Below are positions 1 through 64,000 of a DNA stretch of 64,000 nt, in pieces. Origin of the DNA: Platerodrilus igneus (Eukaryota; Arthropoda; Insecta; Coleoptera; Lycidae); NCBI GenBank assembly GCA_036346225.1, contig JARFIW010000139.1:8432001-8496000 (forward strand), written 5' to 3'. The notes under the pieces were generated by a model, which worked only from the letters and a program-made list of their open reading frames with translations, had not been told where the DNA came from and ran no database searches. The first letter of the stretch is position 1; each line of letters starts with the position of its first letter. The translations under genes were made by a program, and so were the position numbers.

Positions 1-1094
1 AATGCCCATTGAAGTTAACTCAATTAATATGTGCTTTCCTTTCACAACTTAGTAAAAAAGGAATATCTTACATGAAAGTGAGGTAGCTTAGCTATCCTAA
101 CTTGTTTGAATGGAACATACTTTTGGAAAAATACTGAACTCATAAAATTAATCTCACATTTGCAGCTGTAAACAACTGGGTGCTTTTTGTTATTATCAGG
201 GCGTATGCAATTGCATGAGACATGCCTCTTTCGGCAGTGAATTGGTAAATAATTGAAATTCAAAATTAATATAAATTACTATTTACTACTATACTTCAAT
301 CAACGCTATAACGAAAGATCACTTCATAAACAATCCATTTTACTTAAATGTAAGACAGTTTGTAGGTACATCTGAGTTATTTGAACTACTAGACACGTGA
401 AATGAACATATGAAATAACTAAGTACAACTTAGGTTAGGTAGGAATATCTTAGTAAGGTGATGAAAGGAAAGCACCTAATATTTGGATAAATGCGTCCAA
501 TAACACCTGTTTTCCTAATTTTTTTATATGCATGGTGGAAATGGCATAGTATTTCACGTTGAGTTGTATAGATTGTCAGGTATATTTGACAGGTCTGTGC
601 AACAGTTTCATAATTTTGTTAAGTGCATGGCATATCCGAATGCTTCTAAACCATGCTGCTGATTTTTGTGACAACCAACATTTACCATTTACCACACTGG
701 CACAAGCATATTAGGAAATCATTTAACAATCAGTGTAGAGAATGCGTCTTGATTGGTCATACAGCCATTAACCAGAACACGTTCTGATGTGTGCTTGCAC
801 CATGTATTTGCTGTTACCACATAGAAGCACATAAGAAAACAGAATGAGAACATGCTTAATTAATACTATTCAAACTTATAGCTACATATGCAACATCTGA
901 CTGTATTAACCGACCTTATTAGTAGAACATTTATTGATTTTAGTATTGAGTTTAAAGCTAGTGCTGATTCATGGTCTAGATTTTTAAAGTTCATTAATGT
1001 TATACATAAAAAATATTAAATGTTTACTGGTTGAATGTTAATGAAGAAATATTAATGTCTTGAACCATTACTTAAGGTAAGAAATCAAAAGTAG
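1..1094. other. AT-rich DNA with no recognisable gene
   Basis: I see no coding pattern, RNA gene or clear repeat. The only reading frame (42-263, minus strand) is short, low in complexity and has no motif. It may be intron, intergenic DNA or an unrecognised old transposon. Confidence 0.5.
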
Positions 1095-2160
1095 ATTATC
1101 ATCATTAGGTCTTCTTCAGTCCTGAAACTGGTTGGTCAGGTACTTCCATTGTTCTCCTATCCTAAACAACCCTTCACATTTCTCTGAAATTCTCACAGCC
1201 TACATCTTTTACTGTCCGTGTGCAATAGTTTAATCTAGGTTTACTTCTACCTCTCTTTTTTCCTTTCTCTGCTTCTAATATATCCTACACTATTCCCTTA
1301 TGCCTTAGAACGTGTTCTAGCTTTTCTATTTTTCACTGTTTTCCACATATTTCTTTCTTCACTTACTATTTCTATAACCTTTTGTTCTTAACTTTCTTTG
1401 TCTGTGATAAGTTCATCATACATCTGTAACATCGCATTTCCTGTCTGCTTCTTCTGCTGTCCACATTTCACAGCCGTACAGTGCTGTGCTTCACACCTAT
1501 GCTTTCAACAACTTTTTCCTTATTTCTGTCTGTTATCGTCGAACATAGCATCTACTTTTTCTTGTTAAATGCAGCATGACCTTGTATTACTATTTTTTTA
1601 ATATCCTTTCCACTTTTCCCCTATTACGGTACTTAGTTTCTTAGGTAGCAGAAGTTCCTAACTTTTTGTAAATTTTGATTTTTTACTGATTTTCCCCTCC
1701 TTTACATACCAGTACTTTAATTTAATTTTTATTCATTTTCATACCGTATCTCTATGTTAGCACTGTTTCCATTTCATTAAGAGCTGCTTCCAACTTTTCC
1801 TTGCGAGATGCTAATACTGCTATATCATCTGCAAAATTTAAACGTATCAATCACCTGCCCCTGCATAATAATTATACAAATGTCTTCCTGCATTCGGCAG
1901 TATTCATTGTCTCTTGGATATACAAGTTATAAATTAATGGCGAATAACGCTCATCTCTGTCTCTCCCCTTCTCTAATATTTACCTCTGTACTTTCCTGTT
2001 CTAATTCTATTATCACTGTTTGCTCTCTGTATAATCTATGTACTATTCATCTATTCTTATAACTCATTCTAATTTTTTTAGTATGTTGAACACTTTTCTC
2101 GTGTACATTGTTGAGTTCTTTCTCCAGATCTACAAATCCCATATACAGGGTGACATTAGT
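1095..2160 (-). mobile_element. 5'-truncated RTE-type LINE fragment (reverse transcriptase 3' half)
   Basis: This stretch matches, base by base with substitutions and small indels, the segment of LINE A at about 10,100-11,180. It begins with the same family 3' end (ATCATTAGGTCTTC, then the 'actggttgg' block). It then covers the antisense of the C-terminal tail and the reverse transcriptase, including the region encoding the FADD box near 1,810-1,830. It stops abruptly at about 2,150, where LINE A continues, which is typical 5' truncation during target-primed reverse transcription. Many frame breaks make it a dead copy. Confidence 0.75.
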
Positions 2161-2189
2161 TTTATGTCCTTAATTTAAAGGAGGGCGTA

Positions 2190-3790
2190 GAGGCTGATAG
2201 ACAAACAATAGTTATTTTATGCAACAAGTGAGTAAAGTAATACTTTTTATTACGAGTAGGAAAATTTGACTGCACGAGCCGAAGGTGAGTGCGACAATTC
2301 CTACGAGTGAAAAAAAAAGTTACTTTACTCAAGAGTTTCATACAAAATTTTTTCTACGTCCGTAGATAAATAAATTCAATAAAATCGTCATTCATTTTTA
2401 TTTATTTAGTAACACTAATATTAAATGTACAACTTTGAGCATTAATAAATTGTAGTGAAGGTGAAGTTAAAGGTGCTATATTAGTATTAAAATTGTCAAC
2501 ATTTAATGAGTTTATAGAAATAATATCTTCGATAGTTATATTAATACTCCTTGAATTGCTAGCAGACAGTTAGACATTTTTGTGATTCGAACTCCAACTG
2601 GTTCCTGCTAAAATTTTTGCATTGAGTCGTCTACGTAACCTTCTGCAATTGTATTGGACTTTCATCCACCGTGCTTTTTTAGTTGAATTAAATCACCACC
2701 AGAATCTGCCAATAGAGACACGGAAGAGTGTCGGAACGCATGTCTAGTGAAGGGATTTTTGAAAACGTATTTATACCTAGAATCTGAATTTTGTATTTTC
2801 CATTTCTATATAGCAAAAAGAAATGATCAGTTTTGACATTGATTGGGTTTCTATATTTGTTATAAATCTTTATAAAATTTAGTCCATTTCAAATGTTTCA
2901 TCAATTACAGTAAATCGACATTGAACATGTGTTTTCGTATCTGATACTGTAATTATTAAAACAGTTCCAGTATTATTAATATCTTCACACTTCATTTTAT
3001 ATAGTTTATCTCTCCACAGAGCTCCCGCGATTCTTAGTATTAAAGCAACCTAAAACGTCCCATCAACAATATAAGTTTGTATTAAAATTTCATGTTGTCA
3101 ATAATATACCTTATGCATAAGATAATCATCATCATCAGCTTGTAACAAAAACTTATAGATTTCCCCTCATAAAAATGTTTTGGATTTTTTGGGTCTATAT
3201 CCAATTGTTTTATTTTTCAAATATGTAGTGAGTTTCGAATATTTACTGATGTCCACATCGTTATTTACCAGTAGGGTGCATTTCAGTTTGGAATAAGTCT
3301 ACCAAACAGTTGAAGACTTTCACATTTTAGATTTCTATTCAAAATATGTTAATAATACTCCTTCTGTGAAGCTGGTGATGCATTTTTTAATACGTCAGTC
3401 TATAAAAAAGTTATAGTCTTATAAATACTGCTCCTTGGATTTCTCAGGCAAAAGATTCATTGTAGCTGCATTTGCCGCTTAAACTACATCTTCGGGTGTG
3501 CAGATAAATGACTCACCACTATCATTATCCATCACTCTACTTTTGTTAAAAGGATAACAGGTAACTTTCTCAAATCATTTAAGAACAGTTTTGACAGTTT
3601 TGACCGCTAGGACGCTTTTTAACGCTTTTTGATCGATTCAATAATCACATACTTTATGAACGGAAAATAATTTTAAAAAATGCGAGTTTTATAACAGTGC
3701 ACCTTACTCTTTTCTCGATGTTATAAAAAGAGTAATTGCACGACGAAGTATAAGAAATACTTCGGCACAGCTTGCATCGACCTTTATGGT
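2190..3790 (-). mobile_element. Crypton-like tyrosine-recombinase element, degraded
   Basis: The block contains a decayed tyrosine recombinase on the minus strand. It is bordered by similar sequences rich in GAGTAA and TTACTC (about 2,230-2,335 and 3,700-3,740), the latter near TGCACGACGAAG. Cryptons integrate by tyrosine recombinase and normally lack classical terminal inverted repeats, so I treat these borders as approximate. The recombinase makes the class call reasonably firm. The limits are a guess. Confidence 0.55.
2560..3065 (-). pseudogene. Crypton tyrosine recombinase C-terminal catalytic domain (pseudogene)
   Basis: Read on the minus strand, the segment shows the ordered signature of insect Crypton recombinases. 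First comes an ALILRIAGALWRDKL-like stretch (about 3,062-3,015), which carries the first catalytic Arg region. Next is a TVSDTKTH strand-loop, then the HxxR box in HAFRHSS (about 2,745-2,722). Last are LKKHGGW (about 2,685-2,660) and the Tyr segment GYVDDS (2,640-2,624). In the family, the Tyr attacks DNA to form a 3'-phosphotyrosyl link while Arg, His and Arg stabilise the phosphate. Several stops and frameshifts lie between the boxes, so no functional protein is possible. The reading was done by eye. Confidence 0.6.
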
Positions 3791-4720
3791 TTCGGAGGCT
3801 GCATGAGACTTGAAATCACAGGGTAAGGGGAATGTTTAGAGAATATCTGAATGTTAAAGATTTAAATATCAAGACACTTGTTTACACAACTGTAAAATAA
3901 CTTAGAGAAACAATAGTTAAAACACGATAAGAGAAATTCGACTAAATATGTATATTAATACTCAAGTTATTACAATTCCAAAGGCATGTATAAGATATAT
4001 GCTTGTGTCATTAACATAGTAGACATCGCTATATATTTTAACAAGATATAAATCACATTTAATAAAACGTACACGAGAAAATTTCTATAGAGAAATCAAA
4101 ATAAATAATCTCCGTTTAGAAACTCAAAACCTTACCCAATGCGAGAGTAAATCAAAAAGTGATCCTAATTGTAATAATGTCATGTAACAAAATGCACATG
4201 AAATGAAAGTTCAAGTAATAAACCTTTTCACCATAAGAAACTTCATGAAGTTCGAATGTTTACATATTTTTAGGTTATGTATTAGAGAATTATATTTGAA
4301 ATCATTTAAGATAAGTAAAATGTACTTAATAATCAAAACTTTAAGATAAGTAAAACGTAATTAATAATCAATACAAAATATTTGTAGTGACAAAGACAAA
4401 TTTAAATAGAGGTTAGGCCTCTTTATTTCAACAGAAAACGGTAAGGTAAAAGTTTTAATCTCATACTACCTGTAGTATCAGCAACTGAACTAATACTACC
4501 AGTTACTTAATTTATAGGTATCCTTCAATATCCAGGAAACTGAGACATCCTGCGTTGGAGGATCTCCTAGTGTAGATACAAATACAAAATGTGGTCAACT
4601 TCAAATGTTGTCCTTAACAGACTTCTGTTCCATAAAATTAAACTTGTAGATATTTTCAATAAGATAATAACTGAGCAGTAATATGTAAGGTAGTAGGAAA
4701 CAAAATATAAAATTCTTGTG
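3791..4720. other. AT-rich DNA with no recognisable gene
   Basis: No reading frame, RNA gene or repeat that I can classify. One local near-duplication is visible: an 'aagataagtaaaa(t/c)gtaattaataatca' phrase occurs twice around 4,310-4,375. Confidence 0.45.
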
Positions 4721-4891
4721 ATGAGTGTTATTTTACATCATCTGGTTGTGCGACAAGCAACTTTTCCATGTGGAAAATCCGAAGGAGAGAAAACACGTCG
4801 CCGTGACGCATATTTGACCGGAGCATACTTGACCAGAGAATACTTTACCGGAGAATACTTGACCAGAGGATACTTGACCGGAGGACCCTAG
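4721..4891 (+). CDS. Possible 56-residue ORF ending in a pentapeptide tandem repeat
   Basis: An ATG at 4,721 opens a frame that stays open to TAG at 4,889. The first 29 residues are basic and include a TRRRD stretch. The last part is five 15-bp repeats that read as A/E/G-Y-L/F-T-G/R five times. A 15-bp unit preserves frame, so an open frame through it is less informative than it looks. I do not recognise the protein and see no promoter or splice evidence. It could equally be a minisatellite in non-coding DNA. Confidence 0.2.
   Translation: MSVILHHLVVRQATFPCGKSEGEKTRRRDAYLTGAYLTREYFTGEYLTRGYLTGGP
4808..4882 (+). repeat. 15-bp minisatellite, five units
   Basis: Five consecutive 15-bp units of the form gcATACTTGACCGGA run with one to three changes each (starts 4,808, 4,823, 4,838, 4,853, 4,868). 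Odd and even units differ consistently, ACCGGA against ACCAGA. This suggests expansion as a 30-bp dimer. Confidence 0.85.
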
Positions 4892-5240
4892 AAAATTCAG
4901 TTGTGTTACAAAAGTGACAATCTAGCACGAGGTGCAAAGGAAAATTAAATCCATTAATATCTTACCATCTTTATAAATACTTGATGGGATTAAGGAATAC
5001 ACAACTTCTTCATCCATTATACAACACATCTAGAAATATATTTAAATGTTAACTTAGGATTTATAATTAGAAAATTTACATACCAGGCAAGCACATTAGG
5101 CAAGGTAGAGGTTCAAATCACAAATGTTCAACAGTGCCAGATAAGCAATCAGATATCAGAGAAATGAAAATTTGACACTTCTAATAAATTATTTTCGGCC
5201 ATCTTCGGGATGGACGATCTCTAGCGATTATTCTCAATAA

Positions 5241-5418
5241 TACAGAATTTAGAACCACACCAGTTGTGACTTTGGAATAAACACTTCAGAAATAACTAAT
5301 AGGAAAATTTCATTTAGATATAATTATAATACAGAATTAGAACCACACCAGTTGTGCTTTTGGAATAAACACTTCAGAAATAACCAATAGGAAAATTTCA
5401 TATAGATATAATAATTTG
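5241..5418. repeat. Tandem duplication of an 89-bp unit
   Basis: The phrase running from 'tacagaatttagaaccacac' to the end of the unit is repeated immediately downstream from 5,330 with only a few substitutions and one indel. No coding meaning is apparent. Confidence 0.8.
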
Positions 5419-6560
5419 TACTATGTAAACAAATTAGTAACATGTGGATTAAAACTAATAATCCAGGATTATGCGAGATAAATTCTTATAGAAAATATAT
5501 TACATAATAAAGAAAGTAATTTTATATTTAAATGTAGATATTAGCATTTATATGCTAATAGTGCCAAGCACAAATGTAACATGCTAAAATATACGCAAAA
5601 AGGCATGTTACAATAGGCATAGAAAAAAATGTCAATAAGCCTGTGGTCTAGAGCAAACAGTTTAGCTACAAATAGATGCACAAGAAAAGTAAAAAAAATT
5701 GTTTGAAAACCACTGCAATCTTGACTAGGTCACAAATAAAGTACATAGTCACATCATGCTTTAAAGTCGACCAATTAAGTTGTGACTTTAGCAAACTTAA
5801 ATTAGTGAAATAGAGTGCCTTTTTGCTGCCAAAAGAAATAACTCAATGTACTTTAGTTGCTACTGAAGAAGTTTAAATTTTTTTCTAAAATTTGCATGTT
5901 TAGATAATAATCACAACAAAAAATAATATTCGATAATGTTGAATGTACTTTAACATTACATAGCTCGGAACAGGAGTTAGATGTTATAATTGTGTGTAAG
6001 TGTTGTGTATTTCACCTACGTGCTTAGGTAATACATTAAATGCAGTGTTGTGGCTTAATTGTAATTGGATATAGATAATTGGAGTTTTTTGTCATGTTAG
6101 TATATTAACAAATTGTTTTTTGAAAATACGAAAACCCGAGAATTATACCAGCACCGAAGTTGCAGATACGGTGGAAATTTCGAACACTTATTGCGAAATC
6201 ATTTCATGTGCTTTTTGTCATTCAGGATAGCATTTGTATGCATAAGTATTTCTTAAAAAACATATGACAAAACAGCAGTCCTAAAGCTTTTACTTAAGAT
6301 GACCTCTCAGGTTTGCTTTGAGTTTTTACAAATTTGACAAATGATTCAATCAACACAAAAATTATTTTGTACCTAAAATCAAAACCCCTAAGAGATTTAG
6401 TTTTGATCTTTTTAATAAGTTTGTAATACACCTTTAAATTTTGACCTTGCACAGACGGTTATATAAACACAAGTTTGGGATGTTTTACATTTCCTAAAAT
6501 TTGTTTAAAAGAAACTGGACGTATGTATATTGGTTTTGTTTGAACACTAACAGTTTATTA
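5419..6560. other. AT-rich DNA with no recognisable gene
   Basis: No open reading frame of note, RNA gene or classifiable transposon piece on either strand. Confidence 0.45.
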
Positions 6561-6569
6561 GACTTCACA

Positions 6570-6865
6570 GCAATTTCTCTTCTGTAGGATGAATATACTC
6601 AACTTTCTTAAGTAACCACTGGCGCTCGATAAAGGTGAATTCCTTAACCTAAATGCCTTAAGCTGGGATTGGAATGTTATAACATTAGGCGATGGAGTCA
6701 CAAGATCCTTACTTTTATTTTTCCTATATATTTGATTTCAATATGTGATATTTTTATCTAAATTTTGTTATTGAGATTATGATTTGTATTGTGATTTAAA
6801 TCAAATGAATATTGCAGTGAATTTTATATTTAAATCATTTTTAAGGATGAACGAAGCTTTAAATT
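6570..6865 (+). repeat. Short copy of the GATTTAAATC-array repeat with its leader
   Basis: The first about 150 bp resemble the sequence that precedes the large array at 15,690-15,830. Shared phrases include a C(T/C)CTTCAAGTgACCACT-like start, 'ggaatccttaa' and 'atgttataaYattggaatg'. The last about 120 bp (6,740-6,860) are the same degenerate 'gatttaaatca' type of sequence. The leader plus array is therefore a dispersed repeat family and not a unique satellite. Confidence 0.5.
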
Positions 6866-8335
6866 ATTAAATATTGAAATTGCCCAAAAAGGGGTGGAAA
6901 TCTCACACAAAACAATGATATATCGGCTAACTACAGCGGTGCGGGGTGTGCCCTTGTAACATTAAATTTTCCCTCGTGAATATCAGATAGAAAATTGGAC
7001 CTCCATATAACATAAATGACTACCTTACCTGATATCACAAGGTCGAGAATTTCTTATTAATGAAGGAAGCCCAAGGTAAAGTTGGATGGAAAACGGCTTG
7101 AGGAAAAGAAAAACTCTTTAGAGATAAACAGCTAGTAGAATGTTAGCTCTGGGTAGATCATGAGCTTGGGTCATGGATTGTCAGTTGACCAAAAATGTAG
7201 ATAAAAGCGCCACCGTATTTTTCAATACAACAACATATGAAGATACATGTACTTTGTATTAGGGGAATGCGGAAACTTGAAATCTACACCCTTTATATAG
7301 CCACAAAACCCATATATCAACCTTGCAAAGCACTTACCAAAATATCAATTGCCAGATGTATTACAGATGTCTCGACTTAACCTGTGAACAAACAAATGCG
7401 CAACATGGACACCGTTTGTGTCCTTATAAATATTCACCAAAAATAATATAATTGAATTTAAGTTCCATAAATATATACACCCAGGGTATTTGTTATCATT
7501 AGACACAGTTAACCTTTTGCTTATTAAGAACCAATAAATTTCACTTGAATTTTTAATAATAAAAGAGTTAAGCAAAAATAAATTCTATTCAATTAAATTG
7601 TCATAGCTTGTTTCAGCATTAACTTTTTCAACAAAAATTTACATAAAAAGAAACTAGTATGGTTCTGTCTTCAAAAAACACAAAGATCTCTAAATTGAAT
7701 ACTTCTACATAAGTTTACTGTAAGGTATATGCTTTCTTAATAACTCATATTTCAAATTTTAATTATAGTCATCAGTAGTACTACGGTCGACTTTACAAGT
7801 GAGAAATTAGATTATTTTACGTCTTATAAAAATGTATTATTCAAACAAAGAGTTAGCTTTACTTTATATCTTACAAAAACATTCATCATGTTCTTCAAAA
7901 TTAAATTACATGACCTCAAAATAACCAAAGATATTTTTAATGTAACACAAAATAACATGTGGTAATTATGTTGAATAACTAGATATTTTTGACATCATAT
8001 GTCAATAACAACTTTTTTAGTGTAGCCACCACTGTCTGCTGGTGAAACAAATATGATAGGCAAACTACGTAGCCATCTTTAAAATTTTGTAAAGTTACAA
8101 GAATAGAACGGGATCTTTCTTTTTTAAATGAATTTTAGGATAAATAAATCAAAGTAAAATTTCAACCTTCGATCATTTGTAAAACATTTAAATAAATGTA
8201 ACTTAAATTAAAGGTTAAATGTCACTCACGTGCCGAAGTACAGTTCAATCAAAAAAACTTGAACTTTTAGACTAGAACCAAATAACACCAGATGTGGACT
8301 ATTCCATGTACATCTGCGATGCACGCAATATGAAA
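6866..8335. other. AT-rich DNA with no recognisable gene
   Basis: The only frame (7,345-7,575, minus strand) has no motif and lies in plain AT-rich sequence. I see nothing else that I can name. Confidence 0.45.
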
Positions 8336-9060
8336 ACATACCATCATCATTAGGTCTTCAGTCCTAGAACTGGTTAGACGCGTACCATCATTGTTCCCTA
8401 TTCTGAACTAACCTACAGATTTCCCTAAAATATGCACAGTTTGCATCTATAACTGTCTGATCTAGGTCTACATCTACCTCTTTTTTCCTATCTCTGCTTG
8501 TAATATATCACATACTATTCCCCAAAAATGCCTTAGAACGTATTCCGCCCTACTATTTCTCTTTTTCTCCAGATATCCTTGTTCCCCTACTATTTCTGTA
8601 ACTTATTTGTTATTATATTTGTCTGTCCATGCTATCGTCCTCATACATCTGAAGCACATCATTTCAAAAGGCTGCTACCGTTTTTCTGTCTGCGTTTCAG
8701 ACTTCCCGTATTTCATAGGCATACTGTGCTGTGCTCCACACATATGCTTTCAACAATTTTCTTCTTATTCTGTTTGTTGTCTTTCCTCATAGGCGATGTT
8801 CTTTCTTGTTAGATGCAGTTCGATCACTTTCTATTGTTTTACAGTTATATGCCCTATTTCTCCGACCTTCAATGGTTGTGAAGGGAGGTAAGCAGTCTGT
8901 GGCTGCCAAGTTCCCCCAACACTTAACCATTTGGCGATTTAATATATTTTCGAATTTATCTTTTTGCACAGTCAACATTATTTGCAGGTATTTCGCAGCC
9001 ACTAGGTTTTCCGTCTCAAAACTGGTTGGACACGTACCTGCACTTATTTATGTTCTGATC
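8336..9060 (-). mobile_element. Partial second copy of the LINE A 3' end
   Basis: From 8,340 to about 8,812 the sequence is a diverged copy of the C-terminal coding part of LINE A (compare 10,110-10,590). It then jumps at 'cttgttagatgcag' to a block (8,815-9,010) equivalent to 9,875-10,070, which lies directly 3' of the LINE A reading frame. A block with the same internal junction occurs at 28,214-28,900 beside LINE B. All coding frames are broken. Confidence 0.7.
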
Positions 9061-9104
9061 TAGCCTACATAGTTCCCTGAAATTCTCACACAGCATGTGT
9101 ATTC

Positions 9105-9505
9105 AGGTTAATCTTCTTTGGGAGTTAAACCACTCATAGTTTTTAAAATCAACTTTATTTACGTTTCGATCCATGAACTAGGATCGTTGTCAAAATAATA
9201 ATAAAAACTTCAAGTTTGACATTTATGACATAAATTGAAGATGACTTTGATTTATTGATGTTTGAAATATTTGGTTTGAGTATACTAAGCCAAAAATTTT
9301 TAAAGTTTAACAGAATGATTGCCTTCAATTTGTGTTGCGACCTGAGATCGGCTTTCTTTAGGTAGCCAATACGCTTAACGTGAAATCAGCTGATTAATTT
9401 TTATTGGTGAATTTTATATAAATTCAATAACTTGGAATTGGAAAACATTTTTTTTTACACGTTTCTATTTATACAATTGAGAGGATGGTTATTAAAGAAG
9501 TGTGC
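9105..9505 (-). repeat. Dispersed ~390-bp SINE-like repeat, copy 1
   Basis: The sequence is the reverse complement of 23,815-24,206. It starts with 'ttaatcttctttgggagttaaaccactcat' and contains the reverse of GACAACGATCCT and 'atttacgtttcgatcca'. It ends at 'gaggatggttattaaagaagtgtg'. In the forward sense the family ends in an A-rich tail (GAAGATTAAGAAAAA), as expected for a SINE or a short LINE 3' end. I see no clear A and B boxes, so the class is open. Confidence 0.7.
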
Positions 9506-9603
9506 GATTGCATTATTGAAAGGCTTAAGTAGTCGTTTTTTTATATTTATTTTGAGGGGGAATATTCATTATCATTTAAGTTACCTCTTTGGTAGATTTT
9601 AAC

Positions 9604-9813
9604 ATGGTTCTGAGGCGACTCTATGGCGGTTTTACACTTGTCAGATACCAATGTTGTTCTATGAAGATTGTATATGGATCTGAGGCGACCCTATGGCGGG
9701 TTTACACTTGTCAGATACCAATACTGTTCAACGGAGATTGTATATGGTTTTGAGGTAACCTTATTGTGGATTTATACTTGTCAGATACCAATGCTGTTTT
9801 ACAAGGATTGTTA
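9604..9813. repeat. 70-bp tandem repeat, three units
   Basis: Three head-to-tail units start at 9,604, 9,674 and 9,744. Each reads 'atggttctgaggcgaccc' followed by a conserved core 'acacttgtcagatacca' and a variable end. Units one and two are the closest pair. No coding potential is seen. Confidence 0.85.
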
Positions 9814-9874
9814 ATATGCTTATTTTTATGTAATTAGTTATTTTATGTATAAATAGAAATCATGTATGTAGGCT

Positions 9875-10080
9875 TTCTATTGTTTTCTAATTTTATACCC
9901 TATTTTACCTAGATTCAGTGAAGGAGGTTAAGCAACCTGTGGCCACCAAGATCCCCCAACACTTAGACATTTGCCGAAATAATGGTTTTCCAGTAAATTC
10001 TTTCACACACTTAACATTATTCGAGAATATTGCCCAACCAATTCTTGTAGTTACTTATAATAATCATCATGTTTAAGCAC
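9875..10080 (-). repeat. LINE 3'-flank block
   Basis: This roughly 200-bp block, containing 'aagatcccccaacacttaga' and 'catttgccgaa', lies immediately 3' (in minus sense) of the LINE A coding region. It recurs at 8,815-9,010, 28,695-28,900 and 29,035-29,262. Its fixed position beside the LINE coding end suggests it is the LINE 3' untranslated region. Confidence 0.65.
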
Positions 10081-10094
10081 AGTTATCTTTTCGT

Positions 10095-10340
10095 CATTAG
10101 TTTATCCATCTTGGGATTGGTTGGATGCGTACCTCCATTGATTTCTATTCTGGGCTAGCCTACACATCTCCTGAAACCTCTACAGCCTACATCTTTTACT
10201 ATCTGTGTGCAGTAGTCTAATCTAGGTCTGCCTCTTCTTCTCTTTTTTCCTATCTGTGCTTCTAATATATTCCGCACTATTCCCTCATGCCGTAGTATGT
10301 GGCCTATCATCCTATCTCTCCTATTTTTACCGTTTTCCAC
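10095..10340 (-). pseudogene. LINE A ORF2 C-terminal tail
   Basis: The 61-residue frame reads RRDRMIGHILRHEGIVRNIL followed by an RRRGRP stretch, the standard C-terminal tail of these RTE-like proteins. Further residues are out of frame toward 10,100. The tail is probably involved in RNA or DNA binding, although I know of no assigned reaction. Confidence 0.7.
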
Positions 10341-10599
10341 ATATTTCTTTCTTCCCCTACCATTTTAGTACCTCTTCGTTCTTAACTTTGTCTGTCCATG
10401 ATATTTTCATCATACGCCTGTAACACCACATTTCAAAGGCTTCTACCTTTTTCTTGTCCGCTTCTCCTACTGTCCAGGCTTCACATCCGTACAGTGCTGT
10501 GCTCCACACATATGTTTTAAGCAATCTTTTCCTTGTTTCTATGTTTGTGGTCTTTGAGCACAGTAGTTGCTTTTTCTTGTTAAATGTAGCACGACCTTG

Positions 10600-11690
10600 T
10601 GCTAATCTTTGTTTTATATCTTTGTGCTTTTCCCATCTTGCGTTATTTGGCTTCCTAGGTAGCAGAAATCCTTAACCTCTTGTAAGTTCGTGTTACATAC
10701 TTGTATTCTTGTTTTTGATTTATTTTCCCCACCTTTGCAAACTAGAACTTTAGTTTTAGTTTTGTTAATTTTCATACCGTATCTATCTGTTAGAACCATT
10801 TCCATTTCATTAAGAGCAGCTTCTAACTCTTCCTTGCTAGACGCTAATACCGCTATATCATCTGCAAATCTAAGCATATCAATTTTTTGTCTCTGCATAG
10901 TAATTCCAAATGTCTTCCTGCATTTGACAGTATTCACTGCCTCTTCTATGTTCAAGTTAAAAATCAATGGGGATAGGGCACATCCCTGTCTCACCCCTTT
11001 CCTAATGTTTACTTCTCTACGTTCCTGCTCTAATTCTATTACTGCTGTTTGCTCTTTGTATAAGCTATGTACTATTCGTCTATCCCTATAACTCATTCCA
11101 ATCTTTTTGAGTATTTCAAACATTTTTTTCCAATTTACATTGTCGAATGCTTTTTCCAGATCTACAAACCCTATATACATGCTTTCCCCTTTTTCTATTG
11201 TTTTCTCCATTATCACTCTCAGAGCTAAAATAGCCTCCCGTGTTCCCCTGTTTCGCCTAAACCCAAATTGGTCTTCTCTTAGTATTTCTTCAGCTCGTTT
11301 TTCCATTCGTCTTTGCACAATTCTAGTTAATTCTAGTTAATATTATTGTTCGAAAATTTTCACATCTATCCGCGCCTTTCTTTTTTGGTATAGTTACTAT
11401 GATGCTACGTTTAAAATCTTTGGGTATCTCGCCTGTCTCATACATATAGCTTAAAAGTTGGAAGAGACGTTCTGTTACTGCTTGTCCAGCGGCTTTTAGA
11501 GTTTCTGCTTGCACCTTATCTGTACCCGGCACCTTACCATTTTTCAGACTCTTTAATGCTAATTCAAACTCGTCTCGAAGTATAGGATATCCCAAGTCAT
11601 CATTTTCAATGTCTGATTCCTGTTCTAATGCAGTTAGTTCCTCTCCTGCATATAAATTCCTATATATTCTTGCCATCTACTCACTTTCTC
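10600..11690 (-). pseudogene. LINE A reverse transcriptase
   Basis: Two frames cover the enzyme. The first (11,676-11,323) carries the N-terminal fingers with NGKVPGTDKVQAETLK and the PIPKK-like ITIPKKKGADRCENFR. The second (11,318-10,614) carries QFGFRRNRGTREAI, FVDLEKAFDNV with the first catalytic Asp, GVRQGCALSP, and LRFADDIAVLA with the catalytic Asp pair. The enzyme copies LINE RNA at the nicked target. Two errors, a short repeat of 'attctagttaa' near 11,325-11,340 and the following frame change, split it. Confidence 0.85.
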
Positions 11691-11744
11691 TCGTTTTCTA
11701 TAATGACGTTTCCTTGTCGTCCCTTATATTTTTGCTATACGGTT

Positions 11745-12026
11745 TTATATCCTAAAATTCATTCTAATTAATTTGTATGCTTCGTCTGTCTTTCCTATTT
11801 CCATCTTAGTTTGTACTTCTTTGCACTTTTCATCAATCCATTGTTCTTTAGCTTTCCTGCATTTTCGAATAATTTCCCATTTTATGGCTTTGTATCTCTG
11901 TTTTCCTGTTTCGTCTGATTTATTTTTGTATTTTCGTCTTTCTTCTATTAAATTCACGATATCCTTTGTTATCCATGGTTTCTTATTTTCTTTTTGTGTA
12001 TACCCCAAAATATCTCTGGCCGCCAT
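11745..12026 (-). pseudogene. LINE A inter-domain basic linker
   Basis: The 93-residue frame is rich in Lys, Arg and Glu, with the start KPWITKDIVNLIEERRKYKN. This is the conserved stretch between endonuclease and reverse transcriptase in this LINE group. The corresponding stretch in LINE B is at about 31,430-31,700. It is separated from both flanking domains by frame breaks. In the intact protein it would be part of ORF2 and not a separate product. Confidence 0.7.
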
Positions 12027-12188
12027 GTCTAGGCTGGATTTAATGTTATTTCATTCTGTTTCTACTTCCTTAGTTTCAGATATTTTCCCGATATCATTCA
12101 GCAATGCATTTGACTTTTTTTCGAATCTTACTTGAATATTTTTATCTTTTAGTTTCTCTAAGTCCAAGTGCCTTTTTCCGTTCCTTTT

Positions 12189-12960
12189 TCAGATTTTAAA
12201 TTTAAGTGCGGCCTTCATAATTACGATGTTGTGGTCAGTATCTATATCTGCTTCTGGGTAGCTTCTACAGTCTTTTACTTGATTCCTAAACCGTTGTCTA
12301 ACAAGAATGTAATCTATTTGATATCGTCCTATATCTCCTGGCATCTTCCACGTATATCGTCTTCTAGCATGATGTTGAAATAATGTGTTTATGATGATTA
12401 AATTGTTCTTGTCGCAAAATTCTACCAGCCTATTTTCCCTGTCGTTTCTCGTGCCTAAACCAAATAACCCTACTACCGCTCCTTCCCTACCCTCACCTAC
12501 CACAGCATTAAAATCCCCCGTAATTATTAAATTTTCATGTCCTTTTACGTATCTTAATATGTCTTCGATATCTTTGTAGATGGCTTCTACCTCTTCGTCA
12601 CTGTAGCTAGAGGTGGGCATGTAAACTTGTATTATTACTGTGTTTACCGGTTTTGATTCTAATCTAACCATGAGTACTCTTTCGTTCTTTTGTAAGTAAT
12701 TTTCTACACAGTAACCTATCTTTTTCCGCATAACTATCCCCACACGCAAATTTCCGTCCTCTGCTCCTGTATGAATTACCCTAAAGTCTCCACTCCAAAA
12801 ATCCCCCGCCTCTGGCCACCGAACTTCGCTGATCCCTACTATGTCTAGTGATAACCTATTCATTTCGATTTTTAGGTTCTCTAGCTTACCTACTTGCTTC
12901 ATACTTCTAACATTCCACGCTCCGACTCGCAGAATGTTCCTGACTCTTATTTTTAACTTT
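12189..12960 (-). pseudogene. LINE A endonuclease domain (exo/endo/phosphatase family)
   Basis: The longest frame (Met at 12,902, 237 residues) is an APE-like endonuclease that nicks target DNA to prime reverse transcription. The true domain begins upstream, at an RVGAWNVRSM-like segment near 12,950, so the annotated Met is internal. Visible motifs are GISEVRWP with the metal-binding Glu, IITGDFNA with Asp and Asn, QIDYILV, and DTDHNIV with the catalytic Asp-His pair. The fold is complete here and is followed by a break into the linker. The family call is firm. Confidence 0.85.
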
Positions 12961-13350
12961 CCGATCGCATCCTCCAGTAGTCCTCCCGGAGATCCGAATG
13001 GGGACTATTTTAACTCCGGAATCTTTTACCCCAGAGAATGCCATCATGTTTGTTACAGATTAAGTACGCTGTGTACTTGGGAGATAATGTGGTGGTTTCC
13101 CGTTGCCTTCCACATCGCGGTAGTGTGTCTTAGGCTGCCATACCGACCCCTATGGTCTCTGCCAATCTAAGTACCGAAAGAGCCGCTGCCCTCTTTCGGG
13201 GACCTGTCTTAGTCTGGTTCCTCACTAACGACCCTTCTACTTTGGTTGGACCTGTAGTTTGGCTCTTTAGCTCATTAGAACACGCAAGCCATTTCACCTG
13301 TTCTAGTAATTTAGAACTTCGGCAAGGTGCAGGTCCATTCGAAATGGGAA

Positions 13351-15029
13351 AACATACCATTATAACTGAATTTTACGCTGGAATTATAAAAGACCTTCCG
13401 AACAAAATATTATCCAACCAAACCAAATCTCCATTAAGTATGTCCAATTATTTTCTTGTATTCTAAATTTCAAACTAAATATTGATTTCAGTGGTATTGC
13501 ATGTTTTAATGATGGGAGCTTCCATCTTCTTCGGTCTGCAGGAATCTACTAACTTTGCTGAAGGTGGAATACAGAATAAAACAATCACCAAAAGCCGTCA
13601 GGAACCACATTCAGACACGAAGGTTAAACTAATTAAACTTTCTTACGAACTCTCTTGCAGGCCACGTGCCTGATCATATTGACCTTTCTACGCTCCGAAG
13701 AGCAGCTTACTTATTCAAGTGCTGATCGAAAAGTGAAACGAAATGACAGACAAACTATTGGGATTGTAGAAACTTAGACATCAAAAGTGAAGGAGCGCAT
13801 AATCCATTATATACTTTATAAATTATTTTAAGTGATCGGACAATTATAAATTATATTTTTATTTTATTGAAACATGATATTAGATTAATAGGGAAAGTGT
13901 AACTGAGTTAAAAAATAGGTTTCACCCTATAGAAATGAGTAAAGAAAATAGAACAAAAAATTCAAAAAATATAAGTTTACTAGGTGCAATTTCAAGCTAC
14001 GTTACCAATAACACTTACCTTGAAAGGCGTTCAATACTGTCAAATTTAGGACCGTCAACTCGTCTAGTCTAGTAAGATTCCCTCTGGACGAGGAGTAACC
14101 TAGGAGATTTAATTATGGTGTCCTCTTGGTGTATTGGAGTTCCTTTTTACATGGATGCTACGTACTTCTATGTGTAAACAAATCACAACACTTTCCACTT
14201 GCTACATCACTTAAATCTTTTTTAATATGATGTTATTCCATTATTCCTGCAAACAGGTAACATTTTAAAAATTACTTACATTAATTTATACATCAGCGAC
14301 AGAAAAATGTTAACAAATACACACACATTCAATTGTTATAACCTTGATGATTCAATGCTAATAATTTACAACAGATTTCAAATATTTGTTTAAAGCTGCC
14401 GATATCCAGATTTTATACATCTAATAATTTACTTTATACTGTAACTAAGAGTGGACATCGCATAATCCTACCAAAATCTTTTTAAGCAACAACATCATGC
14501 AAAAATCCACAATAAAAAACAAACAACATACCTTCGGGTGGCTGAATGAATTCCATGGAGCCAAGAATAGAACATTAGTTTGCCACCAGGTTTTTTTATT
14601 TTCAATATTTATCTATTACTTGAACCAAATTGTCCAAATCTTTCTGTTTTGGATAAATCGAAAATCTGCAGAATTTTCCCACGTTACCACCCATCTGTTA
14701 ATTCATACCACATGGGTGTACTTGACTAAGATTGTTTCACGGTTACCATTACCTGTATTTCGGTGTGTGGCTTGCAAGTAATTAAGTCGTTTTTTCCATA
14801 GGGTCTAGTTATGGTTATTTTACTTACCTATAATACACTGTGCAAGAGTGCTATGTTCGATTCAGATCGGCAGAATAATCGAGTCGGTATAACAATAATA
14901 CAAAGGACGCGCTGTAATGATTGCAAAGTACACACAAAGTAATTTTTATTCCTTGCATTTCTAAAATCTGGTAGTACACACAAGTGCCGCGACACAGTGG
15001 TTGAGAATCACTACTCTATATGATAATTT
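13351..15029. other. AT-rich DNA, one possible pair of exons at 13,480-13,780
   Basis: A good acceptor-like sequence, 'tattgatttcag', precedes 13,491. A second, 'acgaactctcttgcag', precedes 13,662. The sequence after the first reads MMGASIFFGLQESTNF and onward. The sequence after the second has an open frame to 13,777 starting ATCLIILTFLRSEEQ. Both are short and I recognise neither. The interval between them is too short to be a normal intron, so at most one acceptor could be used. The rest of the stretch shows nothing. Confidence 0.2.
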
Positions 15030-15180
15030 AAACAAAAAAATCGACACCTCCACATTTTAAAAATTCTCAAAGGTTTTATCCAATTTATACTGTACTTTTG
15101 GAACTCTATGTGTATTTATGTACATATTGAAAGTACATTTTCTATACTTTATAAACCGTTCTTGTAAACTTCATATAAAA
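15030..15180. repeat. Direct repeat bracketing the AT array, left copy
   Basis: The segment with GGAACT, 'tgtgtattt', 'acttataaaccgttct' and 'gtaaac' resembles 23,690-23,800 in the same orientation. The pair brackets the GATTTAAATC array and its BEL/Pao insertion. It could mark the ends of an older composite repeat. Confidence 0.35.
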
Positions 15181-15689
15181 GCTATTAGAGCTAGATTAAT
15201 ATTGATTTGTGTAAGAATCAAGAATTTCTATGCACTTACCATTGTTTTTCTATTGTTTTGTCTTTGTGTGTATTTACAAATTCCACTTTTCTGGTTTGTT
15301 ACTCGATACTTTTAGAAATTATCCTGACAAAAAAGTCATTTTCTTCTTTTCATTGAACCCCTCCCTCTAATATCTAACCACTGCTTATTGTTTGTTTTAA
15401 ATTTTCTAATCTACCAACTTTATTTAAAACTTCTAACATTTCAGATTCCGACTTATAGTGTTAAAATTTTGTTCGCACTTGTACGGATAACTCCTCTTTA
15501 GTAGACTCTACATGGAAATCTGAACAGGGAACCAGTATGCCTTCGGAATATTTAACTAAAAAGAGTGCCATTGTAATTTGTAAACTTGTATGTTCTTGTG
15601 ATATCCAATATTTTCCCATTTCCTTTTGCAGCCTCATATAGTTGACAAAACTAGTGATTCATTTGCTTTCAGATACGATTTTTCTTCCG

Positions 15690-16537
15690 TATGAGTGTTC
15701 AAATCCTACCCTCTTCAAGTGACCACTTGATAAAAGTGGAATCCTTAATGCAGGTTTTCTCTGAATGATTGCCATGTTATAATATTGGAATGACGGAATC
15801 ATCAAATCTTTTGCATCTATTTTTTTTTATAAACCTGATTTAAATCCATGATTATTTACTTAAATCATAATTTGAATCGAGTTAATAATAAATCATGATT
15901 TGAATTGTGATTTAAAGCATGATTTGTTTAGTGATTTAAATTACAAGATCTACATGAAAGATGTTTTATTTAAATCATGATTAAATTATGGTTTAAATTA
16001 AATAATTTAAATCAGTGGTTTTTTTATTTCAATTATTCAGTTTACATGGGTGATTTTTTTTAAGTAAATCACTTTATTTAAATCATTATTTGATTCCTGA
16101 TGTAAACAAAATGATCTAAATCGTTTGTATATTTAAATCATTTTCTGAATGGTGATATTGATTAAATTATTAAGGGGCTATTAATGATTTAAAATGATTA
16201 TTTTTGATTAAATTGTTTAATTTAAAAATACGATTTGAATTGTGATTTAAATTATATTATTTAAATCGGCAATTTTATATTTAAATCATTTTATTTATAA
16301 ATCATGATTTGATGTGTTCAAATTAAATATTCTAAAACAGCGAGTTTTTATTTAAATCATTCTGTGTAAATCATGATTTGACTCCTGATTTAAATTAAAT
16401 CATCTAAATCATGAATTTTTAATTAAATTATTTGAATTATTAATGATATTTGATCTAATTCATTAATTTCATTGTGATTTAAATTAAATGATTTAAATAA
16501 TTTTTTTTTAATTTAAATCATTTTAACTCATATCGGG
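15690..16537. repeat. Degenerate GATTTAAATC array, left part
   Basis: After a leader of about 140 bp, the sequence becomes a run of imperfect 'gatttaaatcatgattt' phrases on both strands. The core GATTTAAATC is its own reverse complement, so the phrase appears in both directions. Spacing is irregular, about 10-45 bp, and no fixed unit length is visible. It stops at the target duplication of the BEL/Pao element and resumes after it. Confidence 0.8.
16533..16537. repeat. Target-site duplication TCGGG, left
   Basis: TCGGG directly precedes the 5' LTR and is repeated at 22,216-22,220 after the 3' LTR. Five bases is typical for BEL/Pao insertions. Confidence 0.9.
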
Positions 16538-16942
16538 TGTTCGGTCTCTTTGTCGCACGTTTTGCGTGTTTAATTTTAAGTCGTAAATTTTGTAGTCGTA
16601 AATCTAGTAGTAAAACTGTCATCCCTTGTTCCCTTATATCCTGCCATAAAAATTCCTTGTGCATTTGTGAATAAGGTGGACAGAGTAGTGAACAAACACT
16701 TGCTTATGGATATTGAAGCAGAACGGTCGTCGGTTTCTTCGTTCAGTGTACCGTAAGTTAGTCAAGTGCCCCAGACTTTCGTTGTTAAACCCTAAAAAAC
16801 ATAGTGCAAGTGTTACGTAACATATAAACTCAATTCGCATACAGTCCACTTGGTTGAAAGAATAGGAACTGCAGCATAGAAAAACAAAACACCGCGGAGG
16901 TAAGTCGATTTATAAATTTATAAGACCCCCCGCGCGTGTACA
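16538..16942 (+). repeat. BEL/Pao 5' LTR (405 bp)
   Basis: It starts TGTTCGGTCTC and ends GCGCGTGTACA. By eye it differs from the 3' LTR at one position (aaatCtag here, aaatGtag there) with no indel. The LTR supplies promoter and polyadenylation signals. I did not place a confident TATA box. Confidence 0.93.
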
Positions 16943-16946
16943 AAAT

Positions 16947-16964
16947 TGGCCTTCATCGCTGGAT
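16947..16964 (+). other. Candidate primer-binding site
   Basis: TGG followed by CCTTCATCGCTGGAT begins four bases after the 5' LTR, where the 3' CCA end of a tRNA should pair. I cannot assign the tRNA without a tRNA set from the host. Confidence 0.4.
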
Positions 16965-17457
16965 CTTTAATTAAATAATTAGTTCCTATCCTTTAAACTC
17001 CTTATATTTAAATTTAAATTTATAAAATTGTTGTAGTTTTTATTATGGTTAAACGTGTTACACAGAAAAGAACATCTTGCTTACACCTTTAATGCTAAAT
17101 ACATCTGGTTATAACGGTAGATTTTACAATACATTCCTTATCCTTTGTGGCAAAAATTAGGGTCGTCGTCGTCGGTATCTTTTTATGTAAACTATTTATG
17201 ATGGTTATTGTATTGTAAAGCTTTACCTTATTTGTCGGTTCAAGTTGGAGGAATCATTCCGGTTCATGCAACTTGTATAACAAAGGGGTTATTGGTATTT
17301 ATTTGAAACCTTAAAAGCTTTGTGGGGCAAGCACTGTAGTTAGTTGCACTTTTCTATTAATAATTTAATTTCGTAGATGAATTAGTAATTTAGCGTATTC
17401 GAGTTACGCATTGTTTTTATATTAATTTTATTGTCGTTCATTAATCATTAATCAAAT

Positions 17458-18125
17458 ATGGTTATATCAATTGATAAAGCTATTCTTGAAGCTAAATTTG
17501 TAGTTAAAAGGTTGGATCACATTTACAGTAAGATCAACCAATCGGAAGACGTATCGATTGCTTTAATTAGAGCGTCGATTAAAACTGTCGAACAGATTGA
17601 AACGCTTTTCAAATCCTTTTGCAAGGATATTTTCTTTGATGAAGAAAGTGAACAATTGGATGAATTTTCGGCTCTTAGGGTGAAAATCGATGATTATCTA
17701 TTAGATATTCGTATTATCGCTGAACAATGCGAATTAGATCGGGTAGAAAATAAGCCAAAGTTGGAAAATATGAATAATTCTTTTCGTCAAGCTGTGGAAT
17801 TCGCTTGAAACATCTTTCCGTTCCCCGCTTCTCCGGACGAATTTCAGATTTCGAGAGTTACAATGCAATCTATAAGCGGTTGATTCATGATAATGTCAGT
17901 TTGTCACCCGTTGAAAAATTTTGCCATCTCGTTGATACATTAGATGAGTCGTCGCGTGCGTTGATAAAACACTTGCCATTAAATGATTATGCATACGTGG
18001 AAGCCTATAAAATCATTACTAATCGTTTTCAGTCCAAGAGGTTATTACTTTCAACATATTTTAATGCTCTCGAAAATGCCCTAAGGTCAGTTCCTCAGAC
18101 TCGCATGCGGAACTCCGGCAATTAA
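17458..18125 (+). pseudogene. BEL/Pao gag, N-terminal part
   Basis: Translation starts at ATG 17,458 after a leader of about 515 bp. The first 116 residues are acidic and helical. At 17,805 the frame shifts into a second piece with FSGRISDFESYNAIYKRLIH, followed by FCHLVDTLDESSRALIKHLP and NRFQSKRLL. That pattern is the DUF1759 region of BEL/Pao gag, a capsid-forming structural protein of the cytoplasmic particle. Another break near 18,100 moves the continuation to the third frame. Confidence 0.8.
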
Positions 18126-19075
18126 TTAGTTGTTTTGATGAAAATATATTCGCGTTAAGGCAGATGGAAATAGATTTATTAGATTTCATGTTGTTTAATC
18201 TGTTATCGAAAAAATTAGATACAAACATTTTAAAGCGTTTCGAATTAGGAAATAATGACGAAATTCCTTCGTTTAAAGATTTAAGGTCGTACATTGAAAA
18301 ACAATGTAAAGTGTTGGAAATCAATGACATTGCTTCAGGAACATGCTTAAAATCTCGAGACTCCGTTAAAGAAAGAGAAAAAGGAAGGTTCGTTAGCACT
18401 TCGGCTAAAACCTCTTTAGTTAGTACCACCAATGATGGTAAAAATTGTAGTTTATGTCAAGCTGTGCATTCTATTTATAGATGTAAGCAGTTTCTCGATA
18501 AAACCCCTCAAGAAAGATTTGAGGTGGTAAAGCTTAAAAATCTTTGTATCAAATGCTTAAATACTTCACATTCGATGAAAAATTGTACGTTAGATTGGTC
18601 GTGTAGAAAATGTCATCAGTCGCACAATTCGTTGCTTCACTTTGATAAACGAGAAAAATCGGTGTCGCCACGCCGACAAACCCATCGTCAAAGGTCAGCG
18701 TCTCCTCGGAGAGCGGCGCCTAGACTTACTTCTACTAGTAGACCTAGTGAAGACAATCTGTCGTCATCGGTTGTGCATGAACAACCTGTCACTAGTTCGT
18801 TGATTTCGACGTCATTAGAACACACAACCACGCTGTTAGCTACGGCAATGGTGTCGGTTCTTGATTATACAGGAACATTGCAATCTGTTCGTGTAATATT
18901 AGATAACGGATCCATGGAAAGTTTTATGACTGAAAGGTGCCGTCAGAAATTAGGTTTAAGGAAACGGAGAGCCAATGTCACTGTTCAAGGACTTGGCTTG
19001 AATTCGTCGTTGGTGTCTGGTGCACTATCGTGTGTAGTCAGCCCTCGAGACACGGTCTCCAGCATATGGAATTGA
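18100..19075 (+). pseudogene. BEL/Pao gag C-terminus, zinc knuckles and aspartic protease
   Basis: This frame (longest part 303 residues from 18,164) continues DUF1759, then has Cys-rich modules CSLCQAVHSIYRC and LCIKCLNTSHSMKNC, and CRKCHQSHNSLLH, which are nucleic-acid-binding knuckles. A Ser/Arg-rich linker follows, then a protease region with VRVILDNGSMESFM. In the family the catalytic motif is usually DSG. Here it is DNG, a change of the residue next to the catalytic Asp that may weaken activity. The frame breaks at about 19,060 inside the protease. Confidence 0.8.
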
Positions 19076-21193
19076 TTGTTATATTTTACCTAACATTTGT
19101 AATCAATTACCTTCGTCGTCGATAGGGGTCAAGGAATGGTCGCATACTCGAGGTTTGGCCTTAGCTGATCCTAATTTTAATGTTCCTGGTAAAATTGACA
19201 TGCTACTCGGAGCGGAAATCTTTGCTCAGGTTTTGTTGAACGAGTCTTGTTGGGGTGTCGCTAACGAGCCAGTTGCTATTAAAACAACCTTTGGTTGGGT
19301 TTTAACGGAAAGGTCGTTTCCCGAATAGTTCTATTACGTCGTTGTGTGCTTTCGTTGAACCCTTAGACAGTGACATTCGTCGATTTTGGGAATTAGAAAA
19401 TATTCCTTCAAAAACACATTTCTCCTGAAGAAGAAAGGTGTGAAAATCAATTTGTGGAAGGTTATAGACGTAACAAGGACGGTCGTTTTGTAGTGTCCTT
19501 GCCCTTTAAAATTTCGGAACCCTCATTTGTGGGTATGAGATCAATTTGTATTAAAAGATTTTTGTCGTTAGAACGTCGTTTGCTAAAAATCCTGAATTGT
19601 ATTCAGATTATAAAAATTTATGGAGGATTATTTGACAAGCGGTCACATGGTTCAAGTGAAATCGCCTGAAAATTCGTCAGGTTATGAAAAATGTATTACA
19701 TTCCCCATCATGCTGTACATAAGCGGGATAGCACTACCACCAAATTGCGTGTGGTTTTCGATGCTTCGTGTCAGGATCAATCTGGAAAGTCGTTAAATGA
19801 TAGCTTGGCTATTGGCCCTGCTTTGCAAAAGGACATTGCAGTTTTGTTATTGCACTTTCGTGTACACCCTATCGTAATTACAGCTGACATTAAACAAATG
19901 TATCGGCAGATTTTGGTTAAAGATACTCATCGTGATTATCAACGTATCGTCTGGAGATTTTCTCCGTCAGATCCTATTATGGACTTTAAATTAAATACTG
20001 TAACTTATGGAGTTTCGTCGTCGCCTTTTTTGGCCTTGCGTACTGTTCAAGAATTGGCAAGGTTAGAATCAATTAATTTTCCTTTCGCGTCATCCGTATT
20101 GGCGAGCGATACCTATGTTGATGACTTAGTCACTGGATGTAATTCGATTGAAGCTGCTAATCAATTAATTGGTGAATTGAATAGTATTTGCTCTAGTGGT
20201 GGTTTTCAATTAAGAAAATGGAGTAGTAATTGCCCGGAAGTGATGTCCAACTTGAGGGAGTTCCTGTCCAGTTCGGACGCAATTACAATTCAAGATAAAG
20301 ATAGTGGTTCAATAAAAATTTTGGGCCTTTCGTGGCGTGCTCTTACAGATGCATTTTTATACAACTTAGACGTTGAAGAGCGCACTTGCACTAAGCGTAA
20401 TATTTTGTCGGCTATCGCAAAAATTTTTGATCCTCTCGGTTTGATAGCACCTGTAGTACTGTTCGCTAAACGTTTAGTTCAAGATCTTTGGCTATTAGGT
20501 CTCGGGTGGGACCAAGAGCCTCCATTGGAAGTCATACAAAAATGGAAACATTTTTTGGGTGAATTGCCAGCGGTTTCGAATATTGAGATTTCGCGTCACA
20601 TCGTATGTCATAATTTTAAAAGGGTGGAGTTGCATGGATTCTGTGATGCTTCTGAAGCTGGGTATGCAGCTGTCATCTATTTCCGTTCGTTCGATCTAGA
20701 AGGTAATATTACCATTTCATTAGTATGCGCAAAATCAAAGGTTGCTCCTACTAATCGCGTTTCATTGCCCCGTCTCGAATTGTGTGCTGCCGTACTCTTG
20801 GCAGATTTAGTAGATTTCGTCAAAAATACTTGTACAGATATTTTATCATTTAGTAATATTTTCGCCTGGTCAGATTCTACTGTTGTTTTGTCTTGGATTC
20901 GGTCTTCCTCGCATAAGTGGAAGACATTCGTTAGCAATCGTATTTCGCATATTCAAGAACGTATTCCTCCATCTTCGTGGTTTCATGTTAAGTCCCAGGA
21001 TAACCCTGCGGATTGTGCCTCACGTGGACTTTTGGCTTCAGAGTTGGTTCATCATCCATTATGGTGGACAGGACCTTCTTGGTTAGTGCGTCGTAATGAA
21101 GAATGGCCAGTAACATCGCTGCCAAAACTTATCGACTCATCTCAGATGGACGTCGAATATCGTACTCTGTCGTTAAGTCTGAGAATTTCTTAG
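19076..21193 (+). pseudogene. BEL/Pao protease end, reverse transcriptase and RNase H
   Basis: From 19,076 to 19,690 the sequence is broken into several frames that still show LLGAEIFAQVLL and TTFGWVLTERSF (protease end) and FLSLERRL. From 19,691 a 500-residue frame carries the polymerase: RVVFDASC, ITADIKQMYRQI with the first catalytic Asp, YGVSSSPFLA, and DTYVDDLVTG with the YVDD box. The RNase H domain follows with HGFCDASEAGYAAVIYF and RLELCAAVLLADL, AWSDSTVVLSWI and NPADCASRG. The polymerase and RNase H motifs are complete. The break near 21,170 leads into integrase. Confidence 0.9.
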
Positions 21194-21687
21194 ATTTGTT
21201 GTTGGATAAATTTTCAAAACTGCAGAAAATTTGTAGGATTATTACATGTATTCGTCATTTCATTCGTAATGTTCAATGTCCAGATTTGCGTTCAAAATAT
21301 TCTGATAGTTTGTCTCTAGCTCAACAGCAAGAGGCTATACAGTTATTGATTAAAAGAGTTCAAACAAATGTTTTTTCCCAAGACATTGCTAATATTAAAA
21401 CTGGAAAACTTGTTAGTAAACAACTTCGTAGCCTTAGTCCGTTTCTAGATAGTCGTGATTTGTTGAGGGTGGGCGGTCGCCTACGTAATTCTGACTTGTC
21501 GCATGATGCAAAATGTCCAATTTTGCTTCCTCGGTCGCATCGGTTGACTGAAATTATTATCTTAGATTGCCATGAAAGATATTTACAAGCTGGTAGGGAC
21601 GGTATCGTTCGGATACCTACCATCAAGACAGCCCAAGGGTTAGTTAAACGCTCCCTAGTGAAACTATGTTTACTGCCAGTTACTTGA
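21103..21687 (+). pseudogene. BEL/Pao integrase with internal deletion
   Basis: The frame keeps the integrase N-terminal region, including LRVGGRLRNSDLSHDAKCPI and the HERYLQAG start of the zinc-binding module. It then passes straight to GIVRIPTIKTAQGLVKRSL, which matches the C-terminal tail of BEL/Pao integrases. The second half of the zinc module and the whole DDE catalytic core are absent. The two parts are joined in frame at a Gly, consistent with one clean deletion and not random decay. I estimate about 1 kb is missing compared with complete family members. Confidence 0.8.
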
Positions 21688-21799
21688 TATTTAATGGTAT
21701 GTACACATATATTCACTTATATAAGTTTGTCGGTTAGGTTTCTTAGTTAATAGCTCTAATTAGTTTTAAATATAAAATAAGTTAGTTCATACTTATTTT

Positions 21800-21810
21800 G
21801 GTGGGCGGGA
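21800..21810 (+). other. Polypurine tract
   Basis: GGTGGGCGGGA lies immediately before the 3' LTR and would prime plus-strand DNA synthesis. It is nearly all purine, with one T and one C. Confidence 0.65.
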
Positions 21811-22215
21811 TGTTCGGTCTCTTTGTCGCACGTTTTGCGTGTTTAATTTTAAGTCGTAAATTTTGTAGTCGTAAATGTAGTAGTAAAACTGTCATCCCTT
21901 GTTCCCTTATATCCTGCCATAAAAATTCCTTGTGCATTTGTGAATAAGGTGGACAGAGTAGTGAACAAACACTTGCTTATGGATATTGAAGCAGAACGGT
22001 CGTCGGTTTCTTCGTTCAGTGTACCGTAAGTTAGTCAAGTGCCCCAGACTTTCGTTGTTAAACCCTAAAAAACATAGTGCAAGTGTTACGTAACATATAA
22101 ACTCAATTCGCATACAGTCCACTTGGTTGAAAGAATAGGAACTGCAGCATAGAAAAACAAAACACCGCGGAGGTAAGTCGATTTATAAATTTATAAGACC
22201 CCCCGCGCGTGTACA
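21811..22215 (+). repeat. BEL/Pao 3' LTR (405 bp)
   Basis: Same length and sequence as the 5' LTR apart from one base, ending GTGTACA before the TCGGG duplication. A 71-residue minus-strand reading frame appears in both LTR copies, but it has no motif and is a consequence of the identical repeats. Confidence 0.93.
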
Positions 22216-23470
22216 TCGGGATTGAATTGTGATTTATTCAATCATGATTGTTTTCAAAATTATATAATATAAATCATGATTGACACATGATTTAAATCAA
22301 TGTTTTCGATTTCAATCTTGATTTGAATTGTTATTTAATTTAGCGATTTTTTATTTAAATCATTACTTGCATGTTGATTTTAATTATATGATTTAAATTG
22401 GTTTGTTTTTTTATTTAACGTATGATGGTGATTTAATAAATTATTCCATTTACTTGCATCCTGCTTTAAATTTAATAATTCAAATTTGTTATATTTTATT
22501 TAAGTCATTTCAGTTAATCATGATTTTAATTGTGATTTAAATCATTTAAAGCAAATGATTTAAATCAACGATTTTGTGATTTGCACAATCTCTTTAAATC
22601 AGTGATTGTTTTATTTCAATCTTTTGATTTAAATAGGTGATTTTTTTCTATTATTTTATTAATAACGATTTTTTATTTAAATCATGATTTAAAATAGTGA
22701 CTTAAATTACACGATTTAAATTAGGATTTCTTTATTTAAATCATTCGATTTAAATTGGCAATTTTTTATTTAAATTCTGACTTAAGTTAAATGATTTAGA
22801 TCAGTGATTTTTTATTTCAATTACTTATCCAATTCGTCAATTTTTTTATTTAAATAATTATTTAAAACGTTAATTGAGTTACATTATTTAAATTAGTGAT
22901 TTTTTATTTCAATTATTCTATTTAAATCGATACTTTTTTAAGTGATTGTTGATTTCGGTCATTTGATTTAAATCAGTGATTTTTATTTAAATTGTGAGTT
23001 AAGTTTAATGATTTAAATCAGTGTATTCAATTTAAATCTGTGATTTTTTAAAAATTATTTTGTTTTATTCAATACTTCTATCGTGATTGCAAATAAATGA
23101 TTAAAATTATATATTTTTGATTTAAATCAGTAATTTTCTTTATTTAAATCAATTAATGTAATGTTTTTATTCTGATTTATTCAATGATTTTTTGATTCGA
23201 TCATTTTATTTATACCACGATTTGAATCGTGATGTTAATTTAAATGATATAAATCACTGCTTTTGCATTTAAATCATTACTTGGATATGATTGAAATCAG
23301 ATATTTGATATTATTGTCGTATAATCGAGATCGAAATTATGATATAAATTAAATCACTTAAATCTGAATTTTTTTATCATTATTTGACGTGCGATTTAAA
23401 TTAAATGATCCATATCAGCGATTTAAATCGCGATTCAAATCAGCTCTCGATTCAGGGATTTCGTAAGTAT
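22216..23470. repeat. Degenerate GATTTAAATC array, right part
   Basis: The first five bases are the right TCGGG duplication. The array then continues for about 1.25 kb with the same irregular phrases, including 'tttatttaaatcattNNattt', and ends near 'gattcagggatttcg'. With the left part it was about 1.95 kb long before the BEL/Pao insertion. Confidence 0.8.
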
Positions 23471-23689
23471 ACCCGTTATTTGTCAGCCTTTTTATATTAT
23501 ATTCAGCATAAAAGAGCTGTGGGTGATGAATTACAGGAGGTATGTAGGTACATTTTGTTATTTGAATTTCTTGGTTGAGATTGCCGCAGTTTAGGGACTG
23601 GCGCGGGAGGAGGAATGTATGAAAATTACATTTTTAAGTGGCGATTTAAAAATGAAAATTGACGTGTTCACCGTTTTTTAAATTTTTGT

Positions 23690-23800
23690 CAATGTTTTTA
23701 TATAATTTATATTTTACTTACGGAACTGGATGTTTTGTGTATTTCTTTATGTGTATTGAGGGTACATTATGTAGACTTTATAAGTCGTTCTAGGTAAACC
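23690..23800. repeat. Direct repeat bracketing the AT array, right copy
   Basis: Partner of 15,030-15,180, with 'ggaactggatg', 'gggtacatta' and 'actttataagtcgttctagg'. Similarity is moderate and judged by eye. Confidence 0.35.
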
Positions 23801-23814
23801 GTGAATAACTTCAC

Positions 23815-24206
23815 ACACTTCTTTAATAACCATCCTCTCAATCGTATAAATACAATCATGTTAAAAATATTCCAATCCTCAAATTATTGAATTATTTGAA
23901 ATTACCAATAAAAATTAATCAACTGATTTCACCTTAAGCGTATTGACTACCTAAAAAGTCGTTCCCAGGACGCAATACAAATTGAAGGCAATCATTCTTT
24001 TAAACTTTAAAATTTTCACCTAATGTACTCAAACCAAATATATCGAACATCAATAAATCAAAGCCAACTTCAATTTGTGTCGTAAAAGTCAAACTTAAAA
24101 TTTTTTATTATTTTGACAACGATCCTGGGAAATGGATCGATACGTAAATAAAGATGATTTTAAAATTTATGAGTGGTTTAATTCCCAAAGAAGATTAAGA
24201 AAAAAC
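23815..24206 (+). repeat. Dispersed ~390-bp SINE-like repeat, copy 2 (forward)
   Basis: Most complete copy in the forward sense. It begins near 'cacacttctttaataaccat', contains 'tgacaacgatcctgggaaat' and ends 'cccaaagaagattaagaaaaa'. Relatives are at 9,105-9,505, 30,913-31,410 and 49,503-49,602. Confidence 0.7.
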
Positions 24207-24214
24207 TTAAATAG

Positions 24215-24270
24215 TAGTACGAAACTGCCGTACGACAGCACAAAAGGCCGTTCATTTAAACCAATGTAAA
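24215..24270. repeat. Short repeat shared with 33,040-33,105 in reverse
   Basis: The segment with CGACAGCACAAAA and 'atttaaaccaatg' reappears in reverse complement just beyond LINE B. It may be the edge of an unrecognised element. Confidence 0.45.
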
Positions 24271-24274
24271 AATT

Positions 24275-27200
24275 AAGAAAGTTTCGCTTATAAGAAATAC
24301 ATAGAAATTATCTCTATATGGAATATATGTGTGTGGATGAGAGATAGACATACATTAACCTTACTAATTACAAGTTGTTCTTTGTCTGTGCTTGTCATTC
24401 AACCCGTGACCGCCAATGTTATCAACTCGTTCGATATATAGCAGCTTGTCTATGTTACAAGCCCTGGAGCATTTTTCTTAACTATTTCTTTTAACATGTC
24501 ATCCCAGAGTAAGCAATGTTGCACATACTTTTTAATTAATCCTATTGCAAATCCTTTTTTCTTCCCATTACAAAAATACACACATCATTCTACAATATTA
24601 ACACAAAACAATCTTTTAAACTCTTCAAATAACATATATTACTATATATTATTTTTACAAATCAGACGTACGATGTGTTGCCTTGTTACAATTTTTCCAT
24701 TTGTGAAATTTAGTGTGTTTTACAGCTAAACTCTAGAAAGAAAAGTAAATGTAGAACCCTTAATAAATTGATGCCGAGACTAAAAATTAAGTACAACGAT
24801 GAGATACTTGTAAGAAATAATAAGATTAAAAATAAGACGCATGAGGCAGCAATTTGCGCCTCCAATGTAGTTCAAAATTACAGCAAAACAATGTAGTAAT
24901 TATCACTTTGTATATCATAGCATAATCAAATATCACAAGAATATTTTATATTTTTAATTACTGTAAAACCTTTCTTTTAATAAAAGAGATGAAAATGTTC
25001 TTAGATCATATAATGAAATGCAAAAATATTTCTGTTTTAAATCTCGAAGGATAAAAAGAATCTGAACCTTAGTGCTTGGTTCTTAAAATTGCAATAAAAA
25101 TTTATGTAGGAAACTTTCTACTCACAATCAGAATGTATAGATCTTAAATACCTCATAATTATTAATAATTTTGTAACTATTCAAAATTAGATGACAAGAA
25201 AAGCAAAAGTATGCTTAAATTTATAAACAAAATCAATTATGTACATAATAGATATTCAGAGGATTAATATAAATGTGATCCTGTTTCTGTATAATCAGAG
25301 AGCAACATTTAACAGGTTGCATGTTAGATCTTATGGCAAGCTAATACTGATACTAGGGCTCTATCTAATCGTATTGATCTATGTTATCCTATCACATATA
25401 GAATCAATGCATACATGAACTCTAAACCTTTTAAGTTCAAATTAAATTCCATATACAAATTTTTACTTCGGAAGATTTTGTAATAAGCCTTAGATGAATC
25501 ATAAGCAAAACAGGGCTAACAATATTGCTTGTCGAAATAGATGTAAAAGTGTACAAACCTTGGAAAGTGCAGTTTAAAATAATACTACCTGTATTATCAA
25601 CTAGAATCATATGTACGTTACGTACTATAACGAAACAAAAAAGACAATGTGAACTTTGGCCTGTTGGCATGTCCGACCATTTATTTCTAATTTAACTGAG
25701 AATTGCCCAAATTACTTAATCTAAATAAGGTGATTTTAAGATCGGGTCCCGCACTTTAATATTACTTTAATGCTCTGTGCAAAGAAATAAGAATTAACGG
25801 CGTGAATATATTTTAGCAATACAAACCATTGTTAATTAATGTAAAGGCAGTTAGTGGGATGCCTTCACAATCCTGCTAACACTACTGCAAACGCTATTCT
25901 AAAGTCGCAGGTCGCAAGAATGATCCATCTTATTTTCTTAAAGGACAACCTATGACTCTGTATTTGATAAGGTACTAGTTGCACGAATCGACACGGATGA
26001 TTCGTCCTGGCGACATTTTGTTAAACGTTCTACACTAGTTTGTAAATGTCTATGGTAGATGGCTGCACTACATCATCAAATGATATAATATACGAATGTA
26101 GTTGTCTGTTTACCTTGTAACCAAACCAATTATTCAAATAAACATAATAGAAATATTAAGCGTGTTCCAAACGGAAACTAAGCTGTTATTTGAGGTGTGT
26201 AATATTTATGAAATTTGGTTTTAATAAACGTAGATGTGGGCACTCAACGCGTAATTTGCTTTGTGATCTGAGTTGCCTAAATATAATAGTATGTATTTTT
26301 ACGTATAACAATACCTAATAAGATGGTAATATGAACGTAACATTTGAAAACGTTACAGCAATAGGTGCCAACATTTTCCATATTTATATGGTATGCTTGC
26401 TAATATTTAATTTACATTTTTTAATTAATCCTAGAGTATGCAAGACCGGATCACCAGACTTTAGTACATCTTGTATCGTTGGTGTTGTATATTTTACAAT
26501 TTACTGGTGACGTCACACTATTTGCATACAATGTCTTTATTCCCATCACTAGATGTTTAAAAGTTTGACACATGTTTGATGTGTTGTCTGTATTTGAAGA
26601 TTTTAGATTCAATATATTTTGCAATTTACGAGTGACGTTACACTGTTTGCAAACAAAAAGTCATTATCCACCTAAACCTGTTTAAATGTTTGAAAATTGT
26701 AGATATTAATAAAACCAGGGAGTTTAAATACATAAATAACATATTTGTTGCATTCAGAAAACATACATTGCTAATTATTAATATATCTAAACATACACCA
26801 TATACTTTCGACATTTTGCCCATATTTAATCCTACACTTGTCACCATTTTATTTCTGCTAGATATCTAACAAACCGTACCAATTTATAATTTTGACAGAA
26901 CAGACACTACAATTAGTGGCTAATGGTTTGTTAGATGTCTAGCAGAAATAAAATATTGACAAGTATACTATATAAATATGGAGAATGTATACAAATATAG
27001 ATAGGCAACACGTCGAACGTATATGGTATATGTTTAGATATATTAATAATTAGCAAACTATTTTTTCTGTTTGTACCAAGTGTGTTATTTATGTATTAAA
27101 CTCCCTGCTTTTATGAGTATCTAAAATTTTAAACTTTTAAACAGGTCTAGCGAAGTGGATAATGATATTGTTTGCAAATAATGTACCTTCACCCGTAAAT

Positions 27201-28205
27201 TGCAAAATATGTTGAATCTAAAATCTTTAAATACAGACAACACGTCAAACGTATGTGTCAAACTTTTAAAGAGAATAAAGACTTATTGTATGCAAATAGT
27301 ATGACGTCACCCGTAAATTGTAAAATATGTTGAACCTAAAAATATAAGTAACACGCCGAACGTATGTGTCAAACTTTTAGATAGGTCTAGCGAAGGGAAT
27401 AAAGACTTATTGTTTTCAAATAGTGGGACGTTGCCAGTAAATTGTAAAATATACAACACCAACTATATTAGGTGTACTAAAATTTTGTAATTAGGTCTTG
27501 CATACTCTAGGATTAATTGAAAAATAAATTAAGTATTAGCAAGTATACCATATAAATATGAGAAATGTTGATACCTATAGGCAACACATCGTACGTCTAA
27601 TTTGTAAAAATAATGCATAGTGGTGTATGTTATTTGAAAGATTACTTCATGCTAATGTTATAAAAGAATTTGTTAGTGTATTTGTATTAGCAGGAAGAAA
27701 AAATATGCAATAGGGATAATTAAAAAATATGTATGTGCTAAGTATATCTCTCATATAGATAATAAATGGACCAAGGATTTAAAAGCTTACTTTGTGCAAA
27801 TTTTGTGTAACAATACTTCCTATAGCATTAATTAAAAAATATATGTATAAATATTGTGTATTGTGTATTGCAAAATATATGTGCTAATATTGTAAAAGGA
27901 TTTGTCTGTGTATTTGTAATCATAGGAAGAAAAGTATTTGCAATAGGGTTAATTAAAAAATATGTGTTAATATTGCTCAACATTGCTTATTCGGAGATGA
28001 TGTGTTAAAAGAGCTAGTTAATAAAAATGCTTCAGGGCTTATGAGAGAGGCAAGCTGCTGTATATCGAAAGAGTTAATATGAGTGGTTGTCACGTGGTTG
28101 AATGACGAGTACAGACAAAGAATGGCGTGTAATTAGTAAGATTAATGTATGTGTATCTCCTCCAAATATATATTTCATATAGTGTATTTCTTATGAGCAA
28201 TACTT
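24275..28205. mobile_element. Giant imperfect palindrome, foldback-type element with insertion
   Basis: The left arm (24,275-24,690, continuing at 26,345-26,880) and the right arm (26,920-28,205) are inverted copies. Outer ends pair as 'aagaaagt..cttataagaaatac' against its reverse at the right border. The middle pairs at ACGTACGATGTGTTGCC with GGCAACACATCGTACGT. The inner ends pair at 'tttctgctagatatctaaca'. The loop is about 45 bp. Each arm contains about 125-bp tandem subrepeats with a TGACGTCA-like site, two on the left and three on the right. No transposase is visible. This is the form of a foldback or long-TIR non-autonomous DNA transposon. Confidence 0.75.
24691..26344. other. ~1.65-kb unrelated insertion in the left palindrome arm
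   Basis: This sequence has no partner in the right arm, where the flanking matches are adjacent at about 27,590. It holds no gene that I recognise. The ORF at 25,437-25,670 (minus strand) has no motif. Alternatively the right arm lost the equivalent DNA. Confidence 0.6.
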
Positions 28206-28209
28206 TCTT

Positions 28210-28905
28210 CATTTTTCATCATCATTAGATCTTCAGTTCTGGAAGTAGTTAGACACGTACCTTCATTGCTTCTTATTATGAGCTAACTTAAACTTTTCCT
28301 GATATTTGCACGGTCTGCATCTATTAGTATCTGCGTGCAAAAGACTAATCTCAGTCTACCTCTACCTCTTTTTTTTTATCTGTATCCCGTACTATTCCCT
28401 AAAAATGCCCTTCCGTTTCTCCTATTTTTTGTTTTTTGCAGATATCTTTATTCCCCGATTATTTCTATAACCTGTTTGTTATTAACTTTGTCCATACTAT
28501 CATCCTCATACTTCTGAAGCACAACATTCCAAAAGGCTTCTACCGTTTTTCTGTCTGCTTCTCCTACTGCCTCTATTTCATAGATGTACTGTGCTGTACT
28601 TCACACATATGCTGTCAACAATTTTCTCCTGGTTTGTATGTTTGTTGTCTACGAACATAGCCGCTGCTCTTTCTTGTTAGATGCAGTTGAGTTTCCCTTC
28701 TATTGTTTTACAATTATATACCCTATTTCCCTGATATTCAGTGGTATGTGAAGGGAGTTAAGCAGCTTGTGGCTGCCAAGATCCCCCAACAATTGAACAT
28801 TTGCCGAATTAATAGTTTTTCAATATATCTTTTTGCACCATCGACACTAGTTGAAAATATTTCAAAACCAACATCTGTAGTTGTTTATAATAATAATCAG
28901 ATTTA
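28210..28905 (-). mobile_element. Partial second copy of the LINE B 3' end
   Basis: The arrangement matches 8,336-9,060, including the jump at 'cttgttagatgcag' from coding tail to the 3'-flank block. Sequence divergence between the two is considerable, so the arrangement is old. Coding frames are broken. Confidence 0.7.
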
Positions 28906-29034
28906 AGTGCACTTACTTTTTTCGTCATTAGGTTTTGTGTCTTGAAATTGGTTGGACGCGTATCTCCACTTATTTACTTTCTGAGCTAGCCTACACAGTT
29001 CCCTGAAATTTGCACTGCCCTATATACAACTCGG

Positions 29035-29262
29035 TTCCCCTTCTATTGTTTTCAATTATATGTCCTATTTCACCGAGATTCAGTGGTTTTGAAGTAGATT
29101 AAGCAGCCTGTGACTATCAAGATCCCACAACACTTAGACATTTGCCGAATTAATAGTTTTCCAGTAATTCCTTTCACATAATTAACATTAATTGAGAATA
29201 TTGCAATATCAATACCTGTAGTTACTTATAACAATTATCAGGTTTAAGCACAGTTAATTTTT
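29035..29262 (-). repeat. LINE 3'-flank block beside LINE B
   Basis: Equivalent to 9,875-10,080, with 'aagatcccacaacacttaga' and 'catttgccgaattaatag'. It lies directly 3' of the LINE B coding tail. Confidence 0.65.
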
Positions 29263-30912
29263 TCGTCATTAGGTTATACATCTTAGAACTGGTTGGACAC
29301 GTACCTCCATTGATTTCTATTCTGAGTTAACCTACACATTTCCCTGAAATTCGCACAGCTTACATCTTTCATTATCTTTGTGCAATAGTCTAACCTAGAT
29401 CTACATCTACTTCTCTTTTTTTTCTATATCTGCTTCTAATATATTCCGCATTATTCCCTCATGCCTTAGTATGTGGTCTATCATCTTATCTCACCTCTTT
29501 GTTCTTAATTTTGTCTGTCCATGATATCTTCATCGTACGTCTGTAGCACCACATTTCAAAGGTTTCTACCGCTTTCATGTCTGCTTCTCCTATTGTCCAG
29601 GCTTCAAAGCCATACAGTACTGTGTTCCCGCATATGTTTTAAGCAATCTTTTCTTTGTTTCTATGTTTATTGTTTTTGAACATAGTAGTTGCTTTTTCTT
29701 GTTTAATGTAGCATGACCTTGTGCCAATCTTTGTTTTATATCTTTTGCGCTTTTCCCATCTTGCGTTATTTGGCTTCCTAGGTAGCAGAAATTTCGAACC
29801 TTTTGTCAGTTCTTGTTACCTATTTGTATTCGTGTTTTTGATTTATTTTCCCCTGCTTTGCATACTAGTACTTTAGTTTTATTTTGTTAATTTTCACACC
29901 GTTTCTCTCTGTTAAAGTTGTGTGCATTTCATTAAGAACAGCTTCTAACTTTTCCTTGCCAGATGCTAATACCGCTACATCATCTGAAAATCTAAGCATA
30001 TCAACTCCTGCATAATAATTCTAAATGTCTTCCTGCATTTGATAGTATTACTTGCCTTTTCAATGTACAAGTTAAAAATTAATTGGGATGGGGCACATCC
30101 CTGTCTCACCTCTTTCCTAATATTTACTTCTCTACGTTCCTGCTCTAATTTTATTACCGTCTTTGCTCTTTGTATAAGTCATGTACTAACTGTCTATCTC
30201 TAAAACTCATTCCAATCTTTGAGTATTTTGAACTTTTTTTTTCATTATACATTGGCGAATGCTTTTTCCAGATCTACAAATCCCATATACATGAATTCCC
30301 CTTTTTCTATTGTCTTCTCCATTATCGCCCTCAGATCTAAAATAGCCTCCAGTGTTCCCCTGTTTTGCCTAAACCCAAATTGATCTTCTACTAGTATTTC
30401 TTCCGGTCGTTTTTCTATTCATCTTTGTACAATTCTAGTTAGTATTTTTGATAAGTGTGTTGTCAAACTTATTGTTCGAAAATTTTAACATCTATGGGAG
30501 CTTCTCTTTATTGGTATAGAGACTGATGTTATGTTTGAAATCTTTGGGTATCTCGCTGGTCTCATACATATAGCTTACAAGTTGGAAGAGACGTTCTGTT
30601 ACTACTTGTCCAGCAGCTTTTAGAGTTTCTGCTTGCACCTTATCTGTACCCGGCGCCTTACTATTTTTCAGATCTTTTTATGCTAATTCAAACTCATCCC
30701 TAAGTATAGGATATCCTAAGTCATCCTTTTCAGTGTCTGATTCCTGTTCTAATGCTATTAGTTTCTCTCTTGCATATAAATTCCCTACATACTCTTGCCA
30801 TCTAACAACTTTATCTACATTTTCTATAATGACGTTTCCTCCTGCGTCCCTTACATTTGTGCTATGTGAATACTTCCCGTATGTTTGTTGTGGTTTGTTT
30901 AGTATTTTTCTT

Positions 30913-31410
30913 AATCTTCTTTAGCAATTAAACCACTCATAGTTTTTAAAATCATAGAAATGAGTTGTTCTTCATAACCTCGGGTTTTTATAAATTTTTG
31001 TTGGCCTTCTTATTTAGTGAAGTAGGTAAGTGGTATTCCTCCATTTGAGGTAAATGATAATGAAAGACTGCATTGCAATAGTGTTCCATATTTCTTCTAA
31101 ATCTTCTTTGGGAATTAAACCACTCATAGTTTTTAAAATTATCTTTATTTACGTTTTGATCCATGACCTAGGATCGTTGTCAAAATAATAAAAATTTCAA
31201 GTTTGACATTTATGACATAAATTGAAGGTGACTTTGATTTATTGATGTTCGATATATTTGGTTTGAGTACATTAGGTGAAAATTTTAAAGTTTAAAAATG
31301 AATGCCTTCAATTTGTGTTGCGACCTGCGACCGATTTTTTAGGTAGCCAATACGCTTAACGTGAAATCAGATGATTCATTTTTATTGGTAATTTCAAATA
31401 AATGCAATAA
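30913..31410 (-). repeat. SINE-like repeat copy 3, partly doubled
   Basis: A main copy lies at about 31,100-31,410. A 40-bp partial copy of its start ('attaaaccactcatagtttttaaaat') is at 30,920-30,953. The two are separated by about 150 bp of unrelated sequence. It interrupts LINE B. Confidence 0.65.
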
Positions 31411-31869
31411 TTTGAGGTTTTGTGGTTTTATTTCTCTAAAATTCATTCTAATTAGTTTGTATGCTTTGTCTGTCTTTCCTATTTCCAACTTAGTTTGTAC
31501 CTTTTTGCAGTTTTCATCATTCCATTGTTCTTTAGCTTTCCTGCTTTTGTTAATAATTTCCCATTTTCTGGCTTTGTATCACTGTTTTCCTGTTTCACCT
31601 TATCTATTTTTGTATTTTCGTATTTCTTCTATTAAATTCAGGATATCCTTTGTGTTATCCTTTTGGTTTCTTATTTTCTCTTTGTGTATACCCCAAAATA
31701 TCTCTGGCCACTATGTCTAAGTTGAATTTAATGTTACTCCATTCTGTTTCTACTTCCTTAGTATAAGAAATTTTCCCTTAAGCAATTCATTTGACTCTTT
31801 TCAAATCTTTCATGGATATCTTTATCTGGTAGTTTCTCAAAGTCAAAGTGTTTTTTTTCCGTTCCTTTT

Positions 31870-32600
31870 TTTCAAATTTTTAAATTTAAGAGCGGCCTTC
31901 ATAATTACAATATTGTGGTCAGTGTCTATATCTGCTTCTGGGTAGCTTTTACAGTCTTTTATTTGATTCCTAAACCGTTATCTGACAAGAATGTAATCTA
32001 TTTAATATCTTCCTATATCTCCTGGCATCTTCCACGTGTATCGTTTTCTAGCATGATGTTGAAATAATGTATTTGTGATGATTAAATTGTTTTTGATGCA
32101 AAATTCTATCAGGCTATTTTCCCTGTCGTTTCTCGTGCCCAAACCGATTAAACCAACAACTGCTCCTTCCCTACCTTCCCCTACCACTACATTAAAATTA
32201 CCCGTAATTATTAAATTTTCATGTCCTTGTACGTATGTTAGTATGTCTTCGATGCTTTTATAGATAGCTTCTACCTCTTCGTCACTGTAGCTACAGGTGG
32301 GCATGTATACTTGTATTATTACTGTATTTACCGGTTTAGATTCTAATCTGACCATGAGCACTCTTTCGTTCTTTTGTAAGTAATTTTCTACAGTGTCTTA
32401 TCTTTTTCGCATAACTATCCTCACACCCGCATTTCTCTCCTCTGTGTCTGTATGAGTTACTCTAAAGTCTCTACTCCAAAAATTCCTCGCCTTTGGTCAC
32501 CGAACTTCGGTGATCTCTACTATGTCTAATGATAACCTATTCATTTCGATTTTTAGGTTCTCTAGTTTACCTACTTGATTCATACTTCTCACATTTCACG
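31870..32600 (-). pseudogene. LINE B endonuclease domain
   Basis: A 119-residue frame, MLMVRLESKPVNTVIIQVYM onward, aligns with the middle of the LINE A endonuclease. The metal-ligand motif reads GNFN in place of GDFN, and flanking parts are in other frames. It is not functional. Confidence 0.75.
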
Positions 32601-33039
32601 CTCCGACTTGCAAAATGTTCCCGACTTTTTTTCTGAACTTTCCGATGGCATCCGCCGAAGTAGTCCCCTCTGGGAGTTCCGAATTGGGTGACTATTTGAG
32701 CTCCGGAATCTTTTACTCCAGAGAATGCCATCATGTTAATTACAACTTAAGTACGCTGTGTACTTGGGAGGTAATGTGGTGGTTTTCCGTTATCCACATT
32801 GTAAGTAGTATGTCTTAGAATGCCATACCGACCCCTCTGGTCTCTGCCACTCTAAGTATCGAAAGAGCTGATGCTTTCTTTTGGGGGCCTGTCTTAGTCT
32901 GGTTCTTCACTGAAGACGACATCAATTTGGTAAAACTTTGGTTCGGCTCTTTAGTTGATAGAAACATTGAAGCCATTTCATTTTTTCTAGTAATCTACAA
33001 CTTCTTCAAGGTATGTGTCGATTCGGAACGGGTTCATTT

Positions 33040-34698
33040 GCATTGGTTTAAATAATCGGGTTTTTGTGCTGTCGCAGCAGCAGCTTCGTACTGCTTAGGA
33101 TTAATACCGATTTCTCCAAATATCAAAAACACATTAGTAACCACTAAAAAAAATTTGGAAGGAACATTGAGTCTTCAACATAATCGAATGTAGCAATGTT
33201 AACACATTGGAATTCTTTATAGAAATGATATTAATATTTTCGTTTGGTTTATTTTGAATTAATTCCTGGTTGCTTATTGTGTCCCAAGTAATAATACATT
33301 TGGTTTATCATAATATTTCAAAAATATTATCCTGTTATGCATAACATGCGACAATATTAAAAAAACAGCTTTTGCGCCGCAAAAATTGCGACGACTATCT
33401 CCACACGAATTACGCAAATTGCGAAAATTAGAAGCCGAGAACAAACATTGCAAAATTACTCATGGACAGTGGCGTGTTAGTAGTTTATTCTACTTACTTT
33501 CTTATGTACTTAGGCGCGTTATGTATAGTAAATATATAGACATATATACATACATACACACACATATGTAGATGTATCTGTGTTGAATGTATATGTAACA
33601 TACTTAGTGACACAAAGTCTATAACATTTAAATGTTTATAATACTATCAGCCAATAGGTAAATTCACGCAATATCAGTTTTTTTCAAATTCGAAACGCTA
33701 CTGGTAAATCCGTGTCGCTCTGCTTAAAGTTCAAGGGTTATCTTCTCTTATCATCGTCCTTTAAATAATATATTTATGGTTAGCGTTTTAGTTGTTAATT
33801 TTAGCCGTTACGTAGTCTGATGGTTGTTTTAATATTAATAGCACCTTGTAGACGAGGTTAATTATACGAACGCATACGTTTTCCCAATAGCATAATTATT
33901 AAATTCAAGTTTGTTTATTGATCCACCGGAGGTGGTTGATATAAGTAATTCTGATGTTAGTTACGCGAGTGACGTCACAAACAGCTGATTAGTGAGAGTT
34001 TGCAAACTCAACGGGATTAACATACAAAATAATTACAGGATGATGATTTGTAAGTAGTTCTTTCATCACCGGCAATTTTTTATTCTAAGTGTGTTGCACT
34101 AATTATTGAGAATTTTATATGTTTATCAGAATTTTTGTCCATTGTCTGTCTTATCAAAGACCTTGAACTGTTAACAAATCGCTGAAGAATAATATCTAGT
34201 GCAATTTATTACTTTTATTAATGTAACATTTTTCGTTGCTTGTTTATTGCATTAGAAAAGCAAAAAATAAATGTTCTAAAAATATAAGGACGTAACTTTT
34301 TCACCCTGCTAGAAACTTATGTGTGTGGTTAAAAAGAAAGGCTTTGCAGTGGCACTGGCTGGTCTGACTTGGCCTTGCCTCATGTAAAACGTTCATTGAT
34401 GCAATTATACGGAATTAGATATGCGGAATATCTAAGAATGTAGAACCTTGTTGTTCTAGTGAATTAAAATAGGTTTGATGTGGGTAGTGATATTCGTCAT
34501 ATGAGTACACGAAGTTCTGTAATATTTAATTTCAGTGGAAACATAGCATTCGAATGCAAATTAATGCTTGAACGTTTTAAACATTTGTTGTAATAACATG
34601 AAAACATATCTTTCATTTTATCTTTTAATGGTTGCATTTTTCACTTTTAAAGGCTATGTTATTTTGCTAGACAGCGGTCACGCAGATGACAAAATTTT
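33040..34698. other. No recognised gene between LINE B and the gypsy element
   Basis: Begins with the reverse copy of the 24,215-24,270 repeat. A 61-residue frame at 33,386-33,571, with RRLSPHELRKLRKLEAENK, has a charged, coding-like start but no family I can name. The rest is AT-rich. Confidence 0.4.
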
Positions 34699-34702
34699 AT
34701 AT
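34699..34702. repeat. Target-site duplication ATAT of the gypsy element, low-coordinate side
   Basis: ATAT precedes the LTR here and follows the other LTR at 59,989-59,992. Four bases is usual for Ty3/gypsy, but ATAT is common in this DNA, so the other element ends carry more weight. Confidence 0.65.
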
Positions 34703-35203
34703 TGTAGCGGGCTACTACTAACGCGTTTCACTAATTTAAAACAAGTAGTAATAAAAGTCTTTATTACTCACTATTTATTGGTCCAATTAACAGTATATGC
34801 CTTATTTATAAATGTTTTCAGTCCAATTAACAATGAAGCACTATCACACTAATGCTATTTACAAGCACTAATATCTTCTTAAACTAAATTCTTAACCATA
34901 GCGCTATTGCCAACACTAAACGCTACTATTATTTATTTATTACACTTTTGTCTATTTATGTATTCTACAAGCTGACGGTACAATATACACTTCACATCAC
35001 CCAAATTTATTTTTACTCTTAGACTTATATTCGACATTCTGATATGGACTAACTCTGTACTTCATCAGCGATCTTATTTATACCCTGAATTAAATAGATG
35101 ATTCATTCTCTGGTATGTGCTCGAACATTCTCGGTTCCTGGAGAATATACATTGCTTACGACGCTTGTATGTTTGACGGGTTGCCTAATAGTAGCTCGTA
35201 ACA
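34703..35203 (-). repeat. Gypsy 3' LTR (501 bp)
   Basis: Begins TGTAGCGGGCTACT and ends CTCGTAACA in plus sense. It lacks 36 bp that the other LTR has near 59,775. The reading frame of the macro-domain ORF ends inside it at about 35,103. Confidence 0.88.
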
Positions 35204-35878
35204 CTGCCCCTTCTTTAAAACCGTTACGTCTCGTAACTGTAAATACATTGTGACGCCAATTCGCTAACTGATGACGGTATCGGCAGCTATCTCCTCTGGT
35301 GCATCCACCGCGTCGTTGTAAATAACAGTCAAAATTCTTTTCTTGGTCTTGGTAGGCAACCAGTTGATAGCAACAAACAAGAACCTGGACATTGGTTCCC
35401 TGGAAAATTACTTCTAGCATATTTCGGACTATTCTCCAATCTAAGCGATCCAGTCCACAGCCTAGCTTGGGCACCGCTAGTCTCGTTACTCCATTTTCCA
35501 TCATCTGAGCCTTAAGATTCAGCAAAGCTTCCCATAGATGTCCATAACTAGGTCTCTGCCATGAAGAATTTTTGATGACCAGGTAGTAAACATAACGATT
35601 TTTATCCTGAAGAACCAAAGCTTTTCCTACAGTTGGCTGCTGTTGTACTAATTCATCCTGACATCCAAACTTTTTCTTGAAAACAATAGCTATCCCTCTT
35701 GACATTTGCAGGTCCTGAGCTACGCAATGTGCAAGGGAATACTCTTCTGGTGCTCTAAACAGATCTTGCTGTTTTTCAACAAGAAATCTCGCCTTAGCGG
35801 AACCACCATACGCCGCCATGAAACTCTCAAAATCTACATTTGGCTCACGATTAATAACTCTTCGCACACCATTCTCAT
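35103..35878 (-). CDS. Macro domain (TARG1/OARD1-like) plus CCCH zinc finger, C-terminal extension of gypsy Pol
   Basis: The open frame runs from 35,963 to 35,103 (286 residues). Its first 28 residues are antisense of the inserted LINE, so the retrotransposon part starts at about residue 29. The macro domain (about 45-205) has HCVAQDLQMSRGIAIVFKKK and VPKLGCGLDRLDW. By comparison with TARG1, the catalytic Lys (131, in YYLVIKN) and Asp (172, in GCGLDR) are retained. The family removes ADP-ribose from proteins. A CCCH finger, C-x7-C-x5-C-x3-H at 213-231, suggests RNA binding. The frame has no internal stop, unlike gag and pol. In an intact element it would be the tail of Pol. Confidence 0.8.
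35869..35878. repeat. Target-site duplication CCATTCTCAT of the nested LINE, left
   Basis: This 10-mer is repeated at 54,641-54,650 immediately after the LINE poly(A). Both copies sit at the same codon phase of the gypsy frame. Confidence 0.88.
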
Positions 35879-36268
35879 CATCAGAGCACAAATGGGAGGA
35901 GGGTATACGCACTAGTCCCAAACATCCGAGACAGACTAAACTGTCACCACTTGGTCCCCTCACAAGGGCTCGTTCATTTTCTCACGGGGCATGGTTCTTA
36001 TCCAACCTACAGGAACCGCTTCGACCTCCAAGACAACAACAACTGCACATGTGGTGAGGTGGGGACACCGGAACATCTGGTGTTCCACTGCACCGAACTG
36101 CAACAGAATCTAGGAATGAACAGAACAATCCTACGGGACATACCCCTCTCGGACATGCTCTGGAACGGAAACATATTTCCTTAGCTAAACAGAATCACTC
36201 ACCAAACTACTACTATACTATACCAAAGGTACACAAACGGACTCTGACAGGACACACAAACACCATAC
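35879..36268 (+). mobile_element. Nested 5'-truncated LINE, part 1 (ORF2 end)
   Basis: The plus-strand frame encodes the end of a non-LTR reverse-transcriptase ORF of the Jockey/R1/LOA type: HFLTGHGSYPTYRNRF followed by a Cys-Cys-His-Cys knuckle, CTCGEVGTPEHLVFHC, and a stop at 36,182-36,184. The 3' untranslated region continues on the far side of the Polinton. The clade is not resolved from this short tail. Confidence 0.8.
36263..36268. repeat. Target-site duplication CCATAC of the Polinton, left
   Basis: CCATAC precedes AGTAGGGTAGCT at the left end and follows AGCTACCCTACT at the right end (53,185-53,190). Six bases is the known Maverick/Polinton duplication length. Confidence 0.93.
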
Positions 36269-39200
36269 AGTAGGGTAGCTAAGCCGGTTTGGCAACAGAG
36301 ATCCACAGCAAGATATGTATACGCCGGTTCGAGAACAATATGAACAGCTAAGCCGCTTTGGGAAACAAAACGTGCAGCAAGATATGTATACGCCGCTTTG
36401 AGAACAAAATTGTCTTTGTGTGTAAATTTGTTGCGTCGGGGGGTCGTTAGGTCTTTGGGGTGTGCGTTCGGCGGGGTCGTTAGATTTTTGTCGTGGAGTG
36501 GTGCGCGTGCGCTGGGGTGGAGATATTTTCTTAAGAAATTTTTTTAGCAGCGTTCCCGACGTTAAATATTAAATATTAAATTTTAAAAATGTTGTTTGTG
36601 TAGAAAATGGAGTTCACGTGTTGGTTCGTATTTTCTGGGGCAGGTTAAGCTAAAATTAAAACGCCGCGGTGAGGAATTTTTAATATTAGACAAACGCGTG
36701 CAAGTGGTAAAGAGTGTTTTAGCTCTCCTCATAAGCTGCGTTTTGTACGAAGTAGAAAATAAAATTGAGAAATATACGAAATGTTATATGATGGAGGTCA
36801 AATTTTAAACGTTTGCAGGTAAAATCTTGTAAAAAAGAAGTCGTTCACTTCTCGCAATTTCAATGTCACGATAAAATACTAAGAATTTGCATGCAGTCGA
36901 ATATAACCTCGTGTTTTTTATTTGGTAATATATATGTAAATCACGTCGACATTCGACTTTTAATATAATGTATTTAATTAACATAAGGTGTGTTGCAAAA
37001 ACATTTCAAGACAGGTATGTCGTATATTACCTTTTGGTTACATCATCCCAAAATAATTTATACAAGTACACTGAACTTGCAGTCGGATCTAACATATAAT
37101 CTTTTAATTATACCCGTATGAATTTAAAATATATGCAAATTATACCACCTTTCATCACGATTTATTTGACTCTCAAATTATTTGATTTGATCTTATATCA
37201 AGGCTTATGTATTAACTTTTACAACTCAAGGTGTAGCATCAAGGTTTTTACGTCACTCTCAAACTATAGAACTTAATAAAAATAGCTTTCCTTAGCACCA
37301 ATATCATTTAGAAAATATGTGTTTCATTAACATATACTTATTTATTAAATATTTCCTACCAAAATTTATTTAAAAAATTTAAAAGTTCTTTATTTTCATT
37401 TTCATATAGGTAAAATCACCACTTTGCTATGCTCTCGGCTACCTAGTTCCGGCTACTTTTCCAAGGTCGTTGTGACGTCATAGCCTTTTATAAATATAGA
37501 GCAATGTTATACTATTCTAAAATTCTAAAAAGAGTCTTTCTTACTAGCCACAAATACATACAGCTTGTAGAACGCGGATGTATCCAAGTCAGTCCATCGG
37601 CACATAAAATAATCTTTTAATCCTTTCCTCTTTCTCTAATAAGATGTTCTTTGTCTAACATATCTTTGTATTGTTCGCGTATTATCGCAGTGTCTTCCAA
37701 TTAGTCCAACTTTCGCCTTTTGCATGCATTTCCTCTAATTCCAGCTGTCTTTTCTTCCACTTACAGCGTATGGCGTGCATATGGGCAATTTCCTGCAGCG
37801 TCAACGGAGAGAGTTTACTGCCAATATTTACGCGTTGTCGTACAACCTCTGGGCGAATGTTAGGCGTACTTATCAACCCCGATACCGAAATGATTATTTC
37901 TTTTGGAATTGTAGAATATGGTGTTACAGATTGTGTAAAATATGTTACCTGCTTTAATGTAGCACTTGTGTAAGATTTTATTTTATCTTGGCTGTCGTCC
38001 TACTCTACTATCTCCAAATAATTTACAGGTAAATAGTTAAAACTAAAAGCTGAAAGCACATACTTTATCAATTTTTCCCTTTCTCTGGTTTTTCTGACAA
38101 CCTAATTTGCAAGCCCGTCAATTTCTTTGTATTGCCGTTCCCCAATACATGTACTGTAGCAGGTTATTATACACTAAACAGCAGCTATTTTGAAGCTTGT
38201 CCGATAACTTACTCCACATTTTGGCGGTACCGAGTACATTGGCACCTTTAGGAAGTATAACTTACTATCTTCCAATAAGGTTAAACAGTCTTTTAAGGGA
38301 TTATACACCCGTTCCGCACTGACATAGCTTCCAATTGTACAGTTTTATATTGTCGCTTCCAATTGCGTAATACCGTGTTCTTTGGTCAAAGTAGACGCGA
38401 ATGTTGCTCTTAAACGTGCATCTGGACAACGTAAAAATCTAGTATATAATTTCCAAGTTGTTTATTAACACCAGGATTTGTTATCTGACACACAAATTTG
38501 TTGTATATCTTAATTCTTACATTGGTTGTTAGCCATGTTAAACAATCGAATTTAAATTAAAATTAAGTTTAAATGGCTCCATGCTTGGCATTAAATATTT
38601 TTAAATTTTGTTATGTATAATGCCAGAATAAAAATTTTAGAATAGTATTACATTGTTCTTTATTTATAAAAGGCTATGACGTCACAACGACCTTGGAAAA
38701 GTAGCCGAAACTAGGTAGCAGAGAGCATAGCGAAGTGGTGATTTTACCTATATGAAGAATTTTGTTATGTTAAGTAAAAACGTGCAAGTGGTAAAGAATT
38801 TTTTAGCTTTCCTCAAAAGCTGTATTTTGTATGAAGTAGCGAATAACATTTAGAAAATATACGAAATGTGATATAATGGATCTAATTATAAAGTCTGCAT
38901 GTAAAATCTTGTAAAACATGTTGTTCACGATTTCATTACCAAGATAAAATAACAAGAATTCGCAGTCGAATATAACCTCGTGTTTTTATTGAAATTATAG
39001 CTCTCTGGTAATATATATGCAAATCATTCAACTTTTAATATAATGGATTTAATTAACATAAGGTGTGTTTGCAAAAACATGTTAAGACTATTTCCTTCTT
39101 GGTATGCAAATTATACCACCTTTCATAACGATTTATTTGACTCTCAAATAAAAAAATTAATTTGATCTTATATCAAGAGGTGTTCTTGCTTACATTTAGC

Positions 39201-39620
39201 AATTTCAATATATATTTAATATGTGTGTGTATATGTAAAAAACATGTTAAGACAGGTCACTCGTTATTTTATTCATGATTGATTGCATCACCAAAATAAT
39301 TTATACAACCACACTAAACTCGTACCCGGATCTATATAACCTTTAAATGTATGCAAATAATGTCGTTATTTAAAACGTGGTGAAGAATTTGGATGGGGAT
39401 GTACTCATTCTCAAATGCGGAATGGTACTCCATAAGGCGTTCTGAACGGAGGCTTTGCACGCATTAGGTGATTGAATACTTCGGAAATTTTTAGGTTAAG
39501 CAAAAACATGCACGTGTTGAAGAATCTCCGAGAATTTCAAAAATTATTTTTGTATTAAATATATAATATTAAAAGAAACACACAATATTTTAATGTTTTA
39601 TTTACAAAACTTACATTCTT
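36269..39620. repeat. Polinton left terminal inverted repeat, with insertion
   Basis: The outer about 1.1 kb pairs with 52,170-53,184 almost base for base. The remainder pairs in blocks with 50,955-52,170, apart from the 1.35-kb insert at 37,404-38,755. Inside the end is a 69-bp tandem pair (starts 36,277 and 36,346) with AGCTAAGCCG and GCAAGATATGTATACGCC. A G-rich stretch at 36,436-36,530 could form quadruplexes. Confidence 0.85.
37404..38755. mobile_element. ~1.35-kb inverted-repeat element inside the Polinton left arm
   Basis: Its ends are inverted copies of about 120 bp: TAGGTAAAATCACCACTT...GGTCGTTGTGACGTCATAGCC at the left and the reverse at the right (38,630-38,755). The right Polinton arm lacks it. 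A possible TA or TATA duplication flanks it. Inside, minus-strand fragments include a 64-residue frame with EIAHMHAIRCKWKKRQLELEE and a piece with RFLRCPDARLRATFAS. I recognise neither. It is probably a small DNA transposon of unknown superfamily. Confidence 0.6.
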
Positions 39621-40740
39621 TAATTGTCCCTATCTTTTGTAGGTGGCGGTAGCAGATTCTTATTTGAATAAAATATAGATAAGACTTCCACATTAAGAAA
39701 AATGTATCTTAGTTAAATGTACGGGGATTTTATTAATTATAGTTTAGTAAAGTGCATGGTAGTTAATGACCTCGAGGTTGTGATATTTATAACAACATAC
39801 CGATATATGTAAATTATATATGGAAACTGCATAACTTCAAATCATTTTAGCATAATTGTTAATTACCAAAATTCATAATTTCTACTTCCGTTAAAAACAC
39901 ATTAAGTAAGTAAGTTTATACATACCGATAATACAATGGTAAAAATTCTTCTACAACACATTAAACAGCTTATTTATATTTGCTACCTTAAACAACTATG
40001 CGAGTGCATATAAATGTCAGAGGAAGATTTCTTATCGTTCCCTTCCAATCTTAAAATTTATATCGTCAATAAAATAATAAACAGATTACTAATAATAGGT
40101 CGTCAATGGAACTAAAACAACATATACAAAATGTGTACAAATGAAAAGACCACTTATTAATTAATCATGACTGTAAATTTCTTTAAAGATTTGATATTCA
40201 TATTTAGTAACAATGTTGGTGCTATATATATAAACGACTTTTTATGAGCATAGTTTAAATTAAAATAACACCGAAATTTATGTAAATTTAATAGTTCTGG
40301 TTTATAGTTGGTTGATTTTCGGAGAATAAATTTTATGAAACTTAGGTTTAAGAAATTAATCATTTTGCAGGTGGGATTAAATAAAAATGTACTACTTTGA
40401 TGATAAAAACCTATGCAATGCTTTTATGTTTACACAACTATAACATACTTTAAAATTTAATACCTCGGTAGTAGAATATAATTTTTTAATTGTATTATTG
40501 TAACATAAAGTTTGCATAAAAAATGCAAAATACATATCCGTTAAGAGGAATTTTTCAATATGATACTTACAGATTCGTTAGTAAGTTTTACAATTAAACT
40601 TATTTCAAGACATTTTTGAAACACATTTACTAGTCTCAAGGAATATGTATGTATGTAGGTATAAAATATACAAATAAAAACACTACTTAATGTAAACATT
40701 ATTCTTTATTAAAAATGAATAATTGGTTATATGTACAAAC
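39621..40740. other. Polinton inner left arm, no gene
   Basis: AT-rich. Patches still pair with the right arm (for example 'catggtagttaatgacctcg' at 39,750 with 50,185), so the inverted repeats once reached further in. The frame at 40,157-40,363 has no motif. Confidence 0.5.
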
Positions 40741-40744
40741 CAGT

Positions 40745-41130
40745 TTTGAGTACAATTACATCTGTGGTTGCGCAATTGAATGACGAATGTCGTGTGGTAT
40801 GCTAGAAACACTTGTGTGAATTGGTGTAATACTTTAATTTATGTAGAGGAGTACACCCTAAGTCTTCTAGGTTAATAACATTTAGGTGTGGAAATTCATT
40901 GTAAATTGCCATCATCTCAAGATATATCGTGAAAGTTTCTGCTTAACCATATCTTTTGGTATTTGAAGCGAGCTGATAGACAGTTCCAAGAATATGATGG
41001 TTTCAGCACATATGTTATTGCAACTCCATTCGATAGGGATAGTTGTAAAACAGCCATTTCTTTAAACACAAAGTTATTATGTGCAATTTTAAACCTTTGA
41101 ACGTCGTCAACTAATGGACTATTAATTTTA
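40745..41130 (-). pseudogene. Unnamed Polinton-linked ORF with WLSRNFH and LEDLGC motifs
   Basis: Minus-strand pieces read SPLVDDVQRFKIAHNNFVFK, ITYVLKPSYSW, WLSRNFH and, after a break, VINLEDLGC with a trailing His/Cys-containing stretch. I recall similar unannotated proteins recurring with mobile elements in insect genomes, but I cannot name a function. It follows the major capsid gene directly and reads the same way. Confidence 0.45.
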
Positions 41131-42331
41131 GACTTCACTCACAACACTGGTTGCAGGATTGTAGCGGACCAAACGATCGTGTAGAATGAGGCAGTACGCT
41201 GTAGTGTGAGCTTTAAGCGCTTCTTTCATTTGAAATTCTAATCGTACGTCAACCGCTCCCACTTTCACTATTTCGTTTTGATGGGAACAATCGATGACTA
41301 CAAGTGGAGCGTGCGTTTGAAATTCATTGGGTGTTAATATCGGCTCGCTGATACCCCCGTAGTACGATTGTTGAAACTGTGCATACATCTCATATAGTAT
41401 AGAATAGCGATTGGTATCGAAATCAATGTTAAGATTATCGTAAGGATACATAGATGAACCCAGATGTAATTTCATATTGGTCAACTTACAGTGGTCGAAC
41501 TGACTGCGCCCCTTTTGCGTGATGTATCGGTTTGAAAGCAGACAATAACAAAACGTGGTTTCTCAACTTGACAATCCGTCTTCACGGCCCAGGTATGCGT
41601 GTGTGTTGTATGTAATTCTGGATATTCGTGTAGTTCCAACTGCGAAAGCTTATGTCCATGGTGGCATTGCGTTGAATATGTTTGAGTAGTTTTAAGCGCT
41701 CTGCATCTGCAACGGTTATATGTGGAATCCGACATGATATATGTGTAATGGTTATTTTGATTGACTCTTTGGTTTCAGTATTCGATATAGCTGAATCGTC
41801 AGGAATAATTCTAATAAGAATAAGCTCCTGTTTGATATTCAAAAGAATTTTCGGTAGTCCTCCGCAAATCCTAAAACCATGCGCAAGGGAATGCATACGT
41901 TGAAATGACCATTAGCATCAACGAGATCAAGCTTATCGATGGGGACCAACCGGCGTTTCTAAAGCGACGACTTTCGCTATAATCGTAGGATAGGAAATTT
42001 TAATAGTCGTAGTTATACCTGGATTACGAACGCGGTCAATAGTCTTTCCACCAAGTTCATAACGAATTTCATCAAATAAAAATAAAACTCCGTTGTTGAC
42101 AAAATCGGCTGTAGGCGAAACGCCACCATCTGACTTATTCATTGTACCCTCAATATAAATTACGCTGTCCCATGGTAGTGTATAGACATCTTCGTTTTCT
42201 ATTGGAATCCGTATAACATCGTTCTTCTCATACGTGGTATTGGAGTACGGAGTATGCATATGTTTGTCGGCATTGACGATGGTTGTATCAAATATAGCAC
42301 GTTGCGTAACATTTAAAATATTACTATCCAT
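41131..42331 (-). pseudogene. Polinton major capsid protein (double jelly roll), fragmented
   Basis: The start at 42,331 gives MDSNILNVTQRAIFDTTI, then YTLPWDSVIYIEGT, the conserved N-terminal jelly-roll part of insect Polinton capsids. Continuation is in at least three other frames: LLNIKQELILIRII, the segment with WAVKTDCQVEKPRF, and a C-terminal block, NIDFDTNRYSILYEMYAQFQ, ending near 41,130. The total is about 400 residues. In the family this protein forms the icosahedral shell. The breaks prevent a full product here. The neighbouring penton and protease support the call. Confidence 0.82.
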
Positions 42332-42485
42332 TTTAACTATGTAGCACTTTGAGTCCTAATGTTTGCAGAAATTTAACGTTTTCCGGTGTTAATCGGTGCA
42401 CTGGTGTCTTGTAACTGGTAAAGGTGCTGACAATGCGTCTATTAATAGGTTTTGGTGGTTTATGCTCATAGCGCAAAACCATTGT

Positions 42486-43182
42486 TTAAAGACGCTTTAG
42501 ATAAAGTCTAATCGTGATGGTTTCCCGACGAAAAGTGATGAGATTACCGTTTTGATCAACTATTTTAACAATGATGCGATCGATGATTCGTGTATTAAGT
42601 GGCATATAGGTGACGTTTACGGGGTTTTCAATAATCTTGTACCCTGCAGCAACTGCAGGAAAGAATTGATGCAAAATGTGTACAGGTTTGCTATTCCGAT
42701 ACGATCCGACCACAAGATTACATTCAATACATATTGAATTGATTGGAAAGACTTGTGCCGGATGGTCCGAAATAGCAGTAGTGAAGCTGGTAGTTTACGT
42801 TTCTCAAAACCCAGCAACGAAGCAAGTGAATTTGGTTGTGTAAAATCCACTATACCTGATGCTTTGATTTCTGTATGTAAACTGTTATTATTGGCTCGAA
42901 TATCAATAAGATAACGTTTGGATGAAGTGCGTTCACGGGGATCGTTCAGATTACGTCGTACGAACTTATTAATATCTGCCACTTCATAAGTTCCTTCTGG
43001 TAAAGTAAGCACGATGTCATCAATGTAAAATTTATTGTTCGCTTCCGTTACATTGGGAATTGAAAATATGTATCAAAGTTTGTAAGACCAATAACGTATT
43101 CATGGTCATCATCGAGAACAATTGGTGGGTTGATGATTGCGGTGAGCGTAGATTCAGTTCCAGTTAAAGTAAATGTGTACAT
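42486..43182 (-). pseudogene. Polinton minor capsid (penton-like) protein, fragmented
   Basis: The start is the ATG at 43,182, giving MYTFTLTGTESTLTAIIN, in a frame that breaks near 43,065. Later pieces show LPEGTYEVADINKFVRRNL, FTQPNSLASLLGF, GSYRNSKPVHILHQFFPA and VTYMPLNTRIIDRIIVKIVD, the typical order of the single-jelly-roll partner of the major capsid. It would occupy the vertices. Three or more frames are used, so no intact product remains. Confidence 0.78.
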
Positions 43183-43343
43183 GTTCGGTGGTTGACGATA
43201 AACTAACAACTAGTCGTATTCGTAGTTGGGATGGGGTAATAAAAGCAAATTCCTGAAACACTTGCAATATATGGTTTTAATTAAACACTTTTATACAAAA
43301 CAGTTAAAAATACACTAAAATCAAATAATATATAACGTTGTTA

Positions 43344-43711
43344 GAAACGTAACGGTGGACTATTTTGCAGTAAAAATTTCAATACGAAGTGTCCACAGGT
43401 AACAGTGTTAAACGGTTGAAATTGTTCATAATTATAATAGAGAGTGCATGGTCCTGATGAGGTTAAGTATTTGACAAGTTCCTCGGAGGTCGTAGATTAC
43501 CAATGCTATCATAATAGACTGCCCTTGAACCATCTTTTTTGTACGCGGTCCAATGAGTTCCCACACCACGTGTAGTATCATGATTAAGAATACCACATTC
43601 TCGCCAACGAATTGTGTTTGGAAGTGAATTGCGCATGAATATTCCACGAAAGTGGGATATTGGTAAACGTTTTATGTATTTGTTCAAGTCAACATTGGTC
43701 AACGCTCGCAT
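43344..43711 (-). pseudogene. Adenain-like cysteine protease
   Basis: The N-terminal frame has IKRLPISHFRGIFMRN and the catalytic His in GTHWTAY, followed by YYDSIG with the acidic partner. After a frame change near 43,460 the sequence shows the catalytic Cys in TCGHFVLKFLL and stops near 43,344. In the family it matures capsid proteins. The catalytic residues survive but in two frames. Confidence 0.8.
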
Positions 43712-43719
43712 AGGTAGGT

Positions 43720-44566
43720 TTAACGAATGCGTTGAGTTTTTTTTCGTTGTCTTTGTTTATGCAAACCTTGCCCATGTGTAAGATAAGGCTTTAGGTACAG
43801 TCCATGTCCACGACAAAAAGATTTCAAATAAAGACCTTTTCCAAGTGTCACAGCCTCTTGTGCCATATTATTTTGTTTCGCTTCCTCCAATTGTTGTTGA
43901 CTAAGTTTAGCATCGTCGACAGCTTTTGCAATCCCAGCTGCTCCACCCGACAGCGCTCTAATTGCGGAGAAAACTGCAAAAATAGGTATCAAAGGTAAGA
44001 AACCACCAGTTTTGGGTACAGGAATTACACGTAGGATGCCACGAACCTCATCCGCTATATCTTTAATGGGTGTCACTGCAAGTTTAGCAGTTTTAATAAG
44101 ATCAGTGGGACGAACGTTTTTAATGTGTTCCCAAATGGTGCGAATTAAACGCTTGAATGGTATACCATGTCCTGTACGTAGATGCTGACCACGTCGTTTT
44201 CCCTTAAACCTTATCGTTTTCTTATGACAACCCATACCAAATTTAACTTTGGCATTCATTGCAGAACCAACTGCAAACGCAGCAAGTTTTCACCTAACGA
44301 AGCGTCGGGTGCAGTACGACGTTTTGTGCTGTTTCGGCAAGACGTCGATCAGCTTGGTGTCGGGTTGTTAAGTCTGTAGAAAGATCGTAGGCGATGTCGT
44401 GTAGTTTGCAGGCTTCGTCTAAGGGATTACGACCTATATCACCACGCTCGAGGCGTTTCTGAAGCTTAGTACCCGGTCCACAGAAGCGATAGCCTGGTAA
44501 ATGTAATTCTACCGGTAAACGATTGATAGCACTATTGAGTAACCCGTAGCCACGATAGGATTTCAT
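43720..44566 (-). pseudogene. PLA2-domain virion protein
   Basis: The frame from 44,566 has LPGYRFCGPGTKLQKRL, a Ca-binding-loop pattern, and LDEACKLHDIAYD, with the His-Asp pair of parvovirus-type phospholipase A2 domains. After one break near 44,290 a second frame (44,259-43,720) continues with NAKVKFGMG, a basic region, a hydrophobic Gly/Ala stretch (GGFLPLIPIFAVFSAIRALS) and a basic tail. I read them as one gene. Such domains occur in Polinton and adintovirus virion proteins and are thought to act on membranes during entry. Confidence 0.78.
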
Positions 44567-44659
44567 TAATCTTGTCAGTCGAAAGGTTTAAAGGAGACTG
44601 GTCATGCGTGTAGAATTACTCGCTTAAATGCTTACCATACTGCAATTACGTTTTAGTAT
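44567..44659. promoter_or_regulatory. Divergent intergenic region between the two Polinton arms
   Basis: Only 93 bp separate the minus-strand PLA2-domain gene from the plus-strand ATPase, so both transcripts probably start from here. I see no clear TATA box. Confidence 0.4.
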
Positions 44660-45282
44660 ATGGATAGAATGCGTCTGGTAAAGCAACAATTGGCGTTGCC
44701 AATTACGGACCACAACTGCAGCAACAACACTAACGTGCAAAAGCATGGACTACTATTACCATCAACAATACGGTGTATCATTACAGGTCCATCCAATTGT
44801 GGTAAAACTAATGTAGTCATCGGTCTCTTGAAACATCCGAATGGTGTACGCTTTGAAAACGTTTATCTCTACTCAAAATCCTTGTATCAACCAAAGTATC
44901 AGTACCTAGAGAGGTTATTACAACCAATAAAAGAAATAGGATATTTTGCGTTTAACAAATGGGATGCAATTGTTACTCCAGCGGATGCAAAACCTAATTC
45001 GATATTTATTTTCGATGACGTGTCGTGCGATAAACAAAATGTAATGCGAGAATATTTTTCTTTAGGTCGACATAAGGCCATTGATTGTTTTACCTATGTC
45101 AGACCTATTCCAAAATACCTAAACAATTGATTAGAGACAATGCTAATGTCCTAGTGCTATTCAAACAAGACGAACTCAATTTAAAACACGTATACGCTGA
45201 CCATGTAAACACGGATATGTCGTTTAACCGGTTTAAAGAATTGTGCGGCGTATGCTGGCGAGATCGGTATGGGTTCTGGTGA
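44660..45282 (+). pseudogene. A32-like (FtsK/HerA-type) genome-packaging ATPase
   Basis: The first frame (156 residues) has Walker A, TGPSNCGKTN, and Walker B, SIFIFDDVSC. It breaks near 45,120. The next frame carries LVLFKQDELNLKHVYADHV and FKELCGVCW to 45,282. In the family the ATPase pumps DNA into the capsid. About 205 residues match the compact Polinton version. A single frame change is the only defect I see. Confidence 0.88.
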
Positions 45283-45391
45283 TCAATAAAGATGGCGATT
45301 TGCAGAACGGTCGCTACCGAAAAGGTTTTGACACCTATATATACTTATAAAGCACATAAATAGCATATCACTTCCTACCCGTTTCTAGACG

Positions 45392-46355
45392 ATGGCAGAC
45401 GACGTGAAAACCAAACGAGAACTCATAAAAGTACGAAAGGCAGTCAAGAGGAAATTACAAGCGCTAAAAGCAGGTGTGGTTGAAAAGGAGCTTGCATTAA
45501 GTAAAGTCTATGCACCTATTACAAAACGTTTACAAACACTTCAGACCGGTCTGCTGAAAGATATTAAACAGGAGTCCAAGATCGAAAGCCAGCACTGGTT
45601 ACCACAACAACATGACGTACAATCTACTCCTAAAAGACGCCCTAAATTTCTCGATCAGGTGCGCAGTTCCACACCAATCGCCGCACCACCAATAGAGGAG
45701 GCATGGGAACACAATCCTCATAGCCCAGTCCAGTCTGTGGAGTCCACTTCGAAGAATCGGAGAGTAGCGGCAACACTCCAGAGACCCATACAGAGTACGA
45801 ACGGTACCTAAACAGCGAAGAACATCAGACCTACTTACAACGATTCTTACCATCGGTAAGATACTATGTCGATAATCTGTTTTCCAACTTTACTGGTATT
45901 TATAACAATGACACGGAGCACTTGCGCAGGGATAAAGTACGTTTTAATCCGGAGACAGGAAAATTAATGATTGGTGATTCGGACATTATCTTCGGGATTG
46001 GTGAAAAGGTGTGTAGAACGATTTTGCTACAACGGTAGCAAAGGGTTGTACGAGCAACTGTTCCTTCTCAATCCTTTGGGTAAATTCTCACTTAAAGAAA
46101 TTAACGATTATGCGGACATTAAAAAGAAGTAATGCAATGTATAGCTTACGACAGCAAACTATAAACCCGAGTGGTCGTGGTCTACTCATGGATTATAACG
46201 AGAAGCCACTAGAGTATGTATACTTTGATGATCCCAACGAACTGTGCGAACGGCTCAAGCTTCTGGTCGCCTCGCAAGATGCAGGTAACACCGGTCACAC
46301 AAACGAAATTACATCGATTATGGAAGAATTACGCGAATTGCGTATAATAGCGTAG
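45392..46355 (+). pseudogene. DUF8207-type Polinton protein, fragmented
   Basis: The 139-residue frame has RKAVKRKLQALKAG and SKVYAPITKRLQTLQ. The next frames show a FLPSVRYYVDNLF segment, GSKGLYEQLFLL and, from about 46,200, EYVYFDDPNELCERLKLLVA, AGNTGHTNEI and MEELREL. That order is a recurrent Polinton-associated protein. Its role is not established, and it may be structural. Two to three frameshifts break it. Confidence 0.65.
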
Positions 46356-46382
46356 ATTGTGCGACTTGTTATTCATTATCAC

Positions 46383-46894
46383 GATGGTTATCGACAAGTT
46401 TGGACATGCGTCTGACTGTGCTTCATATATTTCTTATGATGATTACTACGATTTTGACAACATGAGATTAGCGCGTCGCTACACCACAAGAAGATGATGA
46501 TGCAGTCACGAAAGCGTACTTAGAATCGCGGTTAGCAACGCTACACCAGCAAGAGGGCGAACCAACGCTTGGAAGTGGTTCCACTATTCAGCAGTATATA
46601 GACACGCTTGTGAAGGAGACAACAAACAGTATGATAACACAATTCTCGAGCGAGTATGTTACAAGATCAGACTTTAACCATTTTGAAGAGATGATGCGTA
46701 ACCTTGTTCCAGCCACTGTGAACGCTAATGTTGCACAAATCGTAACCAAACGGATAGATGATTCTATGAATAGCATATATAAGACATTAGACGCTGCTAT
46801 TCAACAAGTGAAAGCACAATTTAGAATAGACATTGCACGAATTCAAGCAGATATTCAACAGTTGCAAGAGAAACTTAAAAACGCACGCATATAG
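46383..46894 (+). pseudogene. Coiled-coil Polinton protein
   Basis: An ATG at 46,383 starts a short acidic, Tyr-rich segment that shifts frame near 46,490. The continuing frame (best part 46,610-46,894, 94 residues) is helical with heptad-like spacing at its end, IARIQADIQQLQEKL. I know of no function. Its position before integrase suggests a virion or assembly role. Confidence 0.45.
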
Positions 46895-46904
46895 CCGTCA
46901 ACCA

Positions 46905-46927
46905 TACACACACACACACACACACAT
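46905..46927 (+). repeat. (CA)n microsatellite before integrase
   Basis: Nine to ten CA units directly upstream of the integrase start. A similar run lies at 47,941-47,973 after it. Confidence 0.85.
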
Positions 46928-46936
46928 ATTAGCAAT

Positions 46937-47880
46937 ATGTCTGTAAAGGAGCAAATCGTCCACGAGTTACATAAGCCTGCTCGCATTAACTTTCCTAGAA
47001 GACATGTAATCACAAAAGGATTAAACGAGCTGTTTCAAGCCGATTTGGTGGAAATGATCCCATATGCAAAGATGAATAAAGGATTTAGATACATTCTAGT
47101 TGTTATCGATGTATTTTCTAAATACTTATGGGCCGTACCGGTTAAGCGCAAGACGGGTAAGGCTGTTTCAAACGCTTTTCAATCAATTTTCAACAAAGAC
47201 CATCGTATTCCACGGTACATTCAAACGGATTTGGGAAAAGAATTTTATAATTCAACATTTAAGGCTTTAATGGAAAAATATGAGATTACACATTATAGTG
47301 TGTACAGCAATAAAAAGCTTGCGTAGTAGAACGCGTTAATCGTACCTTAAAGTCAAAAATGTGGAAACAATTTAGTTTGAATGGTTCGTATCGATGGCTG
47401 AATATACTATCCTCACTCGTGACTGCATATAACAACACCAAACATCGAACAATCGGCATGCGACCTGTAGATGTGTCAAAACGCAATGAACGCAAACTTT
47501 TCAATACAGTGTACAGTACGATCAAAACAGTTAACTTAAAGAGTAAAAATTTTCTGTTGGGGATCATGTTCGCATTAGTAAACATAGAGGTCAATTTACC
47601 AAGGATACACACCAAATTGGTCTAACGAAATTTTACGGTGTACAAAGTGCATTTGACTAATCCTTTAACGTACCTATTGCGCGATAGTCGAGGACAACCA
47701 ATATTAGGCGGCTTCTATGCAGAAGAACTTCAACGAACACACTATCCGGATGTATATTTAGTGGAAAAAGTATTGAAGAGAGTTAAAAATCAAGTATATG
47801 TGAAATGGTTAAATTTAGATTCTAGCCATAATAGTTGGATATCCAAAATCATATTTTGTAGATTTGCTGTTACGTGTTTG
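46937..47880 (+). pseudogene. Polinton retroviral-type integrase with chromodomain
   Basis: The start ATG 46,937 begins 129 residues with QADLVEM (first Asp), ILVVIDVFSKYLWAVPVKRK and IQTDLGKEF (second Asp). The frame ends at a stop at 47,324, where a one-base loss seems to have shifted it. The next frame holds the catalytic Glu in VERVNRTL and YNNTKHRTIGMRP. A second shift near 47,565 leads to the C-terminal part, with PLTYLLRD and a chromodomain-like DVYLVEKVLKRV...YVKWL...NSWI. All three catalytic residues remain, in separate frames. Confidence 0.88.
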
Positions 47881-47940
47881 TTTACCATCATATGTCATTC
47901 ATCAATAAAAATTTTTTTACTGTTATATGATTTATTATAG

Positions 47941-47942
47941 CG

Positions 47943-47973
<31 letters not shown>
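47941..47973 (+). repeat. (CA)n microsatellite after integrase
   Basis: About 15 CA units with one CG, followed by AT-rich non-coding DNA to 48,326, in which I see no gene. Confidence 0.85.
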
Positions 47974-48326
47974 AATTACATCTATGTACTACTAATTACT
48001 ACACTAGTTCTACGTCAAGAAAGTTGTTTATAATTCCTCATGCCCGAAGCGCAAAACGTTGATGTAGGTTGATTTTCGCTGTTTTGGTTGAACTTGAGTA
48101 TTTCGATGTCCGTGAATATGTGTAAATAACAAGCAGGTAAAACACATTACCTTCTCAGCTAACAATTTCTCCCGTACTTGACCAACACTCGAGGTATATA
48201 TATTTATTGTAAAAGGTATGCGACACGTACAATAGCATCCTCCATTATATCTAATAAGTGCTATCTATAGCGCATCAGGTAGGATTACCAAGATGGCATG
48301 ATTTACATACAAAAAATAGTATTAAA

Positions 48327-49085
48327 CTAAAACAATAACTTTAATAGCATATACACTTTTTTATAATCATCTATACTATTTGATGGCCATTTTCCCGAAT
48401 CCGGACCACACGTCCATCCTGGTTGCTGTTTTGAGCCCTCCATTGCCAAATTCTTGAGGAGCCAGTTATATGTTGTTCTATGAGGGCCAACTACATTAGG
48501 TTGGTACTTATAATTTACCTTATACTTTAAAATTAACTTCAATACTTTTTTTAATACCATAGGTTGTGCGAAATATACAACATCTACAATCATATCGTCA
48601 ATCGCTGTGACCAGTGATTTATAGTTGCATTTTATATTCATGATAGGATATGCCTTCGTACTCAATACAGCTCGGTTGGTTAGTAATTCTTCAAGGAAAT
48701 ATACATCGCTCAAACTATAATTACTCTCTATTGCGTCTAGTACACCGCGCACCTGATGACATTTTAACTCTGTTTTGCCGTTGCAAGCATCAATGAAGTT
48801 TGATACAAATTGATCGCACCTACTCTGTTGATTAAACAGCATGTCCATTACATCAATGGATGTATCATTGGTCAGCGTTAGCCATTTGAAGGCTTTAAAG
48901 GGAACATGAACACCTACTCTGAACAGTATACGTTTGATTTTGTCCACATCATTCAATACTATGGCATGTTTCAGATGTTGGTGTAAAATGCGTTGTTCAC
49001 TCTCGAACAAATCGTACAGTACATTGTCCATGTTAACTTGAAAACTTCGCACCACTATCGTCACTATCGTTGTTGTTCCACTCAC
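48327..49085 (-). CDS. 252-residue Polinton ORF of unknown function
   Basis: This is one of the few uninterrupted long frames of the element. Two starts are possible: Met at 49,085 or Met19 (MDNVLYDLFESEQ), which gives a more ordinary N-terminus. The protein is helix-rich and Leu/Val-rich, with stretches such as DVDKIKRILFRVGVHVPFKA and LKLILKYKVNYKY that resemble decayed ankyrin-like helix pairs, but I would not call the family. It faces the integrase and fills the place where a polymerase gene is often found. Its intact frame among broken neighbours could mean later arrival or chance. Confidence 0.55.
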   Translation of the reverse strand: MSGTTTIVTIVVRSFQVNMDNVLYDLFESEQRILHQHLKHAIVLNDVDKIKRILFRVGVHVPFKAFKWLTLTNDTSIDVMDMLFNQQSRCDQFVSNFIDACNGKTELKCHQVRGVLDAIESNYSLSDVYFLEELLTNRAVLSTKAYPIMNIKCNYKSLVTAIDDMIVDVVYFAQPMVLKKVLKLILKYKVNYKYQPNVVGPHRTTYNWLLKNLAMEGSKQQPGWTCGPDSGKWPSNSIDDYKKVYMLLKLLF

Positions 49086-49234
49086 TGCGAGATCTATCCA
49101 AGTACCTAGCTTTTATGGCACATTCATCAAAATAGGTAATGCTAAAGTGTTGTGATACTGAGCATCACCTAGTTATTCGTCTGATAAACCCCCCACTAGT
49201 TTTTGTAACAGCATTAACAAATCAACAACCTCGA

Positions 49235-49480
49235 GATGATCTCTGGCAAGGCGACTCTGTTGAATTTGAGCAATATATTTAAGGAAAATCCAATTAGAGG
49301 TGTGTTGGTGGTGATAGATTGTTATTCAAATTATCTATGGAATATCCTTCACTTTTAACGAAGGATGCATGCCCGGTAAATTGCAAATTAATCAAAAGAG
49401 CATAACGTTAATCATTACTCTACATACAGCACAAAAAGCTGTCATAGCCATGCGAGAAATATGTTGCCTGATAAATACTC
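49235..49480 (+). pseudogene. Second, vestigial integrase fragment
   Basis: The plus strand shows GDSVEFEQYI in one frame and RGVLVVIDCYSNYLW in another. These line up with QADLVEM and ILVVIDVFSKYLW of the intact-order integrase at 46.9-47.9 kb. A weaker match, AQKAVIAMREI, follows. It is cut short just before the SINE-like repeat at 49,503. It may be an old duplicate or a piece of another element. Confidence 0.5.
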
Positions 49481-49502
49481 CTGTATGATTGTTGTGGTTT
49501 TG

Positions 49503-49602
49503 ACAATTTTGACAACGATCCTAGGTCATGGATCGAAACGTAAAGAAAGATGATTTTAAAAACTATGAGTGTTTTAATTCCCAACGAAGATTAAGAAAAA
49601 GG
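49503..49602 (+). repeat. SINE-like repeat copy 4 (3' 100 bp only)
   Basis: Contains 'gacaacgatcctaggtcatg', 'gaaacgtaaagaaagatgat' and the A-rich end. It is a 5'-truncated insertion into the Polinton, so the repeat family was active after or together with the Polinton. Confidence 0.7.
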
Positions 49603-49609
49603 TTGCCTG

Positions 49610-50950
49610 ATGTCGCTAAATCTATATATATATATACCAATGTTTAATACCTTGAAAGTAATAGGGAAAATAAAATTTAAAGTTGTCAACCATGTTCGGG
49701 TGGTAATGTTGATTCGGTCATTGATACCTACTGCAAGTTAAAACAAGTCGTATACAATGATAAAAAGTTTTTTGAAACTAACTAAATGTGATCTTGAATA
49801 CATGCTTTGTAAAAGCGATATAGTTCAGATTCTGCTACGATTCTTCAACAGACGGCGATAACAATAAAAACTCTGTTTAAATTAATTTTTAATAACGACT
49901 TAACATTGCGTAATTCTATTAAAATGATTTGAAATATAACGAGAATAACTTATTGAATTAAAGTAGGTTATTTATAAGCACTAAATTCTACAATAATTAA
50001 AACGAGTTTGAAAATAAAATGTATTGACAATGTAGCTATACTTGTAATTTATTCTGCCAGGATCATCATAAATATAATGCAAAATAGTTGTTTTAGTTAT
50101 AAACCAGAACCATATAATTTACATATGGGGATAATGTTGTCTATAATTATACTATAAATAGCACAATCGCCGAGGTCATTAACTACCATGCACTTTACTG
50201 AACGCGGTTGTTAAAGGGCGTTATATGAACGTTTTTGCAAAGAAATAAGTAATATTTATCTCAGTTTGCGAGATGTTGAAATGTTTAGATCCGTAAGTTA
50301 TGCATATCTTTTAGAAAACATATTTGCTTTTATGGACAAATTTTTGCTTTACATTCCTTAACTTTAATAATTTCACTAATCATGTTTACAGAGTCTTTTA
50401 AATAATAATATCCTTTGAACATACTATCATCTGGAATACAAATTTTGTTATACCTATATCTAGTACTAATAATAATTAGTGTCTCTAGCACTGTAAAATT
50501 TAACTAGAATAATAATTCACAATCTTTTATAGTGTTTAATTAAATCGGTCTTTAACAACAAAAGAGGTATTTTGCACATTGCAAATTATTATTACCATGC
50601 TTGTAGCAATAAATATTACATAATAAATTGCTGGTTATTCACCTAACAATAAAATTTTACACTAAGAAGATATAATTGGTGTATGCTGGGTTGCCTGCCA
50701 TAGATATGCATATATTTTTAGAATTCAATTAAATTTAAGTACACGTAGGTAAATGTGTGAAAGTTACTTTACATTTCAGTATTCAGCTGTATTGTAAATA
50801 GTTACTGAATATTGTATTGAAAAAACGACACCCAGTATTGTCAGCTGTGTAAAAATGTTTTGTTTCGGCAGTGAATCAATCAAACTGTATGAAAATATAT
50901 GAACTCATTAGCATGTAATTAAAATAAGCTGGTAAGTGAAACTAATATAA
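49610..50950. other. Polinton inner right arm, no gene
   Basis: AT-rich, with no reading frame above background on either strand. It includes a short TA run at 49,624-49,636 and patches complementary to 39,700-40,310. No DNA-polymerase motifs (such as a DTDS-like box) were found by eye. Confidence 0.5.
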
Positions 50951-50954
50951 ATAA

Positions 50955-53184
50955 AACATTCAAATTTTGTGTGTTTCTTTTAAAATTATATATTTAATAC
51001 AAAAATATTTTTTAAAAATCTCGGGGATTCTTCAGCACGTGCACGTTTTTGCTTAACCTAAAATCTCCGAAGTATTCAATCACCTAATGCGTGCAAAACC
51101 TCCGTTCAGAACGCCTTATGGAGTACCATTCCGCATTTGAGAATGAGTACATCTCCATCCAAATTCTTCACCACGTTTTAAATAACGACATTATTTGCAT
51201 ACATTTAAAGGTTAAATTTTAGATCCGGGTACGAGTTCAGTGTGGTTATATAAATTATTTTGGTGGTGCAATCATGAATAAAATAACGAGTGACCTGTCT
51301 TAACATTGCACACACACACCAATATTTTAAATTAAAACCATTATAAAATACGAGTCGAATAATTTCTCCTATTCTTTTTGATATTTAATACAAAATAATG
51401 GGGCAGAGCCCCGTTTAGGGCACGTTTAGAAGCTCCCTTCCCCACCATTCATCATTTTGAAAGTGATTATGTCATCCACCACATTTCCTATTTTTGCTTA
51501 ACCTAAAATCTCTCTTTAATTAACTAAAGCAACGAGAATAAAAACAATGACGAAGCTCTAAAGATCACCGCTAAATTCTTCACTACATGCACGTTTTTGC
51601 ATAACCTATAAATTTTTTATCACGTTTGTGCAATTAAACGAGTTATATATATACAATGTCTAATACGTCATCTACATACAATCACCAAACCGCTAAAAGT
51701 AAAAGAATTTTTATTACCACATAAATTAAATGTATAATTACATTTAAATATTTAAATATATTCAAATTGCTAAAATGTAAGCAAGAACACCTCTTGATAT
51801 AAGATCAAATTAATTTTTATTTGAGAGTCAAATAAATCGTTATGAAAGGTGGTATAATTTGCATACCAAGAAGGAAATAGTCTTAACATGTTTTTGCAAA
51901 CACACCTTATGTTAATTAAATCCATTATATTAAAAGTTGAATGATTTGCATATATATTACCAGAGAGCTATAATTTCAATAAAAACACGAGGTTATATTC
52001 GACTGCGAATTCTTGTTATTTTATCGTGACATTGAAATTGGAGAAGTGAACGACTTCTTTTACAAGATTTTACCTGCAAACGTTTAAAAATTTGACCTCC
52101 ATCATATAACATTTCGTATATTTTTTTAATTTTATTTGCTACTTCCAGAAGAAGAAAATGAAGATTTACTTAGTTTACTAAACGAATTTTTGGAGCAAAA
52201 TATTTAATGAATAAATAAATATTAAAGAAACACATATTTTCTAAATGATATTGGTGCTAAGGAAAGCTATTATTATTACGTTCTATAGTTTGAGAGTGAC
52301 GTTAAAACCTTGATGCTACACCTTGAGTTGTAAAAGTTAATCCATAAGCAAGAAATCCTTGATAAAAGCAAGTTCAGTGTACTTGTATAAATTATTTGGG
52401 ATGATGTAACCAAAAGGTAATATACGACATACCTGTCTTGAAATGTTTTTGCAACACACCTTATGTTAATTAAATACATTATATTAAAAGTCGAATGTCG
52501 ACGTGATTTACATATATATTACCAAATAAAAAACACGAGGTTATATTCGACTGCATGCAAATTCTTAGTATTTTATCGCGACATTGAAATTGCGAGAAGT
52601 GAACGACTTCTTTTTTACAAGATTTTACCTGCAAACGTTTAAAATTTGACCTCCATCATATAACATTTCGTATATTTTCTCAATTTTATTTGCTACTTCG
52701 TACAAAACGCAGCTTATGAGGAGAGCTAAAACACTCTTTACCACTTGCACGCGTTTGCCTAATATTAAAAAATTCTTCACCGCGGCGTTTTAATTTTTAG
52801 CTTAACCTACCCCAGAAAAATACGAACCAACACGTGAACTCCATTTTCTACACAAACAACATTTTTTTAAAATTTAATATTTAATATTTAACGTCGGGAA
52901 CGCTGCTAAAAAAATTTCTTAAGAAAATATCTCCACCCCAGCGCACGCGCACCACCCCACGACAAAAATCTAACGACCCCGCCGAACGCACACCCCAAAG
53001 ACCTAACGACCCCCCGACGCAACAAATTTACACACAAAGACAATTTTGTTCTCAAAGCGGCGTATACATATCTTGCTGCACGTTTTGTTTCCCAAAGCGG
53101 CTTAGCTGTTCATATTGTTCTCGAACCGGCGTATACATATCTTGCTGTGGATCTCTGTTGCCAAACCGGCTTAGCTACCCTACT
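50955..53184. repeat. Polinton right terminal inverted repeat
   Basis: Pairs with the left arm. It holds a 69-bp tandem pair at its outer end in mirror order and repeated copies of a TTAGGTTAAGCAAAAACGTG-like motif (for example 51,027-51,060, 51,491-51,510, 51,575-51,611, 52,738-52,769). It ends with CCCTACT followed by the CCATAC duplication. Confidence 0.85.
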
Positions 53185-54461
53185 CCATACAAACCCCACA
53201 CATCACAAATACCACAAACACAGATCACACGAAACACAGAAGTTTGACGTAACGCATCGAACGTGCAATACAAAAGCACAATCCACCCAACACACATGGG
53301 AACCGACAACAAACAAGCAGCATTCTCCCAAGGACATACCAGGAACCACCTGTCTCCTGAAGATCTACCAGATGGCTCGTGAATCCTGACGAACGGGAGT
53401 AATACCAGTGAAAACGAAGTGAAAATAGTGAGAACGGCAAAAGTGCGGCAAACGTACCTCAAACACAAGTTTCTCCCAGAACACTTATTAGCATTAGAAT
53501 ACTAACATTAGTAGGATAAGGACTCAATACTAACCATCTAAAATAAAAAATACAACTAACTAAAATAAACAAGAGAAAATACTAACCAAATTCGTAATTG
53601 CTTTAAGAAATCTAACCCTAGCTTCAGTAACGTAATGTTTATATTTCCAATGTTGTAGCGCAACTACAAATTACTACAGGGGAAATATTCTGACAACATA
53701 ATTACAACACATCAGCACGACAAAATACACACAAACACGCACAAGCACACACACACACACAACAGAGACTGTACGTGGCCTCCCTGGTTTCTGGCTGCCG
53801 ACAGCCAGGACACGTACAGGAACGCGTACTTCTCGGTTTCTGATTTCCGGCTACCGGCGGTTGGAAACCGGGAGAGGGACACAGTCCCAAGGACCTCACC
53901 ACAGACATAAGCACACGCACACACAAACATGAAAACAATAAACACACACACCATTATAGCACACCGGCACGACAAAACACACACAAACACGCTCGTACAC
54001 GTGTTTGCACGCACACGCACAGATGTATACACACGCGCGCACACATACACACCAGGGACTGTACGTGGTTTCCCTGGTTTCCGGCTGCTGACGGTCAGGA
54101 CACGTACAGGAATGCGAACTTCTCGGTTTCTGATTTCCGGCTGCCGGTGGTCGGAAGCTGGGAAGGACAGCAGTCCCAAGGACATTACCACAGACAGAAA
54201 CACACACACGCACCCTCACGCGCGCACAGACACAAACACACACACACGCACACATACACATACACACCAGGGACTGTACGTGGTCCCCCTGGTTTCCGGC
54301 TGCCGACGGCCAGGACACGTACAGGAATGCGAACTTCTTGGTTTCTGATTTCTGGCTGCCGACGGTCGGAAGCTGGGAAGGAAAGCAGTCCCAAGGACAT
54401 TACCATAGACAGAAACACACACACATACACACACTCACGCACCCACACGCGCGCACAGACA

Positions 54462-54495
<34 letters not shown>

Positions 54496-54640
54496 TATTT
54501 CTAAACGCAAATAATATAAAACTAACTAATATAACTTAAGGTAGCAAATAAATCTGTTAGATTTCTTAGGAGTAACAGGTTTGCTGTAATTTTTAGGTAG
54601 CAGACTAATTGTAATGTTAGAATAAATAAAAAAAAAAAAA
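53185..54640 (+). mobile_element. Nested LINE, part 2 (3' untranslated region and poly(A))
   Basis: Continues the LINE 3' untranslated region after the right CCATAC duplication. It includes the CA-rich minisatellite (53,735-54,490) and ends in AATAAATA plus an A run at 54,621-54,640. The CCATTCTCAT duplication follows at once. Confidence 0.82.
53735..54490 (+). repeat. Three-unit GC-rich minisatellite with CA linkers
   Basis: Three copies of about 130-140 bp, each with GGACTGTACGTGG or similar, CTGGTTTC(T/C)GGCTGC, CAGGACACGTACAGGAA and CAGTCCCAAGGAC, alternate with runs of CA repeats (starts about 53,763, 54,055, 54,268). Long frames on both strands here are artefacts of the CA repeat. The unit contains its own short inverted phrases and would fold strongly as RNA. 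Confidence 0.82.
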
Positions 54641-55692
54641 CCATTCTCATTACTCAAGTCCCCCTGGTTGTTTCCAGCATAAGATGTTAAACGGTCAAAG
54701 TGTACCACTTTCGGTTTACCACGGGGAGATCTTCTGATCCGACACACTACATCATTAATTCTTTTTAACACTTCGTACGGACCTTCCCATTGTCTTTGTA
54801 GTTTTGGCGACAATTCACGTTTTCTTTGTGGATGGTACAACCACACTAAATCTCCCGCTTGGTAACCACCTTCTTGTGCTCTCGTGTCATATTGTGATTT
54901 CATTCGATCGCTTGCTGCCTGGATATTCTTTCAGACGTTTTCGTGAATGCTATTTGATCTTTCACGAAGCTTACTAACGTAATCTTCAACTGCGATCTCT
55001 TCTCCAGGTTTAAATCCAAACTGAAGATCACATGATAGCCGCAATTCACGTCCTAACATTACGCAAGCGGGCGAGTATCCTGTGCTGTCATGTACCGAAG
55101 ATCGGTACGCCAGTAGGAACAAATGTAAATATTGGTCCCAGTCTCGTTGATGTTGAGAGACAACTTTGGCTAGGTACTTTCCTAACGTCCTGTTCATTCT
55201 TTCAACCATTCCATCCGATTGGGTATGAAGCGGCGTAGTTCTAGTTTTCCTGATTCCAAAATGCTTGCAGACGTTTTGAAACAACGTTGATTCGAAGTTC
55301 CGACCTTGATCGGAGTGTAATTCCAACGGAACTCCAAAGCGACAAAACAACTCCCTCACTATTACATCTGCAACCGTCTCGGCTTCTTGGTTAGGTATAG
55401 CATACGCCTCCGGCCGTTTGGTAAAATAATCCATTGCAACCAAGATGTATTTATTTCCTTTTTCTGATTCAGGAAACGGACCAGCTATATCAATGGCCAC
55501 CCTCTCAAAAAGATTCCCTACGTTATACTGTCTCTTTGGGGCTTTCCGTTTTGTGACCGGGCCATTTCCAGAGGCACACAACTCATATTTCCGGCACCAC
55601 TCCTTCACATCTTCTTTGCAGTTCACCCAATAGAATCTTTCTCTCACTCTTTCGAGAGTTTTTTCACACCCTTCGGAAATACCATCGTGCAA
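54641..55692 (-). pseudogene. Gypsy integrase
   Basis: The frame 55,692-54,931 has the zinc region end WCRKYELC, the core with AIDIAGPFPE (Asp), HSDQGRNFE (Asp) and GMVERMNRTLG (Glu). The C-terminal module follows in the next frame (from 54,903): LVWLYHPQRKRELSPKLQ and WEGPYEVLKRINDVV, the GPY/F type. A break at about 54,920 separates them. The second frame reaches the LINE insertion with no stop, and its phase equals that of the macro-domain frame at 35,870. Integrase inserts the cDNA into host DNA. Confidence 0.88.
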
Positions 55693-57740
55693 GTGCGCAA
55701 CACTTCCGGCACTCTGCTTCTCGGCACTATCACTTGAAGTCTCTCAGTGCCATCTTCACATTCCAGGCGTCGTTTCAAGATTCTATTTTCAATCACCAAG
55801 GAGTCCCACTGTGTCTTCAGGCTCCTACTTATAATACTAATTTCTTCCCAAGCTGGTCGTTGTCCTCTACTTTTCCACTCAATAATACGTCCCAATTCGG
55901 CGTCATTCTCCTGGTCTTCTCGTATTCTTTCGGGTTGCCAAGTATCATCGGTTACCGTCATTCTATGGATGACACTTATTTTCTCTTCCATCTTGGAGCA
56001 ATGATTGCAGTCTACCGGACAAGGTCTCCTTGACAGAGCGTCTGCATTCCGATGGCTAGTTCCTACACGATGTTCTGTGTCAAAGTCATATTCCTGTAGC
56101 CGCTCTATCCACCTTGCAACTTGCCCTTCAGGATTTCGAAACTGCAGTAACCATTTTAGTGCAGCATGGTCTATTCTCAACAGAAATTTACGGCCGTATA
56201 CGTACTTATAAAAGTACTCTACGGATTTGACGACGGCCAACAGATCCCTTCTTGTCGCACAATAGTTCCTTTCTGGCCCCGACAAGACCTTGCTGAAATA
56301 CCTAATAAGTTTTTCTTGTCCGTCCTGCACTTGAGAAAGAACGTTTCCTATAGCTGTGTTACTGGCATCGGTATCCAACACAAATTTCCCCTCCATCCGT
56401 GGATAACTCAGAATTGGTGCTGTAACTAGTAGCCGTTTCAGTTGTTCAAATGCGTTGTGGCAGTCGTCATTCCAATTATATTCTTGTCCATTTTCGGTTA
56501 ATTTCGTCAACGGTTTGGCAATATTCGCAAACCCAAGTATAAAACATCGGTAATATGTGCACACTCCTAGAAAACTGCGTAGTTGGTGTACATCTGCTGG
56601 TGTAGGCCACTCTTGTACCGTTTTCATCTTGTCAGGGTCAGTTCTTATTCCGGTCTCCGAAACGACATGTCCTAGGTATTTCACCTCTTTTCCAAATAGG
56701 TGACACTTCTTGGGGCTCAATGTAAGGTTTGCCCCGCGTAATCTTTGGAATATCTCCTCTAGGTTCTTAAGGTGTTCTTCAAAAGACCGGCCTAACACTA
56801 TCACGTCGTCTAGGTACATCAGACATGTTTTCCAGGACAGCCCATGCAGTATCGACTTCATCAAACGTTCAAAAGTAACAGGAGCATTGCATAATCCAAA
56901 TGGCATGACCTTGAACTGCCAAAATCCAGTTCCAATTGCAAGCGCAGTTTTATCTTTATCGTTTGGCTCCAAGCCTACCTGCCAGTATGCCAGTATCCGC
57001 TTTTCAAGTCCAAGGTCGAAAACCATTTAGATCCGAATAGAGTATCCAAGGTGTCATCAATTCTGGGGCAAAGGATAGCTGTTTTTCTTTGTCACATTGT
57101 TTAACCGCCGGTAGTCTACACAAAACCTTGTCGACCCATCCTTTTTCTTGACAGGCACTACCGGGGATGCCCATAGACTATTCGAGGGTACAATCACTCC
57201 CCGTTCTTCCATGTCGGTGATAATTTGCTTGGCCTCCTTACGTTTTGCCAAAGGAAGCTGCCTCGGGTGTTGTCTTATCGGTTGCGCATCTTCAGTATTG
57301 ATCTTATGTTGCACAACATTCTTCCTTACTTTCTCACTATCAGTGCAAACACACTTCGATATCGTCCGACCAGTTCTTTTACCTTGCCCAGTTGGTCGCC
57401 GTTTAATCCTTGAGACGAAGGTATCAGTATATCCAGCAATTTCTGTGAGCAACCGTTGGCTGGTTTATTTTTTGTGTCGTCCACACAACGTTTAATATGG
57501 CATACTGGAATGCAACTTCCCACAATCATGTCTTTCTTCAGGGTCACCGTATGCGGATTAATCTTTAGCCCCCTTATTGGTATCATATTTCGAAACTTTA
57601 CCTGCGTTCTTCTAATCAGTAATCCCTCCTGACTCATTCCCGATTCAGTTGCTTCCATCAAGCATATTTGTCCTTCCCGGATCGTACCATCCGGCCGTCC
57701 CATTACCATCATTTCTGCCTTCTCGGGTATTTTCATATCA
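55644..57740 (-). pseudogene. Gypsy reverse transcriptase and RNase H
   Basis: Upstream frames (57,736-57,057) carry the linker after protease and the first polymerase block, with [20 protein letters not shown] and [13 protein letters not shown]. After a gap of about 30 bp the 460-residue frame from 57,026 has GFWQFKVMPFGLCNAPVTFE, MYLDDVIV (YLDD at residues 71-74), the connection region, and RNase H with FVLDTDASNTAIGNVLSQ and RIDHAALKWLL. A chromo-like or inter-domain region precedes integrase. Motifs are complete and frame breaks lie only at the start. Confidence 0.9.
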
Positions 57741-57912
57741 CAAATTATTCGAACTTACATCGTCTGGTTACTCGTCCCTTAAAATGGAATCTCATCATCA
57801 TCTATCCAAAGCACATTTTCTTTCATGTTTACATGAAACCCATATTCTCTCATGAGATCCATTCCCAAGATCACTTCTTCTGTAATTTCAGCTACCAACA
57901 CCCGATGATTAA

Positions 57913-58305
57913 TTAGTTGTTCCCCAATTGCCAACGTAACGTAACTCCGTGAGTACAAATTTTCTCATCCCTTGCTGTTCGAAGACACACCAATACAGGT
58001 AACACTTTTCCACGACCAACCAAATCTTGTCTCACAATAGTCCTTGTTGCTCCTGTATCCACGAGTAATCGGACAACCCTACCATTAATTCCACCATCGA
58101 TGTAAATGCTATCCAGACTTATCATCAACGATGCAGCACGGATGATAATCTCCGGGACACTTCGTTGTGCTTTAGTTTTCCTGCAGCTCAATCGGTTGTT
58201 TTGCTGGTTGAGTGCAGCGTCTCTGTATATGACCAACTTCACCGCAGCTCCAGCATCGCAGACGCCATCTCCGCGGTCGTTGTCTTTCCGGCCTTTCCGC
58301 CACAC
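57913..58305 (-). pseudogene. Gypsy aspartic protease region
   Basis: The frame contains INGRVVRLLVDTGATRTIV, with the DTGA catalytic motif of retroviral-type proteases, followed by HGVTLRWQLGNN. It overlaps the end of gag by about 130 bp in another frame and breaks near 57,910. The enzyme would cleave the Gag-Pol polyprotein. Confidence 0.8.
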
Positions 58306-59396
58306 GGTTGATTATTTCTTCTATGCTGTTCTGCGATTGACCAGGTTCTTCTAAGGCAGACCGAACTTTGTTACTCACCCTGTGTGATGTCTGCTTAGCT
58401 GCTTCAAGTTCAAGCGCATGGGCCAGTGCGTCATCTAACATTTTTGGCCATGCTAATTTTAGCGCTTGCTGTATTTAGCTGTCTTTAACGCCATCCACAA
58501 ATGTTTGAACAGCCAATTGTTCGAGGAAACCATCTGGTGCCGTTGGATATGGCAATCTAACTAATCTGGCAATGTCAGCTTCGAATTCTTGCAGGCTTTC
58601 ATTTGTCTTTTGCGAGCGGTTCTTAACTTGTGCATGGTATACCTGTTGAAGGTGAACGTCTCCATATCTCATCTCAAGCTTCGATGTTAAAAGGCCGTAA
58701 TCATTCTGCTGGTGATCGGGAATGGTTAAGAGCTTGCCCCTGGGGCCACTATTAGGGAGACTGCCTTCTCTTTGTTGCACCAACCTTTGACTATTGCAGC
58801 AGCTTCAAATTGTTTCAAATATGTGGGCCAAGGTGTTTTACCATCGAACGTGGGTGGTTTCATTTTAAATTTTGAAGGTATTGACTCGCTTCCTTCCATG
58901 CTTCTTATTTCTGGAATGTTCTGATTTACAACGTGGTTTACTAATTCAAGTGGCCACGTTGTTAGTGAAATCACTCGTTTTTGCAGCCTGATCACATCTT
59001 CCATTTTTACCAATTTACTGTCCAACTTTTGCTCTACTGTTTTTACCTGTTCAGTGAAATCTTCTTTCAATGCAATGGAGCTTTCTATTAATCTTTGTTC
59101 TAACGTGGCTGTCTTTTCATTCAACTTTTCTTCCAATTTCGCAGCATATTTACTTAACTTTTCTTCTATTTTCTCAGCATTTTCACTAAGTGTCACTTCC
59201 ATACCGTATTTAAACTCTTTAAGAGTGTCACTTCTAGATTATCCGACCTCTCTTCCATTTTCTCAGCATTTTCACTAAGTGTCACCTCTAGTTTAGCCGA
59301 TCTCGCTTCTTCCATACCGGATTTAAAATTCTTAAGGAAATTTATTAAAGTTTCTGCGTCCATTTTACTTTGGCTTCTTGTAACAGGCATATACAA
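58172..59396 (-). pseudogene. Gypsy gag
   Basis: The start ATG is at 59,396, giving MYMPVTRSQSK, a common gypsy gag opening. Next is a long coiled coil built from related 'SENAEK(I/M)EE' phrases, two of which look like a tandem duplication (59,180-59,290). A capsid part follows with KPPTFDGKTPWPTYLKQFEA and LQEFEADIARLVRLPYP. It ends with a CCHC knuckle, CWSCGEVGHIQRRC, near 58,220. At least three frameshifts break it. Gag forms the particle and binds the RNA. Confidence 0.85.
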
Positions 59397-59432
59397 ACTA
59401 CTTAAATGTCTTTTAAATTAATCACTATATAT

Positions 59433-59450
59433 ACCCCACACCTGGCACCA
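59433..59450 (-). other. Gypsy primer-binding site
   Basis: On the minus strand TGGTGCCAGGTGTGGGGT begins one base after the 5' LTR. The TGG start and its position fit a tRNA 3' end. I do not assign the tRNA. Confidence 0.6.
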
Positions 59451-59451
59451 G

Positions 59452-59988
59452 TGTAGCGGGCTACTACTAACGCGTTTCACTAATTTAAAACAAGTAGTAA
59501 TAAAAGTCTTTATTACTCACTATTCATTGGTCCAATTAACAGTATATGCCTTATTTATAAATGTTTTCAGTCCAATTAACAATGAAGCACTATCACACTA
59601 ATGTTATTTACAAGCACTAATATCTTCTTAAACTAAATTCTTAACCATAGGTCTATTAACAACACTAAACACTACTATTATTTATTTATTACACTTTTGT
59701 CTATTTATGTATTCTACTAGCTGACGGTACAATATACACTTCACATCACCCAAATTTATTTTTACTCTTGGACTTTCAAAAGCGTATAACTAACTTTACA
59801 CGATATAATTTATATTCGACATTCTGATGTAGACTAACTCTGTACTTCATCAGCGATCTTATTTATATCCTGAATTACATAGATGATTCATTCTCTGGTA
59901 TGTGCTCGAACATTCTCGGTTCCTGGAGAATATACATTGCTTACGGCGCTTGTGTGTTTGACGGGTTGCCTAATAGTAGCTCGTAACA
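59452..59988 (-). repeat. Gypsy 5' LTR (537 bp)
   Basis: Partner of 34,703-35,203, with the same ends. It has 36 extra bases near 59,775-59,810 and about a dozen substitutions. Confidence 0.88.
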
Positions 59989-62590
59989 ATATTTTTATAT
60001 GGATTAAGTCTGACAGACCAATTTTGTAATACTAATTTTATACCTTCATAGAATAGGTGCTTCAGTTTATACACTTTAAAGGTTTCTTTAAGTGTTACAT
60101 TATATTCAACGAAAATGTCTGCACGTCCTAATATACTAAAAACGGGTTGAACAACATCCTTGCAGCTATTCATGGAAATTGTGTGAGAGGAGACCTAGGG
60201 CGGATTCGTCTCCGGAAGGATAGGGCGTAAACTCGGTGGGGCTCGAGCAGGCGTGGTTCGAAGAATAGGAATAAATGCGAAGGAAATGAGCGCCACTTCA
60301 TCTTCGGGAGGAACTGTAAAACCTGAAGAATGAAGTCCCCCCAGAGAGGTAAGGCAAAGAATATTATTTAAGGAAGGTTATAATTTATAAGCAAATGATT
60401 CTACAAAATAACTATGCAAAAAATAACTATAATCTATCGAAAACTTTATCTGTACAAACAACAGTTCTTTTTAACAACTTGTAGTTACAATGAAATTTGC
60501 TAAAAGCTCTACCAACAAATTATTTCCGTACTTATCGCTAACAGTACAATTATTATCTTTTAAAACTACAATGCTATCTTCTTAATTACTGCAGAAGCAC
60601 TACAATTAATTGTCCAAGCACTAATTATTTGTTTATGTTATCACTACAATAATTTATATCAACACTAATTTATAGTGACAGTACTTAGAAATTTATATCA
60701 CATATTTCAAAGCTTTAAACTAGAACATGTAATCTATGTTTAATAAGAACTACCCTGTACAACCCCTTAACGATAATTTATACCTTATTCATTGCTCAAG
60801 TTGATTCTCCAACATACCAGAATTTGCTAATATCTCGAATGTACCTATTGTAATCTTTTAAATGCAAAGTTTTGTACCTTGTTACAGGCGGAAAAGCTAC
60901 TAAGTGTATCTTTTCCAGTCAAATTATAAAATGGGGGCGGCCTGTAAAACAAAATTTAAAGGGGGGTCACCGGCACTAGCTGGCGGGAGGTCGTGGATCA
61001 TATAGAGGGTTGAAATTTTGAAAAAAGGGTTAAATTAATTTATAATATACTACAAAAATGTGGCACTTACCTTTCATAAAATATTGTGGCTTAATGACAA
61101 TTGCCAAGGGCGCCAGACAAGTCGAGAATGTCCAAATGTTCGTACAAAACCTTGAGAGACTTGTCATCCCAAGGAGGACAATTGTTTCTTTTAATCAATT
61201 CCTCACTTTTTTCTCTATTAAATTAAAAAAATAAGAAAAACTATTGACTTAATCAACGGCAAACAAAACTATTTAATTCACAGAGCAATAAACGTGAACC
61301 TCTTACATGCATTGATTTTAGTTTATAAATTTAAGTGAATAGGTGACTATGGAATTTATGAAAATTTTGTGTACATAAGTAGTTATCAAACACTTGTATA
61401 TGAACGAAAACTTATATTATAAATCATACACTAAATTAATCCTACGGTTTATGGCCAAAACGTCCTAACAAATAAACTAACTAAAAATTGGTCATGCTAC
61501 TTAACTATAAAGACTTACTTACTAATAATTGTCCATTGCTTGAGGGTTGGTTTTCCAACGTAGAACAGTTCTTAATTTTGGGAAGAGAATCTCGCTTGTT
61601 GCTTCTGTTTGTAATGTTTAAGAAAATTGACTGGCACACGAACTCGGCAGAATTTTTTACAATATCACTTACTTGCTGCGTCACACGCCTACAAGCTTTT
61701 TAATATTTATCTTGCATCACTATAAATCCGCGAACATATGGGCATAACCCTCGCGAAACTGGAAGAGTAACACTTCTTTCCAATTTTTTACTAACGTGAT
61801 ACGAAGTGGAATATTCTATGTCATGCCAGAGAACGCTACCCGCAAAACTACGTTTCTCTCTACTTCTTGACCACGGACGGCCCCATTGGAAGAACTCTCC
61901 GTCTTTTGGCTAAGCCTTGAGTTATATAGACTAAATTCCTACCCTAATAATTACGTACGTCATTTTCTGTTATCCAATGACTGAACTGAACCTCCCACAA
62001 AACAAGATTTCAGAAACCAAATCCAACCCCTTTTTAGATGAGAATCACGGAAGCAATTATTCTCCCACGGGTTTAAATTATCTTTTACTTTCTACGAATT
62101 ACTTAAATATGGCAATGTGGAATCTACCTATGGCGGCCGTAGTCTGGCATTAACAAAGACCGGCTAACCTACTTGAGCCGAAATGGATTTTAAATACAAT
62201 GGATGTCTCCAGACTACTTAAGATTACTTGTAATATTTGAACAAATCAAATTGGAAATAGTGTTCGCTATTATAATGTTTTGTTTCCTATAATCCGCTGT
62301 AAATCAACGAAAGTGTTAAGCTTTTCAAACTGAAATTGGTTTTCCTTTATTTACGCTAAAAGGTACTATACATTTTAAAAGGTTTATTGTATTTGACTTA
62401 CGATGGGGGTCTAGAGCTTTAAATGATGACCTGCCGCTGGAATTTACTAGCCCGAAGCTATAGGTAAATGTGGTCTTTTATTATAAAGGATCCTAAATAA
62501 AATGAGGTGATTTATTGGTGTAAATTTTTGTTTATACTTTATTCAAGTTACTGAATTTTTAATTAATTAATTTGTTTAATCGTTAACATT
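59989..62590. other. No recognised gene, with GC-richer islands
   Basis: Starts with the ATAT duplication. Islands at 60,185-60,360, 60,930-61,020 and 61,740-61,920 are richer in G and C and might belong to LTRs of other elements. I could not match either end to a known LTR in this window. The frame at 61,488-61,703 has no motif. Confidence 0.4.
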
Positions 62591-62639
62591 ACAAAATAAT
62601 GTTACAACCTGTCACTCAAAGAACTCGCACCGCAGAACC

Positions 62640-63365
62640 TATCAATCATCTTTTGTGCGCAGATCCTTCGTTTACGCTCTAATGTAATTATTTTGGTCGG
62701 CTGCATACCAATCTCCCTTCCCCGCGATGGTCTGTCCCAAACCATTCGGTGACCTGGACATTGGAGGTGCCTAAAGCGTTAAGGACAGTTCATATCATTT
62801 CTGCATTTCCATGTGGATAGAAATAGCAATCGCACTTTTCATAGCACGAGCCGTACCATTTGAATTGTAACCACACGCCAAAATCTGAACCCGGTATTCT
62901 GGAACAGTATCTGTGGCATATTTCATACCGCCCTCCAATCCTACCCATCGAATCCACAACCGAGCTTGAGTATGTTCAACTTCTTGTCTTGGAATTCGAT
63001 CATCTGACGCTTGAGGTCCACCAACGCTTTCTATAGATCCTGATAATCCAATTAACCAAAAGACTGTCGCTTAATCCTCAAGCGGTATATGCTCCGATGT
63101 CAGTCCTTTAGCGGTATGGTCTTTTCAATCTTTGGTTGTTAACGAAGTTGATCCAGACCATAAAATTTATTGTTAAACATCCGAACAAATCCTCAGGATA
63201 TATCAAAGTCCGCTGCTACACAATGCACCATGGAGTATTCCGATGGCACATTGAACAGATCATCCTGAATCTCTTCCGTGACTCCAAACTTCGCTTTGCC
63301 GGTACCGCTGTACAAAGGCATGAATCAATCATAGCTTGGTCCAGACTTTAGCTCATCCTCACATA
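62640..63365 (-). pseudogene. Degraded macro domain of the second gypsy element
   Basis: The minus strand reads YSGTGKAKFGVTEEIQDDLF followed by a VPSEYSMVHCVAADFDIS stretch, matching the first copy's YGGSAKARF, QQDLFRAPEEYSLAHCVAQDL. Further on are LKLGCGFDG (against PKLGCGLDR) and a KCDCYFYPHGN piece, which may be the remnant of the CCCH finger. Several stops and frameshifts follow the first half. The stretch between integrase end and macro domain is in one frame with three stop codons. Confidence 0.75.
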
Positions 63366-63455
63366 CGTAACTGTTTGTTCGTCTCACTGCTTATCATTCT
63401 TCGGCATTACCTGCGTCACCACTCTTGTAGGGTGCTAACCGGTTTTCATGCACCA

Positions 63456-64000
63456 TTATTGTCCTTCCTTTTGGGACTTACAAATCCGATATACCACGTC
63501 GTTGATCCTTTTTAGAACTTCGTACGAACCCTCCCAATGTATTTGTAATTTTGGCGACAGTCCACAATTCCGTTTGGGATTGTATAGCCAGACGCGGTCG
63601 ATCTCTTGAAAACCAGATTTCTGCGCCTTGATGTCATATCTGGTCTTCATCCGATCGCGTTTGATCTAGATATTTTTCCTAACATCACCATGGATATCGT
63701 GTATCGTGCGTTTGAGCTTCTCGGCATAGCTCTCGTCCACGATCTTATCTCTGGACTTCGCCTAAACTCAAAATCACACGGTAGACGTATCTCGCATACC
63801 AGCATAGCACATGAAGTTGTCTGCCCACTGATCTCATGAACCGAAAACCGATAAACTAATAAAAATAGTTGTAAATATTGGTCCCAGTCCCTCTGATGTT
63901 GGAAGACTACCATGGAATAGTAGGTGCTCAGGGTATGGTTATGCGTTCTACCATATCATCTGTTTGCGGATGCAGTTGTATCATTCTGGTCTTTGTCATT
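63456..64000 (-). pseudogene. Integrase C-terminal part of the second gypsy element
   Basis: Frames show TDDMVERI (catalytic Glu), QHQRDWDQYLQLFLLVYRFS and, after a break, VWLYNPKRNCGLSPKLQIHW followed by EGSYEVLKRINDVVYRI. Compared with the first element, many residues differ, so the two are related lineages and not a recent duplicate. Confidence 0.8.

What the first reader, a model, noticed from the sequence alone, without database searches (positions are those of the whole stretch)
34703..59988. Gypsy retrotransposon whose Pol appears to end in a macro domain and CCCH finger
Seen: the integrase C-terminal frame (54,903 down to 54,641) and the macro-domain frame (35,878 down to 35,103) are interrupted only by a LINE with 10-bp target duplications. 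The duplicated 10-mer sits at the same codon phase on both sides, with no stop, so before the LINE insertion integrase read straight into the macro domain. Known: TARG1/OARD1 macro domains remove ADP-ribose from proteins, and macro domains in RNA viruses counter host ADP-ribosylation. Inference: the element may carry an ADP-ribosyl hydrolase to blunt host PARP-type control or to act at DNA breaks during integration. The catalytic Lys and Asp are retained.
Basis: partly seen in the sequence, partly recalled or inferred. Interest (0 to 1): 0.88.

Follow-up and report, generated by a model that had tools for sequence, protein, structure and literature searches.

The report
Jumping gene carrying an ADP-ribose remover
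A very abundant, beetle-type retrotransposon has a copy of an animal enzyme domain that strips ADP-ribose marks (TARG1-like), plus a zinc-finger motif, fused to the end of its integrase and appears to keep it under selection, which suggests that the element manages its host's ADP-ribose signalling.

Summary
The window holds one dead Ty3/Gypsy copy (minus strand; LTRs 59988-59452 and 35203-34703) whose integrase frame originally ran into a TARG1/OARD1-type macro domain and a CCCH motif. Of 29 other integrase loci, 29 carry the macro domain directly after integrase, without the insert. Genome-wide, 1,928 places link an integrase 17-mer to a macro 11-mer; 2,199 link it to an 11-mer inside integrase. 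Macro codons are constrained (omega 0.37; wrong frames 0.79 and 1.10). Integrase-macro fusions occur in four beetle families. In an integrase tree the 14 macro-bearing rows all fall in one clade of 18: probably one old capture. The catalytic Lys and Asp are kept (38 of 40, 35 of 37 rows). Best reading: an integrase-borne ADP-ribosyl hydrolase acting at cDNA ends, integration sites or host PARP products; activity and function are inferred. Macro-domain frames are known in fish endogenous retroviruses; my searches listed no integrase-fused one.

The parts
59452..59988 (-). 5' LTR of the Gypsy copy (TG...CA); flanking 4-bp duplication ATAT at 59989-59992
   Evidence: 15 differences in 501 aligned bases against the 3' LTR, K2P 0.031, plus a 36-base length difference
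58411..59400 (-). gag region, broken, ends approximate; open piece 58726-59238 with a coiled-coil stretch
   Evidence: Pfam Apolipoprotein far below its cut-off, taken as coiled coil; gag by position and by eye
55644..57464 (-). reverse transcriptase and RNase H frames, broken
   Evidence: Pfam RVT_1 4.8e-23, RT_RNaseH_2 7.2e-32, RT_RNaseH 2.4e-30 in frame 55644-57026; frame 57057-57464 judged by eye
54931..55743 (-). integrase H2C2 and core (rve), ends at an in-frame TGA 54933-54931
   Evidence: Pfam Integrase_H2C2 5.2e-10, rve 1.1e-15
54641..54930 (-). integrase C-terminal domain (p58_C/SH3 type) up to the insertion point
   Evidence: Pfam Integrase_p58_C 5.9e-14
54641..54650 (.). target duplication ATGAGAATGG (minus strand), integrase side
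35869..35878 (.). target duplication ATGAGAATGG (minus strand), macro side
   Evidence: single copy in uninterrupted elements
35879..54640 (+). inserted block: 5'-truncated LINE (plus strand, poly-A end near 54.63 kb) holding a nested Polinton 36269-53184
35361..35868 (-). TARG1/OARD1-type macro domain; Lys84 equivalent in YLVIK, Asp125 equivalent in GCGLD
   Evidence: AlphaFold2 model, core blocks pLDDT 89-98
35217..35360 (-). CCCH motif C-x7-C-x5-C-x3-H and linker
   Evidence: below Pfam cut-off here; omega 0.42 over the stretch to the PPT
35204..35216 (-). polypurine-tract-like stretch AAAGAAGGGGCAG inside the open frame
   Evidence: (sequence), directly before the TG of the LTR
34703..35203 (-). 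3' LTR; the macro/CCCH frame runs about 33 codons into it and stops at 35105-35103; flanking ATAT at 34702-34699

Best explanation
What it is: a member of a beetle lineage of Ty3/Gypsy LTR retrotransposons whose Pol polyprotein is RT-RNaseH-integrase-macro-CCCH, the macro part captured, probably once, from a TARG1/OARD1-type animal protein and kept. How it most likely works (inferred): the macro domain travels as the C-terminal part of integrase, or is cut from it by the element's protease. It removes ADP-ribose through the TARG1 Lys/Asp dyad, from acidic side chains or from nucleic-acid ends. Its likely place is the element's cDNA ends, the integration complex or local chromatin, where host ADP-ribosylating enzymes would otherwise mark or silence the element; the CCCH motif would help it hold RNA or DNA. 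Shown: fusion, copy number, selection, clade, conserved dyad. Inferred: enzyme activity, substrate, site and benefit.
For: 29 of 29 non-self integrase loci carry the macro frame directly downstream; at least 9 of the 29 have one open frame from the IN C-terminus to the GCGLD motif of macro, at least 5 of 29 also through CCCH (motif match). Genome counts: 1,928 IN-to-macro links against 2,199 within-IN links, reversed-pattern controls 0. Macro protein search: 150 of 150 scored hits at 90% identity or more, 13 of 150 with a stop inside, 6 of 150 in open frames of 1,400 aa or more (the best of 13,869 first-look candidates, so biased to intact ones). Omega macro 0.37 (codon bootstrap 0.25-0.53, 45 rows), CCCH to PPT 0.42 (0.24-0.77, 44 rows); wrong frames of all four parts 0.79-2.09. 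Dyad Lys 38 of 40, Asp 35 of 37. TARG1 E 8e-37. IN tree: the 14 macro-bearing rows all in one clade of 18, SH-aLRT 100, none among the other 59 rows. Macro tree: clade of 37 of 58 rows, 100/98. TARG1 cleaves ADP-ribose from Glu/Asp and nucleic-acid ends with Lys84/Asp125 (passages of PMC9411070, PMC7050489). ADP-ribosylation is tied to retroelement control: several gypsy-superfamily elements rise in Drosophila without PARP-1 (passages of PMC7712786), and mammalian SIRT6 silences L1 by mono-ADP-ribosylating KAP1 (passage of PMC4695847).
Against: No biochemical evidence. The loop that is MGAGIA in human TARG1 is mostly MSRGIA in the elements (S in 41 of 45, R in 40 of 45 element-type rows), near the expected ligand loop (recalled), so specificity or activity may differ. 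The first Gly of GCGLD is A or S in 22 of 38 element-type rows with a letter there. Two rows lack the Lys (R) and two the Asp (N, E). Four rows inside the clade lack the domain (P0061, P0062, P0065, P0069), so it may be dispensable; P0062 keeps a CCCH-side remnant and the others may be broken or cut short. The PARP-1 paper itself says that the effect could be indirect. The CCCH motif is weak in this copy.
Confidence: 0.55

Rival explanations
1. Reader, not eraser: the macro domain binds ADP-ribose and tethers integrase to ADP-ribosylated chromatin or DNA breaks, as the chromodomain at the integrase end of chromoviruses is thought to tether integrase to marked histones.
For: Position at the integrase C-terminus is that of the chromodomain in chromoviruses (start of the abstract of PMC3605345 in the listing); macro folds bind ADP-ribose; the loop change to MSRGIA may alter turnover.
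Against: The Lys/Asp pair that TARG1 uses for hydrolysis is kept in 38 of 40 and 35 of 37 rows.
Confidence: 0.25
2. RNA-side role: macro plus CCCH acts on the element's own RNA or on Gag, for example by removing ADP-ribose from RNA ends or during packaging, and is released from integrase.
For: CCCH fingers are often RNA binders (general knowledge); the stretch with the motif is under constraint (omega 0.42); TARG1 acts on phosphate ends of nucleic acids (PMC7050489 passages).
Against: In the proteins that hold both, macro follows integrase directly; one protein outside the clade, P0058, has macro after a Gag-like part instead (by eye).
Confidence: 0.14
3. A host TARG1 gene copy was transduced by, or landed in, this one Gypsy copy and is a passenger.
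For: Gypsy Pol usually ends with integrase: 59 of 59 rows outside the clade lack macro.
Against: 29 of 29 other copies carry it, 1,928 linked places, purifying selection, fusions in other beetles.
Confidence: 0.01
4. The domain once helped but is now losing use; constraint is a remnant of the past.
For: Four macro-less rows inside the clade; macro is less similar between species than integrase (for example 54 against 71% for P0053).
Against: Copies of this genome show omega 0.37 although post-insertion decay is included; long open frames exist.
Confidence: 0.05

Closest known systems
Fish epsilon-like endogenous retroviruses with an extra macro-domain frame (Basta et al. 2009, as cited in PMC4977317; I saw one passage of the review, not the original)
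   Same: A reverse-transcribing element carries a macro domain
   Different: There described as an additional open reading frame in fish retroviruses; here fused in frame to integrase, TARG1 type, with a CCCH motif, in insect Gypsy elements
Human TARG1/OARD1/C6orf130
   Same: Macro domain, 8e-37, Lys84 and Asp125 equivalents kept
   Different: Stand-alone host enzyme; loop MGAGIA instead of MSRGIA; no integrase, no CCCH
Chromoviruses (Ty3/Gypsy with a chromodomain at the integrase C-terminus; abstract start)
   Same: Extra domain appended to integrase
   Different: No chromodomain found here; the added domain is a hydrolase-type macro domain
Insect retrotransposons with captured viral SF1 helicase domains (PMC6338049, part 1 of 4 read; a word search of its text found no macro domain; PMC5563155, listing only)
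   Same: Accessory domain gained by an insect retroelement protein and kept
   Different: Helicase from RNA viruses, different elements, different proposed role
Macro domains of positive-strand RNA viruses (recalled)
   Same: Selfish element carrying a macro domain, proposed to counter host ADP-ribosylation
   Different: Another branch of the fold (recalled) and viral polyprotein context; here TARG1-like and integrase-fused

Membership tests
Ty3/Gypsy LTR retrotransposon | Two LTRs with TG...CA and a short target duplication | tested here: met
   LTRs 59988-59452 and 35203-34703, duplication ATAT
Ty3/Gypsy LTR retrotransposon | Pol order RT-RNaseH-integrase with Gypsy-type domains | tested here: met
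   Pfam RVT_1, RT_RNaseH, Integrase_H2C2, rve, p58_C in that order
Ty3/Gypsy LTR retrotransposon | Polypurine tract before the 3' LTR | tested here: met
   AAAGAAGGGGCAG at 35216-35204
Ty3/Gypsy LTR retrotransposon | tRNA primer site after the 5' LTR | not tested
   -
Errantivirus (env-bearing Gypsy) | env frame between pol and the 3' LTR | tested here: not met
   In this copy only the macro/CCCH frame lies between the inserted block and the PPT; in 29 of 29 non-self loci macro follows integrase directly, their remaining 3' parts were not scanned for env
Chromovirus | Chromodomain at the integrase C-terminus | tested here: not met
   No Chromo hit in frames 54526-54930 or 35103-35981 at E 0.1
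TARG1/OARD1 (ALC1-like) macro domain | Sequence of the TARG1 branch | tested here: met
   phmmer 8e-37 to C6orf130 against 9.3e-5 for the next family; in the tree with OARD1-like rows
TARG1/OARD1 (ALC1-like) macro domain | Macro fold | tested here: inconclusive
   Confident model (pLDDT 83.1, pTM 0.74) with alternating strands and helices, but fold comparison was switched off
TARG1/OARD1 (ALC1-like) macro domain | Catalytic Lys84/Asp125 pair | tested here: met
   Both in the window copy; K in 38 of 40 and D in 35 of 37 element-type rows with a letter there
TARG1/OARD1 (ALC1-like) macro domain | ADP-ribosyl hydrolase activity | not testable with these tools
   needs biochemistry
CCCH zinc finger | C-x7/8-C-x5-C-x3-H with a family score over cut-off | tested here: inconclusive
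   Spacing C-x7-C-x5-C-x3-H present; PF00642 13.8 bits under its cut-off of 20.5 here, 22.3 in P0053 and 20.5 in P0052

The most novel reading that the evidence does not exclude
A whole lineage of beetle Gypsy elements carries an integrase-fused, active ADP-ribosyl hydrolase as a counter-defence: host ADP-ribosylating enzymes mark retroelement cDNA ends, integrase or silencing factors at the insertion site, and the element removes the mark, so ADP-ribosylation is an anti-retrotransposon defence in insects.
Probability: 0.35. Interest if true: 0.87.

Novelty: new variant of a known kind. Interest (0 to 1): 0.74.

Why it matters
Macro domains of RNA viruses suggest that ADP-ribosylation restricts selfish genomes. 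An LTR retrotransposon lineage with thousands of copies in one genome that keeps a TARG1-type macro domain on its integrase would point to ADP-ribosylation as a control of retrotransposition in insects, and gives a testable enzyme, macro-less relatives and several species to compare. It also adds a macro domain to the domains known to be fused to an integrase C-terminus.

Tried and rejected
Rejected: single-locus capture of a host gene; chance open frame; chromodomain or env in that place of this copy. Led nowhere: relatives of the fusion in viral contigs and prokaryote contigs gave no element. One search gave 2 and one search gave 5 distant macro matches (29-39% identity) over the macro part only; their neighbourhoods were not read. 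Literature: ten searches in a library of open-licence papers; one search was about TARG1 residues and about PARP. The listings, several of them cut (20 of 2,564, 20 of 628, 10 of 28, 20 of 31), show no description of an integrase-macro fusion in an LTR retrotransposon. Passages were read in PMC4977317, PMC9411070, PMC7050489, PMC7712786, PMC4695847 and PMC8195603, and part 1 of 4 of PMC6338049. Most subscription papers and Repbase are not held, so 'not in print' is not shown. The total count of the integrase 17-mer alone was not obtained; the within-integrase link count served as yardstick instead. Structure comparison could not be run. The host species was not identified; 'beetle' for this genome is inferred from the relatives.

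Limits of counts: the 40 integrase hits scored are the best of 3,508 candidates; I received 30 loci, one of them the window itself. The IN tree (quick method) used 77 rows: the L047 copy and proteins with at least 230 aligned integrase residues and ids up to P0130, out of 176 proteins; one search listed 120 of 3,050 hits, and its length limit excludes proteins over about 1,265 aa. The 45 element-type and 22 other rows were sorted by me, and the 45 include fragments without an integrase part. The macro tree took 58 rows with at least 115 aligned residues; its bootstrap had not settled. Omega values are pooled pairwise (not independent) and include decay after insertion; L042 was dropped as it overlaps L026, and rows with 35% or more gaps were dropped.
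Full report
Checking the observation. The Gypsy copy lies on the minus strand between direct repeats, two blocks at 97% identity. Reading the ends gives a 5' LTR 59988-59452 and a 3' LTR 35203-34703, both starting TGTTACG and ending in CA, flanked by ATAT. The LTRs differ at 15 of 501 aligned bases (K2P 0.031) plus 36 unaligned bases; at a rate of about 3e-9 per site and year (recalled) that is around 5 million years. RT, RNase H, integrase zinc finger, core and C-terminal domain are in Gypsy order. The frame 35981-35103 holds a macro domain: Pfam Macro 25.1 bits over a cut-off of 22; the five best PDB sequences are all C6orf130/OARD1 (TARG1) at E 8.1e-37 to 3.5e-36, the next family at 9.3e-5. 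A CCCH motif follows, under Pfam cut-offs in this copy.

What interrupts the frame. The 10-mer ATGAGAATGG flanks an 18.8-kb insert (35879-54640). Its outer parts are a plus-strand LINE: a C-terminal ORF2 piece at about 35.88-36.18 kb (LINE-type judged by eye) and a poly-A end near 54.63 kb. Inside is a Polinton at 36269-53184: terminal inverted arms of 321 bases at 100% with further paired blocks inwards, a 6-bp duplication GTATGG on both sides, an rve integrase frame (9e-13) and double-jelly-roll capsid frames (2.7e-49 and 2.7e-8; 4 of the 7 Polinton frames scanned had no Pfam match). So three elements are nested: Polinton in LINE in Gypsy.

Other copies in the genome. The window lies in a 2.71-Gb genome. 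A search with integrase DNA alone, which does not select for macro, gave 3,508 first-look candidates, 40 scored, 30 loci, one being the window. Of the 29 others, 29 carry the macro frame, and at the junction the integrase and macro pieces of the window meet with only the duplicated bases shared (overlap 4-11 bases), that is, the site without the insert is seen 29 times. In at least 9 of 29 one open frame runs from the integrase C-terminus to the GCGLD motif of macro, in at least 5 of 29 also through CCCH (motif match, so a lower bound). An exact pattern from the integrase tail followed after 70-95 bases by a macro 11-mer occurs at 1,928 places (994 + 934; reversed control 0). The yardstick, an 11-mer inside integrase followed by the same tail, occurs at 2,199 (1,125 + 1,074; control 0). 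Macro is thus linked to the integrase tail 88% as often as integrase's own upstream part. A macro protein search gave 13,869 first-look candidates; 150 were scored, 150 at 90% identity or more, 13 with a stop inside, and 6 of 150 sit in open frames of 1,418-1,467 aa, the size expected for a whole Pol with macro (inference). The LTR search listed 41 matches, 40 of 5,211 first-look candidates being scored.

Selection. Codons of 41-45 rows (copies and the window) were compared pairwise (NG86 with Jukes-Cantor, pooled). Omega is 0.23 for integrase core (41 rows), 0.27 for its C-terminus (44), 0.37 for macro (45; bootstrap over codons 0.25-0.53) and 0.42 for the CCCH-to-PPT stretch (44; 0.24-0.77). 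The same data read in the two wrong frames give 1.10 and 0.79 for macro, 1.15 and 2.09 for CCCH (a first run on 33-34 rows agreed). Because decay after insertion is included, true constraint should be stronger. The pairs are not independent.

Relatives elsewhere. A macro-frame search of 5.8 billion proteins gave 51 hits, 17 of 51 with Integrase_p58_C in the precomputed domain list. Those with an organism name are, besides two OARD1-like proteins (a hoverfly, a sponge), from beetles: Molorchus, Exocentrus, Aromia, Gonioctena, Pyrocoelia, Aquatica, Holotrichia, Carabus; about half have no name. A second search (7 hits) added Harmonia, Callosobruchus and a contig of the mildew Erysiphe pulchra, a third a further Callosobruchus protein (P0067). 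Integrase and macro on one protein were seen in named members of four families: Cerambycidae (Molorchus, Exocentrus, Aromia), Lampyridae (Pyrocoelia, only the integrase tail), Coccinellidae (Harmonia) and Chrysomelidae (Callosobruchus) (families, those of Exocentrus and Aromia recalled). The Gonioctena, Aquatica, Holotrichia (Scarabaeidae) and Carabus (Carabidae) macro proteins have no integrase part, being partial or chimeric predictions, so there the fusion itself was not seen. The Erysiphe contig is probably beetle contamination, as its integrase and macro pair with Harmonia (inference).

Origin. In an integrase tree of 77 rows the 14 macro-bearing rows (13 proteins and the L047 copy) lie in one clade of 18 (SH-aLRT 100, stem 0.31); the 59 rows outside have none by BLAST. 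Parsimony counts 5 changes, which fits one gain and four losses or breaks. P0062 keeps a CCCH-side remnant; P0061, P0065 and P0069 stop 6-18 residues after the integrase match and may be truncated. In a macro tree of 58 rows, element macros form a clade of 37 (100/98). Of these 37, 8 did not meet my integrase-tail motif, but P0006 and P0016 do show an integrase match; the other 6 look like fragments. Next to the clade stand P0056/P0057 (proteins with a lysine-rich N-terminal part; joined at 92/84) and, weakly (82/33), P0058 of Carabus, then OARD1-like rows. One capture from a TARG1-like animal gene is the simplest account. The element loop reads mostly MSRGIA where human TARG1 has MGAGIA (S in 41 of 45, R in 40 of 45), but this is not exclusive: of 21 other rows with a letter there, 4 have S and 4 have R.

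Active site and structure. Positions equal to TARG1 Lys84 and Asp125 hold K in 38 of 40 and D in 35 of 37 element-type rows that have a letter there (45 rows in all; exceptions R, R, N, E). AlphaFold2 gives pLDDT 83.1 and pTM 0.74, macro-core blocks 89-98, residues 171-200 with the CCCH motif 54-75. A fold comparison could not be run. TARG1 chemistry (Lys84/Asp125, acidic residues, O-acetyl-ADP-ribose, nucleic-acid ends, DarT-type thymidine adducts) is taken from passages of PMC9411070 and PMC7050489; the latter review prints Glu125 for the same position.

Mechanism. A kept dyad plus selection argue for an enzyme rather than a passenger. Its place at the end of integrase suggests that it reaches cDNA, the integration complex and chromatin. 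Drosophila without PARP-1 shows higher levels of several gypsy-superfamily elements, though the authors allow an indirect cause and some elements fall (passages of PMC7712786). In mammals SIRT6 silences L1 by mono-ADP-ribosylating KAP1 (passage of PMC4695847), so an element that erases ADP-ribose has a plausible target. I therefore favour an ADP-ribose eraser that shields the element at or near integration (0.55 for the whole statement), with reader/tether (0.25) and RNA-side roles (0.14) as rivals. Nothing here measures activity.

Against what is known. A review mentions macro-domain proteins among extra frames of epsilon-like fish endogenous retroviruses (PMC4977317, one passage). An opinion paper on accessory domains of retrotransposons names chromodomains, exonuclease and helicase domains in the part that I read (PMC6338049, part 1 of 4) and a word search of its text found no macro domain. 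A paper on animal immunity domains reports other domain fusions to retrotransposons, not macro in the passages seen (PMC8195603). None of ten literature searches listed an integrase-macro fusion (several lists were cut). I rate it a new variant of a known kind: Gypsy elements with a captured C-terminal domain.

Noticed in passing
window 36269-53184: A 16.9-kb Polinton/Maverick (321-base perfect terminal arms, 6-bp duplication GTATGG, rve integrase, double-jelly-roll capsid frames) is nested inside the LINE that interrupts the Gypsy copy.
   Followed up: partly
window 35103-35216 and proteins P0001, P0007, P0052, P0064: The Pol frame runs through the polypurine tract and into the 3' LTR; the encoded FKEG here and the LRRGQC-like motif in several relatives suggest that the tract is also coding.
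   Followed up: partly
one search matches across G000: Many of the listed copies share one- or two-base length differences at A and C runs of the integrase tail (AAAAAGG/AAAAGG, CCCCT/CCCT/CCT), either a spread broken subfamily or homopolymer errors of the assembly; they would inflate the number of broken frames.
   Followed up: no
P0058 (Carabus blaptoides): A predicted protein with a Gag-like N-terminal part, a TARG1-type macro domain and an integrase-tail-like C-terminus (by eye), outside the main clade: perhaps a second retroelement with a macro domain.
   Followed up: partly
P0056 and P0057: Unnamed proteins with a lysine-rich, probably disordered N-terminal part and a TARG1-like macro domain are the nearest relatives of the element macro domains in the tree; possible host source.
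   Followed up: partly
P0053 (contig of Erysiphe pulchra): A fungal assembly contig carries this beetle-type element with a gag-like part after the macro/CCCH end; probably contamination by a mildew-associated beetle.
   Followed up: no
P0087 (Rickettsia endosymbiont of Ceutorhynchus) and P0072 (Ips erranti-like virus 3): Related macro-less Gypsy Pol sequences are filed in public data under a bacterium and as a virus.
   Followed up: no
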